A stretch of 64,000 nucleotides of DNA. It comes from a virus. The notes beneath the pieces were generated by a model, which saw nothing but the letters and a program-made list of their open reading frames with translations, was not told the origin of the DNA and ran no database searches. Both the position numbers and the translations under genes were made by a program. Below are positions 1-64,000 of the stretch, in pieces. Positions within the stretch are counted from its first letter, which is position 1; every line of letters starts with the position of its first letter. Location: positions 1 to 64,000 of IMG/VR virus record IMGVR_UViG_3300031857_000055, one strand, 5' to 3'.

Positions 1-871
1 TCGGGATAAGTGACATTTCTCGTATGTTGTGCTTTGGAATCAATGTCTCACGAATGAAGTTAGCTTCTTCGTATGAGATATCAATATCAAGATGCACTCT
101 AACACTACTCTTAGGAAGAAGCAAGCCTTCTGGGTTATCTAGTATGTCACTAAGCTTATAGACACGAAATAGTGGTTGCCCAGGCCATGCGTGAAACTCA
201 GGCTCTTCGCCCCATTCAAGAATCATCATACCACGAGCATCGTCGCCCGCATCTGCATAGTTGTGAGGGAAAGCGTTTCCGATGTACCAAATGTTGTTAC
301 GTGCTTGACGCTTGTGGAAGTGACCGCTGAATACTTTCTCAAAGCCAGCTAAGTCATTGTCGCTCACATCACCGTGATCGGGCATCTGAACCATAGCATT
401 CATGTAGAATGCAGGAAGCTCAAAGTGACCAAACAAATACTTGCCTGAAAGCTTAGATAGCTTCTTATGATCTTCACCGACTAACCAAGGAGCAATGACT
501 ACCTCATCTTGAATGAACCAGTCATTAACGATTGTTACGTTAGGTAGATGCTTCGCCCATTCAACACTATGAACATCACGCTTGTCTCTATAATAGAGGT
601 CGTGATTGCCCGGAATGAAATAGACATGCTCAAAACTATTGTTTAGCTTTTCTAAAGCACGAAGACCAAACTGCATAGTTTGAATATTGATACTTGCTCT
701 ATGGTGATTGTAATCACCTAAGAAAAAGCAAGTTTCGCAATTTTCTTCTTTTGCTTTCTGAATAAACCAGTCAACAAAGTCTGAACAATCTTGGTTATGT
801 TGTACACTGTTAGACTTAAGTCCAAAGTGAATGTCGGTGAAGACTGCTGCCTTCTTGAATAGAGTTGTCAT
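1..871 (-). CDS. 47: Mre11/SbcD-like metallophosphoesterase, T4 gp47-like recombination nuclease subunit (partial)
   Basis: Runs off the left edge; 290 codons are visible, starting from ATG at 871, with no strong ribosome binding site upstream. The reading frame carries the calcineurin-like phosphoesterase motifs in order: D-I-H (residues 13-15), G-D-Y-N-H-H (52-57), G-N-H-D (88-91) and later G-H-F-H. These are the metal-binding motifs of Mre11/SbcD and T4 gp47, which with an SMC-like ATPase (gp46) trims DNA ends for recombination and recombination-dependent replication. It lies 49 bp downstream of the gp55-like gene on the same strand and is probably co-transcribed with it. T4 also keeps genes 47 and 55 close together. 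The gp46 partner would be expected just beyond the left edge. The family call is firm. The gp47 assignment rests on phage context. Confidence 0.85.
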   Translation of the reverse strand, partial: MTTLFKKAAVFTDIHFGLKSNSVQHNQDCSDFVDWFIQKAKEENCETCFFLGDYNHHRASINIQTMQFGLRALEKLNNSFEHVYFIPGNHDLYYRDKRDVHSVEWAKHLPNVTIVNDWFIQDEVVIAPWLVGEDHKKLSKLSGKYLFGHFELPAFYMNAMVQMPDHGDVSDNDLAGFEKVFSGHFHKRQARNNIWYIGNAFPHNYADAGDDARGMMILEWGEEPEFHAWPGQPLFRVYKLSDILDNPEGLLLPKSSVRVHLDIDISYEEANFIRETLIPKHNIREMSLIP

Positions 872-920
872 ACTTTAACTTATACAAGTTATGGACGTAA
901 AAAGCAAACAGTTTGGTGAC

Positions 921-1817
921 CTAATCTGCAAGTCCTTGACCCAACTTCTTGCCGCTCATTTGGCGACTGAAACTTGGGTTGAACCCGTTCATTTCTAAGA
1001 TATCATCACGAATGTTTTGGCTTCGCTTTTCGGTATTCAATACTCTACAGAAGCTATTGTTTACTGCTGCTGTGTAGTATGCGAATGGATTAGCACTCTT
1101 TGCTTCATTGAATCTAAGACCAACATAAGTCAACTGTAGAATAGCACTTGCTTCCATCTCGTCACGGTAAGTATAACCTCTCCAGTTGAACTTCATCGAA
1201 TACTTCTCACAAAGCATCATATACATTCTTGCTAACTTGTTAGTGATTTGTCCATGATCTTTGTTGAAGTGACCGTTCTCCATACCACCTTCCCAGTGAC
1301 TCTTGCCAACGCAGATGAATGAGTTAGTCTCGTCTAACTTGTAGTGTTGGAAAGGAGGAAAGTTGACCTTAACGTGAACCATATCGTCAACATCTTTCTT
1401 AGTGGTCTTATCTTCTAAATCGAAGAAGATATCTTCATCATCATCTTCAAAGATAAAAATATCCTTGGCTGTTTTTTTCTTGGTTGTTTTTCTAGGTTGC
1501 TTCTGTGACATTGGAACATGATCCCAAGTCATCACACGAAAGATCAAATCTGTAGTTGGAATATCTTCGGCTAATACTTTTTCGCCGGTTTCTTGAGTTA
1601 GCCTAGTTGCTCTTGTTTCTTTTGCCTGTTGAATCTGAGCCGGCTTTAGTGCATATTCTAAACTAGTTGATAGTTCGCTTTCGGGCATATCAATGATAAT
1701 ATCGTATCTATGATACTCTGGATCAACGAATGAACAATAACTGTTCTTACTTTTATGAATTTCTTTTAGAATGTCTTTGTTGTTTAGGTAATTAATCTTT
1801 TTTGGTTTAGCGGCCAT
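921..1817 (-). CDS. 55: Late-transcription sigma factor, T4 gp55-like
   Basis: The chosen start is ATG at 1817 (298 aa), because AAGGA sits 7 nt upstream. An in-frame ATG at 1841 would add 8 residues but falls in the -10 region of the likely promoter. The C-terminal half (about residues 215-285) reads like the core-binding sigma region of T4 gp55: an R-D-E-M-E-x-x-A segment, then N-P-F-A-Y-Y-T, then a basic stretch ending in an R-D-D-I-L-E segment. The middle (about 105-145) is a lysine-rich patch followed by an acidic run, longer than I recall for T4 gp55 (about 185 aa). The product is expected to replace the host sigma and direct host polymerase to TATAAATA-type promoters, copies of which lie ahead of the structural genes here. 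Expression from a sigma70-like promoter would make this an early or middle gene. Confidence 0.88.
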   Translation of the reverse strand: MAAKPKKINYLNNKDILKEIHKSKNSYCSFVDPEYHRYDIIIDMPESELSTSLEYALKPAQIQQAKETRATRLTQETGEKVLAEDIPTTDLIFRVMTWDHVPMSQKQPRKTTKKKTAKDIFIFEDDDEDIFFDLEDKTTKKDVDDMVHVKVNFPPFQHYKLDETNSFICVGKSHWEGGMENGHFNKDHGQITNKLARMYMMLCEKYSMKFNWRGYTYRDEMEASAILQLTYVGLRFNEAKSANPFAYYTAAVNNSFCRVLNTEKRSQNIRDDILEMNGFNPSFSRQMSGKKLGQGLAD

Positions 1818-1839
1818 TGTTATTCCTTTTAGAACGAAC

Positions 1840-1868
1840 ATTATACTAACACCGTTGTAAATTTACAA
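1840..1868 (-). promoter_or_regulatory. Sigma70-like promoter for the gp55/gp47 genes
   Basis: On the minus strand, TATAAT (1845-1840) is a perfect -10 box and TTGTAA (1868-1863) is a 4/6 match to the -35 consensus, with a 17-bp spacer. It lies 23 bp upstream of the preferred gp55 start codon. The perfect -10 and ideal spacing make it the clearest host-type promoter in the window. No transcript data are available. Confidence 0.65.
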
Positions 1869-1869
1869 C
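1854..1869. promoter_or_regulatory. Perfect 16-bp palindrome, candidate operator
   Basis: GTTGTAAATTTACAAC reads identically on both strands and covers the -35 hexamer of the minus-strand promoter. It lies in the only divergent intergenic region of the window, 33 bp from the plus-strand late promoter box. A dimeric repressor or activator bound here could control the switch between the gp55 gene and the structural genes. The palindrome is seen directly; its role is inferred. Confidence 0.5.
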
Positions 1870-1901
1870 AGTTTAGGGTAAAAAATCACCAAATTTTCAG
1901 C

Positions 1902-1909
1902 GATAAATA
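1902..1909 (+). promoter_or_regulatory. T4-type late promoter box GATAAATA
   Basis: GATAAATA is one base from the T4 late consensus TATAAATA and lies 33 bp upstream of the first structural gene (ATG 1943). That gene has AAGGA at 1932-1936. This box would start the long structural transcript under gp55 control. Confidence 0.65.
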
Positions 1910-1942
1910 CATGTAGACTAAATTATTTATCAAGGAAAAAGT

Positions 1943-3484
1943 ATGGCTACTTATCAGACAGGCGGTGGAACTTCAACACGGGTAGAGGCACGCTCCGTAG
2001 TTTTTACCTTATCGGGCGGGAAATCGTTTGAATATCGCTCCGGTAGCACCCCTGTAAATAGTGAGTTTGCCGCAGAAAGCCTAAGAGAACAAGTAACCCA
2101 ATATATTGCACAACTCCAAGCAGCAATTGCAAATACAAGAGACCCAGCCAGACTTTCTGCACTACAAGCGACACTTAATCAATCTCAAGCCGCCCTTCCA
2201 TTACTGACTCCGAATGGGGCTGTGTCTCGCCAAATTACGCAAGATAACAACGCTTCACGAACACCTATCCCGCCGGTTGTTGAGGTGCCGCCAACACCCC
2301 GCACCCCAACTCCCCCACCTGTAACAGCTCCTGCGCCAGTATCTACACCGACACCCGCACCTGCTCCGACCGCACCTCGTCCAGTCACCTCACCAACTCC
2401 GATAGTACGAGTTGACCCCAACGACTTCATTGGACCCGAACCAGTAAGAGCACCTGCACCTGCACCGGTAACAACACCAACGACTACAACTACGCCAGCC
2501 CCAACGCCAGTAACGGCTCCTCCTCCCATTGATTCAGAATTAGCAGGATCTCCGGAGTTTCAAGCACAGACACAATCGGCTCCTGCAACAGTAACCGACG
2601 AACCAATAGCGGTTACTACTCTTGGTGACGAGGCATTAGCCGCACCAATATTTGACCAAGCTGAATTAGAGGAATTTTCGGCGGAACTTGCGGTCGCTTC
2701 CCGAGAAGCAGTACTATCACAAGTTCCGTATGACGCTAGAGCAGATTGGAGAGTTAGACTTGCGCTATCAGATGATCCTAGCGTAAATTATCTTTATAAA
2801 GCGCCTAATCCCGGCATTCTTAAACCGTTAAACGCTACTAGTGGAGTAATATTCCCGTATACTCCACAGATTAATGTCACTTATTCGGCTAACTATAATC
2901 CGACTGACTTAACACACAGTAATTATAAAGTGTATCAATATTCCAATAGCTCAATTGATTCAATAAGTATTACAAGCGAATTTACAGCACAGGATGAGTA
3001 TGAAGCAAATTATCTGTTAGCAGTGATTCATTTCTTTAGAAGTGCTACTAAGATGTTCTATGGACAAGATCAAAATCCAAGAAGAGGTACACCACCTCCC
3101 CTATGTTACATATATGGTATGGGTAGCTATCAATTTGCAGGTCAACCATTAGCGATATCAGGGTTTACTTATAACTTACCAAATAATGTAGACTATATAC
3201 AAACATCTATGGGAGGTCGCAACCCATCAACCGCGGCTGCTACTACCCCTCCAGACAGAACTGCGGGTACTGGAGCAGCCCCAGGAGGAGTACCACCGCC
3301 TCCCCAATTCGCCCCGATTGCAGAACCCGGTACAATTTCTTGGGTACCTAGCAAAATTCAGTTAAGTATTAGTTGTGTGCCGATGATGAGTAGAAATGAA
3401 GTGTCAAATGAATTTAGTTTTGAAAAATATGCAACAGGTTCACTACTTAATGGGGTAGATACATACCGCGGAGGATTTTGGTAA
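1943..3484 (+). CDS. Virion protein, probable baseplate tube-cap/initiator (T4 gp48/gp54-like)
   Basis: 513 aa, with AAGGA six bases before the ATG. The N-terminus (about residues 1-90) is a small domain with a predicted helix. Residues about 110-205 are a Pro/Thr/Ala linker. The folded C-terminal part (about 295-513) includes F-T-A-Q-D-E-Y-E-A-N-Y-L-L, H-F-F-R-S-A-T-K-M-F-Y-G and a closing G-G-F-W. From memory, the H-F-F-R-S-A-T-K-M block is typical of the tail-tube-cap/initiator proteins of marine T4-like phages, which join the baseplate hub to the tail tube. Its place directly before gp53, in the baseplate block, supports this. The structural call is firm; the gp48 versus gp54 assignment is not. 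Confidence 0.6.
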   Translation: MATYQTGGGTSTRVEARSVVFTLSGGKSFEYRSGSTPVNSEFAAESLREQVTQYIAQLQAAIANTRDPARLSALQATLNQSQAALPLLTPNGAVSRQITQDNNASRTPIPPVVEVPPTPRTPTPPPVTAPAPVSTPTPAPAPTAPRPVTSPTPIVRVDPNDFIGPEPVRAPAPAPVTTPTTTTTPAPTPVTAPPPIDSELAGSPEFQAQTQSAPATVTDEPIAVTTLGDEALAAPIFDQAELEEFSAELAVASREAVLSQVPYDARADWRVRLALSDDPSVNYLYKAPNPGILKPLNATSGVIFPYTPQINVTYSANYNPTDLTHSNYKVYQYSNSSIDSISITSEFTAQDEYEANYLLAVIHFFRSATKMFYGQDQNPRRGTPPPLCYIYGMGSYQFAGQPLAISGFTYNLPNNVDYIQTSMGGRNPSTAAATTPPDRTAGTGAAPGGVPPPPQFAPIAEPGTISWVPSKIQLSISCVPMMSRNEVSNEFSFEKYATGSLLNGVDTYRGGFW

Positions 3485-3798
3485 TGGCAATTCAATCAAC
3501 ATACCCGCGCACGAGTCCGTATTATAACACTCCTGTCGTTGACAACAAGTTTTTAGACATTACAACCTATAGACCTATACCATTTAACCCGCAGGACGTA
3601 TTCATGACTGTCACACCGGTTTATCAGTTTAGACCTGACCTGTTAGCGTATGACTTGTACAATGATGCTAGATTATGGTGGGTATTCGCTGCCCGTAATC
3701 CTAACTTATTGGGACCAGACCCATACTTTAACATGGTAGCGGGCCTACAAATTTATATCCCCACACAAAACACACTACAGAGAGTATTGGGAATTTAA
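3484..3798 (+). CDS. 53: Baseplate wedge protein, T4 gp53-like
   Basis: 104 aa, starting at ATG 3484, which overlaps the previous stop codon (TAATG), with GAGGA 8 nt upstream. A TTG two codons earlier is less likely. The protein has the gp53 signature: an N-terminal segment ending in F-L-D-I, then Y-D-L-Y-N-D-A-R-L-W-W-V-F-A-A-R-N-P-N and a final G-L-Q-I-Y-I-P strand, a LysM-like arrangement. In T4, gp53 joins wedges into the baseplate ring. It is about half the length of T4 gp53 (196 aa, from memory), which is the usual size in aquatic relatives. Confidence 0.85.
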   Translation: MAIQSTYPRTSPYYNTPVVDNKFLDITTYRPIPFNPQDVFMTVTPVYQFRPDLLAYDLYNDARLWWVFAARNPNLLGPDPYFNMVAGLQIYIPTQNTLQRVLGI

Positions 3799-3824
3799 TT
3801 ATTATATGACGGATTATATTTTAA

Positions 3825-6773
3825 ATGACTACTAAAACCGTAAATCTTGGCAACATTAGAGTAGTATATACGATTCACGATGACCGCGGCTTCGGCACAG
3901 GATTAGCATATGATGTGGAAGTATACACCCGAGACGGCACTTTCTTAGCTAGGGGCTACACCTATGGCAATAATGGTTCGTCATCCGCAACAATATCCTT
4001 AGCAATATCGGAACTACAAAGAGTCAGCGCCACCCAGCCCGACGCTAATGATGCTATTTCATACCTTTCGGCAAACGGGGCAAGCGAACTCAACAGTTTG
4101 GCAGCAAGTTTGGAAGTTCCCTCGCCGCCGGCAACCCCCACAATTGATAATACCGCTGCACCAGCTAATGCCGCCCCAACCGGTACTAACACTTTGCAAG
4201 GTACAGCAAGTGATGACAGCGGAGCACAACCAACAACCCCTGCATCAGTAGCTACCGAAGCAGCTGGAACTTCTGCTGATCCGCCGCCAACACCAATCTT
4301 ACCAGGCGGTGCACCAGCGCAGCCCGGAACTGAAAGAGGAGATGCAGCCGGCACTACCCCTTCACCAAACAGTGCAGGTAGCCCTCCCTATGATAATGAA
4401 ACCTTTACTAGGGTAACCGAAGCACCGATCACAACCCCAGGTGGAAGGCCAGGCAGACGACTTAAAAATCCACTTGGATCATTAGCAAGTTACACTTATC
4501 AACTAAGTTTATACATGGTTACTGCATCGGCATACGAGGCATTTGTTGCTGGTGGAAGACGTAACATAAACTTATACTCAGAAGAATTAGCACCCAGTGC
4601 TACTACTCCTGAACAACGTGAGGAAGTCGCAAGTAACGGGGCATTTCTAATAGCACAAAGCGGTGGAATCGGAGGATCTGATCGCCGAGCTCCAGAATTT
4701 AAGTACGATTATTACATTGATAACCTATCATTTGAATATCAGATTGCCAATAATGGAACCGGCGCAGCAGTACCTAATATTAATTATAAATTTCAAATCA
4801 TTGAACCATATGGATTCTCGTTCTTAACTCAGCTTAGACGAGCTAAAGACGCAATGGAAAATTCGGCTAAGGGTAAACCATTCCCTAGAGATCCACTAAG
4901 ACAATTCTTTATATTGGGAATTAGGTTTCTTGGATGGGATCAGGCAGGAAGACAGATTCTCGGTAATGAGGTATTTGATGGGAATCCTATTGACCCTTCC
5001 GCGCCCGGCACTGGCGCGCTATTTGAAAATTTCTATGACATATCTATCAATACTATGAAGTTTAAATTAGATGGTAACGCCAGTGTGTATAATATTGATG
5101 CATCAGCAGCGAACATATCAACAACTATCAACATGCGAAAAGGTATGGTACCTCAGGGTGTAACAGTATCGGGTTCTACGGTAAGAGATTATCTTTCTGG
5201 TCCTAATGGACTTTTTACTCAACTAAACAAACAACAGCAAGACTTAGTTAATAACAACACTATCTCTAAACCCATTGTCTTTAAAATTAACTGGTTGGGA
5301 GACGCAGAGAGTATTGCAAACTCAAGTATACTTTCCGAATCTAGAACCGATAGAGCTGCCGAAACAAGTAGCACTGCGGAATCCACCACAGAAGTTAATC
5401 CAGAGACTGAAACTAGAGCAGCGCCTAATAATAACTCAGTGAATTTAGGTATTACAAATATACCTATCGTTCAGGCTATTGAGCAGATTATTTCCATGAG
5501 CAAATACCTACAAGATTCTATTGCTTTTAGTTATACCGACAGTACTGAAAACAACCCAGAAACTGCTGCTCCTGATATAGTAACAAGTCCTGATAAAAAA
5601 TTTACTTGGTTTCATATTAGCCCAGAAATATCTAACGTTGATTGGGACCCAGACATAAATGATTGGTCGTATACGATTACCTACACAATTCAAACCTATC
5701 TTGTTCCGGCGATAGACAATCCTTTTGTAAACAATAATACTCCATATTATGGTCCGCATAAAAGATATGATTATTGGTACACCGGACAAAATACTCAAGT
5801 TTTAAAGTTTGAGCAAGAAATTAATACTGGTTATACAAGTATTGTTACTGCCGGTAACCCGCCCAGAATATCTGATTCTAATAATACTGCTAATGGGACT
5901 GGTGGTGCCGCAGGTGGAGCTGGCGGTACCGCAGGTGGAGCTGGTGAAACCCCGGCAGCATCACCTTCACTCACAACAACTACTACTAATACTACATCTC
6001 CTATTAATAGTGATGGTGCTGGCGGAACCCTCAGCATGGAAGCAATTAATAGTGTTAGAACAACATTATATGATCCTGCTAGCTATGTAACTGCAAAAGT
6101 TGAAATATTGGGAGATCCTGATTTTCTTATGCAGGCATCCCCTGCATTAAATGAAGCTATTGCCAATAGCAACAATAGCAGCAACACCGCCGGGTTTAAT
6201 AGATTTTATCAAAACAACAACGACTTTACTATTAGTGCAAACGGCGGACATGTATTTTTTGAAATTGATTTCAAAGAAGCGGTTGACTATTCTGTAGGTG
6301 AAGTTAATGAACCATTTGCAGATGGTAAAGGAGTTACAGGTAAAGGCGGCACTTTATCAATTAATGATAGTATTAATATCATAAACTACCAAGACGGCGT
6401 TAGTGATAAAATCAACGGAGTGATATTCACTCTTAAATCAATTACTAATAATTTTAAAAACGGTTCTTTTACCCAAACCCTAGATGCATTCAATCCGTTC
6501 TTGTTCGGTGATTTAAGTAGGGTTCAAACACCGGGAGCGCAGCGTGAACCAACCGCTAATGTTGCTGCTACTACTGCTACTCCGCCGGCTACAGGTGACG
6601 GTGCAGCTACGGCTGCACCGGTCGCAAGGTCTAATCCCGGACTCCGGCAAGACCCGCCTGCTCCGGCAGCAAGACCGGCCGCTGCACCGGCACCGGCCCT
6701 TACTGCAAATACCCTTTTCAATCGCGGGCCATATGCTGATGGTTATCGCCTACCGGCTCCCCCAACAACATAA
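3825..6773 (+). CDS. Large virion structural protein, baseplate/hub region, not assigned
   Basis: 982 aa. It lies between gp53 and the gp5-like spike, so a hub or baseplate role is likely, but I do not recognise a named T4 counterpart. Three folded parts are separated by low-complexity linkers. An N-terminal domain (about 1-85) has alternating strands. A Pro/Ala/Thr linker covers about 105-205. A central domain (about 220-690) contains L-R-R-A-K-D-A-M and R-D-P-L-R-Q-F-F-I-L-G-I-R-F-L-G-W. A Gly/Thr-rich linker follows (about 690-735), then a third domain (about 740-905) ending F-N-P-F-L-F-G. The tail is rich in Pro and Ala. The upstream gap (3799-3824) shows no clear promoter and only a weak ribosome binding site. 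Known hub proteins such as gp27 are much shorter. Confidence 0.6.
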   Translation: MTTKTVNLGNIRVVYTIHDDRGFGTGLAYDVEVYTRDGTFLARGYTYGNNGSSSATISLAISELQRVSATQPDANDAISYLSANGASELNSLAASLEVPSPPATPTIDNTAAPANAAPTGTNTLQGTASDDSGAQPTTPASVATEAAGTSADPPPTPILPGGAPAQPGTERGDAAGTTPSPNSAGSPPYDNETFTRVTEAPITTPGGRPGRRLKNPLGSLASYTYQLSLYMVTASAYEAFVAGGRRNINLYSEELAPSATTPEQREEVASNGAFLIAQSGGIGGSDRRAPEFKYDYYIDNLSFEYQIANNGTGAAVPNINYKFQIIEPYGFSFLTQLRRAKDAMENSAKGKPFPRDPLRQFFILGIRFLGWDQAGRQILGNEVFDGNPIDPSAPGTGALFENFYDISINTMKFKLDGNASVYNIDASAANISTTINMRKGMVPQGVTVSGSTVRDYLSGPNGLFTQLNKQQQDLVNNNTISKPIVFKINWLGDAESIANSSILSESRTDRAAETSSTAESTTEVNPETETRAAPNNNSVNLGITNIPIVQAIEQIISMSKYLQDSIAFSYTDSTENNPETAAPDIVTSPDKKFTWFHISPEISNVDWDPDINDWSYTITYTIQTYLVPAIDNPFVNNNTPYYGPHKRYDYWYTGQNTQVLKFEQEINTGYTSIVTAGNPPRISDSNNTANGTGGAAGGAGGTAGGAGETPAASPSLTTTTTNTTSPINSDGAGGTLSMEAINSVRTTLYDPASYVTAKVEILGDPDFLMQASPALNEAIANSNNSSNTAGFNRFYQNNNDFTISANGGHVFFEIDFKEAVDYSVGEVNEPFADGKGVTGKGGTLSINDSINIINYQDGVSDKINGVIFTLKSITNNFKNGSFTQTLDAFNPFLFGDLSRVQTPGAQREPTANVAATTATPPATGDGAATAAPVARSNPGLRQDPPAPAARPAAAPAPALTANTLFNRGPYADGYRLPAPPTT

Positions 6774-6787
6774 AGAGACTATGAAAT

Positions 6788-9700
6788 ATGCCAGTTGACA
6801 GTTTTAAACCCCGCGGAACGAACAAACTTAATAGACCGACCCGTGACGGCGGCGGCTCCAAAAATTACCCAATTATCGGGATAGTGAAAAACAACATTGA
6901 TGCTAATCGTTCCGGAAAAATTTGGGTCGCACTACAAGATGGCAAGGGTCCCACTAATCCTAATTCACGAAGTGGCTGGACACAAGTACAGTACTTATCT
7001 TCATTTTTTGGCGTAGTACAAGCCAATGGCGGAGCAAATGATTTAGGGTCATACACAAATAATTCTAGTTCATACGGGCATTGGCAAGCCCCGCCCGACA
7101 TTGGTACTGAAGTAGTATGTATTTTTATTAACGGTGATATTAACAGAGGGTTTTATATCGGGGCCATTCCCACTCCCCAAACATTGCAGATGGTTCCTGC
7201 TATCGGGGCAAGAGATGTTGTTACACTCAATGAGGGGGAAGCTTCTGGATTTGGCGGAGCCACTAGACTGCCCGTAACTAACATTAACACCAATAATACA
7301 AACGTATCGAACAGCAACGAATTTTTAGATACTGCTAGACCAGTGCATAGCTACGCTGCTAGTATCATGCAACAGCAGGGTATATTAAGAGATCCTATTC
7401 GCGGTCCCATTAGCTCAAGTGCTAGTAGAGAACCAACAAGTAGAGTTGGGTGGGGAGTTAGTACTCCTGGACGACCCATATATGAGGGCGGATATACAGA
7501 CGAAACTCTACCCGACAATTTAGAACAAGGTAACGCAGAACGACTTAATGTTATTGCACGAAGAGGCGGTCACAGTATCGTTATGGATGACGGTGACATT
7601 ATTGGGCGTGATCAATTAATTCGTATTCGCTCTGCACTGGGCCATCAGATTATGATGAGTGACGATGGACAAACATTATCAATCTTACACAGTAATGGAC
7701 AAAGCTATATTGAATTAGGCAAAGAAGGTACTGTAGACATATTCAGTACAAATAGTATTAACATGAGAACTCAGGGTGATTTTAATATTCACGCTGACAG
7801 AAATGTTAATATACATGCTATGGAGAACTTTAATCTTCAAGCGAAAAACATTCATACTAATAGTGACGAAATAACTAAATCCAGAGCAGGCAAAGAATAT
7901 TCTATCACTGCATTAAACAATTTTACTGTAAAGGCAACTGCTGCAATTGCAATGTTGGCCGGTGGTCAAGCAAGCATGGTGGCAGGTGCAGAAGCATTTG
8001 TTAACGGTGATAAAGTTAATTTGAATAGTGGTAGCCCAGCATTACTACCGCCTGATGTACCTATCATTCCTGTAACAGCCCAGACAGATACATTGTTTGA
8101 TGAAGGTGTGGGTTGGGCAGCAGCACCCGCTAGACTATTATCTATCGCTTCACGAGCACCAGCACACTATCCTTGGGTCAATGCAGGTATGGGCGTTGAC
8201 ATAAGAAATAGTCCAAACGCTGCTGATAACTTGCCTGCTCCGTCATCGCCTCCGGTACAGCAATTAAATGCTCAAGCAGAAGCAACTAGACCCACTCCTC
8301 CCGCAGTAGCTACCGTAGCATCGGTTCCGCCTGTTCCAGCGTCTTCACCCACATTGGGTGCAGGTACAACGAACGCCGTACTTGCATCAACTGCAACAGC
8401 AGCAGCAGAAGGTCCAGCCGCCGAAGCAACTGCTGCTGGAGCAGGGGTAGTCAAGAAGCCAGGCAGTTCATTAATTTCAGGAATCAATAGTGCATTGAGG
8501 GTTGCTGCTGCTGTGGGCGGCGGCATTGCCGCAATTAGACAGCTAACGAGCGCAAGTTCTGCGGGTCAAGCACTAATAGCAGTCGGATCATTTGGGCAAA
8601 GTGCCGATCAACTGGCACGTTCTGGTGTGTTGAAGCCTGGTTCAGAAAGTCTTGTTAATGGATTAGCTAGTGCAGGAAAAACACTCACCAATACTCTTCC
8701 CGCATCAGTGTTTACTGGTAGAGCCGGAGCTGAGACAGTAGAACAATTAGCAGCAAACCCTGACGCACAAGCAACAGCAGCAGTCAACTTAATGACCACT
8801 GCTCAGCAGGAATTAACGCAAGCAGGCGTAATTAATGGTAGTGAATCAACAACTCAAACTGCCGGGCTAATAGCGGCTGCTAGTACTTTGGGCACCGATG
8901 CTGTTGTTGACGCAGTAAAGCAATCTTCTACAGCCACAGAAGCAGTGGAAACTGCGACAACTAATCTCACCGCAGCAGCCAGTGCAGTCGGTATCCCGGC
9001 AGCAGCGACCGCGGCAGCTGGAGCAAATCTAGTAAACAATGCAACGGCATCTGCCACAGCATTGGCAGGCGCTGCTGCTGGAGCAAAAAATGTTGCCGGC
9101 GCTATTGGAGCAGGTATATCAGCAGCTAAACTGGCTGATAGCTTAGGTGGATTGGGAGGAATAGCAAATTCTCTCAGGGCGCTGGAAGATGCAAACAGCG
9201 CATTAACTGGACTATTAGATTCAGTTAAGGGTATATCAGGATCTGCATTTAGTGCAGTCAAAGATGGATTTGGTAAATTAGAAGCCGGTGTACCACAAAA
9301 CTTGTCAGAAATTGCTAAAGAAAAAGCTGCTAAAACCGCTGTCACTGAGAATCTTCCAGGATCGCAGCCGGCATTTGCTAAGAGCTTGTCTAGCCTAGTA
9401 ACAAAAGCAGGCGATGCATTTAACAAGGCAGCTAAGTTATCCAGCGATCTTAGTAATTCAATTAATAGTGTGGTTGGTCCGGCCGGACGAGCATTATCAG
9501 GCGTCGCAGGAGCCGCTACCGGTGCTTTAGGAGCCGCTACTGGCGCCGCAGGAACTATTACTGGCGCTGCAGGAACTATTACTGGCGCTGCAGGAGCTAT
9601 TACTGGAGCAGCCGGTGCTGTTACCACTGCGGCCGGTGCTGTTACTAACGCAGCAGGTGCTGTGAATAGCATCACTGGTAACGTCAGTAATCTAACTACT

Positions 9701-10987
9701 GCTATCGGTGAGGTCACCGGACCTCCAGGCATTGCGGCAATTACTGCTGCCCCCGCCGTACCCGGAACCACTAATATTACTACTACACTGTCTTCAATTG
9801 CTGATGTATCATCCGAAATTGGTACTCTTCCCAACACGATTGGTGTAAGCACTGTTAATAATGCGATAGTTATTTCAACTTCAGCAGACCAATTAGTAGC
9901 GGAAGGAACTGGTGCAGTCAATGCAATTAGCGATTTAGCCAATGCAGGCAACAACTTAGAAAATGCCGGGCAACAAATCACTACACTGATTGACTCAACT
10001 ACAGGCAATGGTGTAGATAATTTGGCAAATAATATTAGCGGTGCAGTTGACAACATTAACAGCTTAGCAGGAGGAGCAACGTCACTTAAGAACGGCTTGT
10101 CAGGTCTAGCTAATGCTGCTAAGAAGGCACAGGGAGGCGGACTTGCTGCTAGAGCATCTGCACTGGCTAGCGGGGTAAGTAATTTGCCAGGCGGAATCAA
10201 AGCCTTCTCCAGTGTGTTAGATAAAGCAGATGAAGCTGCTAATCAGATACCAGGTACCGGTCAGTTAACAGGTCTGATGAATGATTTGCAGACGGGAGTT
10301 AAAAATGGACTTGGCAGTGCTACATCAACCCTAACTTCAGCAGGTAATGCATTGAATGCAGCTTCATCTGCATTGAATACAGCAAATAGCATAGTAGGAG
10401 CAGCAGGTGATACAACAGCGGCATTGGGTAACTTAAGTTCAGCAGCCAGCAAAGCGGGCGGACTCACTTCGGCTATTGCAAGTAAGCTTCCAATAGGACA
10501 GGTTACTCAGCTACTAACATCTGTGAGTGCTTTGGGCGCTGGCGGAGCAAGTCCTATCAGACTGCCTAGCTTGGGAGTCAACACGACAAACAGAGACGGC
10601 ATTACTGCCCAAATTAGAGGAGTATTGGGTGATGCTAGAATTCCAATACCAAATCTGTTAGGAGACATTATAGGTGATGCTATTGACAGTATAGAAAAGA
10701 GGGCACGTACTTTAAGAGAAGAAAGACGCCGAATTCAAGCACAACTTGACACTGCAAAGGAAGAAGAAACCGCAGCAGGTGATGCATTCATTGTTGCATT
10801 TAATACTCTGCCAGCCGGCGACCCAAGTATTGCTGCACTAGAACAGAGGTATCAGGAAGCAACAACTAAAACTCAAAATTTAGTACGAGAACTAGCAAAT
10901 GTAGGCAAACGTCCAAGAAAAGCTGCACCAGCGACAGACCCAGCTGCTGCTGGAACGCCCCCGGCCGGTACCGGAACTACTACGTAA
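6788..10987 (+). CDS. 5: Baseplate central spike, T4 gp5/VgrG-like, with very long Ala-rich extension
   Basis: 1399 aa. Residues about 20-125 form a gp5/VgrG-type OB-fold (I-I-G-I-V-K-N, then D-I-G-T-E-V-V-C-I-F and G-F-Y-I-G-A-I-P). Residues about 254-410 look like the triple-stranded beta-helix spike, with short repeated strands (I-R-S-A-L-G-H-Q-I-M-M-S-D-D-G, then D-F-N-I-H-A and N-V-N-I-H-A). The lysozyme domain that T4 gp5 carries between these parts is not seen. After a Pro-rich linker (about 480-530), roughly 770 residues are Ala/Gly/Ser/Thr-rich, including a 7-residue tandem repeat (nt 9539-9664). A charged, probably coiled-coil segment (about 1300-1330) and a Pro/Ala tail end the protein. 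The spike call is strong. The extension is unusual, since such spikes normally end at the needle tip. Confidence 0.8.
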   Translation: MPVDSFKPRGTNKLNRPTRDGGGSKNYPIIGIVKNNIDANRSGKIWVALQDGKGPTNPNSRSGWTQVQYLSSFFGVVQANGGANDLGSYTNNSSSYGHWQAPPDIGTEVVCIFINGDINRGFYIGAIPTPQTLQMVPAIGARDVVTLNEGEASGFGGATRLPVTNINTNNTNVSNSNEFLDTARPVHSYAASIMQQQGILRDPIRGPISSSASREPTSRVGWGVSTPGRPIYEGGYTDETLPDNLEQGNAERLNVIARRGGHSIVMDDGDIIGRDQLIRIRSALGHQIMMSDDGQTLSILHSNGQSYIELGKEGTVDIFSTNSINMRTQGDFNIHADRNVNIHAMENFNLQAKNIHTNSDEITKSRAGKEYSITALNNFTVKATAAIAMLAGGQASMVAGAEAFVNGDKVNLNSGSPALLPPDVPIIPVTAQTDTLFDEGVGWAAAPARLLSIASRAPAHYPWVNAGMGVDIRNSPNAADNLPAPSSPPVQQLNAQAEATRPTPPAVATVASVPPVPASSPTLGAGTTNAVLASTATAAAEGPAAEATAAGAGVVKKPGSSLISGINSALRVAAAVGGGIAAIRQLTSASSAGQALIAVGSFGQSADQLARSGVLKPGSESLVNGLASAGKTLTNTLPASVFTGRAGAETVEQLAANPDAQATAAVNLMTTAQQELTQAGVINGSESTTQTAGLIAAASTLGTDAVVDAVKQSSTATEAVETATTNLTAAASAVGIPAAATAAAGANLVNNATASATALAGAAAGAKNVAGAIGAGISAAKLADSLGGLGGIANSLRALEDANSALTGLLDSVKGISGSAFSAVKDGFGKLEAGVPQNLSEIAKEKAAKTAVTENLPGSQPAFAKSLSSLVTKAGDAFNKAAKLSSDLSNSINSVVGPAGRALSGVAGAATGALGAATGAAGTITGAAGTITGAAGAITGAAGAVTTAAGAVTNAAGAVNSITGNVSNLTTAIGEVTGPPGIAAITAAPAVPGTTNITTTLSSIADVSSEIGTLPNTIGVSTVNNAIVISTSADQLVAEGTGAVNAISDLANAGNNLENAGQQITTLIDSTTGNGVDNLANNISGAVDNINSLAGGATSLKNGLSGLANAAKKAQGGGLAARASALASGVSNLPGGIKAFSSVLDKADEAANQIPGTGQLTGLMNDLQTGVKNGLGSATSTLTSAGNALNAASSALNTANSIVGAAGDTTAALGNLSSAASKAGGLTSAIASKLPIGQVTQLLTSVSALGAGGASPIRLPSLGVNTTNRDGITAQIRGVLGDARIPIPNLLGDIIGDAIDSIEKRARTLREERRRIQAQLDTAKEEETAAGDAFIVAFNTLPAGDPSIAALEQRYQEATTKTQNLVRELANVGKRPRKAAPATDPAAAGTPPAGTGTTT
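9539..9664 (+). repeat. Six tandem 21-bp repeats in the spike gene
   Basis: Six consecutive in-frame 21-bp units starting at 9539, 9560, 9581, 9602, 9623 and 9644. They encode variants of T-G-A-A-G-T-I / T-G-A-A-G-A-V. Units 1-3 differ from each other at one or two bases; units 4-6 are more diverged. Looser copies precede them. A recent slippage expansion inside the Ala-rich extension is the simplest reading. Confidence 0.85.
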
Positions 10988-10995
10988 ACTAAATA
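10988..10995 (+). promoter_or_regulatory. Late-promoter-like variant ACTAAATA
   Basis: ACTAAATA lies in the 24-bp gap before the gp25-like gene. It shares the TAAATA core of the late promoter box but lacks the A at position 2. It sits only 16 bp from the start codon, so a transcript would have a very short leader carrying the AAGGA at 11001-11005. Confidence 0.3.
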
Positions 10996-11011
10996 TTAAA
11001 AAGGATAATTT

Positions 11012-11461
11012 ATGGCAACTTATTTAGGATTCAGTACGATAAATGCGTGTAACCCAAAAACAACGAATGCTACCTCAGGTAGTGCTGGCGGCCCGGGCGG
11101 AATCCGCGAAGGTATCTCATGGGGAAATAAATTTAGTCTCGTTGATGCCCAATTAGTAGTACAAGATTTTCTCAATGCGTTGAATATACGATTAGGTACC
11201 AAAGTGGGTCAGCCCGGATATGGTACAAGACTCTGGGACTTTATTTTTGAACCAAATACTCCAACTACACGAATTGATATTGAAAATGAAATACGACGAG
11301 TAGCCAGTCAAGACCCTAGACTTCAACTTGCAGAGCTGGTATCCTATACATACGATAACGGAATACTATTAGAAATACAGTGTGCAATACTGCCTTTCAA
11401 TCAACCAATTGCTGCAAAAATTTCTTTGAACCGAGCGACACAAACAGCCACTTTACTATAA
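11012..11461 (+). CDS. 25: Baseplate wedge protein, T4 gp25-like (GPW/gp25 family)
   Basis: 149 aa, with AAGGA 6 nt before the ATG. It carries the GPW/gp25 signature G-Y-G-T-R-L-W-D-F-I-F-E-P at about residues 69-81, followed by the amphipathic helix I-D-I-E-N-E-I-R-R-V and the D-P-R segment. The family forms the part of the wedge that contacts the sheath and is conserved across contractile injection systems. It lies between the spike gene and gp6, matching wedge gene clustering in T4-like phages. The length is close to that of the family. Confidence 0.92.
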   Translation: MATYLGFSTINACNPKTTNATSGSAGGPGGIREGISWGNKFSLVDAQLVVQDFLNALNIRLGTKVGQPGYGTRLWDFIFEPNTPTTRIDIENEIRRVASQDPRLQLAELVSYTYDNGILLEIQCAILPFNQPIAAKISLNRATQTATLL

Positions 11462-11479
11462 AATCTGGTTTTTTTCTAT

Positions 11480-11487
11480 GATAAATA
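11480..11487 (+). promoter_or_regulatory. T4-type late promoter box GATAAATA
   Basis: GATAAATA in the 47-bp gap before the gp6-like gene, 21 bp upstream of its ATG. A run of seven T residues just upstream (11469-11475) has no convincing stem before it, so a terminator is not called. Confidence 0.6.
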
Positions 11488-11508
11488 TATTATCAATAGA
11501 GAGAAACT

Positions 11509-14500
11509 ATGGCAACAAGTTCAAGACAATCAGCACTATTTGGCCCCAACGACTGGAAAACCATTTACCAGACGTTCAACCAAGCAGACTTCCGTAGCTA
11601 TGACTACGAAACCCTACGTAAAGCATTCATTGACTACCTACAAGTAAATTATCCAGAAACATATAACGACTATGTTGAATCAAGCGAATTTGTTGCCTTG
11701 CTTGACGTTATTGCCTTTATGGGTCAAGGTCTTGCTTTCCGCAATGACTTGAATGCTCGTGAAAACTTTATTGATACCGCCGAACGCAGAGACAGTGTTG
11801 TTAAGCTTGCCAATCTTGTGAGCTATACTCCAAAAAGAAACATTGCTGGCCAGGGCTATCTAAAAGTCACGAGTATTAAAACTACTCAGAACCTAAATGA
11901 TCTTAACGGATTCAATCTAAGCAATGTTCCTGTATTATGGAATGACCCTGCTAACCCCAACTGGTTAGAACAGTTCAACACGATCATCAACGCTACCTTA
12001 GTAGATACACAGAGAATCGGTAGACCTGGCAACGTTAGTGAAATCGCTGGAGTAAACACCAGCGAATATAGCATACAGATTGCCCCTAATAATCTACCTA
12101 TCGTACCTTTTACAAGTTCGGTTGGTGGCATCAACATGAACTTTGAATTGTGCAGTGTGTCCAGCTTAGACAGCGAATCAATCTACGAAGTTCCTCCTGC
12201 TCCTAACGGCAGATTCAATATGTTATATCGTAATGACAAGTTAGGATTTGGTAGCCCCGAAACAGGCTTCTTCTTCTACTTTAAGCAGGGCAATCTACAG
12301 ACATTTGACTTCTCGTTGCAGCAGCAAATCAGCAACCAAAATATTGATATTGATATTCAGGGAATTAACAATTCTGATACATGGCTATACAAGATTAATC
12401 AAGATAACACAAGAGACCAGTGGCGTCAAGTAGAAAATGTTTATGCTAATGCTTCACTACAAGGCAATAGTTCATTCAAGCAGACATTTTCCGTAAGCTC
12501 ACGTTTCAACGATCAGGTCACCTATGTATTTGGCGATGGCGTATTCAGCGAAATCCCTGTCGGAAACTTCAGAGCATATGTACGTGCTGGCAATGCACTC
12601 ACCTACACTATCTATCCTTCAGACATGAATGGCTTGTCAGTGACATTCACTTATATTTCTCGTTTGGGTAGAGCAGAAACATTAACTGTTGGTCTAGCGT
12701 TGACCCAGACAGTAACGACTGCTCAGGCAAGAGAATCACTTGCAAGCATTAAGCAACGTGCGCCTACTCGTTACTATACACAGAACAGAATGGTTAATGG
12801 CGAAGACTACAACAACTTCCCATATACACTGTACAACTCAATTGTCAAGAGTAAAGCAATTAATAGATCAAGCGTTGGCGTCAGTAAAAATCTTGACTTG
12901 CTAGACCCTACTGGAAAATATTCTAGCACAGTAAGTTATGGCAATGACGGTGCATTGTATCAAGACGATGCCGACGGTAGCGAAAGCTTAACAATTAATA
13001 ATACCAGTGATATCATTGCATTCTTTACTGGTGAGCTAACTAATATATTGACGCTAAACAAAGCCACACAATACTATATTCAGAACTATCCAAGATACAC
13101 CGTAACTGATCAGAATACTCCTGCAAATGAAATAGTGTATTGGAGAACTAGTACCGTAAATGCAGACAATGAAACAGGTTATGTCTACACAGTAACCGGT
13201 TCATTAGAGCAGCCCACAAGCGTTGGTGTATTCAGCACTACTAATTTGAAATACATGACCACTGGTGCTATCGTTAAATTTACTGCACCCTCAGGTTTCT
13301 ATTTTGACCAAGACAATAGACTTGTAGCAGGTATTCCAGGTTCGGGCGACAGCACATTTATTTGGACTACTGTTCTAAATGTAGTAGGCGACGGCTCAAA
13401 CAACAATCAAGGTAGCTTCGCTAATGGAGCTGGTCCTATCAGACTTAGTGGCTATGTCCCTAATGATGTTATTGTAAGCACTATCATTCCTGTGTTCGGT
13501 AACATTATTCCTAGAGAAATAATTCAAGAGGCAGTAATCAGAATTGAACTGAATCAAGAATTTACATTAGTGTTTGATAACTCGCTACTAATCAATCAGT
13601 CACGCTGGTCTATTAAAAAGATTACTGACCCCAATTGGTTCGTAAAGTTTACCAGCTTAGGTAATAATAGATACACTGTAACATATAGATCATTGTCTTA
13701 CTATTTTGGAAGTGTCTCAGACACAAGATTTACTTTCGCTAAAGACGAATTAGTATACGATCCGTTTACTGGAAAGATTATTCAAGATAATGTTACGGTA
13801 TTGGGAATTAATACAGCACCCTCATCTACTACTGCGATCGGTAAGAACACTGAGATTAATATTGTTGGACAAACAGTTGAGAGCGATGGATACGTAAACG
13901 ACTTTGAAGTTGAAGTTGCAGCAACGGATGTGAACAACAATCAGTTGATTTTAAATCCGGACTTCTTTAATGAGATTACAGGTTTCGTAACGGGTAACAA
14001 TAATTTTGGTATATATGTTTTCTTTGAGACTGTACAGGATCCAATCAACCTCACCAAAGAGTTCATTATTCCTACCAGCTCAGTACGATTCCAATATCCT
14101 ACTCAAACACAGATTGAATTAGTGAAGTATGATTATCCAGTTGGACAATTGTTCTATGCAACTAGTGAAAATAAATTCTATAAAACAGTTCAGGATCAAA
14201 CTGTAACTACTATTGTCTACGATTTAGTAGAACAGTTTAATTATAGTGTGAAGTCAGGAAGACAGGGCCTGAGCTATCAGTACAAGCATAATTCAAACAA
14301 CACTAATAGAATTGATCCGGCAACTACTAACATTATTGACTTATATGTTGTCACATTCAGCTACTATGAACAATATCAGAGATATATTGTTGACACAACA
14401 AATACTATTCCTGAACCGAATAGACCAACAATTACTGAGTTGTCTTCGCAGTACACTCAATTACAAGACTATAAAATGTTGTCGGATTCTGTAATATTAA

Positions 14501-14883
14501 ATAGTGTAGAGTTCAAACCATTGTTTGGTCCTAAAGCAGTACCGGCACTGAGAGCGACAATTAAAGTAATTAAAGACAGTACAACAAATGCGAGTGACAG
14601 TGAAGTGAGAAGTGCAGTGCTAGCCGCAATGGATCAATATTTCAATATTAATAATTGGAACTTTGGTGATACCTTCTACTTCTCAGAACTTAGTGCATAC
14701 TTACACGCCGAATGCGGAGACTTGATTAGCTCTGCTGTATTAGTACCGAATGACCCCTCAATGAGGTTTGGAGACTTGTATGAAATAAAATGTAGACCTT
14801 TTGAAATTTTTGTAAACGCTGCTACATCAAATGATGTATTAGTAATACCCGCGCTCACACCCGACGAATTACAGATAAGATAA
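11509..14883 (+). CDS. 6: Baseplate wedge protein, T4 gp6-like
   Basis: 1124 aa. The N-terminal 110 residues are unmistakable for gp6: Y-E-T-L-R-K-A-F-I-D-Y-L, then E-S-S-E-F-V-A-L-L-D-V-I-A-F, then N-D-L-N-A-R-E-N-F-I-D-T-A-E-R-R-D-S. T4 gp6 (about 660 aa) dimerises to form the inner ring of the baseplate and links neighbouring wedges. The protein here is about 1.7 times longer. The additional length lies in the middle and C-terminal half, which is rich in Asn, Thr and beta-strand-like segments. It is followed 8 bp later by the giant gene. Confidence 0.93.
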   Translation: MATSSRQSALFGPNDWKTIYQTFNQADFRSYDYETLRKAFIDYLQVNYPETYNDYVESSEFVALLDVIAFMGQGLAFRNDLNARENFIDTAERRDSVVKLANLVSYTPKRNIAGQGYLKVTSIKTTQNLNDLNGFNLSNVPVLWNDPANPNWLEQFNTIINATLVDTQRIGRPGNVSEIAGVNTSEYSIQIAPNNLPIVPFTSSVGGINMNFELCSVSSLDSESIYEVPPAPNGRFNMLYRNDKLGFGSPETGFFFYFKQGNLQTFDFSLQQQISNQNIDIDIQGINNSDTWLYKINQDNTRDQWRQVENVYANASLQGNSSFKQTFSVSSRFNDQVTYVFGDGVFSEIPVGNFRAYVRAGNALTYTIYPSDMNGLSVTFTYISRLGRAETLTVGLALTQTVTTAQARESLASIKQRAPTRYYTQNRMVNGEDYNNFPYTLYNSIVKSKAINRSSVGVSKNLDLLDPTGKYSSTVSYGNDGALYQDDADGSESLTINNTSDIIAFFTGELTNILTLNKATQYYIQNYPRYTVTDQNTPANEIVYWRTSTVNADNETGYVYTVTGSLEQPTSVGVFSTTNLKYMTTGAIVKFTAPSGFYFDQDNRLVAGIPGSGDSTFIWTTVLNVVGDGSNNNQGSFANGAGPIRLSGYVPNDVIVSTIIPVFGNIIPREIIQEAVIRIELNQEFTLVFDNSLLINQSRWSIKKITDPNWFVKFTSLGNNRYTVTYRSLSYYFGSVSDTRFTFAKDELVYDPFTGKIIQDNVTVLGINTAPSSTTAIGKNTEINIVGQTVESDGYVNDFEVEVAATDVNNNQLILNPDFFNEITGFVTGNNNFGIYVFFETVQDPINLTKEFIIPTSSVRFQYPTQTQIELVKYDYPVGQLFYATSENKFYKTVQDQTVTTIVYDLVEQFNYSVKSGRQGLSYQYKHNSNNTNRIDPATTNIIDLYVVTFSYYEQYQRYIVDTTNTIPEPNRPTITELSSQYTQLQDYKMLSDSVILNSVEFKPLFGPKAVPALRATIKVIKDSTTNASDSEVRSAVLAAMDQYFNINNWNFGDTFYFSELSAYLHAECGDLISSAVLVPNDPSMRFGDLYEIKCRPFEIFVNAATSNDVLVIPALTPDELQIR

Positions 14884-14891
14884 GTACATAT

Positions 14892-17800
14892 ATGGCACGC
14901 ATTAGAACACTAAATTTTCTTCCGGAAATTTTCCAAACACCCACCAACAGTCAGTTCCTCTCGGCTACACTTGATAGACTCGTAAGCAATCCTTCGTCAA
15001 CTCGTGTACAGGGATATGTTGGTAGCAAATTTGGTTCGGGAATTAATGCGCTTGATTATTATGTCACAGAGCCAACCAAAACTCGTGCAGATTATCAATT
15101 AGAACCAAGCGTGGTGTTTACAAAAGCAGAAGAAGAAATTGCTAATGATTTTATTACATACCCGGGCATAATTGATTCGCTCAAACAACAGGGTGCTATT
15201 ACTAATAACAACGATAGATTATTCAACAGTCAAATCTACTCATGGGACAGCTTCACTAATCTAGATAAGTTGGTCAACTATTATGAATACTACTGGTTAC
15301 CAATTGGTGCCCCAGCAGTTACAGTTGCTCCCAGTACTGTATTCATCAACCAAGATTATGTTGTCACTGACTTCCCTAATAGCTATGAAATCAGCGAAGT
15401 CGGATCAGCGATTGGAACAGGAACGAATCCTACAATCTCAGTGATTCGCGGTGGCACATATAGATTTGAAGTAAATCAAACTTCACAGTTCTGGATTCAG
15501 ACTGAGCCAGGTACTAGTGGATTTTCTCCCACACAAGAAAATCTACCTACAAGAGAAGTATTTGGTGTGGATAACAACGGTACTGAAGTAGGCATCGTAA
15601 CATTCAACGTCCCATTCAAGAATGCACAGGATCAATTTGTTTTCCCTGGCAACAATATGGTTGACGTAATTTGCAATATTCCGTTTGATCAGGTTAACGG
15701 TAGAAATCTGTATACGATTAATGACCCTGCTACAGGCGTAATTTATCCCGGACTAGATAATATTGACGGTGTGACTGGCTTAGAAGGCCTAAGAATACTG
15801 TTCTACGACACCGGAGTACCAGATGAGCAAGGATTCGTCTCATCGTATTATGACAGCACAACTTATGACGTAAATGATCCGTCCTTTACAGAACCTAAGA
15901 CTGTCACTGTCGGTAGCACTAACGCTAGTGGTAATAGATTATCAATGGCATCGGGCTTCACTACAGATGAACTAATTCCTAATCAAACTGTAACCTTTAG
16001 TGGAGTGCTATTAGGTGGCATCGTTGAAGGTCAAGTATATTTTGTAAAAGATATTATCAACTCAACCGACTTCACTATTTCCGAAGACCTTGAAGGTGAT
16101 ACTGTAACTGTATTTTCTCAGTCAGGCGCCAACATGATTGTTAACATCAATCAGGGCCAGTTTCAGAATGGATTTAACACTGTAGTAAGTGAGAACTTCT
16201 ACAGAATTCAGTATGTAGGTGATCCCGATAATCCTATTATTAGACTGTTACCTGATGGTACTATTCCTAATAATGAAAAGATTTCTCCGAGATTCGGTGA
16301 CCAATACATCAGTAGATCGTTTTACAGAAATAATTTAGGTGTTATTAGTATGATACCTATTATTACTGCACCGCTTGATGTGTTGTATTATCAAGATGGA
16401 ATCAATCCAAATAAAGTCGGCGTAATTAAAATTAATGATTCTGACATAGACAACTTTATTAATATTGAAACAGAAATCTTAGGTAGAACAACTTACACCT
16501 CACCTAACGGCGTACAGTTCACGAATGGATTGAAGGTTCAATTTGATGGTAACGTCTTCCCTAATTCATATCGCTCAGGCGAATATTATGTTGAGGGCGT
16601 AGGTACAGCAATAGAATTGATTCCGGTCAGTGAATTAATTGTTCCTGAGAAATTCTCTAGAGGAGACTTCATACCATACGATACTGTAGGCTATGACGAC
16701 ACTGATTATGATATTGAATTGTTTGTTCCAATTGACCCCGACTATATCACTATTACAAGAAATAGCATCAGCAAGAATGCATGGTCAAGAAGCAACAGAT
16801 GGTTCCACATTGACGTTATCAATGCCACTGCACAGTATAATGATAATCCAAATATCTTGACAGAATATGCGACTCTTGACAACAAAGCTAAGAGACCAAT
16901 CATTGAGTTTTATCCTAACTTAAAAATGTTTGATGCAGGTACTCAAGGTAAGAGACCAGTTGACTTCTTTGATACTCGTGCAACAGATGCATTGTCTCAG
17001 GTTGCAGGGTTAAACAATTATTTCCCTGACGTAGAAACCTATACTGGCAACACTGCTGTAGTTGCAAGCACACCAACTGTCATAGTCAATGTAGTATCCA
17101 TGGAGCTGGGTAAAACATATGAGCTTGTCAACGTTGATGACACTATACAAGATTCATGGAATGAGTTAGCAGGAACGTTGGGCGTTACGTATTTTCCGGG
17201 TGACAAAATCGTATGTGTTAAAGACGGAAACGATCTCCTAGTTCCTGGCACCGGTACTGGACGCTTAATAGATGATCAGACAACTGTAACTGTTCCGTCA
17301 GACGATGTTACTGGGGTATTCCAAATTGGGATGTATGTCGGTGACGTATTAAATATTATACCTACTAATGCACAGATTATTAATCTCACTGATGACGGGA
17401 CAACGACCACTCTCACTATCAATTATCCGTTCCCACAAGACATTGTTGGCGGAACAACATCAATCGTTGGTACTGACACTACAGTAAGCAACTATTCTGT
17501 TTTCCCTGGATCAAGAATTATTTTCTCTAACGATACCGACGAAGGTACAAAGCATAAGATTTACGTTGTAGATATCGTTGTTACTACTTTAGGTGGTAGT
17601 CCACAGATTGTGTTGATTGAAGCTGAAGACACTAATGTTGAAGTAGATCAGCAGGTTGTCATCACGAGAGGCTTCACCGAGCAAGGTAAAACATTCTATT
17701 TTGATGGCATTGAATGGCTACAAGCACAGCAGAAAGTAACTGTTAATCAGGCTCCTCTATTTGATGTGTTTGACGATAATGGTATAAGTCTTTCAGACAG

Positions 17801-20800
17801 CACAGTTTATAATAGTACAAGCTTTACTGGAACTACGCTTTTCTCATATGGTATTAATCCATTAACAGTTGACGATCCTATCTTAGGTTTCCCTGTAAGA
17901 TTCACTGATGTAGGCAATATCGGAGATATTAGCTTTGACGTTACTATCAATTCTGATACCTTTAACTATGTGCGCGGTATTGAATCAATAACACAGCAAG
18001 TAAATACTGGTTACGTACATAACTATATCAATAGAATTGAATTTGCTAGAGAATTGGGCTGGGTAACAGCAGTAGAAAACAGTGTACAGTATCAAGAATT
18101 CAACTTCAGATATAATGTTGCTACCCCAACAACTCAGTTTGTTTGTGATGTTGCTGCGTTACCTGAAGTAGAATTTGACAGTGTAGGTTGGCCAAGAGTA
18201 AAAGTATATAACAATAACAAGTACCTAGAACCAACTGATTACACCGTTGAAATATTTGATACTGCTACAAGAATTACCTTAAACAGTGCACCTGATGTAG
18301 ACACCGTAATTCAAGTATTGCTTCTGAGTGATCAAGTCAGTCAGAGCGGATTCTATCAGATTCCTGACAACTTGAACAGCAACCCATTCAACGAAGACTT
18401 GACTGTAGCAGATTTGGGTGACATTCGCAATCACTATCAAGATATCTTTGTCAATGCACCAAACACTACTGGTGATATCTTTGGCTCAAATAACTATAGA
18501 GACTGCGGTGACTTAACCCCATATGGTACTAAGATTATTCAGAACAGTGCTTCAATGGTACTACCGGGTGTGTTCTTACGTAAAACAAAATATGACCTAT
18601 TAAACGCATTGATGTTTACGAGCAATGAGTATGTCAAGTTCAAGCAACTATTGGTTGACACTGTACAAAATACCCAGTTCACTATTAGAAACACCCCAGC
18701 AGAAATTCTTGACGAAGCTATTGAGCAGATTGCAGCGAGTAAGAGTGAGATTAGCTCATTCTACTGGTCAGACATGCTGCCAAATAGATCGCCGCTAGCG
18801 GTAAATACATATAACTTTAATAGCAACACCGACGTAACTCGCTATCCGTTGAGCAAAGTTTATAATTTTGAATCAGCTAACTATGACAGCGTATTAGTAT
18901 ACTTGAACAGAACCGTCAATAACAATCTAGTACAAAGACAGCTCCTAAGAAATGTGGACTACACTATCAGTGCTGATAGCCCAACTGTCACCGTTACTTT
19001 AGATTTGGTACCCGGCGACCAAATCATAGTTAAAGAATATAATCAGACATATGGATCATTTGTTCCTTATACTCCGAGTAAGCTCGGACTCTATGCTTTG
19101 TACGAACCTAGTGTTGTATTAGACAGCAATTATTCTACACCTACATATTTCATTAAGGGACACGACGGATCATATACAAAGCTATATGGTACCTACATTC
19201 CTCAGACTGACACACTTTTAGACTTCAGAGACCAAACACTATTGGAATTTGAAAAGAGAGTTTACAACAACGTTAAGCTAAGCACAGAAGTTCCAATCAA
19301 GTTCTATGACGTATTGCCTGGCTTCTTCAGAGACAGTGACTATTCATATGATGAATGGTTGCAGATGTATTCAACTAATTTCTTGAATTGGGTTGGTCAG
19401 AACAGAATTGATTACAAGACTCAGTTCTTTAATAGAAACAACGAGTTCACCTACAACTACACTAACTCAAGCAACAAGTTGACCGGCGAGCAAATCCAAC
19501 AGGGTTATTGGAGAGGCGCATATCAATATCTATATGACACTACTACTCCTAATCTGACCCCATGGGAAATGTTAGGGTTCGCTAACAAGCCTACTTGGTG
19601 GGAGGAGCGCTATGGTCCCGCTCCATACACAAGCGACAACTTAGTATTGTGGGGAGACCTTGAATCAGGTAGAGTATATTCAGCAGATGGCACAAGTGTT
19701 ATTGTTCCTGAAGTAGCTCGCCCTGGACTTTTAGATATTATCCCTGTCAATTCAAATGGCAATTTGCTAAGTCCATTGAATAGCATCGTGGGGACTTATA
19801 ATGCAAATACTTTCCAGAAAGATTGGAAAGTAGGTGATGATGGCCCGGCTGAACTTAGCTATCGTCGTAGCTCAACATATCCGTTCGACGTTATCAAGTT
19901 GTTTGCAATGACAAAGCCTGCTGAGTTCTACAACTTAGCAGTTGACCTAGACAACTACAAATACAATGCTGAGTTTAATCAATATTTGGTAAACAACCGT
20001 GACCACTTGATTATCAGTGATGTTGAAATTTACGGTGATGGTATTGCTAAGACCAGTTATATTAACTGGATCGTAGACTATGAAAAGCAGTTTGGAGTAG
20101 ATACTACTCAAGAAATCAAACAAGCATTGCGTAATCTAGATGTTAGATTGGCATATCGTCTTGCAGGCTATAGTGACAAGACGTTGCTTAAGTTCTATGT
20201 TGAAAAGGGTTCACCAAATACTGCCAACGCATCATTGTTGATTCCTGACGAAAGCTATCAGGTTCTTCTTTATGATAACCAGCCATTCGACAAGGTAGTT
20301 TTCTCTAGCGTAATCATTCAGAAAACTGTTCAAGGTGGATTTACTGTTTTTGGCAATTCACAGTCCTTTGCTTACTTTATAATTAAGGCACCTGTTAATA
20401 GCGGTAGAAGCGAACTTGTTACTGTATTAGATAAGACAGTAAAATTAGCAACTGATTATTCATCTAAGGAAGTACTCGTCCCTTATGGCACAACCTTCTA
20501 CAGCATACAAGAAGTTGCACAATTCCTAATGAGCTACAACGCATACCTAACAGACAAGGGTATGAAGTTTAATGAAGTACAGGCTGGTACCGAGATCAAT
20601 TGGGAATTGATGGTACAGCAGTTCATGTATTGGACTCAGATGGGCTGGGAAGACGGAAGCTTGATTACATTAAATCCTGCTGCCAACGATCTTGTCTTTG
20701 ATAAAGAAGGAAGCATTGTTCAGCCGCTAACCATCCAACAGCAGAACTTCATTCTTAACCAAGACCTGTACCCTATTCAGATTAATACTCTTTGCGTGAA

Positions 20801-23800
20801 TCGTGACGGGACATACTTCAAAGTTCACACACTGAACGAAGGCGATAGCATGTCCTTCGCACAATTCAACGTGAGTAACTTTGAACATGGTATTGTGTTC
20901 AACAACACCACACTATTCAATGACGTAATCTATAATCTTGTTACTGGATTAAGACAAAACAGAATTACGTTGCGCGGAACTAAGACCAGCGAGTGGAACG
21001 GAACCGTAGACGCTTGGGGCTTTATCATTAACCAAGACAACGTAAAAGAGTGGTCAAAGGATGTTAAGTATCCAAAGGGTTCAATCGTTCTCCACAAGAA
21101 CAAATATTACACTGCACTAAGATTGTCAGAACCATCAACTGTCTTTAACGACCTTGATTGGAAATTAATCAACTATGAAGATGTGCAGAAAGGTCTGTTG
21201 CCTAACTCAGCGACTCGTTCGTTTGAAAGCACACTATATTATAACTGCAATGAAGCTAACCTAGAACAGGATGCTGATCTATTATCGTTCTCTTTGATCG
21301 GCTATCGTCCAAGAGATTATCTCGCATTAGCAGACTTGACAGATATTACCCAAATCAATGTCTACAAGAACATGATTAAGAACAAGGGTACTGTTAATGC
21401 GGTAACTGCATTTGACGGCGTTAACTTGCCTCAGGGCGGCATTGAATATGAAGTTTATGAAAACTGGGCAATCAAGTCAGGTGACTATGGTGGTTTGCTA
21501 AGTCAAAACTTTGTAGAGTTTAGGGTTGACCAAAATCTTTTGACCGGTAATCCAAGCATTGTATCATTGACCAATGGCGTCTACACTGAAGGCTCTCAGC
21601 AAGAAGTGCCTATCTATAGTTTGTTTAATTACGGTGATACTATTACTGATCCAAATGTATTGGCAGTAACCACTGACCCATATAATAATCTGTATCCATC
21701 AGCCGGTTATGCTAACTTTAACGATGTGAAAATGTCGTCCTTCTACTACGGCGGATTGCCTAATGGAGTCAACAAGGACGGTATAGTCGTTCCTATTCAG
21801 AATTTCTATGTAAGAGACTATCTATGGTTAGCAAGCTTTAAAGAAAAGTGGGGAATCTTTTCTTGGAGTCCGATCGGCGAGGTAGTTGAAGTAGCTGCGA
21901 ACTTAAACAACACTGCGACAGTGACGTTTAGTAAGCCGCACAACCTAAAGAATCTAGATCCAATTGCAATCGTCAACTTCAGCACGAATGTAGACGGCTA
22001 CTACATTGTAACACAGGTTGTTAACTTGAATCAAGTAATAATCAACTTGAGTATTTCTAATATCGGGTCAGAAAGTATCACTGGTTCAGGCGTAGGTATG
22101 TTTATCTACAGTCAGCGAGTAGCACAGCCAGGCGATATCAATACTCTACCTCTATTGGAAGCAGAGTTCAGCAAGAATACTGTCTGGGTAGACGAAAACA
22201 CTGACGGTGGCTGGGCAGTATATAGAAAAGGCATCAACTACGCTAGACAGGGTGAACTATCCACAACTACTTCAAGTACATTTGGTAATAGTGTTGCATT
22301 TACTGAATCTGCTGGTTACTTGGTCGCCGACTCAGCGAATGGAGTAGTATACAGATACTATTATAAAAATTCTAATTACGACCTAGCTGAAACTATTACC
22401 AATGACACCAGTTTTGGTGAGAAGATTGTACACAATGATAACACATTCGTTATTTCACAACCTACTACTGATCCTACTGTATACATATATGCATGGAATG
22501 ATACTGCTTTAGCAAACGAGTTGTTGCTAACTCAAACGATTGCTGCACCGATGGGAGTGACCGATTGGGGAAGTGAATTAGCTATTTCCGGCGATGGTAA
22601 TTGGGTCTATGTTTCAGATACGTTGAACACTCAAGTATATGTTTACAGAAAGAATAATCAAGAATTTTCTGCTGGTTATTTTGTCCCAACACAAACATAT
22701 GTAATTACTGAGTTGGGTACTACTGACTTTACTGCAATTGGTGCAATTGAAAACAGTGTTGGTATTACTTTTGAAGCAACAGGAATAGGATCTGGTACTG
22801 GTACAGCAATCAATGCTACATACGAATTAGTAAACATAATTGAAAATCCTGACATAGTGACGGCCGGTTCATTTATTATTGGAGAAGAATATAAAATTGC
22901 TTCATTAGGAAATACTGATTTTACATTAGTTGGCGCAGCATCAAATAATGTAGGGGTAGTATTTACTGCTACTGGCCCTGGCACTGGGACCGGAACTGCA
23001 TCAGCACAAAGCAACGGTTTTGGTACTGCAATCTCTACCGATTTTGACAGTGATTGCTTGTTCATCGGCGCACCCAACAAAGACTATAGCGTAAGCGTAA
23101 CTAATTGGGGAGAAGTTTACTTCTACCAACGTTCTGTGCAAAACTTTGAATCAACTGCTGTATCTACGTTAACGCAGCCGCAATTCTTTGCATTAGGATG
23201 GACACCTGATACTGCAACTAAAGCGGTAACAGCTACCTCTGACAGCACTGACAGAATCACATTGGCGAACGTATCTGGAATCAGTGTAAATGATGCTATT
23301 ACTTTTGTGGGCACCGGTCTAGCCGGAACAGATATTATTGCATACAAAACATATTATGTAGCCGGTATATCCGGTAGTGCTATTACTATTAAGGAATCAA
23401 GATCAACTAATGCTATAGTTCAACTATCTACCGTTTCGAGCATTTCTAATGCGACGGCTCACGTTCAAAGTGAATTGCTGCTCGTAAATGTCAACGGACG
23501 TATGGTTCAGGACAACAACTATGCAGTCGTAGGTAGTTCATTAGTATATACTGGTTCACTAAATGCAGGAGACATTGTAGAAGTCAGTGGTAACGATTTT
23601 TATAATGTTCAAACGTTCAACGCTGCTTCTAATAGCGCAATCAACATTCAATTTGGGTATGATTTGGACGTTACACGACAAGCATCTGAACTATTAATCG
23701 GTAGCCCATATGAAATTGACTCTGAGAATAGAGAAGGTTTAGTATATAGATTTACTAATGGTGGTGCAAGATTTGGTATTGTAGTAGGTGAGAATCAATG

Positions 23801-26800
23801 CTTCCTATCAACAACCCGCAGCGTTTTAATCAACGGGTATCAAGTCACATTGGCTGCTGGTACTGCCGCTGCCGTCGCCAATCAAATCGTAAATTCACGA
23901 GTACCTAATATTACTGCATCTGCAACTACAGACAATAAACTTATCATTCAAGTAGTTGATCCAAACTTAGCAGAAATCAATAATAAGTTGATGGTCACTG
24001 CATTTGATACTGCTACTTTAGATGAATTGGGTATCAGTGTGTATTCACCTACTCAAGTAATTCCCTGCCCTCACAAAGAAGGCCCAACTGAGTTTGGTAA
24101 GACAATTAAGTTTAACCAGTTTGATTCAGTTGTAATTGCTGCCCCTGCAGGTCCTAACTTTGTAGCCACCACATTTGACTTCACCGATGACGAGAATCTA
24201 GATAATGACACGGTGTTTGACAACAATGCAACCAGATTCCTTGAAGACTATCCTAACGCCGGCGCAGTCTACATGTTTGACCTGTTGACAAACAATAACG
24301 GTAGCTTGTTGAATCCGGGTGCATTCGTATACGCTCAGCCTTCTAACAGCGCAACTTTAGATTTTGTCATCAATCCGTACTACGGCGAAGCTGTTGACTT
24401 CTACGACAACACAGTTATTGTGGGTGCTCCTAACCAGATAATCAATCCATCGCAAGTAGGACAAGTAACAACATTTGTTAATGCAACTGGCGTGAGAAAC
24501 TGGTCAGAGTTCCGTCAAAGCGCACCAATCGTAGATATTAACAAGATTCAAAACACCCAGTTGTTTAGTGCAAGCACAAATAATACCCTAATAAATCTTG
24601 ATTACATGGATCCGTTGCAAGACAAGCTATTGGGTGCGATAAGAGAAAACATTGATTATGTTTCACCGGAAGATCCTGCCAGATACAACGTTGATCCACT
24701 AAACATATCTGCTAATACATGGGGAAGTCAACAGGTAGGAAAAATCTGGTTCAATACATCAACCGTCAGATTCGTAAACTATCATCAGAATGATGTAGTT
24801 TATAATAGTGAGTATTGGGGAACAGTGTTCCCAGGCTCAGATATCTCAGTATGCACCTGGGTAGCCAGTAATGTTCTTCCCGGTCAATATCAGGGACCTG
24901 GAACTCCTATTGACGCTACAAAGTATGCAGTCGGTAGTAGATTGAATGCGTCTAACATCGTTACCCCAGTTTATTATTTCTGGGTAAGAAATAGCGGTCT
25001 AATCGTTAAAGAGCGTGAGAAGACCCTATCGGACGCAGTTCTTGCTTCATACATTGCAAATCCACAAAGTTCAGGCATTGCATATATGGCACCTCTGTTG
25101 CCTAATACTTTTGCGCTGTACAACTCAGCAGAATATATCAACGATGCTGATAGTGTTTTCCATATCGGATTTGCTACTAACCAAGACACGGATGTTCCAC
25201 ATAACGAATTTAAGTTAATTCGCCAGAACTTCCCTGATGACTTCTTACCAGGACTGATGCCAGGTGAACGGCCATTCTCTCTATATGCAAGAATGCTTGA
25301 TAGTTTGTCAGGAACTACTATTAGTGGGGAGATCGTACCTAATCCGTTCTTGCCATTAGCAGTACAGTCAGGCGTATTAGCAAGACCAAGACAAAGCTTC
25401 TTCTACAACAGATTTGAAGCACTAAAGAACTACTTGACATATGCTAACGCAGTTCTTGTACAGTATCCTATTACTGAAATAAAGCCGGACATTTCGTTCG
25501 CTTTCGTTTCAGATGAATTTTACAATACCGCAGATTATTGGGAATACATCAACTGGTGGGCACCTGGTTATAACAATAGCACAAGAGCTTTTGTGCAGGT
25601 ACCGCTATACGCTGACTTAGCAGAGCTTGTAGTAAATCCAGACACTCTTGTTAAGGTGGATAACAACGGTACCGGCTCATTTGAAATCTATCGTTATGAC
25701 GGCGAAGGAGTTTGGACACGAGTTGGTCTAGAAAACGGAACAATCCAATTCAGTAGTGCATTGTGGGAGTATGCTAAGTTTGGCTTAGGATACGGAAACG
25801 ATTTCTATGATACTATACCATACGATGACTATCCAAGTGAAGCAACAAGAAATATCATTCGCCTCCTAAACGAGCAAATCTACACTCAGGAGTTGTTGAT
25901 TCACAGAAATAAGAGTCTAATTCTACTCTTAGAGTATATCCAAACGGAAACGATAGAGTCACAAAATTATTTGCCTTGGCTTTCTAAAACATCATTGATG
26001 GATGTATTCCACACCGTTCGTGAACTAAGACCGTTTGAAGTATTCAAGAGCGACAACGTTGAATTCTTAGAAGGTTACATTAACGAAGTTAAACCTTATC
26101 ACGTAGTCCTTAAGGAATTCTTAGTCAAGTATGATGGTATGGAAGTCTATGACGGAAACTTCACTGACTTTGATGTTCCCGCAACATATAATAATAATTT
26201 TGATCAGTACATAAGCCCGCAGCTTGTATTCACTGACCCTGATAATGAATATACGTATGATGAGAATTCACCAATCTGGTCTACTGCGCCATACACTCAG
26301 TGGTATCAGAATTATGGTTTGTCATTGACTGGACAAGAAAACTATCTCATAACTACACTAAAATCATATATGGATTTGGGGTCTAACGTAATGCTTGTAG
26401 ATAACGCTAGCGGATTCCCATCCAATGGCGTCATACAGATTGATGGCGAAATAATTTCTTATGCGTTTGTTGACAGAAACTTAAATCTGTTGGGAGGCTT
26501 GTCAAGAGGTCTTAACAACTCACAAGTGTCAGAACATATTCCTGACTCAGATATCTTCATTGATTTGCCTGCGGTGGTAGTGTTGGATGAAGGTTCCGGC
26601 TACACTCAAGTACCAAAAGTAATAGCACACGTTGATACTACATTGTATCCGGCACCTAGAAAAGAAGCAATACTACAAGCAGTGATGAGCGGCGGCAGAG
26701 TAAGTTCAGTTCAAGTTATTGATCCGGGCGCGGGCTATGTTGTTCTGCCTGAAATCAAAATTGACTCAGCATACACTATCTTGTTCTCCGACACAGACAT

Positions 26801-29800
26801 TAACGCAAGCCTAAACACAATTAATATCAATGCTCCTTTCCTTAGAACAGGTGAGATAGTTAAATTCAATAGTGGTACCGGTGGAGCAAAGCCAACTAAT
26901 CTTGTAGACGATTCTTGGTACTACGTTGGCGTTCTTGAATCACTGCCCTCAGTAATCATAGCTCTCTATACTAACTATAGTGATGCAGTAAAAGATCAAA
27001 ATAGAATTAATATTGCACCTGGTTTAGCTTCTGATGATATGTCGCTTTCTCCGGGCGCCAGAGCTTCAACTATCACAAGCTCAGCACCTACCAGAGAAAA
27101 TAATATCACGCTACGTTTCGACAGAACTACCTATAATTCTCAAGTTATTGATTGGGAATCAGGAACATTCTATGGTGCATTCTTTGCTGGTACCTACTAT
27201 AACAGCGACAAGATATCAAGTTCTGCCATCACGCTAGAAAATACTGAGCCAGATATCAACACTATCTTAGCAAGTGCCCAGGGCGTAGCACTACAAATTA
27301 GTGATGTTACTGATGAAGAGGAACTTGTTTGGTCTGCATTTACTCGTTATGTCAGCGAAACTTCAGCCATTGACAACTCAATTAGTTTGGTCCCGCAAGA
27401 TGGAAATAACCCTGACTTGTCAGAATTAGAACCTAATGCTTCAGGAACCACAATAGGTTTCTATATCGGAATGCCTATTAAATTCATTGGTACTGTAATC
27501 GGTGGCCTATCAGAAGGTGTAACATACTATGTTTCTGAAATTATTGATGAAATCAAGTTCTGTGTATCAGATACTATATCAGGATCCACAAGGGTACTTA
27601 ATAACGGAACAGTAAACGCACCACTACTTGAGTGCTATACAGGAAATATCAACGAAACTGTTATAGTTTCAGTTGAATATCCGGGTATTATTGAAGCAAC
27701 ACAAACTCAAAGCGTTACCAATGCTATCACGGTACCACTATCACCGGTTGGCACAGGGGGAACAATTGGTTTCTATACTAATCTTCCTGTATTCTTTACT
27801 GGTAACGTGTTCGGCGGAATAATTGAAAACTTTAATTATTACGTGACCTCTGTAATTGATAATCAGACATTTACAATCAGTGAAACACAAAACCCAGTGA
27901 CTACCACTGTCACTCAAACTAAGGCCACTGGAAACATTCTGGTTGTTGGATCCATTAATGGAATTTCTAGAAATGACCCAATCATCATTACTTCGTTGAC
28001 CGGCGGATTAGCTCTTAGCGGAATAGTTGCAGGTAAAACTTACTACGTAAGTCAATTTATTAGTCCGACTGAAATTACTATTTCTGAAGTGGTCAACGGT
28101 CCTGTGTTAGTTGTTTCTAATAGAGTCGGTACGGCTGTTCTCACTAACCAAAAGGATACAGTCAAGCTAACAAATGCAACCGGTTCAATGACAATGAACG
28201 TTTCTCTACCGGTAAGTCCAGGACAAGTTGACGGGCAGCTATTCACACTGTACCAAACTTCAGGGCAGTTTACCGATATTGCTCCTTCAGGTGCTAACTA
28301 TTCAGACCTAATTGACAGACAAATTAGAGCTACAATTGGAACAGTGAACAAGATTGCTATCTCTGAAAACGATGGCGGAACATTTAACTTCTATGTGAAC
28401 ATGCCAATTCAGGTACTACAAAATGTGGGCGGTCTAACTACCGGTACAACATATTATATCACTGAATATTCAGGAATGGTTGATCCGTTAAATAGTGAAC
28501 TTACACTACCTAACATTCAAGTTGAAGTTACTAACTCATCAGATATCGGAAACGTATTGACTTGCACAGTTGATCTTCTCAGAGGGTTCGATGGCACTGA
28601 TTCACTTTACGAAAAAATGCCTATTACGTTCCAAGGCACTGGTTTAGGTGGAATCGTAATTGATCAAGAATACTATGTAAAAACTATAGTAAGTGCTACA
28701 CAATTTACTGTTAGTGAAGTAGTTGATGGGCCTGTCAAAGTATTAACTCTCGCAAACGGCCTCATGGTTGGCACCGGCGACCCCTACATCAAGGTTTCAA
28801 CGTCAAAGGGAGGTTCAGCGGTTTCACTGACAGACAACAACAGTGCTACTTCTTCATTTACACAGTTTATTACAGTAGACCCAGTGTTTGACCTTTCATA
28901 TCTGTTAGGCGGATATAACGCTATTATCTCTACTCCGGGTGAAGGGTTTGCAATTAGCAACACTATCTTAATTCCAGGAACAGCGGTTGACGGAACTTCA
29001 CCGGCTAATGACATATTGTTGACAGTGAATACCATAGACGAAGATGGTGGCATCACATCAGTAATTCGCTCAGGAACTCCACCAAGCGTTGCAAATCAGT
29101 ACTACATGCAAGTCCGTTCAACAAACACACTTGCGGTGTATAAGAACAGCCTATTAACAATTCCAGCAACTCCTGCTGAATTTGATTATGTAGGTTACAC
29201 TACTGCAACTGTAACAGAAACCCAGGCATCAACTGATATTATTACCGTAAACAGCACAGCCGAATTTGCGGTTAATGATGCAGTAGTATTCACAGGTGAT
29301 GTTACTGGCGGAATGAACTTAGGTCAAACTTATTACATTCTAGACAACGGAAACTTCACTGCCACAACACTACAGATCAGTGATACTCCCGGAGGAAGTG
29401 TAATTCCTCTAAGCACTGCAACGTCACAGAATTATTCAATGGCTAAACTAGGAAGTGTTGCGTTTCTTCCGGAGCCATTCTTCTTCAATCAAAGTATTGT
29501 CAGGTACAACAACCGCGTATATGTTTGCGTAGTATCTAATAATGATGACGAGTTCATCTTTGGTAAGTGGGAACTTCTAGACAGCGGCGACCGTAGATTG
29601 AACGCAATGGATAGAGTCATTGGTTACTATCAGCCAACAAGCAACATGCCTGGTGTTGATCTACAGCAACTATTTGAGGGTACTACATATCCCAACCCAA
29701 CCTATCAGGGCAACAACTTTGACCCGAACTTACAGTATGGTGTTGATACTATATTGACCCCGCTTCCATTCTATCCTAGCGAAGTCGATATCAGCGGCAT

Positions 29801-32800
29801 TGTTTGGAACGGTGATAACTATTTGGCTAGTGCTAACTTGCCAGGATACAACGCTATCTTGACGAGTGAGGACGGCGAAACATGGACTATCAATCAGTTA
29901 ACAAATAACAATATTAATACTACGAGCATTTCGCAGTTGAATGGGTTCTATTTCTTAACCTCAGCTAACCCAACTGTTCCGCTTCTCAGAAGTGTTAATG
30001 GTGTAGCATGGTCTGCGGTATCATATTTTGTACCATTTGGAACAACTGAACTGGAGTTACAAAATCTCGCAGCACTGAACATCCCTTCGCTGTCACTAAA
30101 TGATGTTGCATACTGCACGATCGGTGATGCATGGGTATCAGTAGGTAGAAACATTTTAAGAAGCGAAGACGGAATTGTTTGGAGAGAGTTGACTGAGTTC
30201 AACCCTTCACTTGAATATGAACTTAATGCGGTATCATCTATAACAGGTGCAAACTGCCAAGGTTTGGTAGCAGTAGGTAAAGGTAAACAACCAGACTACT
30301 CAACCGGCGTAACACAACTTGTGCCGATTGGCTTGATTTTCTATAGCCAAAATAGCGTCAACTGGAATCAAATTCAACCCCTCACTGATAAAGGCCTCTA
30401 TGGTGTGTCAAGTGACGGAACTACTGTGATTGCAGTGGGCGAACGCCAAGTAATCTACTATACTCAAAATGGTTTTGACTGGGTAGGACTTAATGAAGTA
30501 GGATGTGTGTTTGTTGATAGCATCAACAATTACCTCAACGTCACTAACACTGCTGGGTTTAATGATGGATCGCTAGGAACTCCAGTAAGATTCAATCGTT
30601 CATTCTCTACTATAGCAGCAAATACCACTTACTATGTCAGGGAAATAATTTCATCTACTCAGGTAACACTATCTTCAACTCTTGATGGTAGCGTACTTAC
30701 CCTTTCAAGTGCCTCTGTTCCTGAAAATACAAGAATGTTTGTATACGATGCAAGTGACCCAATTCCAGCTACACTAAACGACATTTTGTATGCAAACAGT
30801 CTTTGGATTACGGTAGGTGATGAAGGTACTATCAAGACCTCAACAGACGGTATCGTTTGGGAAACTCGCACCAGCAACACTACTAACAACTTGAACAACG
30901 TTACATATAACGAAGATCAAGGCGTGTTCGTTGTAGTAGGAGAAAACAACACAATCCTAACAAGTGCTGATGGCATCAGTTGGGAAGAGACTTCAGTGTT
31001 TGATCCTATTGTACCAGTATATGATGTGAAGGGTGCAAACTTCCAATTCGGATATGCACCGGAAGAATTAGTAGCAGGCGTTGTAAGCGACAATCTCGCA
31101 TTGATTGTAAACACCAGACCAGGATCTAACTGGCCTGTTGTTGAATACGGACACACTGGATTCAATGTCAACTCTATTGAAATAGCACCAACTTTTGGAG
31201 AACAGGTAGAATATAGCTTTGCGAACTTAGTAAATGTTCCGGTAACACTTAGAGTGCAGGTTATTAATGGCACCACTGAGTTGGGAACTACTCTATCACC
31301 TGATGCTTATACTATTGATTGGATAAACAAGAAAATCATATTAGATCAGGCAATTAGTTTCTCTCCGAGACTTGATAAACTAAGAATTGATGTATACGAA
31401 GCAGGCAATGGCGATCAGCTTGTGAAGGCAAGCACGGATACTTATCCTATCATTACTGATAGCGACTTTGGTTTCAGAGAAATCAATCTACCTTGTAACT
31501 ACAGTGCTACTATCTTTGAGGGTGGTGGCGCTCTAAGACCCGGCACTGATAATGTGAACGTTAGAGTCTTTGAAACTGAATCTGTCACAAATCGTATTTT
31601 CTGCGATGAGGTAGCAGACTTCATCATTAACAGTCCGATATCATTCCAAGGTGTTCCGTTCGGTGGCTTGCAAGAAGAAACTGTTTACTATGTCAAGACA
31701 ATAAGCTTCGCAACCAATGCAATCACTGTGTCTACAGTTTTTGATTCATTGACCGGCATAGCTGGACCAACTACTGAGTTGACAGACGATACAGGCGAAA
31801 TGTTTGCAAACATTCAGAATGGTGTAGCTGCTGTTTGGACAGATCCACTCGTAGAACACAATGGCGAGAAATTAGTGTTTGGTGGTATTGGTCTCGTTAC
31901 TAGATCAAAATCTAGCAACAACGCACTGACCACTGGAACTACAAGCGGATTGATTGTTGGTACTCCTATCACCTTTGGTCAGGCTTCATTTGGCGTATTA
32001 GTACCCTTCCAAAGATACTATATTCAATCAATCATTGACGGTAACGAATTTACTATTTCTGAAACACAGGGCGGGCCAGTTCTAGCTCAGGATGATTTCG
32101 CAGGAACTACTACATTCGTGACTAATGATTACTCAATTGGACTTAGAAATGGTAATAAGGCAAAGTTAGTATTTGCAAACAATACCTTTACTAACGATGT
32201 TGACTATATATCCTTCTCAATCTTTGGCGAAACACAGCCAGCGCAGTATGGTTATGCTGTTCCGGAAACTCAGTATTACGCAGGAAATGGTTCAACCAGT
32301 CTATTCCAGTTAGCTAACTTTGTAGGCTTAGATAACCCACAAAATGCGATTGTGGAAGTGAACGGTGTTAGACAGACTATATCACAGTATACGATTGACG
32401 CTATCGCCAACACAATATTGTTTGATAGTCCTCCTCCCGCAAACTCAGTGGTTGCGGTAACTACGTACAACGATACATTAAGACAATACCTAACCAGTCA
32501 GTATGACATTACTGGTAACCCAGGTTCTTCGTTGCTTAACCTAACAGTTATAGAAACAGTAAACGAGCTAGGAACATATGACCAAGACGCTCCGGTAGTT
32601 CAAACATATGACCAAGATACTCCTGTTATTGTTCTCTATGATGAATTCTTGAACTATCTAACTTTGGGACCAGGCGATGACACCAGTGTATTGAATGTTA
32701 ACGATTCATTGCAGTTCAGCGCACCAACATTAGGCGGAATTGTTGCAGGACAAACCTATTATGTTCTTCAAATTCTTAACTCTACCGACTTCGTAATTTC

Positions 32801-34538
32801 TGAAGAAGTAGGGGGAACTCCTTTTGTAGTGTCTGATGATACTGGGTCAATGTCACTGTTGGCAAACGGATTGACGGTTGCGCCTATCGCAAATATCAGT
32901 AATAGTTTGACTCCGCCGATAGCTATTAGCAACGCAACAAGCACAACCGCAGGATCTCCTAATCAAATCACAGCAGATAGCACTACTGGATTTATCGTAA
33001 ATCAACCAGTTCAGTTCTTTGGCACATCATTTGACGCCAACATTAGAACAGACGGTGTTGTATACTTTATTAGAAGTATTGTTAATAGCACTACGTTTAC
33101 TATTAAAGACGCTGCCGGTACCCAAATTGTGACTGTTGGTGGTTCAGGCAATATGCAAGTTGTAGTGGGCGGACAGCCCAGTGTGCGTGTAACTACCTCA
33201 ATTGAGCATAAGTTTGTAGAAAATACGTTAATTAGAATTGACGGTACAACTGGTTCAGTTCAGCTTAATAATAACACATATTATGCTAAGATCATTGACC
33301 CACTCACATTTGATATCTATAATAGTCCATATGATTCTTCAATTACTGCGGTAAATGATCCCGTAACTACTATTGAAGCGTATATCAGTGGCGGCTATAC
33401 ATGGCGTCAGGGTCTATTCTTCATCAGCACTACTACAGCCACTGCTACTACTGAAGCATCACCCGATGACGATTATATAACTGTAGCTTCTACTGACGGT
33501 CTGGTTTCTGGAACTCCAGTATACTTCAGTGAAATTGAAACATCAAACACTGATATTAACGGAGATCCTACTCCGCTAATGGGAGGCTTAACACAGGGTA
33601 CACTGTATTATGTGAAGGACATTGTTAACTCTACTAGATTCACTGTGTCTTCAGTGAGATATGGTCCTGCTGTTAGCTTAACCGACGATTCCGGAAGAAT
33701 CAACGTAACTCAGTGGTCACAAGAAAATGTTGATAGAATGTATGTAACAATCAACGGCTATCGTGTTCCGTCATCTAAGCTCAAAGTCAATGACTTCAAC
33801 GAAGTCAGCATTTTGTCAGAGATTGTCCCCGGTGATAGAGTCATTATCTCAAGTATGATACCAACTGCAACTCCTAATGAGGAAATATACATCAATTTTG
33901 TTAACAATGTTGGGGACGCTGAAGTTTACAGAACCAGTCCAGAAATTACAACTTGGGTAACCGAAACTGTATATCCTTTAGCAACAGAAATCTTAGTCAA
34001 CGATGTTACTAAGCTAACTCGCCAGATAGTGCAGGAAGTCACAACTCCAGCTCCAGCTATTGCTGACGGATTCTACTATATAGGATTAACCGCAGACAAG
34101 AACTTGATTGCTAATGTTAGAATCTTCAACAAGACTACACTAAACTTCATACCACAAGAAGCAATCAGTGTTGCTCTTATTGATTTGTCTCCTAATGTTA
34201 AGATTGCGCCCGGAGTCTACATTACGGAGGACGATGAGTTGACTATCACTACCCTAGAAGGTAACTTAGTCTATATCAACGGCGAACAGATTAGATTCAA
34301 TAAGGTAGACTTTGATACTAATGCGTTGCAAGAAATTAGTAGAGGCGTGAACGGTACTGGTACACAAACTATCATACCTGCTTACTCTCCTGCATATGGA
34401 CTGTTGTCGATAAATCAACTACCTAATGTGTTCTATGATCAGACTTGGAATTCCAACAAATATAACACCGTTGAAGGGGATCCGTTGCAGATTAGCGACA
34501 CTATTCCTGCTCAATTCCTAATTGATCCGGCTAATTAA
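14892..34538 (+). CDS. Giant 6548-residue virion structural protein (baseplate/tail-fibre type)
   Basis: One uninterrupted 19.6-kb frame, about 31% of the window. The N-terminus (N-F-L-P-E-I-F-Q-T-P-T-N, then F-L-S-A-T-L-D-R-L) resembles, from memory, the large structural protein after gp6 in marine T4-like phages. Its place corresponds to T4 gp7, but homology to gp7 is not shown. Residues about 1320-1620 carry an aromatic-rich block (W-R-G-A-Y-Q-Y, K-P-T-W-W-E-E-R-Y-G). About 2440-3200 has FG-GAP-like repeats (for example F-G-T-A-I-S-T-D, I-G-A-P). About 4970-5370 has BNR/Ycf48-like repeats of the S-x-D-G-x-x-W type. At least twelve copies of a roughly 60-residue module built around T-Y-Y-V are spread over the C-terminal third, with one near residue 350. 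No signal peptide or enzyme motif was seen. It is probably a virion surface or baseplate-periphery protein. The ribosome binding site is weak. Confidence 0.8.
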   Translation: MARIRTLNFLPEIFQTPTNSQFLSATLDRLVSNPSSTRVQGYVGSKFGSGINALDYYVTEPTKTRADYQLEPSVVFTKAEEEIANDFITYPGIIDSLKQQGAITNNNDRLFNSQIYSWDSFTNLDKLVNYYEYYWLPIGAPAVTVAPSTVFINQDYVVTDFPNSYEISEVGSAIGTGTNPTISVIRGGTYRFEVNQTSQFWIQTEPGTSGFSPTQENLPTREVFGVDNNGTEVGIVTFNVPFKNAQDQFVFPGNNMVDVICNIPFDQVNGRNLYTINDPATGVIYPGLDNIDGVTGLEGLRILFYDTGVPDEQGFVSSYYDSTTYDVNDPSFTEPKTVTVGSTNASGNRLSMASGFTTDELIPNQTVTFSGVLLGGIVEGQVYFVKDIINSTDFTISEDLEGDTVTVFSQSGANMIVNINQGQFQNGFNTVVSENFYRIQYVGDPDNPIIRLLPDGTIPNNEKISPRFGDQYISRSFYRNNLGVISMIPIITAPLDVLYYQDGINPNKVGVIKINDSDIDNFINIETEILGRTTYTSPNGVQFTNGLKVQFDGNVFPNSYRSGEYYVEGVGTAIELIPVSELIVPEKFSRGDFIPYDTVGYDDTDYDIELFVPIDPDYITITRNSISKNAWSRSNRWFHIDVINATAQYNDNPNILTEYATLDNKAKRPIIEFYPNLKMFDAGTQGKRPVDFFDTRATDALSQVAGLNNYFPDVETYTGNTAVVASTPTVIVNVVSMELGKTYELVNVDDTIQDSWNELAGTLGVTYFPGDKIVCVKDGNDLLVPGTGTGRLIDDQTTVTVPSDDVTGVFQIGMYVGDVLNIIPTNAQIINLTDDGTTTTLTINYPFPQDIVGGTTSIVGTDTTVSNYSVFPGSRIIFSNDTDEGTKHKIYVVDIVVTTLGGSPQIVLIEAEDTNVEVDQQVVITRGFTEQGKTFYFDGIEWLQAQQKVTVNQAPLFDVFDDNGISLSDSTVYNSTSFTGTTLFSYGINPLTVDDPILGFPVRFTDVGNIGDISFDVTINSDTFNYVRGIESITQQVNTGYVHNYINRIEFARELGWVTAVENSVQYQEFNFRYNVATPTTQFVCDVAALPEVEFDSVGWPRVKVYNNNKYLEPTDYTVEIFDTATRITLNSAPDVDTVIQVLLLSDQVSQSGFYQIPDNLNSNPFNEDLTVADLGDIRNHYQDIFVNAPNTTGDIFGSNNYRDCGDLTPYGTKIIQNSASMVLPGVFLRKTKYDLLNALMFTSNEYVKFKQLLVDTVQNTQFTIRNTPAEILDEAIEQIAASKSEISSFYWSDMLPNRSPLAVNTYNFNSNTDVTRYPLSKVYNFESANYDSVLVYLNRTVNNNLVQRQLLRNVDYTISADSPTVTVTLDLVPGDQIIVKEYNQTYGSFVPYTPSKLGLYALYEPSVVLDSNYSTPTYFIKGHDGSYTKLYGTYIPQTDTLLDFRDQTLLEFEKRVYNNVKLSTEVPIKFYDVLPGFFRDSDYSYDEWLQMYSTNFLNWVGQNRIDYKTQFFNRNNEFTYNYTNSSNKLTGEQIQQGYWRGAYQYLYDTTTPNLTPWEMLGFANKPTWWEERYGPAPYTSDNLVLWGDLESGRVYSADGTSVIVPEVARPGLLDIIPVNSNGNLLSPLNSIVGTYNANTFQKDWKVGDDGPAELSYRRSSTYPFDVIKLFAMTKPAEFYNLAVDLDNYKYNAEFNQYLVNNRDHLIISDVEIYGDGIAKTSYINWIVDYEKQFGVDTTQEIKQALRNLDVRLAYRLAGYSDKTLLKFYVEKGSPNTANASLLIPDESYQVLLYDNQPFDKVVFSSVIIQKTVQGGFTVFGNSQSFAYFIIKAPVNSGRSELVTVLDKTVKLATDYSSKEVLVPYGTTFYSIQEVAQFLMSYNAYLTDKGMKFNEVQAGTEINWELMVQQFMYWTQMGWEDGSLITLNPAANDLVFDKEGSIVQPLTIQQQNFILNQDLYPIQINTLCVNRDGTYFKVHTLNEGDSMSFAQFNVSNFEHGIVFNNTTLFNDVIYNLVTGLRQNRITLRGTKTSEWNGTVDAWGFIINQDNVKEWSKDVKYPKGSIVLHKNKYYTALRLSEPSTVFNDLDWKLINYEDVQKGLLPNSATRSFESTLYYNCNEANLEQDADLLSFSLIGYRPRDYLALADLTDITQINVYKNMIKNKGTVNAVTAFDGVNLPQGGIEYEVYENWAIKSGDYGGLLSQNFVEFRVDQNLLTGNPSIVSLTNGVYTEGSQQEVPIYSLFNYGDTITDPNVLAVTTDPYNNLYPSAGYANFNDVKMSSFYYGGLPNGVNKDGIVVPIQNFYVRDYLWLASFKEKWGIFSWSPIGEVVEVAANLNNTATVTFSKPHNLKNLDPIAIVNFSTNVDGYYIVTQVVNLNQVIINLSISNIGSESITGSGVGMFIYSQRVAQPGDINTLPLLEAEFSKNTVWVDENTDGGWAVYRKGINYARQGELSTTTSSTFGNSVAFTESAGYLVADSANGVVYRYYYKNSNYDLAETITNDTSFGEKIVHNDNTFVISQPTTDPTVYIYAWNDTALANELLLTQTIAAPMGVTDWGSELAISGDGNWVYVSDTLNTQVYVYRKNNQEFSAGYFVPTQTYVITELGTTDFTAIGAIENSVGITFEATGIGSGTGTAINATYELVNIIENPDIVTAGSFIIGEEYKIASLGNTDFTLVGAASNNVGVVFTATGPGTGTGTASAQSNGFGTAISTDFDSDCLFIGAPNKDYSVSVTNWGEVYFYQRSVQNFESTAVSTLTQPQFFALGWTPDTATKAVTATSDSTDRITLANVSGISVNDAITFVGTGLAGTDIIAYKTYYVAGISGSAITIKESRSTNAIVQLSTVSSISNATAHVQSELLLVNVNGRMVQDNNYAVVGSSLVYTGSLNAGDIVEVSGNDFYNVQTFNAASNSAINIQFGYDLDVTRQASELLIGSPYEIDSENREGLVYRFTNGGARFGIVVGENQCFLSTTRSVLINGYQVTLAAGTAAAVANQIVNSRVPNITASATTDNKLIIQVVDPNLAEINNKLMVTAFDTATLDELGISVYSPTQVIPCPHKEGPTEFGKTIKFNQFDSVVIAAPAGPNFVATTFDFTDDENLDNDTVFDNNATRFLEDYPNAGAVYMFDLLTNNNGSLLNPGAFVYAQPSNSATLDFVINPYYGEAVDFYDNTVIVGAPNQIINPSQVGQVTTFVNATGVRNWSEFRQSAPIVDINKIQNTQLFSASTNNTLINLDYMDPLQDKLLGAIRENIDYVSPEDPARYNVDPLNISANTWGSQQVGKIWFNTSTVRFVNYHQNDVVYNSEYWGTVFPGSDISVCTWVASNVLPGQYQGPGTPIDATKYAVGSRLNASNIVTPVYYFWVRNSGLIVKEREKTLSDAVLASYIANPQSSGIAYMAPLLPNTFALYNSAEYINDADSVFHIGFATNQDTDVPHNEFKLIRQNFPDDFLPGLMPGERPFSLYARMLDSLSGTTISGEIVPNPFLPLAVQSGVLARPRQSFFYNRFEALKNYLTYANAVLVQYPITEIKPDISFAFVSDEFYNTADYWEYINWWAPGYNNSTRAFVQVPLYADLAELVVNPDTLVKVDNNGTGSFEIYRYDGEGVWTRVGLENGTIQFSSALWEYAKFGLGYGNDFYDTIPYDDYPSEATRNIIRLLNEQIYTQELLIHRNKSLILLLEYIQTETIESQNYLPWLSKTSLMDVFHTVRELRPFEVFKSDNVEFLEGYINEVKPYHVVLKEFLVKYDGMEVYDGNFTDFDVPATYNNNFDQYISPQLVFTDPDNEYTYDENSPIWSTAPYTQWYQNYGLSLTGQENYLITTLKSYMDLGSNVMLVDNASGFPSNGVIQIDGEIISYAFVDRNLNLLGGLSRGLNNSQVSEHIPDSDIFIDLPAVVVLDEGSGYTQVPKVIAHVDTTLYPAPRKEAILQAVMSGGRVSSVQVIDPGAGYVVLPEIKIDSAYTILFSDTDINASLNTININAPFLRTGEIVKFNSGTGGAKPTNLVDDSWYYVGVLESLPSVIIALYTNYSDAVKDQNRINIAPGLASDDMSLSPGARASTITSSAPTRENNITLRFDRTTYNSQVIDWESGTFYGAFFAGTYYNSDKISSSAITLENTEPDINTILASAQGVALQISDVTDEEELVWSAFTRYVSETSAIDNSISLVPQDGNNPDLSELEPNASGTTIGFYIGMPIKFIGTVIGGLSEGVTYYVSEIIDEIKFCVSDTISGSTRVLNNGTVNAPLLECYTGNINETVIVSVEYPGIIEATQTQSVTNAITVPLSPVGTGGTIGFYTNLPVFFTGNVFGGIIENFNYYVTSVIDNQTFTISETQNPVTTTVTQTKATGNILVVGSINGISRNDPIIITSLTGGLALSGIVAGKTYYVSQFISPTEITISEVVNGPVLVVSNRVGTAVLTNQKDTVKLTNATGSMTMNVSLPVSPGQVDGQLFTLYQTSGQFTDIAPSGANYSDLIDRQIRATIGTVNKIAISENDGGTFNFYVNMPIQVLQNVGGLTTGTTYYITEYSGMVDPLNSELTLPNIQVEVTNSSDIGNVLTCTVDLLRGFDGTDSLYEKMPITFQGTGLGGIVIDQEYYVKTIVSATQFTVSEVVDGPVKVLTLANGLMVGTGDPYIKVSTSKGGSAVSLTDNNSATSSFTQFITVDPVFDLSYLLGGYNAIISTPGEGFAISNTILIPGTAVDGTSPANDILLTVNTIDEDGGITSVIRSGTPPSVANQYYMQVRSTNTLAVYKNSLLTIPATPAEFDYVGYTTATVTETQASTDIITVNSTAEFAVNDAVVFTGDVTGGMNLGQTYYILDNGNFTATTLQISDTPGGSVIPLSTATSQNYSMAKLGSVAFLPEPFFFNQSIVRYNNRVYVCVVSNNDDEFIFGKWELLDSGDRRLNAMDRVIGYYQPTSNMPGVDLQQLFEGTTYPNPTYQGNNFDPNLQYGVDTILTPLPFYPSEVDISGIVWNGDNYLASANLPGYNAILTSEDGETWTINQLTNNNINTTSISQLNGFYFLTSANPTVPLLRSVNGVAWSAVSYFVPFGTTELELQNLAALNIPSLSLNDVAYCTIGDAWVSVGRNILRSEDGIVWRELTEFNPSLEYELNAVSSITGANCQGLVAVGKGKQPDYSTGVTQLVPIGLIFYSQNSVNWNQIQPLTDKGLYGVSSDGTTVIAVGERQVIYYTQNGFDWVGLNEVGCVFVDSINNYLNVTNTAGFNDGSLGTPVRFNRSFSTIAANTTYYVREIISSTQVTLSSTLDGSVLTLSSASVPENTRMFVYDASDPIPATLNDILYANSLWITVGDEGTIKTSTDGIVWETRTSNTTNNLNNVTYNEDQGVFVVVGENNTILTSADGISWEETSVFDPIVPVYDVKGANFQFGYAPEELVAGVVSDNLALIVNTRPGSNWPVVEYGHTGFNVNSIEIAPTFGEQVEYSFANLVNVPVTLRVQVINGTTELGTTLSPDAYTIDWINKKIILDQAISFSPRLDKLRIDVYEAGNGDQLVKASTDTYPIITDSDFGFREINLPCNYSATIFEGGGALRPGTDNVNVRVFETESVTNRIFCDEVADFIINSPISFQGVPFGGLQEETVYYVKTISFATNAITVSTVFDSLTGIAGPTTELTDDTGEMFANIQNGVAAVWTDPLVEHNGEKLVFGGIGLVTRSKSSNNALTTGTTSGLIVGTPITFGQASFGVLVPFQRYYIQSIIDGNEFTISETQGGPVLAQDDFAGTTTFVTNDYSIGLRNGNKAKLVFANNTFTNDVDYISFSIFGETQPAQYGYAVPETQYYAGNGSTSLFQLANFVGLDNPQNAIVEVNGVRQTISQYTIDAIANTILFDSPPPANSVVAVTTYNDTLRQYLTSQYDITGNPGSSLLNLTVIETVNELGTYDQDAPVVQTYDQDTPVIVLYDEFLNYLTLGPGDDTSVLNVNDSLQFSAPTLGGIVAGQTYYVLQILNSTDFVISEEVGGTPFVVSDDTGSMSLLANGLTVAPIANISNSLTPPIAISNATSTTAGSPNQITADSTTGFIVNQPVQFFGTSFDANIRTDGVVYFIRSIVNSTTFTIKDAAGTQIVTVGGSGNMQVVVGGQPSVRVTTSIEHKFVENTLIRIDGTTGSVQLNNNTYYAKIIDPLTFDIYNSPYDSSITAVNDPVTTIEAYISGGYTWRQGLFFISTTTATATTEASPDDDYITVASTDGLVSGTPVYFSEIETSNTDINGDPTPLMGGLTQGTLYYVKDIVNSTRFTVSSVRYGPAVSLTDDSGRINVTQWSQENVDRMYVTINGYRVPSSKLKVNDFNEVSILSEIVPGDRVIISSMIPTATPNEEIYINFVNNVGDAEVYRTSPEITTWVTETVYPLATEILVNDVTKLTRQIVQEVTTPAPAIADGFYYIGLTADKNLIANVRIFNKTTLNFIPQEAISVALIDLSPNVKIAPGVYITEDDELTITTLEGNLVYINGEQIRFNKVDFDTNALQEISRGVNGTGTQTIIPAYSPAYGLLSINQLPNVFYDQTWNSNKYNTVEGDPLQISDTIPAQFLIDPAN
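22207..24480 (+). other. FG-GAP-like beta-propeller region inside the giant protein
   Basis: Residues about 2440-3200 repeat the pattern F-G-x-x-[IV] ... [IV]-x-[IV]-[AG]-x-P/D followed by G-x-V-Y-x-[FY], as in integrin-type FG-GAP propeller blades. Examples are F-G-N-S-V-A-F, F-G-T-A-I-S-T-D with F-I-G-A-P-N, E-L-L-I-G-S-P with G-L-V-Y-R-F, F-G-K-T-I-K-F, and V-I-V-G-A-P-N. Such propellers often bind surface glycans or proteins. Two further 40-residue modules ending G-T-G-T-A (nt 22700-23010) are inserted within it. Confidence 0.55.
27445..33710 (+). repeat. Dispersed T-Y-Y-V modules in the giant protein
   Basis: At least ten copies in this stretch of a module with the order [P/V]-[IV]-x-F ... 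G-G-[IL]-x-x-G-x-x-Y-Y-V ... [IV]-x-S-x-x-[FI]-T-[IV]-S-E ... G-[GP]. Clear copies begin near nt 27450, 27760, 27950, 28600, 29230, 30540, 31590, 31930, 32690, 32960 and 33470. Another copy lies near 15930. Copies are diverged at the DNA level, so the expansion is old or under selection to vary. Confidence 0.7.
29798..30995 (+). other. BNR/Ycf48-like propeller repeats inside the giant protein
   Basis: Residues about 4970-5370 carry repeated T-S-E-D-G-E-T-W, S-V-N-G-V-A-W, S-E-D-G-I-V-W, Y-T-Q-N-G-F-D-W, S-T-D-G-I-V-W and T-S-A-D-G-I-S-W. These match the Asp-box pattern S-x-D-x-G-x-x-W of BNR/sialidase-like or Ycf48-like propellers, with G-D-E-G-T-I-K preceding one copy. They probably form a beta-propeller. 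No sialidase catalytic residues were identified, so a binding rather than enzymatic role is more likely. Confidence 0.55.
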
Positions 34539-34540
34539 GA

Positions 34541-34548
34541 GATAAATA
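34541..34548 (+). promoter_or_regulatory. T4-type late promoter box GATAAATA
   Basis: GATAAATA in the 15-bp gap after the giant gene, 5 bp before the start codon of the 48-residue gene and 151 bp before the next. A start from this box would give a transcript beginning inside or at the small gene, so it may mainly serve the following genes. Confidence 0.5.
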
Positions 34549-34553
34549 AAGAA

Positions 34554-34700
34554 ATGAATACTAATATATCAACCAGTTCTACTAAAAAGGTTACTGAAAA
34601 AAAGCCCAACGAGATTGGTGGCTTCCACTTTTCCTCTGGAATTAAGATTTTTGATCCAGTAACGAAAGAAGTTCTTCTACAAAAGAGAGGCGACAACTAA
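34554..34700 (+). CDS. Small conserved phage protein (48 aa)
   Basis: 48 codons from ATG 34554; its TAA (34698-34700) overlaps the ATG of the next gene by one base. The protein has a Ser/Thr/Lys-rich N-terminus and a compact C-terminus reading G-G-F-H-F-S-S-G-I-K-I-F-D-P, then K-E-V-L-L-Q-K-R. The hydrophobic alternation and exact start-stop coupling suggest a real gene. Function is not known. Its place after the giant gene suggests a structural or chaperone-like role. Confidence 0.65.
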   Translation: MNTNISTSSTKKVTEKKPNEIGGFHFSSGIKIFDPVTKEVLLQKRGDN

Positions 34701-35320
34701 TGTCTATCATCAACTTATCATATAAGGTAGAAGGCTTCCTCAAGATTTATGACCCTAACAACGGGGAAATTTTTGTAGATAAGAAGAACGCCATCAACTA
34801 TGAGAATATGTCAGTAGCAATTGCTGATACATTGAGCAGTAGAGGATACGGTGAAATCTATCAGATGGCATTCGGTAACGGCGGAGCTAGTGTTGATCAG
34901 ACTGGCGTGATCACATATCTGCCACCTAACGTAACTGGTCAAAATGCTGCATTGTACAATCAGACTTATGCTAAGATCGTAGATGACACAAGCGTATTCA
35001 ATCTTGATCCTACACGTAACAAGATGACTGTCCTACACACGACAGGCACCGTGTACTCAGATATTCTGGTTCAATGTCTATTAGACTACGGTGAGCCAGC
35101 TGGACAGGCAGCATTTGATAACAGTACTCAAACAGATTCAACGTATGTATTTGATGAATTAGGACTATTAGCCAACTATGGTACGGACAATAACGGTAAT
35201 GTAATAACCAGACTACTGACTCACGTTATTTTCCATCCAGTACAAAAGTCACTGAACAGACAAATACAAATTGATTACACCATTAGAATTCAGAGTCTAA
35301 CTAATTTGGTAACTATTTAA
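34700..35320 (+). CDS. Conserved virion structural protein (206 aa)
   Basis: Begins S-I-I-N-L-S-Y-K-V-E-G and shares with the small upstream protein a 'K-I-[FY]-D-P' strand (K-I-Y-D-P at about 15-19). The middle has M-A-F-G-N-G-G and V-Y-S-D-I-L-V-Q-C-L-L-D-Y-G-E-P. The end has H-V-I-F-H-P-V-Q-K-S-L-N-R. From memory these blocks recur in structural proteins of marine T4-like phages near the baseplate-fibre genes, but I cannot tie it to a named T4 gene. It starts by one-base overlap with the preceding stop and ends 13 bp before the fibre gene. Confidence 0.6.
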   Translation: MSIINLSYKVEGFLKIYDPNNGEIFVDKKNAINYENMSVAIADTLSSRGYGEIYQMAFGNGGASVDQTGVITYLPPNVTGQNAALYNQTYAKIVDDTSVFNLDPTRNKMTVLHTTGTVYSDILVQCLLDYGEPAGQAAFDNSTQTDSTYVFDELGLLANYGTDNNGNVITRLLTHVIFHPVQKSLNRQIQIDYTIRIQSLTNLVTI

Positions 35321-35333
35321 GGGAGCGCAAGAA

Positions 35334-37574
35334 GTGTCGTATAGTATTTTCAGAACCAATGGTTCACTTTTAACAACTATTCCGGACGGTACGGTTAATA
35401 CTACCAGCACTCCTTTAAGCTTGCCAGGTAGAAACTATGCAAGTTACGGGCAAATCGTAGACACCAATTTTGTCCATCAACTAGAAAACTTTGCTAATTC
35501 TACTCCACCGCCTGATGCACTGCGCGGCCAGCTATGGTACAACACCACTGCAAATGTATTGTATATTTGCCCGTCAGACGGCGAGTCAAATGTTGCATTA
35601 TGGGTTCCTATTCTAACACCAAATAATATTAGCAATATCTCAGTTGTAAATCTTACTGCATCGGCTAATATATCAGCAAACAACGCTACTATTACCAACA
35701 ATGCAAACGCTAATGCTATCTCTACCAACTACTTAACAGTCAACGTTCAAGCAAACATTTCTAATGCAAATGTTACTGGAAATGCAGTAGTTGCAAACTT
35801 ACGAACAGTAAACGTAACAGCTGGTTCAAATACCATCACCGGTACTTTAACTGGTGCCTGGACAGTAAACGGAGACGCAACAGTTAGCAGCGTTGCAAAC
35901 ACTGCTTTGTATGTTACCGGAGGTAATCTGGTTGTTAGCACCGGTATAAAGACTAACAACTATCTGTATGCTAACGGTGTCGCCGTATCATTTGACGGTA
36001 CATATACTAACAGTAACGTAGCAGCTTACTTACCTACTTATGAAGGAAACGTAGGCAGCCCAGGTGGCAACGCAGTATTTAATGGCAGAACACTTAATGC
36101 TGGATCAAACGTAACAACAGGCACAATCAACGGTAACTGGACACTTTCCTCAGGTTCACAAATCAACGGTCTATCAGGTATTGCAGGTGCTAATGTTACA
36201 GGAACAGTTGCTAACGCTACATATGCAGTAAGCGCAGGCTCAGCAGGAAGTGCTACAACTGCCGCTACAGTAACAACAGCAGCACAACCAAATATCACTT
36301 CAGTCGGTACATTAACCGGCCTTAACGTATCAGGTAACGCAAACTTTACCGGTCAGCTAATAAGTTTGGGATCAAACGGTAATGTAAGCATCACTGGCGG
36401 CGCAGCCGGTCAAGTATTGTCAACAAACGGTTCAGGCGGACTAAGCTGGGTATCGGCAGCGGCTGCTCAAACTGCAATTACTGTTACTGCTAACGCTCAG
36501 CCAAACATCACAAGTACAGGCACACTCACTGGCCTTAACGTTTCTGGAAACGCATCATTTACTGGTGCTAACGTAAGTTTAGGAGATGCTGCTAATCTAA
36601 AAATTAATGGCGGTTCGTCAGGACAGCTTCTAACGTCACTTGGTTCTGGAACCGTAGCTTGGCAAACAGCCGAGACTGTCATCCCATCCGGAACCAGAAT
36701 GTTATTTGCTCAAACTAATGCTCCTACAGGATGGACAAAGCAAACTTCAAGCGACAACGCTGCATTAAGAGTCGTATCAGGCACTGCCGGAACAGGCGGC
36801 TCTGTCAACTTTACGGCTGCGTTCACTTCACAATCAGTGTCTGGTACAGTGGGAAGCACTACTGCCGGAGGGACGGTCGGCAATAGCACTATCAGTGCAA
36901 CTGTAGGTGACACTGCTGTTTCAGGCACCGTGGGTTCTACCGTAGCAGAAGGTTCAGTAGGGTCTACTTCTATAACTGCAAGCATCGGTGAAACTGCGGT
37001 ATCAGGTTCAATAACATCGGCTACTGCTGGCGGCACAGTAGGGACCAATACTATTAGTGCAAGCATCGGAAACACTGCGGTATCAGGAACAATAGACGAA
37101 ACTACGGTTACTGGAACTACCAATAGCAATTTCACCGGAATTACCCTAAACATAATTAACTCAGAGCAAATTGAGAACGAGCAAAATCAGTTTTGGGTTT
37201 ATCGTTATGCAATAAATGATCCAGGACACAGCCACACGTTTTCTGCTGCCCCACACAATCACACGTTCTCATCACCGTCCCACTCTCACGATTTCACTCA
37301 GTCGGCTCACGGTCACACATTTGCTGGATCGCCTCACAGCCACAGCTTCACTTCGCCAAATCACACTCACGGATTTACTCAGACAGCGCACAATCACACA
37401 TTTGCTGGATCCGCACACACCCACTCATTCTCGTCACCAAACCATACTCACTCCTTTAGTCAGTCAGCGCACACTCATACCTTCACCGGTGATTCCCATA
37501 ATCACACATTTTCGGGAACGGACATTAACTTGGCTGTTAAATACGTAGACGTTATTATTGCACAGAAAGATTAA
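35334..37574 (+). CDS. Tail fibre with His-rich (HxH) needle tip
   Basis: 746 aa, starting at GTG 35334 with GGGAG 8 nt upstream. Residues 1-90 are a fibre N-terminal domain (T-I-P-D-G-T-V-N-T-T-S-T, R-G-Q-L-W-Y-N-T-T) shared with the second fibre at 37945, and similarity continues to about residue 275. About 318-450 holds two 71-residue tandem repeats starting Q-P-N-I-T-S. A collar-like segment (P-T-G-W-T-K-Q ... A-L-R-V-V-S-G-T) follows at about 462-487, then short G-T-V-G-S repeats. Residues 632-730 are eleven exact 9-residue units of the form H-x-H-x-F. In T4 gp37, HxH motifs hold a line of iron ions in the fibre tip, so a metal-stabilised trimeric needle is likely here. A receptor-binding fibre role is inferred. 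Confidence 0.8.
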   Translation: MSYSIFRTNGSLLTTIPDGTVNTTSTPLSLPGRNYASYGQIVDTNFVHQLENFANSTPPPDALRGQLWYNTTANVLYICPSDGESNVALWVPILTPNNISNISVVNLTASANISANNATITNNANANAISTNYLTVNVQANISNANVTGNAVVANLRTVNVTAGSNTITGTLTGAWTVNGDATVSSVANTALYVTGGNLVVSTGIKTNNYLYANGVAVSFDGTYTNSNVAAYLPTYEGNVGSPGGNAVFNGRTLNAGSNVTTGTINGNWTLSSGSQINGLSGIAGANVTGTVANATYAVSAGSAGSATTAATVTTAAQPNITSVGTLTGLNVSGNANFTGQLISLGSNGNVSITGGAAGQVLSTNGSGGLSWVSAAAAQTAITVTANAQPNITSTGTLTGLNVSGNASFTGANVSLGDAANLKINGGSSGQLLTSLGSGTVAWQTAETVIPSGTRMLFAQTNAPTGWTKQTSSDNAALRVVSGTAGTGGSVNFTAAFTSQSVSGTVGSTTAGGTVGNSTISATVGDTAVSGTVGSTVAEGSVGSTSITASIGETAVSGSITSATAGGTVGTNTISASIGNTAVSGTIDETTVTGTTNSNFTGITLNIINSEQIENEQNQFWVYRYAINDPGHSHTFSAAPHNHTFSSPSHSHDFTQSAHGHTFAGSPHSHSFTSPNHTHGFTQTAHNHTFAGSAHTHSFSSPNHTHSFSQSAHTHTFTGDSHNHTFSGTDINLAVKYVDVIIAQKD
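36285..36680 (+). repeat. Two 71-residue tandem repeats in the first tail fibre
   Basis: Units begin at 36285 and 36498 (period 213 bp). Each reads Q-P-N-I-T-S-[VT]-G-T-L-T-G-L-N-V-S-G-N-A, then F-T-G, then G-Q-[VL]-L. The second copy is cut short by the collar-like segment. This is a common shaft repeat of phage fibres. Confidence 0.75.
37227..37523 (+). repeat. Eleven 27-bp HxH repeats in the fibre tip
   Basis: Eleven in-frame 27-bp units without interruption, each starting with two histidines flanking one residue (S, N, G or T) and a Phe at unit position 5. Endings alternate between S-P-N, S-A, G-S and similar. The DNA is diverged between units while the H-x-H-x-F frame is fixed in all eleven, which indicates selection on the metal-binding pattern. 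Confidence 0.9.
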
Positions 37575-37582
37575 GGTATTGT

Positions 37583-37915
37583 ATGAAGTTAGAACCCGGA
37601 AAATTTTGCCCACTGATTAAGAAAGACTGTGTAGGACTACAATGTTCATGGTTTACATTAGTTAGGGGCACGCATCCGCAGACGGGACAAGAAGTTGATG
37701 AATGGGGCTGTGCAGTAACATGGTTGCCGGTCTTGATGATTGAAAATAGTCAGCAGCAGCGACAAACAGGTGCCGCAGTTGAAAGTTTCAGAAACGAAGT
37801 AGTTAAGTCGGCTGAGAAAAGTCAGCATTTGATAGCAGCAGACCTTCAACATCGTATAGAGGAATCTAGAAGAATACAGACGCTACCTTATAGCGATACA
37901 GCAAATAATACATGA
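37583..37915 (+). CDS. Small four-cysteine protein between the fibre genes
   Basis: 110 aa. Four cysteines (C9, C16, C21, C43) sit in an N-terminal domain (F-C-P-L-I-K-K-D-C, then L-Q-C-S-W-F, then W-G-C-A-V), a spacing that could bind zinc or an iron-sulfur cluster. The C-terminal half (about 55-110) is helical and charged. I do not know a function. The gene lies 8 bp after one tail fibre and 29 bp before its paralogue. A fibre assembly or attachment factor is possible but not shown. Confidence 0.6.
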   Translation: MKLEPGKFCPLIKKDCVGLQCSWFTLVRGTHPQTGQEVDEWGCAVTWLPVLMIENSQQQRQTGAAVESFRNEVVKSAEKSQHLIAADLQHRIEESRRIQTLPYSDTANNT

Positions 37916-37921
37916 TAAATA
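37914..37921 (+). promoter_or_regulatory. T4-type late promoter box GATAAATA
   Basis: GATAAATA at the end of the four-cysteine gene, 23 bp before the ATG of the second tail fibre. Same box and similar distance as before the gp6-like gene. Confidence 0.6.
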
Positions 37922-37944
37922 TTCGTACACGGAGAAATTTTTAA

Positions 37945-39183
37945 ATGGCATATACAATAGTTAAAAGCGATGGTACAGTACTTACCACCATTCCAGATGG
38001 TACGATAGATACTACCAGTACCTCTCTTGGATTACCAGGAAGAAGCTTTTCCGGTTATGGACAAGCTCAAGACACAAACTTTGTTCACTTAACAGAAAAT
38101 TTTGCTTCTTCTACTCCTCCTCCTAATCCTATTAGAGGTCAGCTTTGGTACAACACAACTACTAACACGATGCTTGTGTGTCCAGCAGACGGAGAAGCAA
38201 ACGCAGCAGCTTGGTTAGCACTAACTTCAACATCAAGTGGTTCTACTACTACATTCGGTAACATTTCAGTAAGCGGGTCAATCACAACTTCTGAATTGAC
38301 AGTAGACAATGAAATTTCAGCCGGCTCAATATCAACCGACTCATTGACTGTTACTAATGACGCAAACATTGCTAATGCTACTCTATCGGGAACTACCACA
38401 ATTGCAAGCACTCAAACAGCAATTATTACAACAGGCGCAGCCGCTACAAACGGTAGCTTGACAGGAACTTGGACAGTATCCGGTAATGGTGTAGCTAATA
38501 GTGTTAACGGAACTGCTCTTTGGGTTACAGACGGTAACCTTGTAATTTCAGGCGCAGGTAGTATCGGTATACGAACCGATAACTATATGTACGCAAACGG
38601 AGTATCCATTCCACTAGGCGGTACATATGGTAACAGTAACGTAGCAGCATACTTACCAACATATGCAGCAAACATCGGCCCCGTAGGCGGCGCAGCAGTG
38701 TTTAATGGTAGAACTTTATCTACTGGTGCAAATACAACTACTGGTAACATTACAGGTAACTGGTCATTAACTGCTGGCTCACGCCTCAACGCTACTTACG
38801 CTGACCTTGCAGAACGTTTCGCAGCAGATGAAGTGTATGAACCAGGTACTGTAGTAGAATTGGGCGGCGAAAAAGAAATCACAATTGCAAAAGATGAACT
38901 GTCAGAGAAGATATTCGGTGTTGTTTCAAACACTGCTGCCTACTTGATGAACGCTGGTGCCGGTGACGATGATACTCACCCTGCAATTGCGCTTGCCGGA
39001 CGAGCTTCAGTTAAAGTTGTCGGCTCTATTAAAAAGGGTGATAGACTTGTAAGCGCCGGAAATGGAGTAGCAAGAGCAGCCTCTGAAGCTGAAGCAACTG
39101 CGTTCAACACTATTGGTAGATCATTAATAAATAAAGATACAGAAGACGCCGGCATTATTGAAGCCGTTGTTATGATAAGATAA
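37945..39183 (+). CDS. Second tail fibre, paralogue with a peptidase-G2/chaperone-like C-terminus
   Basis: 412 aa. The first 280 residues parallel the fibre at 35334: T-T-I-P-D-G-T-I-D-T-T-S-T, R-G-Q-L-W-Y-N-T-T, then Y-A-N-G-V and N-S-N-V-A-A-Y-L-P-T-Y. The C-terminus is unrelated to the HxH tip. From about 283 it reads Y-A-D-L-A-E-R-F-A-A-D-E, then P-G-T-V-V-E-L-G-G and I-F-G-V-V-S-N-T, a pattern I associate with the peptidase-G2-like/intramolecular chaperone domain at the end of phage fibres. Whether it cleaves itself is not visible. Preceded by a late promoter box. Confidence 0.75.
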   Translation: MAYTIVKSDGTVLTTIPDGTIDTTSTSLGLPGRSFSGYGQAQDTNFVHLTENFASSTPPPNPIRGQLWYNTTTNTMLVCPADGEANAAAWLALTSTSSGSTTTFGNISVSGSITTSELTVDNEISAGSISTDSLTVTNDANIANATLSGTTTIASTQTAIITTGAAATNGSLTGTWTVSGNGVANSVNGTALWVTDGNLVISGAGSIGIRTDNYMYANGVSIPLGGTYGNSNVAAYLPTYAANIGPVGGAAVFNGRTLSTGANTTTGNITGNWSLTAGSRLNATYADLAERFAADEVYEPGTVVELGGEKEITIAKDELSEKIFGVVSNTAAYLMNAGAGDDDTHPAIALAGRASVKVVGSIKKGDRLVSAGNGVARAASEAEATAFNTIGRSLINKDTEDAGIIEAVVMIR

Positions 39184-39198
39184 TAATAAGGATTTAAG

Positions 39199-40152
39199 AT
39201 GGCCTACGCTCAATTCGCTACAATAGATGCAGCAGACTTTAATACGCTCGTAGGTGGCAACCCCACTACGACTGTTAATACGCTAAACGCAACTTGGGCA
39301 GTAGGTGGCGGCGCCGCCGGTTACGGACAGACTGCTGTAGCAAACGTTGCTGCAGGAACTAATATTCTGGCAAGCACTCAGTGGGCATCACTCGTCTCTA
39401 ATACAGCAAGTGCAGCATCGCATCAAGGGTCTAGTATTACAAGCGTCTCTACTCCGGTTGCGGGCGGGGTAATTACATTCAATGCAGCTATTCCTACTAA
39501 CTTGACAACTATCTATACCAATAGACTAAATGCAGCGGCACAAGGTTCATCTACAAACAACACAGCTACTAGAGGTACTACTTGGTCAAACCAATTGACA
39601 TTCACTCACACTGCTACATTTGCTAACGGTAACGCTGCTCGCTATTTCTTCAATGCTGGTGGTCAAATTAGAATGACTGTATCACATCCTAGCGGTACCG
39701 GAATTAATCTATTGTTTAACAATTTGGCAAGTAACGTAGGCACAGTAGTAATGTCTGCCCCTACATCAGGATCAGTATCTATTGCCGGACTATCATATAA
39801 CGGAATAACTAAAATAGGCGGCGGCGGAAACGCTCCTACTATTTCTCAGAATACTGGTTACTATGCGTTGACTACAGCTAATGCCAACGTATTCACTCAG
39901 ACTGCAAGTACAGGTCCAAGTGGGTATCTATCATCGTTCATTCGTTTCATCGTTCAGAGTAACGGTACGCAGGGTTCTAACGGTGACGCTGGCTCAGTAA
40001 TCACTGTTCACACTGTCTGGGACGAAATTCCAGACGGGTTAGTAGTAGCAAGTGGTTCTGCAACTACTATGACACTCACCCCTCCTGCAACTACTAACAT
40101 TGCTAACACTTGGGGCGCAGTCACGTTAACCGGTACTGTTACTGGTTCCTAA
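39199..40152 (+). CDS. Virion structural protein, probable tail/fibre component (317 aa)
   Basis: AAGGA lies 6 nt before the ATG. Composition is Ala/Thr/Asn/Gly-rich with alternating strands, as in fibre or decoration proteins. Landmarks are F-N-T-L-V-G-G near the N-terminus, Y-G-Q-T-A-V, A-R-Y-F-F-N-A-G-G-Q-I-R and a T-V-W-D-E-I-P-D-G segment near the C-terminus. I recognise it as a type common in aquatic T4-like phages but without a functional name. It is the last gene of the structural block and is followed by a candidate terminator. Confidence 0.6.
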   Translation: MAYAQFATIDAADFNTLVGGNPTTTVNTLNATWAVGGGAAGYGQTAVANVAAGTNILASTQWASLVSNTASAASHQGSSITSVSTPVAGGVITFNAAIPTNLTTIYTNRLNAAAQGSSTNNTATRGTTWSNQLTFTHTATFANGNAARYFFNAGGQIRMTVSHPSGTGINLLFNNLASNVGTVVMSAPTSGSVSIAGLSYNGITKIGGGGNAPTISQNTGYYALTTANANVFTQTASTGPSGYLSSFIRFIVQSNGTQGSNGDAGSVITVHTVWDEIPDGLVVASGSATTMTLTPPATTNIANTWGAVTLTGTVTGS

Positions 40153-40159
40153 CTTTTTT
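40128..40159 (+). terminator. Candidate rho-independent terminator at end of structural block
   Basis: AACCGGTA (40128-40135) pairs with TACTGGTT (40140-40147), with one G-U wobble and a 4-nt loop. Six T residues follow at 40154-40159. The gap between stem and T-run and the overlap with the 3' end of the coding region weaken the call. The position, just before a new promoter-like box and a change of gene content, supports it. Confidence 0.4.
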
Positions 40160-40178
40160 AATCGCATAGGGGTATCCA

Positions 40179-40186
40179 TCTAAATA
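40179..40186 (+). promoter_or_regulatory. Late-promoter-like variant TCTAAATA before the accessory operon
   Basis: TCTAAATA differs from the T4 late consensus only at position 2 and lies 16 bp before the ATG at 40203, which has TAGGAG just upstream. It is the only promoter-like element found ahead of the accessory operon. Confidence 0.35.
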
Positions 40187-40202
40187 CTCTTAGGAGTTTA
40201 CG

Positions 40203-40508
40203 ATGGATACTAAAACCTTAATTACCGAAGCAAAAGCTCGTTTTGCTCACAACTCAGCAAAAGATTATCTAAAAGAAAAGTACAATGCAAAGCTATTAGT
40301 AGCAGAGCAGGGTGGTCTATGGCGTGCTGACAAAGAAACTATCTCTTTCTTAACAGCATTCTTGAATGAAGAAGTCGTTCTCATGGATACGTTTGACAAT
40401 CCAGTAAAGGTTAATAGACAAGACCTTAAAGACAAGTTGTGTGAAACTTATTATAGAGTGATGAACGAATGGCACAATGAGTGGAAAGAGCTTGAAAGTA
40501 AGAGATAA
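40203..40508 (+). CDS. Hypothetical small phage protein (101 aa)
   Basis: TAGGAG lies 6 nt before the ATG. Mostly helical and charged: an N-terminal K-T-L-I-T-E-A-K-A-R-F helix, a G-G-L-W-R-A-D turn, and a C-terminal helix with W-H-N-E-W-K-E-L. No signal peptide, membrane segment or catalytic motif was seen. First gene after the likely terminator, so it heads the accessory transcript. Function unknown. Confidence 0.6.
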   Translation: MDTKTLITEAKARFAHNSAKDYLKEKYNAKLLVAEQGGLWRADKETISFLTAFLNEEVVLMDTFDNPVKVNRQDLKDKLCETYYRVMNEWHNEWKELESKR

Positions 40509-40509
40509 C

Positions 40510-40683
40510 ATGACCGAACTGGTATACGATTCAGATAACGGCATCATCGCATTAGCATTACAAATGTACGTTCACTACGCTACTGAAATGGGCGGCGATC
40601 AGCATTTGATTGACAGAGCAGGTGAACTAGAGTTTATCTTTAAGAATAAACCTACAACAGAAAGATACGAGTGGCCAGAATGA
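40510..40683 (+). CDS. Hypothetical small phage protein (57 aa)
   Basis: ATG 40510 is preferred over an upstream in-frame alternative inside the previous gene; it follows that stop codon by one base. An acidic N-terminus (E-L-V-Y-D-S-D-N-G) leads into a helix (A-L-A-L-Q-M-Y-V-H-Y) and a C-terminal E-R-Y-E-W-P-E. Its TGA overlaps the next ATG. Function unknown. Confidence 0.55.
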   Translation: MTELVYDSDNGIIALALQMYVHYATEMGGDQHLIDRAGELEFIFKNKPTTERYEWPE

Positions 40684-41486
40684 CTCGTGGCGTAATACTA
40701 TTTGCCTTTAATAGTCCCAAATACAATTACTATGATATGGCTAAACATACTGCAAAGCGTGTTGAGCATTTCTTAAAGTTGCCTGTTACGTTAGTAACAG
40801 ATGACGATTCTATGCCTAAAGACGAGTACGAACTTTGGGATAAAGTAATAAAAATCAAACCGGACAAGAATAACTTTCGTGACTGGGGTATGTGGATCAA
40901 TAAGGGCCGCTATATGGCATATGAATTAAGCCCGTATGACGAGTCACTATTGTTGGATGTAGACTATATCATCAACTCAAACAAACTACTAACCTTATTT
41001 GATATTGACACAGACTTTTGCTGCCACAATAGAACTAATTTCTTAATGAATGTTGGTGCAGCACAAGAACTACTAAGCGCATATAGTTATGAAACACTAT
41101 GGGCTACTGTTGTGAAGTTCCGCAAGTCTAATCGTGCAGAACAAATTTTTAAATGTTTAGAAATGGTACAAAAGAACTATGAACACTACGCCAACATTCA
41201 TAATTTTATCGCCCCTGTATATCGTAACGATTATGCTCTTACTCTCGCCCTTCGCATTGCTAACGGCCATAGTAGTGATTCCCGCGATGTTATTCCTTGG
41301 GATTTATTGCACGTTGGAAAAAACACGCAAGTTTATCGTGATGGTGATGACCAGCTCGGCACAGAGTATACGGTCATGTTTGACAACTGGCAACGGGGCA
41401 AAATAAGAAAAGAGTATATCACAATCAAAGACCAAGACTTCCACGTGATGGATAAAGAAATATACGTGGAGATGATTAATGAATAA
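40680..41486 (+). CDS. GT-A-like glycosyltransferase
   Basis: 268 aa from ATG 40680, overlapping the previous stop (ATGA). The N-terminus has a Rossmann-like strand-helix (G-V-I-L-F-A-F-N-S-P) and P-V-T-L-V-T-D-D, as in nucleotide-diphospho-sugar transferases. L-L-L-D-V-D-Y at about residues 90-96 has a D-x-D metal and nucleotide-sugar motif. The C-terminal half has F-N-S/N-x-G-like loops (N-F-L-M-N-V-G) and many aromatic residues. It is the first of three GT-A-like genes in a row. Sugar and acceptor cannot be read. Confidence 0.6.
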   Translation: MTRGVILFAFNSPKYNYYDMAKHTAKRVEHFLKLPVTLVTDDDSMPKDEYELWDKVIKIKPDKNNFRDWGMWINKGRYMAYELSPYDESLLLDVDYIINSNKLLTLFDIDTDFCCHNRTNFLMNVGAAQELLSAYSYETLWATVVKFRKSNRAEQIFKCLEMVQKNYEHYANIHNFIAPVYRNDYALTLALRIANGHSSDSRDVIPWDLLHVGKNTQVYRDGDDQLGTEYTVMFDNWQRGKIRKEYITIKDQDFHVMDKEIYVEMINE

Positions 41487-42237
41487 AGGCTTTGTCATTA
41501 TGGCGCAGGGACTTGACTATGAAGTTTGCGCCGATGTTCTTAAGGATAGCATATTAAATGTGATGCCTGATGCTAACGTAACAATCATTACTACTGATAT
41601 GCTTCCATATGGCGATCAAGCTCCCGACACTGATTGGAAGCTACAGAATGATTGGCAAGTATACGAAGCAAGCCCTTACGAGTATACTATCAAGCTTGAA
41701 GCTGATATGTATTTGCCAAGGTCAATTGAATATTGGTGGGATGTACTACAGAATAGAGACTTAGTAGTAAGCACTACAATCAGAAACTTCAAGCAAGAAA
41801 TATCGGATATCAAAGCATATCGTAGATTCATTACTGACAACAATCTACCTGATACTTATAACGCTATTACGTATTTCCGCAAGAGTGAATTAGCAGAAAA
41901 GTTCTTCAATATTGTGCGTGACGTATTTGAGAATTGGGCTGAGTATAAATCTGTTCTCAAGTGTAACGTTGATGAGATTTGTACTACAGACTGGGCTTAT
42001 GCTATCGCTGCACACATCCTGGGTGAAGAGAATACTACGCTACCTCAATTCAAAGAAATGTCAATGATTCACATGAAGCAATTCATTAATGGTTGTCCTA
42101 CAGAGAAATGGACAGACAATTTGATTTATGAGAAGCTTCCGCACACTTTCAGAATCAATACTATTCCGCAATTGTATCCATTACACTACCATGTAAAAAG
42201 CTTAGCCAAAGAAATCAAGGGGAATAACAATGGATGA
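41479..42237 (+). CDS. GT-A-like glycosyltransferase
   Basis: 252 aa. The start overlaps the previous gene by 8 nt and GGAG lies just upstream. F-V-I-M-A-Q-G near the N-terminus, then N-V-T-I-I-T-T-D, then K-L-E-A-D-M-Y-L-P at about 72-80, in which E-A-D takes the place of D-x-D. N-A-I-T-Y-F-R-K-S-E at about 127-136 resembles the acceptor-side loop of GT8-like enzymes. C-terminal H-M-K-Q and Y-P-L-H-Y-H-V-K give late histidines. Related in layout to its upstream neighbour, probably an old duplication. Enzyme class is likely; specificity is unknown. Confidence 0.6.
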   Translation: MNKGFVIMAQGLDYEVCADVLKDSILNVMPDANVTIITTDMLPYGDQAPDTDWKLQNDWQVYEASPYEYTIKLEADMYLPRSIEYWWDVLQNRDLVVSTTIRNFKQEISDIKAYRRFITDNNLPDTYNAITYFRKSELAEKFFNIVRDVFENWAEYKSVLKCNVDEICTTDWAYAIAAHILGEENTTLPQFKEMSMIHMKQFINGCPTEKWTDNLIYEKLPHTFRINTIPQLYPLHYHVKSLAKEIKGNNNG

Positions 42238-42550
42238 AGTAATTGTTATTTGGGAAAGTCAGAAGGTTGACAAGCCAGAGTTTAGGCTGTATTATGATGA
42301 CAAGGGCTGTGTTATTAACTACACATGTGAACCTCATGAGGGTAACTATATTGTTATTGATGCCCTAACATTTGCTGAGGCTAGACCCGACATTAAAGTT
42401 ATTGACGGGAAGATCATTAAAAATCATTTTGGTTCAGTGATGAGTAAACTATGCAAAGACACTGAGGGTGTTCTTTGTGAGGTTGAAGACATAAGCATTA
42501 TCACTGAAACTGACGGACAACATTGGAAATTAAAAACTTATGAATTATGA
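42230..42550 (+). CDS. Hypothetical protein (106 aa)
   Basis: AAGGGG lies 9 nt before the ATG and the start overlaps the previous gene by 8 nt. Strand-rich: E-V-I-V-I-W-E-S, F-R-L-Y-Y-D-D, then Y-I-V-I-D-A-L-T-F and K-V-I-D-G-K-I-I. No enzyme motif. Embedded between glycosyltransferases and overlapping the next gene by 11 nt, so translated with them. Function unknown. Confidence 0.55.
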   Translation: MDEVIVIWESQKVDKPEFRLYYDDKGCVINYTCEPHEGNYIVIDALTFAEARPDIKVIDGKIIKNHFGSVMSKLCKDTEGVLCEVEDISIITETDGQHWKLKTYEL

Positions 42551-43490
42551 TGACATTGTAGATATCGCAGACCTAGACTGCATCTATCTAAGCTATGACG
42601 AACCTCAGAAAGAAGAATTCTGGATCAAGATTAAGAACATGGTTCCGTGGGCTAAGCGAGTAGACGGAGTTAAGGGTAGTGATGCTGCACACAAGGCAGC
42701 AGGAGAAGCAAGTGAGACAGAACGTTTCATTCTCATTGACGGCGACAACATGCCGGACGAAGACTTCTTCAATCTACAGTTAGACTTTACAGGATTAGAT
42801 GAAAACTACAAGTTAGCGCAATATCGTTGGAGAGCGGTCAACGCAATCAACGGTCTGCGTTATGGCAACGGCGGTATGAGTTCTTGGACTAAGACTTATG
42901 TTGCCAACATGAAGACCCATGAGACAAGTGACGGAAGTGATACAACAGCGGTTGATTTCTGCATGGATTCTTCAGATAATCTATACTGGGCAATGCACGA
43001 TTGCTACTCTACAACGTATCCTAACTACACTCCCTTCCAAGCGTGGAGAGCAGGATTCCGTGAAGGTGTCAAGATGGTGCTTGATCGGGGTGCAAAGCCC
43101 AGTATAGACGAATTTCGTGAACGAGTTGCTGGACGCAATCTAAACAATCTTACTATTTGGCATAACGTTGGCGCAGATGTAGAGAATGGTCTTTGGGCTA
43201 TCTATGGTGCAAGATTAGGCACGCATATGACCATGCTTACTGATTGGAATTATCGTGATGTTGCAGACTTTGACAACTACCCTGCATTGTGGGACAAATA
43301 TAAGCACAACAATCCAGTCCTTAGTGCTGGGTTTATCGGAGAAGAACTTGAGAGTAAGTTAGGATTACCAATGTGTACTCTTGATGCTGAACAGTCTAAG
43401 TTCTTCAAGCGCCACTATAATTCAGACAAGTATAACATGGGTCCTCTCGTTAAGGAGATGGACGTAATCCGCAGAATTGAAGGATGGTAA
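42540..43490 (+). CDS. Glycosyltransferase-like protein
   Basis: 316 aa. R-F-I-L-I-D-G-D-N-M-P-D at about 62-73 is the D-x-D-type motif of GT-A enzymes. Y-G-N-G-G-M-S-S-W-T-K at about 107-117 resembles the G-G-[NGM] substrate loop. The N-terminal D-C-I-Y-L-S-Y-D-E-P fits the start of a Rossmann-type sugar-nucleotide fold. The second half is helical with many Trp and Tyr. Overlaps its upstream neighbour by 11 nt and the next gene by one base. Confidence 0.6.
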   Translation: MNYDDIVDIADLDCIYLSYDEPQKEEFWIKIKNMVPWAKRVDGVKGSDAAHKAAGEASETERFILIDGDNMPDEDFFNLQLDFTGLDENYKLAQYRWRAVNAINGLRYGNGGMSSWTKTYVANMKTHETSDGSDTTAVDFCMDSSDNLYWAMHDCYSTTYPNYTPFQAWRAGFREGVKMVLDRGAKPSIDEFRERVAGRNLNNLTIWHNVGADVENGLWAIYGARLGTHMTMLTDWNYRDVADFDNYPALWDKYKHNNPVLSAGFIGEELESKLGLPMCTLDAEQSKFFKRHYNSDKYNMGPLVKEMDVIRRIEGW

Positions 43491-44887
43491 TGTCAGAATC
43501 AGAAACAGACAGAATTAAAAGAATCCGCGACTTTATTGATGTGAACACTACGCCTACATTCTGTTTGGCTAAGTGGCAGCATGTCACAATGTATCTACAG
43601 TCGGGTGAGACACACTCTTGCTATCACCCAAAGCCGCACAAGATTCCATTAGCTGAGTTAAAAGATAACCCAAGTGCATTGCATAATACGATGCACAAGA
43701 AGCTTGAGCGTAAAGAAATGCTTGAGGGGAAGAAGCCAGAAGGCTGTCAATATTGCTGGAACATTGAAGAAATGGGCCCTGACTATATCAGCGACAGACA
43801 TATTCGCAACGCAAGTATTTTTACAAAGGAACGCTATGAACAAGCCAGTAAGGGAGCCTGGGACCAAAACATCAACCCAGAGTATTTGGAAATTAATTTT
43901 GGTAACGAGTGTAATTTTAAATGCGGCTATTGCCATCCGAAATATAGTACAAGATTCTACAAAGAAATAGAAGACTTCGGTCCTGTTGAGAACGTAAAGA
44001 ATCATCGCTGCGATGTTGACTGGATGAAGCTATTTCAACGTGAAGAAGAAAACCCGTATGTTGATGCTTTCTGGGAATGGTGGCCTGAGCTACGCAAGAC
44101 ACTAAACATCATGCGTGTTACCGGTGGCGAACCCACACTGCACAAGTCAACATGGACACTGTTAGATAAGATTGATGAAGACCCAATGCCCTGGCTTGAG
44201 CTTAACATCAATAGCAATCTCGGCACTAAGAATATTCTTATTGATCGCCTTGCCGTCAAAGTAAAGAAGCTGGTAGACGAAAAGAAAATTCGTGCATTCA
44301 AGCTGTTTACAAGCATGGACACATGGGGTGAACGTGCTGAGTATATTCGCACTGGTCTTGAATTAGAGCTATGGGAAAAGAATTTTCACACCTATGTTCA
44401 AAAGAGTGAAAGCCCCATCACATTCATGATCACGTTCAACATCTTCTCAGTGACGAGCTTCAAGAGCTTGCTTGAGAAGTTCTTAGAGTGGCGCAGACAA
44501 TATGGCTGGGATGAAGAACGCAAGCAGCATATCATTCGCTTTGACACGCCGTATCTACGTGAGCCTATTCAATACGATATGAACATTCTTCCTAAGGAAC
44601 AGTTCATGCCCTACATGTACGAGTCATTGAAGTTTATGGAAGACAACTTAGATGACACTCGTGCAGACGCCTTCAGCACAATTGAATATGAAAAGTTCAA
44701 ACGAGTTGTTGACTATATGGCAGAAACAGTGTATAGTGAAGACAAGCTAATTGAAGGTCGCAGAGATTTCTATAATTGGTTTAATGAATTGGATGATCGT
44801 CGTGAGAATGATTTGTTGACTGTCTTCCCAGAAATGATGGATTTTTATAAATTATGTCAACAAGTAAATTTGACGAACCCTCTCTGA
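43490..44887 (+). CDS. Radical SAM protein with N-terminal twitch-like Cys domain
   Basis: 465 aa from ATG 43490, which overlaps the previous stop and has GAAGGA 6 nt upstream; an ATG at 43484 is too close to that site. The N-terminus has F-C-L-A-K-W-Q-H and then a Cys (S-C-Y-H-P), followed by G-C-Q-Y-C, a cysteine layout like a SPASM/twitch domain placed before the core. The radical SAM motif C-N-F-K-C-G-Y-C gives C141, C145 and C148, and T-G-G-E-P-T follows. Such enzymes cleave S-adenosylmethionine to start radical chemistry. The substrate is unknown. It overlaps the next small gene by 34 nt. Confidence 0.75.
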   Translation: MSESETDRIKRIRDFIDVNTTPTFCLAKWQHVTMYLQSGETHSCYHPKPHKIPLAELKDNPSALHNTMHKKLERKEMLEGKKPEGCQYCWNIEEMGPDYISDRHIRNASIFTKERYEQASKGAWDQNINPEYLEINFGNECNFKCGYCHPKYSTRFYKEIEDFGPVENVKNHRCDVDWMKLFQREEENPYVDAFWEWWPELRKTLNIMRVTGGEPTLHKSTWTLLDKIDEDPMPWLELNINSNLGTKNILIDRLAVKVKKLVDEKKIRAFKLFTSMDTWGERAEYIRTGLELELWEKNFHTYVQKSESPITFMITFNIFSVTSFKSLLEKFLEWRRQYGWDEERKQHIIRFDTPYLREPIQYDMNILPKEQFMPYMYESLKFMEDNLDDTRADAFSTIEYEKFKRVVDYMAETVYSEDKLIEGRRDFYNWFNELDDRRENDLLTVFPEMMDFYKLCQQVNLTNPL

Positions 44888-45114
44888 GAAATAGAAAATG
44901 GGAGTGCATTGGTATGGATATGCCTAGCCAAAATGCCGTATATAATATCCGTGCGCAAGAAATCAGAGATTGGATTGAAGAACAACCGACAGTCATGTGG
45001 GCGCAGTATGGTATAGATGAGATTTACGAGGGTAAACCTATATCTGCAATGTTTGGGCAGAACTATGTCTTTACAGAAGAAATGGAGGCGTGGTTCACGT
45101 TAAGATGGGTATGA
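44854..45114 (+). CDS. Small hypothetical protein (86 aa) between radical SAM genes
   Basis: Starts 34 nt inside the preceding gene; an internal start would shorten it. The stop (TGA 45112-45114) overlaps the ATG of the next radical SAM gene (ATGA). It has several Trp (K-W-E-C-I-G, M-W-A-Q-Y-G) and ends E-A-W-F-T-L-R-W-V, a hydrophobic ending I have seen in small phage proteins. It could be a partner or substrate of the adjacent radical SAM enzymes, but nothing in it proves this. Confidence 0.5.
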   Translation: MSTSKFDEPSLRNRKWECIGMDMPSQNAVYNIRAQEIRDWIEEQPTVMWAQYGIDEIYEGKPISAMFGQNYVFTEEMEAWFTLRWV

Positions 45115-46373
45115 ATTTAACAGATAAAGCAAAGAATAGCAAAACTTTTTGTGTGTATCCCTGGATACACATTCATACCAGTCCAATGGGAGCTATTGCA
45201 CCATGCTGCATAGGGGCGTCGGTGTCAAACACCGATTTAGCCGACGAAGTAAAAGGAAAACGTCTTGATGATTTAGTAAATCATGACAGAATCAAGCAGT
45301 TACGGTTAGACATGCTTGCAGGAAAAAAATGTAGTGAATGTAAAATCTGTTATGAATTAGAAGATGCAGGGGTTGATAGTTTTAGAGTAACGGGCTTGAG
45401 AGAATATCCTGAGGTCGCTGAGGAATTAGTAACTGACACTAATATAGATGGATCACTGTCTAATTTTGAAATGCGTTATTTTGATATGCGCTTTAGTAAC
45501 ATTTGTAACTTCAAGTGTAGAACTTGCGGTCAAGAATATAGCAGTCAGTGGGAACAAGAAAATCTACGAAACAACGTATCATATGCAAGGATGTTTTCTA
45601 AAGGTGCCGAAACTGAATTACTTGAAGATGTGTTAGAACAAGTACCCAACTTTGAAACTGCGTATTTTGCAGGCGGTGAACCTCTGATTACCGAAGAACA
45701 TTATATTATCCTAGAAGAAATGATTCGTAAAGGTAAGACTGATGTGGCATTGCGGTATAATACTAACATGAGCAATATTAAATTCAAGAACAAGGATTTA
45801 ATGTCTCTTTGGAAAAACTTTAAACATGTTAATGTATCTGCGAGTATTGATCATTACGGTGAGAGAGCAGAATATATTAGGCATGGTACTAACTGGTCAG
45901 TTGTAGAAGAAAACTTAAAGATAGCTAAAGAATCAGCCGTGGTTAACTTATCCTTAAATACTGTTCTGAGCGTGTTTAACTTTTTTACCATTGACTCTTT
46001 TTACAAGTATATGCACCACGCTAACATCTATACTAAAAATAGTCCGGAATCAACATTATACTGCATGACCTCGCCTGATCACCTGGCATGTCATTGGTTG
46101 AATCCAGAACATAAACTTATAGGGAATGAGAGCTTAAGTAGAGCAATAAATTTTATGGAACAAGAAAATTTCCGAGAAGGTCACATCCGACATATCAAAG
46201 CAGCATTAAATTGGTCGTGCTCCAAAGACACTTCTGATAACATAGACGGGAGTGGTTATACTAACGCTATCAATTTCAGAAATTCTATTGAGGAACTAGA
46301 CAAGATCAGGGGAGAATCATTTGAGAAGGTATTTCCTGAATTGATTCCAATATTGGAATCTACATATGAATAA
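45111..46373 (+). CDS. Radical SAM protein with N-terminal SPASM/twitch-like domain
   Basis: 420 aa. ATG 45111 is chosen because it overlaps the previous stop as ATGA and because the first cysteine then falls at C14, exactly as in the paralogue at 46366. N-terminal domain: C14, P-W-I-H, P-x-G, P-C-C (C32, C33), then C-S-E-C further on. Core: C132, C136 and C139 in C-N-F-K-C-R-T-C, then Y-F-A-G-G-E-P-L. The order (auxiliary Cys domain first, then core) is reversed relative to standard SPASM proteins, in which the extra domain is C-terminal. The third-codon positions look more A/T-rich than in its neighbours. Substrate unknown. Confidence 0.78.
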   Translation: MNLTDKAKNSKTFCVYPWIHIHTSPMGAIAPCCIGASVSNTDLADEVKGKRLDDLVNHDRIKQLRLDMLAGKKCSECKICYELEDAGVDSFRVTGLREYPEVAEELVTDTNIDGSLSNFEMRYFDMRFSNICNFKCRTCGQEYSSQWEQENLRNNVSYARMFSKGAETELLEDVLEQVPNFETAYFAGGEPLITEEHYIILEEMIRKGKTDVALRYNTNMSNIKFKNKDLMSLWKNFKHVNVSASIDHYGERAEYIRHGTNWSVVEENLKIAKESAVVNLSLNTVLSVFNFFTIDSFYKYMHHANIYTKNSPESTLYCMTSPDHLACHWLNPEHKLIGNESLSRAINFMEQENFREGHIRHIKAALNWSCSKDTSDNIDGSGYTNAINFRNSIEELDKIRGESFEKVFPELIPILESTYE

Positions 46374-47595
46374 AGACTTTCTCTTAAACGATAGCAAGAC
46401 ATTTTGCATGTTCCCGTGGGTGCATTTAAATGCGACGCCTAAGGGTGACGTATATCCTTGCTGTAGTAATGACTATACAGACCCAGTTGGTAACACTAAG
46501 AATAATTCATTAGAAGAAATCTTTAACAGTCCAAAGATGAAAGAATTACGCTTGGATATGTTAAACGAGCGTAAAAATAAGATTTGCGACTTCTGCTATA
46601 AGCACGAAGAAGCTGGCCCGTATAGTTTCCGTAACTATAGCAAAGAACACTTTGGCAAATACTTTGATGAAATTGTACCCACCACACAAGATGATGGTAC
46701 TGTTGACGAATTCAAGATGAGATATTTTGATATCAGATTTAGTAACATTTGTAACTTTAAGTGCAGAACCTGTGGGTCAGAGTTTAGCTCTAAGTGGGGC
46801 GAAGAAATGCGCAAGAACTACGACCCTAATCATCCCGTGTTAATTCACGTTGATGATAATCGTGGCACAGTTCTTGATGAAGTGTTAGAGCATATTGAAC
46901 ATATTGATCTTGCATACTTTGCGGGCGGCGAACCACTCATCACTGATGAGCATTATACTATGCTTGAGGCAATGATTCGTAAGGGCCGCACTGACATTAC
47001 TCTACGCTATAACACAAATGCAAGCAATATCAAGTATAAAAAGCATGATGTACTTGATTTATGGAAGCATTTTAAAAAGATTGAACTAAGCTGTAGCATT
47101 GATCACTATGGCGAACGTGCTGAGTATATGCGTAAAGGAACAGACTGGGGAGTTGTAGAAAGCAATTTACTTACATTCCGTGAATTGGATTATGTTATCT
47201 TTCAGATGAATACTGTTTTCAGTATCTACAACTACCTCACTATCGGAGACTTTTATCAATATCTTAAGGATAAGAACATCGTGAGAACAGAAGATTGGTA
47301 TCATTCGCTCTATCTTGCCGTACATCCTAATTATTATTGTGCTAAAAGTCTCCCTAAAGAATTAAAAACAGTAGCAGGTGAAAAAGCATTAGCCTGGGCT
47401 AACGCTAATATGGACGACAAGACTTGTGTACCAAGACTCGTGGTAGATGCAGTGAACTTTGCGAACGATACCGATCAGTGGGGCGAAGTCAGAGACAAGT
47501 TCTTGATGCATACTAAGTCAGTTGACAGAATTAGAGGCGAAAACTTCTGGGAAACCTTCCCCGAATTAAATAGATTACAGGATTTATATGAATGA
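46366..47595 (+). CDS. Radical SAM protein with N-terminal SPASM/twitch-like domain, paralogue
   Basis: 409 aa, overlapping the upstream gene by 8 nt. The N-terminal domain matches its neighbour position by position: C14, P-W-V-H, P-K-G, P-C-C (C32, C33), then N-S-L-E-E-I-F-N-S and C74/C77, a typical SPASM-type string. Core: C129, C133 and C136, then Y-F-A-G-G-E-P-L-I-T. Further similarity runs through I-R-K-G-R-T-D, R-Y-N-T-N and S-I-D-H-Y-G-E-R-A-E-Y. A tandem duplication with the gene at 45111 is clear. The stop overlaps the ATG of a 40-residue frame. Confidence 0.78.
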   Translation: MNKDFLLNDSKTFCMFPWVHLNATPKGDVYPCCSNDYTDPVGNTKNNSLEEIFNSPKMKELRLDMLNERKNKICDFCYKHEEAGPYSFRNYSKEHFGKYFDEIVPTTQDDGTVDEFKMRYFDIRFSNICNFKCRTCGSEFSSKWGEEMRKNYDPNHPVLIHVDDNRGTVLDEVLEHIEHIDLAYFAGGEPLITDEHYTMLEAMIRKGRTDITLRYNTNASNIKYKKHDVLDLWKHFKKIELSCSIDHYGERAEYMRKGTDWGVVESNLLTFRELDYVIFQMNTVFSIYNYLTIGDFYQYLKDKNIVRTEDWYHSLYLAVHPNYYCAKSLPKELKTVAGEKALAWANANMDDKTCVPRLVVDAVNFANDTDQWGEVRDKFLMHTKSVDRIRGENFWETFPELNRLQDLYE

Positions 47596-47714
47596 ACGAA
47601 AAGAAGTACTGTCCCCCATTATCATTGACCACTCAGTGGGAATTTTGGGCTTGGATTTATAATATGAAGCGAAATGACAGTGCAAGGTTCAAGAAGAAGA
47701 AACAGTATGATTGA
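47592..47714 (+). CDS. Tiny reading frame (40 aa) between radical SAM genes
   Basis: Starts with ATGA overlap and its stop overlaps the start of the next gene, the coupling seen throughout the operon. It carries one Cys (K-K-Y-C-P-P), an aromatic stretch (W-E-F-W-A-W-I-Y) and a Lys-rich end. It may be a translational link, a remnant or a small peptide. Coding status is uncertain. Confidence 0.35.
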   Translation: MNEKKYCPPLSLTTQWEFWAWIYNMKRNDSARFKKKKQYD

Positions 47715-48984
47715 CAAGAATAAAGTAGAAAAGTTAGTTACAGAAGGTAAGCATTTTTGCGTGTTGCCTTGGGTGCATTTTCATGCATGGCCCGATAAGC
47801 GAGTAATGCCTTGCTGCGTTGCTGACAGTAACATGCCGGTAGCTCAAATTGAGGGCGATCAATCTATTATTGAAATGATGAACAGCGACCGCTACAAGGA
47901 AATTCGTGCGGCGATGCTTGATGACATTGAAGTTCCTGAGTGTAAGCGTTGCTTTGACCTTGAGCTTATGGGTACATGGACTATGCGCCAGAGTCATAAT
48001 AAGCGCAGAGGTCAAGACTATGTAAACTACATTGCTGAGAACACACAAGAAGACGGTGCGCTCTCAGAGTTTGAAATGAAGTACATGGACATTCGTTTCA
48101 GCAATCTATGTAACATGAAGTGCCGTAGTTGTGGCCCAGACTGTTCAAGTCAGTGGGCGCAAGAGTTTGTTGACAAGCGTGGAAAACAAATGTGGGAAGA
48201 ATACTTCCCTAATCGTAAAGTAGTCATCAACAATAACGATGACCAAAAGTTTATGGTTAAGTTAAAGCCATATCTTGCAGACGTTTCAGAAGTATACTTT
48301 GCTGGCGGCGAAATTATTATTACGCCAGAGCATTATGAATGTCTTGATTATTGGGTTGAAAATGGTCAGGCAGATACTATTGAATTAAACTATACTACTA
48401 ATTTCTCAACATTACATGGATATAAAGACAAGAACCTACTTGAATATTGGAAGAAGTTCAAGAATATTCAAGTGTGGGCGTCATTAGATGCACACGGTGA
48501 TCTAGCCGAATGTATTCGTAAGGGCACTGATTGGGATAAGATCGTTGCTAACATTAAGAAGTTGAAGGAAGAACTTCCTCACGTACAATTGAGCATTACG
48601 CCTACTATTAGTATTTGGAATATCTTTAAGTTCCCTGACTTCTTTGACTACATGGTTGAAAACAATTTGCTGGATCTAACGATTAGTCCAAGATTTAATC
48701 TTGCGACTAGCCCATGGTATGCTAATGTCATGATTCTTCCTAGACATGTAAAGAACAGATTAGTTGAGCTTTACCGTGTTTATCAGAACAAGTACGGCAA
48801 AGATAATATGGATATTTATAATGGCTTCAAGATGATTATCTATAATCTAAGCGTAGGCGACGAAAACAAAGGAGGCATTCTGGAGTTCAAGCAGTTCAAT
48901 GACGAGCTGGATCAGTTTAGAAATGAGAAGTTTGAAGACCTTGTTCCGGAGATTAAGGAAGTGTACGAGTGGGCCGCAAGTTAA
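47707..48984 (+). CDS. Radical SAM protein with N-terminal SPASM/twitch-like domain
   Basis: 425 aa from ATG 47707; an in-frame ATG at 47674 is possible, but the later start places the first Cys 17 residues before the P-W-V-H block, as in its paralogues. N-terminal F-C-V-L-P-W-V-H, then M-P-C-C, then C-K-R-C. Core C135, C139 and C142 in C-N-M-K-C-R-S-C. The usual G-G-E-P motif is changed to Y-F-A-G-G-E-I-I-I. Related to the two genes upstream but more diverged. Substrate unknown. Confidence 0.75.
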   Translation: MIDKNKVEKLVTEGKHFCVLPWVHFHAWPDKRVMPCCVADSNMPVAQIEGDQSIIEMMNSDRYKEIRAAMLDDIEVPECKRCFDLELMGTWTMRQSHNKRRGQDYVNYIAENTQEDGALSEFEMKYMDIRFSNLCNMKCRSCGPDCSSQWAQEFVDKRGKQMWEEYFPNRKVVINNNDDQKFMVKLKPYLADVSEVYFAGGEIIITPEHYECLDYWVENGQADTIELNYTTNFSTLHGYKDKNLLEYWKKFKNIQVWASLDAHGDLAECIRKGTDWDKIVANIKKLKEELPHVQLSITPTISIWNIFKFPDFFDYMVENNLLDLTISPRFNLATSPWYANVMILPRHVKNRLVELYRVYQNKYGKDNMDIYNGFKMIIYNLSVGDENKGGILEFKQFNDELDQFRNEKFEDLVPEIKEVYEWAAS

Positions 48985-49931
48985 TTGCAATTGAGGCACC
49001 TGAGCAATATCTTGCTATTACATGGCAGGTAAACAATTTCTGCAACTTCCGCTGTAGTTATTGTAACCCTGGCAACTGGGCAGGCGAAAATCCTAACAAC
49101 GGTAACCTAGATATCTACATCAATAATCTCAAGGCGATCATTGACAAGTATCTTGATATAGGATATAAAAACTTTAAGTTCTTTTTCAGCGGCGGAGAGC
49201 CTACAGCTTGGAAGAACTTTATTCCTATCTGTGAATTTCTAAATGATTACGTATCATGTACATTAGCAGTCAATACGAATCTAAGCAGACCATTAGCCTG
49301 GTGGGAAAAACATCACCATTTATTTGATGACGTTGTTGCAAGTTATCACGTAGAGTTCGCTAAGAAGGAACGCTACGAAGAAAACAATATCTTTCTATGC
49401 GACAAAGTAAACTACTTGTCAACTAAAATGTTATTACACGATGAGAGATTTTGGGAAGTAGTTGAGTTCGGCAATCATCTAAAGACAGTGATGCCTAATT
49501 ACTTTATTGAGTGGACTCCGCTGTTTGACGAAATGACTGTCAACGCTGGCCCCTGGAAATATGCTGATCCGTTGAAAGAACAGTTTGTACGTGAGAACAC
49601 GATTGAAATCAAGCAGACACTACCTAAGCCCAATAAAAGATGTGAGACAGTCAGCTACAGTAGATATGATGATGGTTTTGTCACACCGACAAATAGCAAT
49701 CAAGTAATTGTAGATGGCGAGAACTTCTTTAGTGGCTGGAAATGCAACGTGGGCGATAGTATCTTCATTAGCCCTAATGGTCAAGTAAGCTTAGCAAGCT
49801 GCGGGCAAGGCGGCGTAGTAGGCCATATTTTAGAAGACATAAGTAAAGTAGGGCCCAAGCAAATCACATGCTTCAAGCAGCATTGTCATTGTGGCACCGA
49901 TATCATCATTCCCAAATTTAAGGTAGACTAA
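48969..49931 (+). CDS. Radical SAM protein with C-terminal SPASM-like Cys cluster
   Basis: 320 aa from GTG 48969, with AAGGAAG 7 nt upstream, overlapping the previous gene by 16 nt. Core motif at the very N-terminus: C25, C29 and C32 in C-N-F-R-C-S-Y-C, then F-F-S-G-G-E-P-T. The C-terminus has G-W-K-C, then P-N-G-Q-V, S-C-G and a closing C-F-K-Q-H-C-H-C cluster, which looks like an auxiliary iron-sulfur site. It therefore has the conventional domain order, unlike the genes before it. Ends in TAATG overlap with the next gene. Confidence 0.75.
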   Translation: MGRKLIAIEAPEQYLAITWQVNNFCNFRCSYCNPGNWAGENPNNGNLDIYINNLKAIIDKYLDIGYKNFKFFFSGGEPTAWKNFIPICEFLNDYVSCTLAVNTNLSRPLAWWEKHHHLFDDVVASYHVEFAKKERYEENNIFLCDKVNYLSTKMLLHDERFWEVVEFGNHLKTVMPNYFIEWTPLFDEMTVNAGPWKYADPLKEQFVRENTIEIKQTLPKPNKRCETVSYSRYDDGFVTPTNSNQVIVDGENFFSGWKCNVGDSIFISPNGQVSLASCGQGGVVGHILEDISKVGPKQITCFKQHCHCGTDIIIPKFKVD

Positions 49932-51259
49932 TGGAAAAGACTAAAGTAGTATATAGTTGGATTGGACCAAGAGGTCCCATATGGAATACTGAGTTACCTA
50001 ATGTGTACTCTTTTGCATGTGTTACCTTCGAAGGCCAAACGAACAGCACTAAGTTTAACGCTGATGACACCTGGCTATCATTTTTTAGTCACGGCAAAGA
50101 CATGTTTGAAATGTATCCTTCTCCTGCTATTGAAGAAAATGATGACAGACATTTTATTATCCCCTTCTCACTTGTATGGAGAATCAACTTTGAAAGTTAT
50201 TTCTTAGGTAGAACAGGACTTCTGGAGTTTGCTCACACGCCATGGCACTTAATTAATCTGGTGCGTGAAAAGAATGGTTATATTTTGATTGACTACAGTG
50301 TAGAAGCATTCTTAGAGCATAGACACATCAATGCACTACATGCTTATTTTGGACAAATACATAATATACCATTGCACAAGATCATTTATTTGACCGGCAC
50401 GGTTAATGCTAAAGAAATTTATGATGAATATTGTTTAGTGAAGAACATTCCCGATACTCCCGAGAATCGTTTAACTATTGTACCATATGCAGCGTCACAG
50501 CATATATTCAGACCAAACCTCGAAGAACATCCCGAACCTGAATATAATACAGAGATAGTTCCGGAAAAGTTATTCTTATCATGGAATCGTAGATATAGGC
50601 AGCATAGACTTGAGCTTGCACCAATTCTTGAGCTACACAATGTAGTTGAGAGAAGTTATATTAGCTTCAGTAGATCACATATTGAAAATCCATCATTAGA
50701 CTTCTTAAATGAAGCCAGCTCACTGTCGTTACATAATAGATTCAATGATTTAGGAATAACTCGTGAAATCGTAGAACGATTTTATAATAGACTTCCATTA
50801 GTATTAGATGGAGAAGACGAAATTGTACAAATGTGTCAAGACCATGATAACGTATCAAGACCTTATTATCAGAATAGTTTGATCAGCTTGATAACTGAAA
50901 CGAACTTTTACAATGTTGAAGGAACATTAACTGAGAAAAGCTTTAAGCCCTTCAAAGAAAAGCATCCATTCATATTAGTAGGGGCATTTGGCTGCTTGAA
51001 AGCTATGAGAGATTTGGGCTTTAGAACATTCGGAGAATTTTGGGATGAGAGTTATGATACAATTCAAGATCCTACTCTGAGAATGAAAGCTATTGCTAAA
51101 ATTATTGAGCAAATGAGTCATTGGTCTAACGAGCAAATATTAGAGTTTAGACGCAATGTTAAACCAATATTGGATCATAACTATCAAGTATTAAAAAATA
51201 GTAGCCGCAGACACATAGTTGAAAAAGTACATCATATTGTGCGAGGAAGCGATGCGTAA
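49931..51259 (+). CDS. Glycosyltransferase-like protein of the T/S-E-K-x-F-K family (copy 1)
   Basis: 442 aa. It belongs to a family with four members in this operon. Shared marks are W-N-R-R-Y-R-Q-H-R-L-E-L (about 216-227), I-T-E-T-N-F-Y (about 320-326), T-E-K-S-F-K-P-F-K-E-K-H-P-F-I (about 335-349), G-F-R-T-F and D-E-S-Y-D. The E-K-x-F-x-P...P-F block recalls the C-terminal nucleotide-binding part of GT-B enzymes such as GT10 fucosyltransferases, so a glycosyltransferase role is plausible but not proven. The start overlaps the upstream stop (TAATG). Confidence 0.6.
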   Translation: MEKTKVVYSWIGPRGPIWNTELPNVYSFACVTFEGQTNSTKFNADDTWLSFFSHGKDMFEMYPSPAIEENDDRHFIIPFSLVWRINFESYFLGRTGLLEFAHTPWHLINLVREKNGYILIDYSVEAFLEHRHINALHAYFGQIHNIPLHKIIYLTGTVNAKEIYDEYCLVKNIPDTPENRLTIVPYAASQHIFRPNLEEHPEPEYNTEIVPEKLFLSWNRRYRQHRLELAPILELHNVVERSYISFSRSHIENPSLDFLNEASSLSLHNRFNDLGITREIVERFYNRLPLVLDGEDEIVQMCQDHDNVSRPYYQNSLISLITETNFYNVEGTLTEKSFKPFKEKHPFILVGAFGCLKAMRDLGFRTFGEFWDESYDTIQDPTLRMKAIAKIIEQMSHWSNEQILEFRRNVKPILDHNYQVLKNSSRRHIVEKVHHIVRGSDA

Positions 51260-52232
51260 GACAATATTAGTATGTGGGGCGGGTGGTTTTATTGGAAATT
51301 ACTTAGTAGACAGTTTAAAAAGTCAAGGACATTATGTTGTTGGCACTGACTTAAAGAAGCCAATATATAATGAAACTTCAGCAGATGAATTCTATATTAA
51401 AGATTTGAGAGACAAGGATAATGTAGACTATCTATTGTACCTGCACAATTATGACGAAGTATATCAGTTAGCTGCTGACATGGGTGGTGCAGGATATATC
51501 TTTACTGGCGAACACGATGCCGATATCATGCACAACTCAGTTACTATCAATTTGAATGTATTACGAGCAATGATTAAATCAGGGTGCAAGAAAATATTCT
51601 ATAGCTCAAGTGCATGTATGTATCCAGAGCATAATCAACTTGACCCCGATAATCCTATACTGAGCGAAGACAGTGCATACCCTGCTAATCCAGATAGCGA
51701 GTATGGTTGGGAGAAGCTATTCAGCGAACGACTATACATGACTTATGCTAAGAACTATGGCATGGATGTTCGTATCGCACGTTTTCATAATGTGTTTGGA
51801 CCCAATGGAAGCTGGAACAACGGCAAAGAAAAAGCGCCAGCCGCACTATGTAGAAAAGTGGCACTTGCTGATGACAACGGTGAAGTAGAGATTTGGGGTC
51901 CGGGTAATCAGACACGAAGCTTTCTATACATTGATGAGTGTATAGAAGGCATCCATCGTATCATGAATAGTGATTACGATAAGCCCGTCAATCTCGGCAG
52001 TGAACGCATGATTAGCATCAATGACCTTGTGTTACTGATTGCCAGTTTAACTAATAAGAAAGTCACTATCAAGAACGTTGACGGGCCTCGCGGCGTCATG
52101 GGTAGAAAGAGTGACAACAGACTGATTCAAGAAGTCACTGGCTGGAAACCACACGAAGATTTAGAGACAGGTTTAATCAAGACATATCGCTGGATCAATG
52201 AACAGATCATGTTGGGTAGAATAGATCAATAA
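51252..52232 (+). CDS. GDP-mannose 3,5-epimerase-like NAD-dependent epimerase
   Basis: 326 aa from ATG 51252 with GAGGA upstream, overlapping the previous stop by 8 nt. A short-chain dehydrogenase/epimerase fold: G-A-G-G-F-I-G at 9-15 binds NAD, and Y151-x-x-x-K155 (Y-G-W-E-K) with the S-S-A-C-M-Y segment forms the catalytic set. D-M-G-G-A-G-Y-I, R-F-H-N-V-F-G-P, E-K-A-P-A-A-L-C-R-K and Q-T-R-S-F-L-Y-I-D-E-C match the GDP-mannose 3,5-epimerase subfamily closely, as I recall it from the plant enzyme. The predicted reaction is GDP-mannose to GDP-L-galactose. Other GDP- or dTDP-sugar epimerases are the alternative. Confidence 0.82.
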   Translation: MRKTILVCGAGGFIGNYLVDSLKSQGHYVVGTDLKKPIYNETSADEFYIKDLRDKDNVDYLLYLHNYDEVYQLAADMGGAGYIFTGEHDADIMHNSVTINLNVLRAMIKSGCKKIFYSSSACMYPEHNQLDPDNPILSEDSAYPANPDSEYGWEKLFSERLYMTYAKNYGMDVRIARFHNVFGPNGSWNNGKEKAPAALCRKVALADDNGEVEIWGPGNQTRSFLYIDECIEGIHRIMNSDYDKPVNLGSERMISINDLVLLIASLTNKKVTIKNVDGPRGVMGRKSDNRLIQEVTGWKPHEDLETGLIKTYRWINEQIMLGRIDQ

Positions 52233-53299
52233 TGTCTCAATCTGTATACGTTGTTCATCATAGTCAACAATACAATAATTACCAATGGGAAAAAGAAATT
52301 GCAGAAATTAATTCTATAAACCCGGACGTAGTATTGTGTTTTTGTTTAGAAGAATTTGACGTTAAGTACCTCTTTAGAAATTTTTTTCCTAAAGTAAGTG
52401 AATGGGCAGTAGCAAACAATAAATTAGTAAAAGTATTGGTATCTAACCCAGATAATATAGAATTGTTTCCTAACGTCATTACAGAAAGTACATTTGGATT
52501 TTATTATGCAATGATAGGAGTAGTTCACGCTGCTATTGCAAATAAGCAAGAAGTCACTCCCGTGTTATGCGATAAAGTGTTTACTTGCTACAACAATAAC
52601 CCTAAGTATGAACGAGCCTTGCTTATAGAGGAATTAGCAAAGCGACATTTAATGCAGCACGGTCTTGTTACTTTCTTATATCCTGAGGAGGTACAAAGAA
52701 GTTATGATTCAACGGAGTTTGCAGGGTGGCAATATCACGATGGAACTAAGCTTGTAGATGAATATGACTTTGAATTAAATTCTCGCACTGAGTTTAGACC
52801 AGACGTATTACCTAAAAGTTACCTCAGGGGCTTTGTTGATTTAGTATCAGAAAGCAATGTCAGACCTAGTGAGTTCTTCACTACAGAAAAGACAGCTAAA
52901 CCAATTGCTACGTTAAAGCCCTTTATATGTTTGGCTAATCCCGGCTATCATAAATTCTTAGTAGAAGAATATGGTTTAGAGCTATATGATGAATTATTTG
53001 ACTATAGCTTTGATGAGGAAACCGATTTAACTAAGCGAATTTCTATGATCGCGGACAACATAGAAAAGGTAGTACGATGTTATGATGACGATTATAAACT
53101 TTCTATCTATGAAAAGCTGTTTCCCAAACTGTTGATAAACAGACAACGTTTTGTGGACTATGGTTCAAATAGAAACAAAATGATGATTCACACAATTGAA
53201 CATGTTGTAACTAATAATTACACAGTATACGGAAGCGAGACAGGCCTCAATGAGGTCAAAACTCTCATAGAAAACTATAAAAAGGAAAACTGGTTGTGA
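52232..53299 (+). CDS. T/S-E-K-x-x-K family protein, divergent (copy 2)
   Basis: 355 aa, with TAATG overlap at the start. It carries the family block in altered form: T-E-K-T-A-K-P-I-A-T-L-K-P-F-I at about 218-232, then a G-L-E-L-Y-D and F-D-Y-S-F-D-E-E stretch where other copies have D-E-S-Y-D. Upstream, C-Y-N-N-N-P-K-Y-E-R-A-L-L replaces the N-R-R-x-R-x-H-R block. The third-codon positions look A/T-rich compared with the epimerase before it. Probably the same fold as copies 1, 3 and 4; function unknown. Confidence 0.5.
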   Translation: MSQSVYVVHHSQQYNNYQWEKEIAEINSINPDVVLCFCLEEFDVKYLFRNFFPKVSEWAVANNKLVKVLVSNPDNIELFPNVITESTFGFYYAMIGVVHAAIANKQEVTPVLCDKVFTCYNNNPKYERALLIEELAKRHLMQHGLVTFLYPEEVQRSYDSTEFAGWQYHDGTKLVDEYDFELNSRTEFRPDVLPKSYLRGFVDLVSESNVRPSEFFTTEKTAKPIATLKPFICLANPGYHKFLVEEYGLELYDELFDYSFDEETDLTKRISMIADNIEKVVRCYDDDYKLSIYEKLFPKLLINRQRFVDYGSNRNKMMIHTIEHVVTNNYTVYGSETGLNEVKTLIENYKKENWL

Positions 53300-54162
53300 A
53301 CAAGTATATAATTGGATTGGGCTGTAGTTGGACACAAGGCGAAGGCGGCTACCCTGAACATATTTGGGAACAGTATAATGGTCGCCCGCAAATCAGTTTG
53401 CGCGGGCATTGCGACTATCATATACGACACTATGAACATGAGAACAGTTGGGTAAATGTACTGTGTCGTGATCACTTTCCTGACTACACGCCCATGAATC
53501 TAGGCGTCAAAGGTATCGGCAATCGTGCTGCAATTGAGCAATTATATTTCTGTGATAGAGTAGACTTTGATAATAGTGAAGTCATTATAGTATTAATGCT
53601 TAGCGGCTTTGAGAGACTGGACTTACCCGCTACATACTGCGACGGCGATCAATTAGACGATGGATATAGTAACGGAGATTATCGTCACTATAAATGGAAT
53701 ACAGCTTGGCCCCACGATTCTGCAAATCTGTTTTGGAAAGCATATGCTAAAGAACTATACTCAGAAAAATTCGTTGCTGTTGGACAGTTGTTAGCATTGT
53801 TACACCTGCAAGATTTCTGCAAAACACACAATTGTAAACTAATAGTTGCTAATGCGTTTAATCAACGTAATCAGGGTATACTTGAATATCTGAAGGAAGA
53901 AACCAAATCACTATTTGACAAGTTTGACTGGAGTACTTACTTACACAATACTACAGACTATGTTGCATTCGTAGAGAAATTAGTTGAGTTAGATGGCATC
54001 ATACCAAGGGATCAATGGCAAAGTTTTCATCAAGCATATTTTAACAGAACATGGCCAGCAAAATATCTTACAAATTGCGAAGGCGCACACCCTACTATTG
54101 ACGGATACAAAGTAATTGCAGCCGAGCTTGCAAAGTTCATTAAATACAAGAACTATGCGTAA
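53296..54162 (+). CDS. SGNH-hydrolase-like protein
   Basis: 288 aa from GTG 53296 overlapping the previous stop (GTGA), with AAAGGA 9 nt upstream. G-L-G-C-S-W-T-Q-G at 7-15 resembles SGNH block I (Ser11), N-L-G-V-K-G-I-G-N at about 74-82 supplies the Gly/Asn blocks, and G-A-H-P-T-I-D-G-Y near the C-terminus fits the final His block. SGNH enzymes are esterases or acyltransferases and in glycan clusters often add or remove acetyl groups. Activity is inferred. Two further copies lie at 57180 and 57983. Confidence 0.6.
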   Translation: MNKYIIGLGCSWTQGEGGYPEHIWEQYNGRPQISLRGHCDYHIRHYEHENSWVNVLCRDHFPDYTPMNLGVKGIGNRAAIEQLYFCDRVDFDNSEVIIVLMLSGFERLDLPATYCDGDQLDDGYSNGDYRHYKWNTAWPHDSANLFWKAYAKELYSEKFVAVGQLLALLHLQDFCKTHNCKLIVANAFNQRNQGILEYLKEETKSLFDKFDWSTYLHNTTDYVAFVEKLVELDGIIPRDQWQSFHQAYFNRTWPAKYLTNCEGAHPTIDGYKVIAAELAKFIKYKNYA

Positions 54163-56086
54163 GAGAAAAATAAGCTTTGTCAACCCCAATTTTAATCAGG
54201 GTCCCAAAGAATTTAATGCCTATTATTTACCATATACTTCCGCAGTATTGTGGGCGTACGCCAGTCAATTCGAACATATCAGTACTCATATTGAGTTGGG
54301 TGAGTTTATTTGGCATAGAGAACCTATTGAAGACGTAGTTGAAAGATTAAAAGACCACGACATTGTTGCTCTATCTACGTATATTTGGAATAGAAATTAT
54401 AATCATGTATTAGGCCGCTCTCTTAAATTAGCTAATCCAGATATGCTGATTATTAGCGGCGGCCCAGAACCTCCCATTACCAACCCCAACTTCTTTGAGC
54501 TATTCCCTTATATTGATATCTGTTCTATTCAAGAAGGTGAGAAATCGCTGAAGGCTATTTTAGAACATTATTTGGAAGGCAACACTGACTATACAGATAT
54601 CAAAGGGTTGTTAATCAACGTCGATGGTAAAGCAGTCAACACGGGTAATCCAGATCGCATTAGTGACCTTGATACTATCCCCAGCCCATATCTCGTTGGC
54701 ATGTTTGACCACTTGTTTGAGAAGCATCCTGAAGTACGATGGAACGTTACATTAGAAACTAATCGCGGCTGTCCATATATGTGTACCTTCTGCGACTGGG
54801 GAAGCCTCACATATAGCAAAGTCAAGAAGTTTGATGAGACACGAGTATACAAAGAGCTTGAGTGGATTGGACAGAAGGGCTGCGACTTTGTAAGTATCAC
54901 TGATGCAAACTTCGGTATCTTCCCTGAGCGTGATATGGCTATCGCCCGCAAACTTGTCGAAGTGCAGCAACAGTATAGCAATCCAAAAGCTTACACAATA
55001 TCTTGGGCAAAGAATCAAAAGAAAGAAGTAGTTGACATTGTTAAGATGTTGATATATGAAGGCGGTAGCAAGATTGGTCTTAATCTCTCAGTACAGAGCA
55101 TGGACGAGCATACATTAGAGGTAATCAAGCGTAAGAATCTTGACACTAATAAGATTGAAGAAGTCTTTGATATGTGTGAAGAAAACAATATTCCATTATA
55201 CACTGAGTTGATTCTTGGCTTGCCCGGCGAAACAATGGAAAGTTGGAAAGAGAATTTCTATAGACTGTACAAGGCAGGCAACCACACTGGCATCACTATC
55301 TATCAGGCACAGTTGCTTGAGAACGCCGAAATGAACTTGACCCAACGTGAAAAATATCAACTGAAGGGTCAGATTGTATATGACTATCTGGTAGGAACAT
55401 ATAACGAGCATGAAGTTCGTGAGGGTATTGAAGTTGTTACTTCAACCATTGATTTGCCTATTGACAAAATGAATGAGGCACAAGTATTCAGTTGGTTTCA
55501 AAATACATTTCACATTAATGGCATCACTAATTACATTAGTCGTGTGCTATATAAAAAGTATGGCATTGAGTATAGCCAGTTCTATACTGACTTGCTTGAA
55601 TATATTAAGACGGATGAGTGGCTCAACAGTGAAATTGAACGTATCAGTGAGCATTATTTAAATTGGAATACTGAGGGCGCAATTGATCACGTTCCTATTC
55701 AGGGAATTGAAATTCATGGCTGGAACTTAGTGCATAGTACTATCATTAACTTAGCTAACCTAGATATGCACGACCATGTATTCAATGTGCTTGAAGAATT
55801 CTTAAAGACTACATACGAATTCTTACCTGAATCATTACTAAATGATTTAATGATGGTGCAAAGAAACTATCTAATCAAGTATAATGGCATACAATCATAT
55901 CCTAGAATAGTAGAACTTAAGCACGATATCTTTGGTTACGTACAGAATATGACTGAGTTAGACAGTGCTGCAACATATCACTTTGACTTCCCTGAAGACA
56001 AAACTATGTCACTAAGACAGTTCTGTGAGCAGATTTTCTTTGCAAGACGTAGAAACTTTGGAAAAGCATGGGTAACTAAATTATGA
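54155..56086 (+). CDS. B12-binding-type radical SAM protein
   Basis: 643 aa from ATG 54155, overlapping the previous stop by 8 nt. The N-terminal 180 residues have the Rossmann layout of the cobalamin-binding domain of this class (I-V-A-L-S-T-Y-I-W-N, I-I-S-G-G-P-E, I-Q-E-G-E-K-S), although the D-x-H-x-x-G cobalamin ligand motif is not visible. The core motif is C206, C210 and C213 in R-G-C-P-Y-M-C-T-F-C. L-G-L-P-G-E-T-M-E follows, as in oxidative cyclases and methyltransferases of this class. A helical C-terminal part of about 200 residues is of unknown role. Confidence 0.78.
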   Translation: MRKRKISFVNPNFNQGPKEFNAYYLPYTSAVLWAYASQFEHISTHIELGEFIWHREPIEDVVERLKDHDIVALSTYIWNRNYNHVLGRSLKLANPDMLIISGGPEPPITNPNFFELFPYIDICSIQEGEKSLKAILEHYLEGNTDYTDIKGLLINVDGKAVNTGNPDRISDLDTIPSPYLVGMFDHLFEKHPEVRWNVTLETNRGCPYMCTFCDWGSLTYSKVKKFDETRVYKELEWIGQKGCDFVSITDANFGIFPERDMAIARKLVEVQQQYSNPKAYTISWAKNQKKEVVDIVKMLIYEGGSKIGLNLSVQSMDEHTLEVIKRKNLDTNKIEEVFDMCEENNIPLYTELILGLPGETMESWKENFYRLYKAGNHTGITIYQAQLLENAEMNLTQREKYQLKGQIVYDYLVGTYNEHEVREGIEVVTSTIDLPIDKMNEAQVFSWFQNTFHINGITNYISRVLYKKYGIEYSQFYTDLLEYIKTDEWLNSEIERISEHYLNWNTEGAIDHVPIQGIEIHGWNLVHSTIINLANLDMHDHVFNVLEEFLKTTYEFLPESLLNDLMMVQRNYLIKYNGIQSYPRIVELKHDIFGYVQNMTELDSAATYHFDFPEDKTMSLRQFCEQIFFARRRNFGKAWVTKL

Positions 56087-57183
56087 TTATAAATCAAGAC
56101 AACATATTATATTACGGAAACAGCGGCCCCGAACTTAGACTACAAAGTTCATTGTTTAATATCAGAGACTTCAGTGATACAGACTATTGGTATATTGATT
56201 TCTTTCACGGTGAAGCACTTAAGGATGTGCATCAACATCTTCCCGAAGATGTACTGAATCGAATTCGTTTGGGTAGCGTTACATTAATATTGAACAATAG
56301 TCACGAAGCATACCATGATGTTGTAGAATATATCTATTTGTATTTGGTAGATGGTCTTAGTATTCCGGCTCAGCACATTACACTATTGAGTGAGAGTGCT
56401 ATTATTAATGAAGAAGTCAAGACAATTGCTAATAAGTATAATCTACCTGAAATAAAAACTGAGTGGCTTAGAATATTTGAACACAACATTCATGTTGCTA
56501 CTACCAAAACATTGAACACACTACAAGAAAAAGAATACACTAAAAAGTTTCTGAATCTAAATCGCAGATGGAGACCGCACAGGCCATTGTTTGTGGCATT
56601 GCTCAAGATTAATGACCTATTAGATCAGGGTTATGTGAGTATGGCTCCAGCAGATGACAATCAAGATTGGGAGAGAGCGTGGGACATGATTTCATATCTA
56701 GAGCCTGACTTGATCCCGCATAAAGATAATCTTGCTACTATTCCTGATTTATATCTGGATACTCGTGAAATGCATATCAATCAAGTGGCGTTGACTGACA
56801 GCACCGATCAATATTATCTTGACTCATATTTCAGCATTGTATCAGAGACAAACTTCTATAAAGAATATGGCCCAGGATTGTTTCTTAGCGAAAAGGTATT
56901 CAAGCCTGTCAGCAGAAGGCATCCTTTCTTAGTATTAGCTCGTCCACATACTATCAAGAAATTCAACGAGCTTGGCTATCGTAGCTTTAGCGAAATAATT
57001 GATGAGTCATACGATAATGAGTTTGATGACCGCAAACGAATGATGATGGTTCTTGAAGAAACTAAACGTCTCTGCAACCTAACAGTTGATGAGTTGAAAC
57101 ATTTCTTAAAGGTGGCAAGAGAGATAACACTACACAACTACCTACTACTCAGAAACAAAAGAAACTTTATTACAAAATTATGA
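56083..57183 (+). CDS. Glycosyltransferase-like protein of the T/S-E-K-x-F-K family (copy 3)
   Basis: 366 aa, with ATGA overlap. L-N-R-R-W-R-P-H-R-P at about 164-173, V-S-E-T-N-F-Y, S-E-K-V-F-K-P-V-S-R-R-H-P-F-L at about 269-283, G-Y-R-S-F and D-E-S-Y-D align in order with copies 1 and 4. The N-terminal half shares little with the other copies, as expected if it binds the acceptor. Function inferred only by family resemblance. Confidence 0.6.
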   Translation: MIINQDNILYYGNSGPELRLQSSLFNIRDFSDTDYWYIDFFHGEALKDVHQHLPEDVLNRIRLGSVTLILNNSHEAYHDVVEYIYLYLVDGLSIPAQHITLLSESAIINEEVKTIANKYNLPEIKTEWLRIFEHNIHVATTKTLNTLQEKEYTKKFLNLNRRWRPHRPLFVALLKINDLLDQGYVSMAPADDNQDWERAWDMISYLEPDLIPHKDNLATIPDLYLDTREMHINQVALTDSTDQYYLDSYFSIVSETNFYKEYGPGLFLSEKVFKPVSRRHPFLVLARPHTIKKFNELGYRSFSEIIDESYDNEFDDRKRMMMVLEETKRLCNLTVDELKHFLKVAREITLHNYLLLRNKRNFITKL

Positions 57184-57959
57184 ACCTAGATTTAACAAAA
57201 TACAAGAGGCTGTTTACATTTGGATGTAGCTTTACAAACTACAGATTTCCTACCTGGGCGCATATACTTAGTAAGTCTATGCCTGACTGTGAGTTTCATA
57301 ACTTAGGCAGAGGCAGCGGAGGCAACCTGTTCATTGCAAATAGAATCACTGAGGCTAATAAGAAGTTCAAGTTCTGTGAGACTGATTTGGTTATAGTAAT
57401 GTGGTCTACGTTATGCAGAGAAGATAGATTTGTAAACGACAATTGGGTATTGGCTGGCAACATCTTTACGCAAGGGTATTACGATGACAAGTTTGTAAAG
57501 AAGTTTTGTGATCCAGTTGGTTATCTTATTAGAGATTTATCCTTGATTGAATTGTCTAAAACATATCTGAACAGTTTGCTATGTGACAACTATATGATGC
57601 TGAGCGTTCCATTCACTAATCAGATTGTGGAAGAAACAAAGACTACAACTGATGTATTAGCAACATACCGGGATCTTATCAATAGTTTCCCTGCATCAAT
57701 GTTTGAGCTTGAAATGAATAATTCGTGGACTAACGATGTGATTTATAGAATGTCTGATGGTCAAGTTCAAGTAGATTATCATCCGACTCCAATGAACTAC
57801 TATAACTATTTGACCAAGCTCGGCTTTGCTCTAAATGAGGATAGTAAGTTATATGCATTGGAAAGCGACAAGACATATAGGACCGTAGAATCCATTGAGC
57901 AACTACAAGCATTATTCTATGAGGAGTATGACTTCTTCACTACAAAAAACATGTGGTGA
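57180..57959 (+). CDS. SGNH-hydrolase-like protein, tandem copy A
   Basis: 259 aa, with ATGA overlap with the preceding gene. F-G-C-S-F-T at 14-19 (Ser17), N-L-G-R-G-S-G-G-N (about 41-49) and Y-H-P-T-P (His about 201) are the SGNH-type blocks. It shares R-F-V-N-D-N-W, D-P-V-G-Y-L-I-R-D and the whole N-terminal layout with the next gene, so the two arose by duplication. Possible esterase or acyltransferase of the glycan pathway. Confidence 0.6.
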   Translation: MNLDLTKYKRLFTFGCSFTNYRFPTWAHILSKSMPDCEFHNLGRGSGGNLFIANRITEANKKFKFCETDLVIVMWSTLCREDRFVNDNWVLAGNIFTQGYYDDKFVKKFCDPVGYLIRDLSLIELSKTYLNSLLCDNYMMLSVPFTNQIVEETKTTTDVLATYRDLINSFPASMFELEMNNSWTNDVIYRMSDGQVQVDYHPTPMNYYNYLTKLGFALNEDSKLYALESDKTYRTVESIEQLQALFYEEYDFFTTKNMW

Positions 57960-57968
57960 AATGTGTCC

Positions 57969-57976
57969 AATAAATA
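57969..57976 (+). promoter_or_regulatory. Late-promoter-like box AATAAATA
   Basis: AATAAATA in the 23-bp gap between the two SGNH-like genes, only 6 bp from the next ATG. A start here would give a nearly leaderless transcript for that gene, so the box may be chance or serve genes further on. Confidence 0.3.
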
Positions 57977-57982
57977 GTTGCA

Positions 57983-58780
57983 ATGTTAGATTTAAGCAAA
58001 TATCGTCGTTTTTTCGCATTTGGCTGTAGCTTTACATCATACAAGACACCGACCTGGGCTGATATCGTAGCTAAAGAAATGCCAAATGCAGAGTATTATA
58101 ATTTTGGACAAGGCGGTGGCGGCAATCTATTCATCAACAATCGTGTAGCTCAAGCTAATTTAAAATATAGTTTCAATGAACATGATTTGGTTATGATCAT
58201 GTTTACTACCGTATGCAGAGAAGATCGCTTTCTTAATGGTAGGTGGGAGTCGCACGGAAATGTATTTAATCAATCTTTTTACAGTAAAGAATTCGTAAAG
58301 AACTATTGCGATCCGGTTGGCTATCTTGTTAGAGATGCTGCACTAATTGAGATGACTACGGGTTATGTGACAAATTTGCCATGCACTACGAAATTTTTGT
58401 CAATGGTTGACCTATCACTGGAAGCTGGGTTATTAACTGAAACTGCAAGCATAAACAGTGACCGTGCTGCTGTTACTAAGATAAAAAAAATATATCGTGA
58501 TAAAATGAAATTTCCGGCAGTAATCAATAATGGAGAAGTCAGTTTCAAAGGCGTAGAACTTATTGATAAATTTGGTAAGTTATTTAAAGACGGTCATCCA
58601 CTGGCTGACGATTATGCAGAGTTCTTACATAGCATTAACTTCCCTATCACTGAGCGGGGACTATCATATGTTGAAGAAGCGATGACTAAACTAAAAAATG
58701 CAAAAACCTGGGACGATGTTAGAGCATCATTTCCAGACATAAGGCAGCATCAAGAATATAGAAACAGAAGCGTAATTTAA
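57983..58780 (+). CDS. SGNH-hydrolase-like protein, tandem copy B
   Basis: 265 aa, paralogue of the previous gene. F-G-C-S-F-T at 13-18 (Ser16), F-G-Q-G-G-G-G-N, F-L-N-G-R-W, D-P-V-G-Y-L-V-R-D and D-G-H-P-L-A-D-D-Y (His about 205). It is separated from copy A by 23 bp, one of the few non-overlapping junctions in the operon. The C-terminal 50 residues are helical and unlike copy A. Confidence 0.6.
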   Translation: MLDLSKYRRFFAFGCSFTSYKTPTWADIVAKEMPNAEYYNFGQGGGGNLFINNRVAQANLKYSFNEHDLVMIMFTTVCREDRFLNGRWESHGNVFNQSFYSKEFVKNYCDPVGYLVRDAALIEMTTGYVTNLPCTTKFLSMVDLSLEAGLLTETASINSDRAAVTKIKKIYRDKMKFPAVINNGEVSFKGVELIDKFGKLFKDGHPLADDYAEFLHSINFPITERGLSYVEEAMTKLKNAKTWDDVRASFPDIRQHQEYRNRSVI

Positions 58781-58792
58781 TAGGAAAAATAT

Positions 58793-59983
58793 ATGAACAA
58801 AGTAGCAATGATCGGCGTTGGCAAACTAGGACAAGATTGCGCCGAAGTTATGGCAACAAAGTATGATGTTGTGGGGTACGATATTGAGCCTAGAAACCCC
58901 GGCTTTCCAATGCGAGATACGATTAAAGAAGCAGTTGAAGATAGAGACATTATCTTTATTGCTGCGCCTACTCCACATGACCCAATGTATGGGGGAGAAA
59001 CTCCCACGAGTCATTTACCTAATAAAGATTTTGACTATACGATTGTCTCAGAAATCTTGGATGAGGTTAACAAGTATACCAATCAGAATCAATTAGTAGT
59101 TTTGATTAGCACTGTGTTGCCTGGCACTGTACGTAATATCTTAAGACCTAAAATCACTAACGCACGATTTATCTATAACCCATATCTTATTGCTATGGGT
59201 ACAATCAAGTACGATATGGTTAATCCTGAAATGATTATCATTGGTACAGAAGATGGTACTGCCACAGAAGATGCATTAGAATTAGTTAATTTCTATGTGC
59301 CATTAATGCAGAACAATCCACGATATGAATTGGGCACCTGGGAAGAAGCAGAGTCAATTAAAATCTTCTACAACACCTTTATTAGCACGAAAGTTGCATT
59401 AGTCAATATGATTCAGGATGTTGCCGAACGCAGCGGTAATATGTGTGTTGACGTTGTAACTGGAGCACTAGAACGTTCTACGCAGCGTATTTTGGGTCCG
59501 GCATATATGAAGGCTGGTATGGGAGACGGCGGCGCATGTCACCCTCGTGACAATATCGCATTGAGATATCTTGCTGAGAAGCTTGACTTAGGGTATGATC
59601 TATTTGATAGTATCATGCGGGCACGAGAAGTGCAAGCAGAAAATATGGCTAAAGCATTGTTGAAGTATGGTAAGAACGTAACCATCATCGGCAAGGCATA
59701 TAAGCCAGGAGTGCATTACACAAACGGTAGCTCAAGTATGCTGGTTGGATACTATGTTGAACAACATGGTGGAAACATCAACTACTATGATGAACACACT
59801 GGCGACTTAGATTTGGCCGAAGATTGGACTGAAGTCTATCTGATCGGTTACTGGGATGACTATGTAGAGGAATTAAAGTTCAGTGATGAGAACATTGCGA
59901 CTGTAGTTGATCCCTGGCGCAGATGGACAACTGATAGATGTTCAGGTCACGTAGTACATTATGGTAACTCTAGGAAGCAATAA
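58793..59983 (+). CDS. UDP-glucose/GDP-mannose dehydrogenase-like enzyme
   Basis: 396 aa; AGGAAA lies about 7 nt before the ATG. The NAD-binding G-V-G-K-L-G is at 8-13. The catalytic cysteine loop is G-G-A-C249-H-P-R-D, as in enzymes that oxidise UDP-glucose, UDP-ManNAc or GDP-mannose to the uronic acid. A C-terminal K-A-Y-K-P-G-V block follows at about 302-308. The family is usually 390-450 residues, so the gene is full length. Which nucleotide sugar it uses cannot be told. With the epimerase and aminotransferase it forms a sugar-nucleotide set. Confidence 0.8.
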   Translation: MNKVAMIGVGKLGQDCAEVMATKYDVVGYDIEPRNPGFPMRDTIKEAVEDRDIIFIAAPTPHDPMYGGETPTSHLPNKDFDYTIVSEILDEVNKYTNQNQLVVLISTVLPGTVRNILRPKITNARFIYNPYLIAMGTIKYDMVNPEMIIIGTEDGTATEDALELVNFYVPLMQNNPRYELGTWEEAESIKIFYNTFISTKVALVNMIQDVAERSGNMCVDVVTGALERSTQRILGPAYMKAGMGDGGACHPRDNIALRYLAEKLDLGYDLFDSIMRAREVQAENMAKALLKYGKNVTIIGKAYKPGVHYTNGSSSMLVGYYVEQHGGNINYYDEHTGDLDLAEDWTEVYLIGYWDDYVEELKFSDENIATVVDPWRRWTTDRCSGHVVHYGNSRKQ

Positions 59984-61140
59984 TGGATCTGTCAAAACAT
60001 GATGCATATAGATATCCGGAATATGATGACTACATGAAATTGCTTTGGCAAAATTATTGGCCAAATAACATTCATCTATTTGATAAAGTAAGACACATCT
60101 ATGCCGGTGCCCATGCATCTATGAGTTTCAAATGGAGACCAATCGAATCTATTATTGAAGAAATAAAAGATTTCTATCAATCAGGCATAAGAATATTTTT
60201 CTTTGAATGCTTGACTGAGGGTGTTATCATTGATGGCATTGAAAAGATTGCTAAGGTAGCACTACACTTTTCAAACTTTCCCGATATCAAATTATTCTAT
60301 TGGTCAGGAGATTACACAGCAGAAAAACATGTTAACAAGCATTTAGGTAGTATAGGCATACCTAAAAAGTTCGCTGTAATCGGTACCAGTCACCTAGAAC
60401 TAACGGGCAAAACATATCCGCCATATGATAAAGATTATGCCGTTGGACCTAGAGAAAAGAAGTTTCTATGCTTTAACAAAGTCCATCGCCAGCATAGAAT
60501 TGACTTATTAGAGTACGTAGTTACTAACAATCTATTGGATGATAGCTATTATTCATTTGATTGTAGCGAAGATAATTTAGAACTATTAGTTAACGATATC
60601 AACTATCCGGGCATTAGATCAATAAAAGATCGTATCCCACTAATATTGAACAAAACACCGGAACGTGATAATCCGGTCAATATCATTGAAGACGATCACA
60701 AATATTTTGAAAACACATATTTTAGTGTAGTAACCGAAACGTTATTCTATCGTGACCCCATAGCACCTAAGCAAAGATTAATGATGCATGTTCCCGGAAC
60801 TTATCCCGGAAGATTCGTTACTGAGAAAACATTTAAGTGTATTGTAATGAAGCACCCCTTTGTTGTTTTGGGTCCATATAAGATGTTAGAGTTCATGAAG
60901 TCAAGGGGTTATAAAACTTTCAGCCCTTTTATTGATGAGAGTTATGACGATATTGAGAACGATGACGAAAGATTACTTGCTGTCGGTAACGAAATTAAAA
61001 GACTATGTAATCTAAGCGAAGACGAATTGGTAAGATTCACCGAGTTTGCTAAACCTATCGTAGAACACAATGAGAATGTTGTTCGCAATGTTACCGATTT
61101 CACTACTATTAATAATTTAGGCGACTATATAACTGTGTAA
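59983..61140 (+). CDS. Glycosyltransferase-like protein of the T/S-E-K-x-F-K family (copy 4)
   Basis: 385 aa, with TAATG overlap. F-N-K-V-H-R-Q-H-R-I-D-L (about 165-176), V-T-E-T-L-F-Y, T-E-K-T-F-K-C-I-V-M-K-H-P-F-V (about 281-295), G-Y-K-T-F and D-E-S-Y-D match copies 1 and 3, with Cys in place of the usual Pro after the Lys. Between the T-E-T-L-F-Y and T-E-K blocks it has a 20-residue insertion absent from the others. Function inferred as for copy 1. Confidence 0.6.
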   Translation: MDLSKHDAYRYPEYDDYMKLLWQNYWPNNIHLFDKVRHIYAGAHASMSFKWRPIESIIEEIKDFYQSGIRIFFFECLTEGVIIDGIEKIAKVALHFSNFPDIKLFYWSGDYTAEKHVNKHLGSIGIPKKFAVIGTSHLELTGKTYPPYDKDYAVGPREKKFLCFNKVHRQHRIDLLEYVVTNNLLDDSYYSFDCSEDNLELLVNDINYPGIRSIKDRIPLILNKTPERDNPVNIIEDDHKYFENTYFSVVTETLFYRDPIAPKQRLMMHVPGTYPGRFVTEKTFKCIVMKHPFVVLGPYKMLEFMKSRGYKTFSPFIDESYDDIENDDERLLAVGNEIKRLCNLSEDELVRFTEFAKPIVEHNENVVRNVTDFTTINNLGDYITV

Positions 61141-61143
61141 ATA
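61136..61143 (+). promoter_or_regulatory. Late-promoter-like variant TGTAAATA
   Basis: TGTAAATA differs from TATAAATA at one position and lies 23 bp before the TTG start at 61167, in one of the few gaps of the operon. It overlaps the end of the upstream gene. Confidence 0.35.
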
Positions 61144-61166
61144 CTACACGATATAGGGAGCAACAC

Positions 61167-63431
61167 TTGGATTTTAATCTAAAATCACTGGCTAAAAAAG
61201 AATTAAAGCCTAATGAAAGACCAACTGAGGACGTTGGTGATCTTCGTCACCGCAGCATGATGGAAGCAATTGCTCCTTATGCTAAAGACGTTGTGGTCAA
61301 TGCAAAGAATTTGACACCGGTCTACGTAGATTATAAGACCCGTGATACTAAGATGGTTCTTGTATTATGTCCGGAATGGAGCCCATACATGCCTCCGTTC
61401 AGTCTTGCAAGACTGAGTGGTGTTGCAAAGGCTTCTGGGTATGAGACACATATCATGGATTTAAACGTTAAGGCTTATAACGCATACCGTGATGATTGGC
61501 AACCTAACAACAAGCTACCATTTAGATTGTGGGACCCATCAAGCTCATGGCACTGGCTAGGTGACACTTACATGAATGATATTCATCCTGTACTTGAGCC
61601 TATTCTAAGCGCAGCAGTAGATGAAATCATTGAAATGAATCCTCAAGTTGTTGGGTTCAGCGTGTATTATATCAGTGAGGAACCCACTAAGTGGATGGCT
61701 CAAGAAATTAAGAGACGCAATCCAAACATTCTCATTGCAGTTGGTGGCCCTAACGTACACAAGAGCTGGTTTGATATTCGTCCTTACTATGATTATATCA
61801 TCGTAGGCGAAGGTGAGCAGAATCTACTCGTAATGCTTGATGAAATTGAAGAAGGCAAGCGCCCTTTTCCTGGTCAGCCCAGAGTGCTGACACAGCCTGA
61901 GAATCAACGTATCAACATCAATGGTCTGCCTATGCCAGACTATGAATCAATTGACTTCTCACTATACGAAGTGCCTAATGGCGTCAACAGTGAGATTAGC
62001 CGCGGCTGTACTGCTAAGTGTACGTTCTGTGAAGAAACACACTTTTGGAAGTATCGTCAACGTCAAGCAGTTGACTTAATCACCGAAGTTGAATGGCTAT
62101 ACTATAACAAGGGCACCGACGTTATTTGGTTCATTGATAGTCTTATCAACGGCAACATCAACGAGCTTAGAGCGTTTGCACTTGCACTAAAAGAGAAGGG
62201 ACTTAAGGTTCGCTTTACTGGATATGCCAGACACGACGGTAGAATGACATTAGAATATCTACAAGACTTAGCTGACGGTGGATGCATCATGTTCAATTTC
62301 GGATGTGAATCAGCATCGCAGAAAGTACTTGACGATATGCACAAGGGCGTTACTATTGCAGAAATGGAGCAGAACTTCATTGACTGCAAGAAGGTAGGTA
62401 TTTGGTGCGCTACTAACTGGATTGTTGCATTCCCCACAGAAGACTTCCAAGACTATAGCGACACCATGACGTTTATGTGGCGTATGCGTAACAACAATGT
62501 TAACAATATGGGATTGGGAGTAGGATATGGATTAGGCCCCGAAACAATCGTGGGGCAGAATCCACACGCATATAATATCAGCTTCCATAAGTATCAGGGA
62601 CACTGGATCAGTAAAGACTTAGCAATGGGCGGACCTCATGTCATGACTCGTGTTAAGAATATTCATATTTGGCTGGACTTCTTTAAAAATTGTACAGATG
62701 TTCCGATTGGCTACCCTATTAGGCATAATCTAGAAAAAGAACATTATAAGATTAAACTCAATAACCCAAATCTACAGAAAGAAATGGCATATGAAAAGTT
62801 TGACTATAACATCATTCCTCCCTTAGGAGATAACAATCCTTTTGCCAATCAGTTAGTCAATGAAATGTGGCCCTTCTTTAGAAATCTGTGGAGAGCTAGG
62901 GGAGGTTACGAAGCAGAAATTTACTTCAACCCTGAGATAGACTTGAAAGAGTTCGGAACTCAGTATGGTCCAGGTCAGTACTGGGCAACGTTTAAGTTCA
63001 AGATTACTGATGAGGGTCAATGGAACGCTCACTTCAATATCAAGTTTGAACAGGTTGACAATCCTCTAGATGATCGTGAACGTCCACCCGAAGGTCGTAA
63101 GGGTCCTTTCTATGCGCAGGACTATTCACGATTGCAATCCAATACAGTAAAGAGAGCCAGAAAGCTTGCTAAGCCTACTTGGAGTAATCAAGAAGGTAGA
63201 TCAGGACAAGACTTTGCTGACTTGCTTGACGAAGAAGCATATTTGAACGCTACCATTGACTTTAGCTTTCACTTAGATTGGCAGGGTTCAGGTGACTGGA
63301 GCGATCATGAAAAGTATCGTGTTGATGTAAGTAGCACATCACGAGACATTATTCCAGAAAAGGAAAGTGACACCGGATCAGATATTGTGTCTAGTATTTC
63401 ATTGGATAGTATAAGGCGTAAACCAAAATGA
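61167..63431 (+). CDS. B12-binding-type radical SAM protein with extra C-terminal domain
   Basis: 754 aa from TTG 61167, chosen because GGGAG (61156-61160) lies 6 nt upstream and no nearby ATG fits. About 60-240 is the cobalamin-binding-type Rossmann domain (V-L-V-L-C-P-E-W, V-G-F-S-V-Y-Y, A-V-G-G-P-N, V-G-E-G-E-Q-N), again without a visible D-x-H-x-x-G. Core C281, C285 and C288 in R-G-C-T-A-K-C-T-F-C, then F-G-C-E-S-A-S. The last 180 residues form a strand-rich region with an acidic, Ser-rich tail, not part of the usual family. Stop overlaps the next ATG. Confidence 0.78.
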   Translation: MDFNLKSLAKKELKPNERPTEDVGDLRHRSMMEAIAPYAKDVVVNAKNLTPVYVDYKTRDTKMVLVLCPEWSPYMPPFSLARLSGVAKASGYETHIMDLNVKAYNAYRDDWQPNNKLPFRLWDPSSSWHWLGDTYMNDIHPVLEPILSAAVDEIIEMNPQVVGFSVYYISEEPTKWMAQEIKRRNPNILIAVGGPNVHKSWFDIRPYYDYIIVGEGEQNLLVMLDEIEEGKRPFPGQPRVLTQPENQRININGLPMPDYESIDFSLYEVPNGVNSEISRGCTAKCTFCEETHFWKYRQRQAVDLITEVEWLYYNKGTDVIWFIDSLINGNINELRAFALALKEKGLKVRFTGYARHDGRMTLEYLQDLADGGCIMFNFGCESASQKVLDDMHKGVTIAEMEQNFIDCKKVGIWCATNWIVAFPTEDFQDYSDTMTFMWRMRNNNVNNMGLGVGYGLGPETIVGQNPHAYNISFHKYQGHWISKDLAMGGPHVMTRVKNIHIWLDFFKNCTDVPIGYPIRHNLEKEHYKIKLNNPNLQKEMAYEKFDYNIIPPLGDNNPFANQLVNEMWPFFRNLWRARGGYEAEIYFNPEIDLKEFGTQYGPGQYWATFKFKITDEGQWNAHFNIKFEQVDNPLDDRERPPEGRKGPFYAQDYSRLQSNTVKRARKLAKPTWSNQEGRSGQDFADLLDEEAYLNATIDFSFHLDWQGSGDWSDHEKYRVDVSSTSRDIIPEKESDTGSDIVSSISLDSIRRKPK

Positions 63432-64000
63432 ATGATATAGTTGATAAGTTTGAAAAGCTGATTGCTAATTTTTATGGTGCACCATATGCAGTAGCAACAG
63501 ATTGCTGCACTCATGCCATTGAGTTGTGCTTGCGAATTGAAAAGCCGGAATATCCTATCAACTGCCCTACTAGAACTTACATAAGCGTACCCATGACATT
63601 CATGAAACTTGGAATGGAGTGGCAGTTTGACGATTATGATTGGGAAAATTACTATCACATAGGATGCACGAGCATCATTGATGCCGCAGTGTATTGGAAA
63701 CCTCGCGGGTATGTTCCTGGCTCAAAAATGTGTCTCAGCTTTCAGCACAAGAAACATTTGAGTTTGGGTCGCGGGGGCATGATCTTATTAGACAACTATG
63801 ATGATTATGTAACTCTCAAAAAAATGAGCTATGATGGAAGAATCCCTAACACACCTTGGGCAGAACAAGACATTGATACTGTCGGCTATCACTATTACAT
63901 GACTCCCGAAACCGCACAGACAGGCATCTATCGTTTTTGTGCAGCAGAAGTAAAAGAACCTCGTAAATGGTCATCACAAGATTATCCTGACCTATCAACA
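63428..64000 (+). CDS. DegT/DnrJ/EryC1/StrS-type aminotransferase (partial)
   Basis: 191 codons to the right edge, with ATGA overlap at the start. F-Y-G-A-P-Y-A-V-A-T-D-C-C-T-H-A-I at about 14-30 matches the cofactor-phosphate loop. I-I-D-A-A supplies the PLP-contacting Asp. S-F-Q-H-K-K109-H-L-S-L-G-R-G-G-M matches the Schiff-base lysine block. These enzymes put an amino group on a keto-sugar nucleotide. The distance from start to lysine (109) is shorter than in typical members (about 180), so this is a compact variant. The C-terminal half is outside the window. Confidence 0.72.
   Translation, partial: MNDIVDKFEKLIANFYGAPYAVATDCCTHAIELCLRIEKPEYPINCPTRTYISVPMTFMKLGMEWQFDDYDWENYYHIGCTSIIDAAVYWKPRGYVPGSKMCLSFQHKKHLSLGRGGMILLDNYDDYVTLKKMSYDGRIPNTPWAEQDIDTVGYHYYMTPETAQTGIYRFCAAEVKEPRKWSSQDYPDLST

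Follow-up and report, generated by a model that had tools for sequence, protein, structure and literature searches.

The window analyzed here comprises 64,000 nucleotides of the IMG/VR virus record IMGVR_UViG_3300031857_000055 and contains, on its plus strand, an open reading frame (positions 6788 to 10987) of 1399 uninterrupted codons with no internal stops. Its product is a central spike of the gp5/VgrG type, most likely from an uncultured T4-like jumbo phage. The gene order, which runs from a gp53-like frame at approximately position 3480 through a 982-aa gene to gp5, gp25, and gp6, is that of a gp5/VgrG-type locus. The features recognized along the gene are as follows.

6788 to 10987, plus strand: whole gene in a single open frame, gp5-type spike plus C-terminal module of approximately 930 residues, 1399 aa
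6788 to 8017, plus strand: spike, OB fold and needle, residues 1 to 410 (matches to phrog_13211, Pfam Phage_base_V, and PA5oct gp5)
8081 to 8233, plus strand: needle end, residues 432 to 482, including RAPAHYPW (456 to 463), a motif common to short spikes
8231 to 8380, plus strand: Pro-rich linker, residues 482 to 531 (Pro-rich part given also as 482 to 519), with the gene break of the L024 clade inside
8561 to 8920, plus strand: core 1, degenerate transglycosylase/lysozyme-like domain, residues 592 to 711 (hhalign, Foldseek, pLDDT)
8921 to 10132, plus strand: Ala-rich helical region of variable length, residues 712 to 1115 (periodicity in 861 to 1120; length variation among homologues)
9239 to 9328, plus strand: conserved block inside the Ala-rich region, residues 818 to 847 (AFSAVKDGFGKLEAGVPQNLSEIAK; alignment A1)
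9506 to 9663, plus strand: 21-bp tandem repeat, giving a 7-residue repeat of GAAGTIT type, longer than in relative L009
10163 to 10669, plus strand: conserved C-terminal block, residues 1126 to 1294 (SGVSNLPGG, IPGT, NTTNRDGI...GDARIPIPN; alignment A1)
10673 to 10909, plus strand: C-terminal helical hairpin or coiled coil, residues 1296 to 1374 (AF2 pLDDT up to approximately 92)

As seen for the N-terminal part, residues 26 to 413 match phrog_13211, the gp5 family of jumbo T4-like phages (E value of 9.7e-32), indicating an OB fold. The Pfam Phage_base_V model matched the window spike under the cut-off (E value of 0.0075) and scored above it in the homologues of PA5oct, Atu_ph07, and PBECO4. 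In the first tblastn search, the best match from a cultured phage was gp5 of Pseudomonas phage PA5oct, with 31% identity to the window spike over residues 10 to 425. A triple-stranded beta-helix needle is suggested by homology to spikes that carry DUF2345/Gp5_trimer_C matches. A lysozyme of the T4 gp5 style, inserted between the OB fold and the needle, was not found, as no Pfam lysozyme was recognized anywhere in the window protein. A sequence-only reading had let the needle run to about residue 410, followed by a Pro-rich linker; the linker is present, but the needle continues to approximately residue 463, where RAPAHYPW also terminates the short spikes of relatives. Atu_ph07 and Phosso carry the counterpart of this motif as RxPTHEPF.

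The same reading had described an Ala-rich extension of roughly 900 residues from position 8200 to position 10987, and this was borne out: the interval corresponds to residues 471 to 1399, that is, 929 residues. The succession of an Ala/Gly/Ser/Thr stretch and a coiled coil was also recovered, with Ala making up 26 to 36% in parts of the Ala-rich stretch and the hairpin lying behind it; Trp and Cys are absent beyond residue 500. Since dN/dS lies between 0.02 and 0.3 across all measurable parts of the extension, we conclude that it is translated and constrained. Hydrophobic residues recur with a heptad-like period of 3.45 to 3.55 residues in positions 861 to 1200 (shuffle P of at most 0.002), and the array of 21-bp repeats, longer in the window than in its relative L009 (95% identity), lengthens the Ala-rich part. 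In the AF2 model of the extension, only core 1, one segment before core 1, and the C-terminal hairpin were predicted confidently, and most of the Ala-rich part had a pLDDT below 50. A Foldseek search of this model against the PDB returned mostly coiled coils, including coiled-coil-type neighbors of the hairpin, none of them significant, and a PDB profile search with the whole extension gave mostly coiled-coil-like chance matches. Pfam and PHROGs searches of the extension yielded nothing beyond a weak match to phrog_27932 (E value of 3e-4). The suggestion of a membrane-active segment is weak, given that the 19-residue hydropathy windows of the protein reach at most 1.37, none exceeding 1.6.

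Residues 592 to 711 (core 1) are the best-conserved part of the extension and were modeled with a pLDDT of approximately 80 to 90. The first lead to their identity was a weak tblastn match of the extension to gp5 of phiM9. Aligned by hhalign with the phiM9-type domain, core 1 gave a probability of 97.7 and an E value of 1.4e-12, whereas the negative controls (40 permutations of the columns, a reversed profile, and every block of the extension beyond the domain) gave E values of at least 0.06. A Foldseek search against predicted viral structures matched core 1 to the Atu_ph04 protein annotated as "baseplate hub + tail lysozyme" (probability of 1.00 and root mean square deviation of 3.0 Å over 108 columns, with an E value of only 0.2) and also to an uncultured gp5-type protein. 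Against the PDB, core 1 had no significant Foldseek neighbor; leech destabilase lysozyme appeared at an E value of 6.8, which we did not count as evidence. The phiM9-type family is characterized by the motifs ES..Y, GYxGxYQ, WTGxxG, and a YYN-like element, and Pfam Transglycosylas touched four of its nine members (best E value of 0.0032). In pYD6-A, an N4-like phage, a domain of this family opens the virion RNA polymerase. Judged from these comparisons, core 1 is a homologue of the transglycosylase-like domain that rhizobial T4-like phages carry in gp5. Its enzyme ancestry is suggested by the profile comparison, the weak Pfam matches, and the way in which the rhizobial relatives are annotated. 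The earlier statement that no lysozyme domain is seen thus needs revision: a lysozyme-like domain is there, in degenerate form. We call it degenerate because the motifs ES, Q, and YN and the conserved His are missing; in the joint alignment, none of them occurs in the window or in any relative covering those columns. This suggests that core 1 has lost catalytic activity.

The spike is encoded at 36 viral-contig loci in IMG/VR. Among the loci with a full gene, relatives with the same fusion, which the sequence-only reading had proposed to look for, were found in approximately 12 distinct contigs from different samples, with fused proteins of 1049 to 1400 aa; L009 and L013, whose spikes are 95% and 68% identical to that of the window, are among them. 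Four other loci (L024, L025, L027, and L029) encode a spike of 491 to 493 aa followed by a separate gene of 597 to 649 aa, and in L036 and L038, a separate 553-aa gene follows the spike. By BLAST and alignment, these separate genes, which sit between gp5 and gp25, are homologues of the extension. The gene break falls within the linker in the L024 type and immediately before core 1 in L036. A tree of the spike part, from which L036 and L038 were left out since the contig start truncates their spikes, nests the L024 clade among fused relatives, and the simplest reading of these sequences is that splitting would have occurred at least twice. Two sister lineages encode the extension as a gene of its own, next to a spike that measures approximately 492 aa where complete. 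It is therefore a separable module and not an inherent part of the spike. Covalent attachment to the spike may be dispensable. Among homologues, the module measures 553 to 970 aa. No copy of the spike was found in a search of bacteria and prophages, and a search for intermediates starting from L041 returned only L041.

If core 1 is inactive, cell wall cutting might reside elsewhere. No Phage_lysozyme match was found in the window record or in six relatives. Three sister genomes encode tape-measure-like proteins of 1243 to 1346 aa; the window record begins only shortly ahead of the late sigma gene and does not extend to that locus. In L009- and L014-type contigs (L013 belonging with the latter type), these genes lie upstream of the baseplate genes. 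M23 (E value of 1e-25) and SLT (E value of 3e-8) domains lie at the C-terminal ends of two tape-measure-like proteins of the L014-type contig, and that of the L009 type, 95% identical to the window, matches an M15 peptidase weakly (E value of 0.0012); in that of the L024 type, no hydrolase domain was recognized. The C-terminal peptidase or transglycosylase domains of these proteins probably carry out the cutting in place of core 1. A tape-measure role for the module itself, and with it the proposed tape-like filament, was rejected, since its length varies freely among homologues and the three sister genomes have separate tape-measure-like genes.

Overall, these results support the idea that the extension is a second functional unit. 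The role we favor, to which we give an even chance, is that of a structural appendage at the needle tip, in which a dead domain touches the wall or the baseplate and helices oligomerize, with cutting left to the tape-measure-like proteins. Such a module would start with the motif-less transglycosylase/lysozyme-like domain and continue through the heptad-patterned Ala-rich stalk to the conserved block and the coiled-coil hairpin. Carried by a trimeric spike, it would be present in three copies per virion, on the assumption that its number matches that of the spike. The dead domain might contact or bind peptidoglycan, or might simply fold against the baseplate; the helical segments would oligomerize. 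We infer this virion location and oligomerization, as well as the binding of the appendage to the wall, the last as a possibility.

Two alternatives are each unlikely to a similar degree. One is an ejection-type protein whose Ala-rich helices leave the spike past the outer membrane and line a DNA conduit through the periplasm or inner membrane, as T7 gp16-type proteins do. Its broad layout, a transglycosylase-like domain and then Ala-rich helices, is that of ejection proteins, the phiM9-type domain stands at the start of the pYD6-A virion RNA polymerase, and the module can come as a separate protein. However, the window protein and most of its homologues lack a classical transmembrane window, in contrast to three of the four tape-measure-like proteins of the group, which could already fill the conduit role. 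The specific version, in which the spike of a contractile jumbo phage carries a former wall-cutting domain and Ala-rich helices that the needle delivers in cis or in trans as the conduit, is less likely still. The other alternative is an assembly factor or plug that is made with the spike, is cut off at the Pro-rich linker, and builds or holds the hub before ejection. T4 gp5 is cleaved during assembly, which provides a precedent, and the breaks in the linker or just before core 1 give separate proteins in two lineages, as if a cleaved product were equivalent. Nevertheless, no protease site was identified, nor was similarity to known assembly chaperones. It is very improbable that the module is a carried effector or toxin, as the sequence-only reading had considered. 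As in the evolved VgrG proteins of type VI secretion, an extra C-terminal part is placed at the tip of a VgrG/gp5-type spike, and the C-terminal trypsin-like domain on Atu_ph07 gp5 indicates that nonlytic enzymes can ride there; however, no effector or toxin domain was found in the window protein with Pfam or PHROGs, the sole folded globular domain is without its catalytic motifs, the helices are of low complexity, and the module is conserved throughout the clade. Finally, an assembly join or frameshift merging two genes, for which the separate gene in some relatives might speak, has next to no probability and is refuted by identical or homologous fusions in the distinct contigs from different metagenomes and by purifying selection on the frame on both sides of the junction. 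A separate gene beside a normal-length spike, the other objection foreseen from the sequence alone, does describe two sister lineages, and the fusion is nevertheless real here.

Enzymes at the C-terminal side of the needle are already known from Klebsiella phage RaK2, whose gp078 is an 886-aa protein with a C-terminal lysozyme (PMC3622015), and are also seen in Escherichia phage PBECO4, Atu_ph07, and Xanthomonas phage XacN1. RaK2 gp078 and PBECO4 gp5 resemble the window protein in having an OB fold and needle and, beyond these, an enzyme domain within a long C-terminal extension, in a similar gene order (gp53, hub, gp5, gp25, and gp6). Yet, in the first tblastn search, similarity was confined to the spike part, and the PBECO4 extension ends in a lysozyme recognized by Pfam, unlike the seemingly dead domain and Ala-rich stalk of the window. 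The gp5 proteins of phiM9, Atu_ph04, and OLIVR5 (rhizobial T4-like phages, Pootjesviridae) share the homologous domain. In contrast to the window, phiM9 has this domain upstream of the needle repeats, and the phiM9-type family retains ES, Q, and YN and has no Ala-rich stalk. A parallel layout of needle, lysozyme-like SLT_3 domain (E value of 6e-16), and helical-looking tail is found in gp5 of XacN1 (926 aa) and of the Stenotrophomonas phages RAS14 and CM1; unlike core 1, the XacN1 SLT_3 is recognized by Pfam and apparently intact, and its tail had no homology to the window module by hhalign. PA5oct gp5 (477 aa) has no extension at all. The window differs in having a degenerate domain followed by a long Ala-rich stalk, in a module that is fused in some phages and a separate gene in others.

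The position behind the needle tip can thus be viewed as a slot whose content varies in the evolution of jumbo phages: nothing (PA5oct and SCTP-2), a lysozyme (PBECO4 and RaK2), a trypsin-like domain at the C terminus (Atu_ph07), SLT and a helical tail (XacN1), or, in the window, a putatively inactive transglycosylase-like domain with its long stalk, fused or separate. The last would be an example, open to testing, of an enzyme domain that a phage retained for structure or binding once activity had moved to other tail proteins. The gene slot between gp5 and gp25, where the separate modules lie, encodes a lysozyme in PBECO4 and XaC1 and a separate M23 peptidase in XacN1, and in Atu_ph07, a tail lysozyme (PF18013) lies closely after gp5.

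Enzyme-like domains were observed beyond the needle in the central spike, gp5, of other phages. The gp5 genes of Atu_ph07 and Phosso are listed at these two loci of related phages:

L003, 4905-7502, gp5 gene
L002, 4914-8048, gp5 gene

At its C-terminal end, the Atu_ph07 gp5 carries a trypsin-like peptidase domain (E 6e-17), and in the Phosso protein a Gly-rich linker is followed by a C-terminus that, by eye, resembles this trypsin-like end. An M23-like stretch was seen at approximately residues 520 to 640 in the gp5 of PBECO4, XaC1, and Vibrio 2.275 (loci L005, L006, and L007). Among these three, Pfam support for the stretch was found only in the Vibrio 2.275 protein, where it was weak. On inspection by eye, the zinc ligands seem to be missing from the stretch, which is perhaps a second dead hydrolase past a needle.

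Irregular or paired genes were also seen in relatives. At locus L023, overlapping frames (6848-8044 and 7998-10904) interrupt the spike within the needle; the break resembles the result of a sequencing error or a frameshift rather than a clean gene split. At locus L039 (6083-8968 and 8977-11388), gp5 and the gene upstream of it share similar short end tails (TRIYG...RYY and TRVYG...RYY, respectively), perhaps a common docking signal. In the phage of locus L088, two tape-measure-like genes lie side by side (3049-7089 and 7096-10986), one with an M23 and the other with an SLT C-terminal end.

In the window itself, positions 14892-34538 encode a giant protein of 6,548 amino acids, whose start matches the virion structural family phrog_10938. 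The product of 37945-39183 contains a Peptidase_G2 autoproteolytic domain and shares its N-terminus (phrog_14394) with that of the adjoining gene, 35334-37574. Five neighboring genes (43484-49928) match radical-SAM PHROGs, and a nucleotide-sugar epimerase and a UDP-glucose dehydrogenase come after them (coordinates listed with the cassette, 51219-52229 and 58793-59980); together, these genes look like a sugar or polysaccharide cassette.

Follow-up and report, generated by a model that had tools for sequence, protein, structure and literature searches.

An operon of ~35 kb that follows the tail-fibre genes of this virus combines glycan genes with seven radical SAM genes and probably encodes a glycan pathway of some kind. 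Our leading proposal, to which we give slightly less than even chances, is that it represents a soluble glycan-assembly and tailoring pathway that forms part of the tail-fibre block in large T4-like phages, and that it decorates virion adhesins. The virus record has 106,541 bases, and its first 64 kb form the window, that is, the whole stretch of DNA analysed. The first gene of the operon begins at 40671; the operon continues beyond the window end at 64000 and terminates at ~75901; all listed genes up to 64000 are on the + strand, to which every coordinate below refers. Successive genes overlap or are spaced by at most 26 nt, except at two junctions, where 78 and 107 nt intervene. Every gene class named in the preliminary description of this DNA was found between 40671 and 64000, and its view of one operon mixing glycan and radical SAM genes is upheld. 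Past the window, the operon adds a PRMT-like methyltransferase, a StrB1-like amidinotransferase, a 2OG-oxygenase/TEK5 fusion, a fourth SGNH protein (SGNH4), a carbamoyltransferase and a repeat protein of 1,996 aa. Chance is excluded as the origin of this assembly, as the gene set and its order are kept across many other viral contigs.

The seven radical SAM genes all match PF04055, which detects no further ones in the whole 106,541-base record. As first described, five lack a B12-type domain, while the two B12-type genes, B12a and B12b, each match PF02310 as well. The curated cut-off of the model NF033640 (‘twitch domain-containing radical SAM’) is 170 bits, and it is cleared by four proteins: tw1 (43484..44887; CNFKCGYC; 311 bits), tw2 (45090..46373; CNFKCRTC; 358 bits), tw3 (46366..47595; CNFKCRTC; 379 bits) and tw4 (47674..48984; CNMKCRSC; 362 bits). 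tw1 and tw4 belong to separate clades of 22 and 23 sequences, respectively. The fifth protein, rS5 (48969..49931; CNFRCSYC; PF04055 29.8 bits), falls below this cut-off with 33.8 bits. The CX3CX2C motif is intact in all relatives with adequate coverage: 50/50 for tw1, 13/13 for tw2, 50/50 for tw3, 52/52 for tw4, 55/55 for rS5, 54/54 for B12a and 82/82 for B12b. tw3 additionally carries an N-terminal auxiliary cluster site of four cysteines (Cys 14, 33, 74 and 77), which together with those of CX3CX2C (Cys 129, 133 and 136) are invariant in 36 sequences (tw3 numbering); in rS5, five further cysteines (259, 278, 301, 306 and 308) are invariant in 48 sequences.

The nearest solved relatives of B12a (54116..56086) are the C-methylases TokK (E=3e-82) and CysS (E=4e-52), and on the basis of this similarity it may work as a cobalamin-dependent radical SAM C-methyltransferase. 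For B12b (61167..63431) the nearest model is the RiPP maturation radical SAM C-methyltransferase TIGR03975, at 103.8 bits against a cut-off of 281.85 bits. Relatives of B12b number 188 in viral contigs; no bacterial source was detected in genome contigs by a scan seeded by the peptide patterns of one protein, which recovers close relatives only. Twitch radical SAM genes of bacteria occur in mixed gene neighbourhoods, for example next to proline racemases in Nitratireductor, and indicate no single substrate; thus, the twitch enzymes need not act on sugars.

The glycosyltransferase-type proteins fall into two classes. GTa1 (40671..41486), which carries a DVD motif, is the first gene of the operon and is conserved as such in 54 loci; GTa2 (41479..42237; phrog_1903, of unknown function) is the conserved second gene. 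GTa3 (42540..43490; DGDN motif) was found in 70 of the 79 twitch loci and shares homology with the domain at the C terminus of the 1,996-aa repeat protein. The three GT-A-like enzymes noted earlier are present as conserved genes; because neither GTa1 nor GTa2 matches any Pfam or NCBIfam model, their GT-A class is a reading from motifs only. In this clade the repeat protein has lost the DxD motif of its C-terminal GT-A domain; the model of this protein has a low overall pTM of 0.42 and weak GT-A matches (best E 3e-3), and we do not build upon it. A fusion of a radical SAM protein with GTa3 in one locus (L087) could be an effect of ORF calling or assembly and was set aside.

The second class comprises the four T/S-E-K-x-x-K (‘TEK’) proteins of the preliminary description, whose class can now be refined: TEK1 (49931..51259), TEK2 (52232..53299), TEK3 (56083..57183) and TEK4 (59983..61140) are predicted GT-B glycosyltransferases with two Rossmann-like domains. 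By sequence, TEK proteins gave no Pfam match and no meaningful PDB profile match. The prediction comes from the model of TEK3 (pLDDT 93.3, pTM 0.91), whose top Foldseek matches are the GT-B structures SdgB, GtfA and OtsA, with TM 0.35–0.45 and a best E of 6.9e-5; TEK1 is assigned by the family model and Foldseek, TEK2 by alignments and TEK4 by UGDH+TEK fusions in relatives. TEK is fused to UGDH in 12 loci (eight clusters at 95% B12b identity), to SGNH in three and to SDR in one, and TEK5, in the same operon, is a TEK fused to a 2OG-oxygenase-like domain.

Among the sugar enzymes, the SDR protein (51219..52232; PF01370, 152 bits) is an NAD-dependent sugar epimerase/dehydratase, and UGDH (58793..59983; phrog_9148, 335 bits; NAD and central domains PF03721 and PF00984) is a nucleotide-sugar 6-dehydrogenase whose catalytic Cys249 is conserved in 97% or more of 40 sequences. 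A second SDR/DegT pair sits elsewhere in the phage genome. Three SGNH-like proteins are encoded in the window: SGNH1 (53296..54162), a hydrolase/acyltransferase-like protein with GCSW and AHPT motifs and no Pfam match, in which S11, N76 and H265 are invariant in 35 sequences; SGNH2 (57180..57959; GCSFT motif), whose HMM family occurs in 48 of the 79 twitch loci; and SGNH3 (57983..58780), also with a GCSFT motif and assigned from its relatives. The PLP aminotransferase mini-DegT (63428..64018, the window ending at 64000; PF01041, 47.8 bits) is a complete protein of 196 aa rather than one truncated by the window end, and its relatives have 192–240 aa. It is not the full-length two-domain enzyme of ~370 aa, as matches stop well before the C-terminal half of the family; its PLP-binding residues D85 and K109 are invariant in 34 sequences. 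The closest solved relative of the amidinotransferase is StrB1 of streptomycin biosynthesis (1bwd, E=2e-65), with which its catalytic D166, H214 and C320, invariant in 32 sequences, align. The carbamoyltransferase matches both Carbam_trans_N (117.9 bits) and Carbam_trans_C (161.4 bits), as a NodU/TobZ-type enzyme should, and has the novobiocin, GdmN and TobZ enzymes as relatives. With TokK and StrB1 as nearest solved relatives of two of its enzymes, the operon bears out the earlier expectation of unusual chemistry. Two small genes complete the window part: hyp106 (42230..42550), found in close relatives only (51–61% identity in jumbo-phage relatives), and the poorly conserved hyp86 (44854..45114), with one relative. 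Rfam and tRNA scans gave no matches, and the T4 late promoter motif occurs once in the window, against six expected, which gives no indication of timing.

The order g101–GTa1–GTa2–GTa3–twitch repeats behind tail-fibre genes in all relatives with upstream sequence (52 of 52 loci with GTa1), down to 38% twitch identity. The preliminary description had suggested looking for the same gene set in other phages and had taken unlinked neighbours in relatives as evidence against a system; the set recurs in many viral contigs in fixed order and with strong linkage. DegT–amidinotransferase–2OG/GT and SDR–SGNH1–B12a each behave as nearly all-or-none cassettes across loci, and in jumbo relatives a MoxR/VWA block flanks the far side of the operon. 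Several ‘bacterial’ twitch matches (L137–L140, L142, L161 and L162) show the gene order of the phages and appear to be phage contigs within MAGs. The whole operon, searched as DNA against the phage collection, gave no match, and neither did the repeat protein, GTa3, g101, v317 or TEK1 in tblastn searches of it; consequently, that collection yielded no cultured phage carrying the full core.

Upstream of the operon lie v206 (34700..35320; phrog_11259, 231.9 bits), a conserved virion-region gene found at the same place in relatives at 41–100% identity; v746 (35334..37574; phrog_14394), a virion structural protein with 28% Ser+Thr; the tail-fibre-like v412 (37945..39183; phrog_14394) with a C-terminal Peptidase_G2 intramolecular chaperone domain (PF11962, 30.6 bits); and v317 (39199..40152), which ends the tail block and has no Pfam or PHROG match. 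The small conserved protein g101 (40203..40508) sits between the tail genes and the operon, directly upstream of GTa1. It is present in all 52 loci having sequence upstream of GTa1, and v317, v412, v206 or v746 was additionally seen in 49 of them. Ser and Thr make up 23–28% of v746, v412 and v317 versus 16–19% of the remaining virion-block proteins. v317 contains 26% Ser+Thr and 2% Lys+Arg, and its 45 diverse relatives average 25% and 4%, respectively; it is a candidate glycan acceptor. Against this reading, tail fibres are commonly rich in Ser and Thr.

We infer the substrates, order of steps, acceptor and biological role as follows. UGDH and SDR, together with the second SDR/DegT pair, would supply activated sugars, from which the GT-A-like GTa1–3 and the predicted GT-B proteins TEK1–5 would build a glycan. 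The twitch enzymes and rS5 could oxidize, epimerize or dehydrate it at unactivated carbons, and the TokK-like B12a, perhaps with B12b, could place methyl groups on carbon. mini-DegT would introduce an amine and the StrB1-like amidinotransferase would convert it to a guanidine; the carbamoyltransferase would add carbamoyl groups, and SGNH proteins would trim acyl groups or attach new ones. The glycan would most likely be attached to the neighbouring Ser/Thr-rich tail-fibre proteins v412 and v317, and might alter host binding or avoid capture. That a virion protein is the acceptor seems to us nearly as probable as not. With less assurance, we suggest a phage-centred system for decorating virions: a near-constant core, in which rS5 and B12b accompany three or four twitch enzymes, might combine with exchangeable methylation and guanidine cassettes to produce a glycan or modified sugar-protein that cellular organisms are not known to make, and attach it to tail-fibre proteins.

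In our best reading, virion adhesins rank first as the target and the host surface second. The enzymes could possibly, although we consider it rather unlikely, remodel the LPS O-antigen or another host glycan so that competing phages or progeny no longer bind (superinfection exclusion). Tail linkage and cassette swapping fit enzymes that alter the host receptor equally well, and co-evolution of receptor binding and receptor change would explain the adjacency to tail fibres. This is also how the glycosyltransferases of the pelagimyophage host recognition cluster were interpreted, and UDP-glucose 6-dehydrogenase was counted among LPS-type phage genes there (PMC7029224). However, Pfam and profile searches of the operon proteins revealed no flippase, polymerase, ligase or prenyl-phosphate transferase, and these proteins have no clear membrane segments (the 19-residue hydropathy mean never exceeds 1.55); export would therefore fall to host machinery. 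Building a complex new glycan within a lytic cycle would also be slow. Other parts of such a pathway may nevertheless lie in the missing genome, as the record holds 106.5 kb and relatives reach 364 kb.

A different target for the radical SAM enzymes would be a protein or peptide, such as a tail protein, the 1,996-aa repeat protein or a small peptide, which would receive C-methyl groups, thioethers, epimers or cross-links, the glycan genes forming a second layer. The best-known role of twitch and SPASM radical SAM enzymes is in the maturation of peptides, B12b is nearest to a RiPP model, albeit below its cut-off, and in close relatives the repeat protein, with its 7–27 repeats, shares the operon. 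We nonetheless judge this improbable. The repeats are absent from distant loci that retain the same radical SAM core, genes for a peptidase, a transporter or leader binding were not found, and the junctions, which mostly overlap and include the gaps of 78 and 107 nt already mentioned, are too tight to hold a typical precursor gene. A RiPP precursor was accordingly rejected, there being neither a suitable small ORF nor intergenic space.

Sugar-type hypermodification of phage DNA is very unlikely. Other T4-like phages carry glucosyl- and arabinosyl-hydroxymethylcytosine, and UGDH and SDR pathways could supply sugars for such glycosylation. However, the phage's homologue of thymidylate synthase has the Asn typical of the true enzyme (FNIASY; L009, 2587–3429), so that no dCMP hydroxymethylase was seen in the examined part of a genome much of which is missing, and about ten glycosyltransferase-type proteins linked to tail genes exceed the needs of DNA glycosylation. 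Least probable of all is a loose set of passenger genes without joint function: gene content differs among phages and cassettes are gained and lost, but order and linkage are strict at low identity, the cassettes are all-or-none, genes are fused or overlap and active-site motifs are intact throughout.

Regions of large phages that are rich in radical SAM genes have been on record since 2010, with no function assigned. The advance made here is a defined gene order, a near-constant core, two exchangeable cassettes (guanidine and C-methyl) and a location at the tail fibres, which together turn the identity of the modified protein or glycan into a testable question. Should virion proteins be the target, this would mean that phages decorate their adhesins by radical chemistry; if it is the host surface, a new route of superinfection exclusion would be revealed. 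The operon also offers families for new enzymology: B12b, rS5, the half-size DegT and TEK.

The claim of an undescribed system holds in part. Multi-radical SAM modules of phages were already on record, and no function had been assigned to any of them (PMC2853527, PMC7029224 and PMC5332604). Campylobacter phages CP220 and CPt10 (2010) carry interchangeable modules of an amidinotransferase and radical SAM genes, five there, and CP220 also encodes two proteins of the nucleotide-diphospho-sugar transferase fold (PMC2853527). The CP220 radical SAM proteins match our twitch and rS5 profiles weakly (E 1e-7 to 1e-14), and CP220 has no match to the GTa, TEK, SGNH, UGDH, DegT, carbamoyltransferase or B12 radical SAM profiles. 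The marine T4-like viral genome TARA_ERS488813_N000010 (2017), with 12 radical SAM genes discussed for Fe–S cluster assembly (PMC5332604), is similarly rich in such genes, a likeness in gene content. The host recognition cluster of pelagimyophages (2020) and cyanomyophages, in the available part of the source, shares the T4-like variable tail-fibre region, glycosyltransferases, UDP-glucose dehydrogenase and radical SAM cassettes (PMC7029224); like it, the present operon lies beside tail-fibre genes. Compared with that portion, it differs in its GTa1–GTa2–GTa3–twitch order, fixed across a wide phage range, in its seven radical SAM enzymes with two B12 types, and in its guanidine and carbamoyl chemistry. 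Synechococcus phage S-SCSM2R (PQ898602) carries in one run mini-DegT (55% identical), amidinotransferase (56%), a homologue of the 2OG-oxygenase-like domain of TEK5 as a stand-alone gene annotated 2OG-Fe(II) oxygenase, glycosyltransferases and one radical SAM gene, but it has no full NF033640-like twitch set and no TEK, UGDH or B12b match. At the level of single enzymes, StrB1 and the phage amidinotransferase have the catalytic Asp, His and Cys in common, yet the latter lies in a glycosyltransferase operon; and B12a, although closest to TokK and CysS, reaches only 246 bits against the 700-bit cut-off of the KedN5-family methylcobalamin-dependent C-methyltransferases (NF033712). No known pathway matches the operon as a whole; its size, its fixed gene order, the logic of its cassettes, the assignment of TEK to GT-B and the enzyme identities appear to be new.

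All the genes that the preliminary description had listed for this operon, which begins at 40671, are present. By PF04055 there are exactly seven radical SAM (rSAM) domains across the record, all inside the operon: four NF033640 twitch enzymes (tw1-tw4), rS5, an rSAM enzyme with additional conserved cysteines, and B12a and B12b, in both of which a B12-binding domain is present. The CX3CX2C motif is intact for all seven in every adequately covered relative. The operon extends approximately 12 kb beyond the window, to about 75901. The first gene crossing the window end encodes a half-size DegT enzyme (mini-DegT, ending at 64018) and is followed by those for a PRMT-like methyltransferase, an amidinotransferase, a fusion of a 2OG-oxygenase with a protein of the 'T/S-E-K-x-x-K' (TEK) family, an SGNH-like protein (SGNH4), a carbamoyltransferase and finally a 1,996-aa repeat protein (L008 6911-12901; record 69911-75901). 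The 27 junctions between the mechanically called ORFs are mostly overlaps or gaps of at most 26 nt, with two gaps of 78 and 107 nt.

The amidinotransferase is nearest to the streptomycin-pathway enzyme StrB1 (E=2e-65) and keeps the catalytic residues, and both family domains were found in the carbamoyltransferase. B12a is nearest to TokK and CysS, enzymes adding methyl groups to carbon, with a score under the KedN5-family cut-off. GTa1 and GTa2 are putative GT-A proteins on their motifs, and the candidate SGNH assignments are likewise founded on motifs. Mini-DegT measures 192-240 aa in relatives and retains the PLP Asp and Lys. This half-size family is phage-borne (the copy here lies at L008 428-1018, record 63428-64018); it also occurs in cyanophage S-SCSM2R and Flavobacterium phage immuto, surrounded in both by annotated glycosyltransferase (GT) genes, and in two huge uncultured phages (595 and 642 kb), in one of which it lies near genes of the sugar epimerase/dehydratase (SDR) and nucleotide-sugar 6-dehydrogenase (UGDH) types. 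Farther along (L009 3949-5944; record 85949-87944), the gene of an SDR epimerase overlaps that of a DegT aminotransferase of full length; relatives keep this second sugar pair near the thymidylate synthase gene.

The repeat protein consists of approximately 20 units of FDFSWxPDPxxPPYIYxFGxQW (7 to 27 copies in longer relatives) followed by GT-A-like segments, and its GT-A-like C-terminal domain is homologous to GTa3. Distant relatives carry DGDA-type motifs where this clade has FAKL, the DxD being lost; the domain may therefore have given up catalysis for a scaffold role.

The TEK proteins had no match by sequence in the databases searched. An AlphaFold2 model built from 53 family members (pLDDT 93.3, pTM 0.91) was compared by Foldseek with solved structures, and the best matches were the GT-B enzymes SdgB, GtfA and trehalose-6-phosphate synthases (E 7e-5 to 1e-3; TM 0.35-0.45); among predicted viral structures, the best was a 788-aa phage protein annotated as UGDH. 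Fusion ORFs in the loci join TEK to UGDH (12 cases, falling into 8 clusters when B12b is grouped at 95% identity), to SGNH (three) and to SDR (one), a type of fusion found in glycan pathways.

The same genes recur in other phages, as the preliminary description had proposed to check: they were seen in viral contigs, across 80 B12b, 22 B12a and 79 twitch loci, overlapping sets that share contigs and were selected by similarity to the operon's own proteins, so that frequencies within them are not population estimates. The small conserved gene g101 precedes GTa1 in all 52 loci with sequence upstream of GTa1, and 49 of these also carry the virion/tail-block genes v317, v412, v206 or v746, near-duplicates being included in both counts. 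This linkage persists down to 38% twitch identity, and a MoxR-VWA-TS block lies on the far side of the operon in jumbo relatives. Within the operon, genes come and go as cassettes. Of 47 loci spanning B12b to the carbamoyltransferase, 26 have the whole DegT/amidinotransferase/2OG-TEK trio, 20 lack it and one has part of it (18, 16 and one after clustering of B12b at 95%); SDR, SGNH1 and B12a are, by cluster, all present in 14, all missing from 24 and partial in three. Among the B12b loci extending as far as tw1, 31 of 32 combine rS5 with three or four twitch genes; in the stretch from the exception, L102, there is a single twitch gene and rS5 is missing. In the tree, tw1 (22/23, support 1.0) and tw4 (23/23, support 0.97) form their own clades, as mostly does tw3 and less clearly tw2, a test that is partly circular as labels were assigned by BLAST to the window's proteins. 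This grouping suggests that tw1-tw4 are distinct steps rather than recent duplicates.

In the pathway we propose, UGDH and SDR would activate sugars, GTa1-3 and TEK1-5 would build chains, and radical tailoring, guanidination, carbamoylation and acyl change would be further steps on the glycan. Bacterial gene neighbourhoods of twitch rSAMs give no pointer to the twitch substrate. Linkage to tail genes by itself fits virion and host-surface targets alike and does not separate them. All operon proteins appear soluble, a search of the operon found no gene for export or polymerisation, and its place behind Ser/Thr-rich tail proteins is fixed; we therefore tentatively rank decoration of virion adhesins first, as a reading that falls a little short of probable, above a change of the host surface, which seems rather unlikely.

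The 106,541-base IMG/VR record, of class 'linear', whose first 64,000 bases make up the window, has a terminase large subunit 49-51% identical to those of T4-like jumbo phages. Since operon-carrying relatives, with terminases 36 to 97% identical, reach 335-364 kb, the record very likely represents only a piece of a jumbo phage genome. Upstream of the tail block, a single ORF of 6,548 aa (window 14892-34538), approximately 44-51% identical in most jumbo relatives compared, encodes a giant virion/tail protein. Both strands taken together, the window has a single copy of the T4 late promoter core TATAAATA, against 6.05 expected (sd 2.3); this scarcity could reflect avoidance or the use of another late promoter.

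B12b had 188 viral matches and none among 84,980 prokaryote genomes, in a scan sensitive to close relatives. With the twitch profile, at least 597 stretches of viral sequence were matched; genome contigs gave 54 matches, several of them carrying the phage gene order. Seven contigs with this order (L137-L140, L142, L161 and L162) come from bacterial MAG bins, including Rhodobacteraceae NAT686 and a Pelagibacter MAG, and are likely phage contigs within those bins. Two Bdellovibrionia MAGs (L149, L150) have a cluster of three rSAM genes (one twitch, one rS5-like and another twitch-like) together with genes for a methyltransferase and a carbamoyltransferase. This cluster is a possible cellular relative of some of the phage genes. 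The cultured jumbo Vibrio phage K566 (L011, 161548-178915) encodes five twitch rSAM proteins with a PagP homologue nearby, and no GTa, TEK or UGDH match was found in that stretch.

In the openly accessible published papers searched, we found no demonstrated function for such phage rSAM sets. The sets themselves have been described: Timms et al. (2010; PMC2853527) reported interchangeable modules with five rSAM genes and an amidinotransferase in Campylobacter phages, a 2017 paper a T4-like genome bearing 12 rSAM genes (PMC5332604), and a 2020 paper a pelagimyophage host recognition cluster holding GTs and rSAM cassettes, for which O-chain modification was favoured (PMC7029224). rSAM-rich phage modules are thus already on record, and we regard the present operon as a variant of this general kind.
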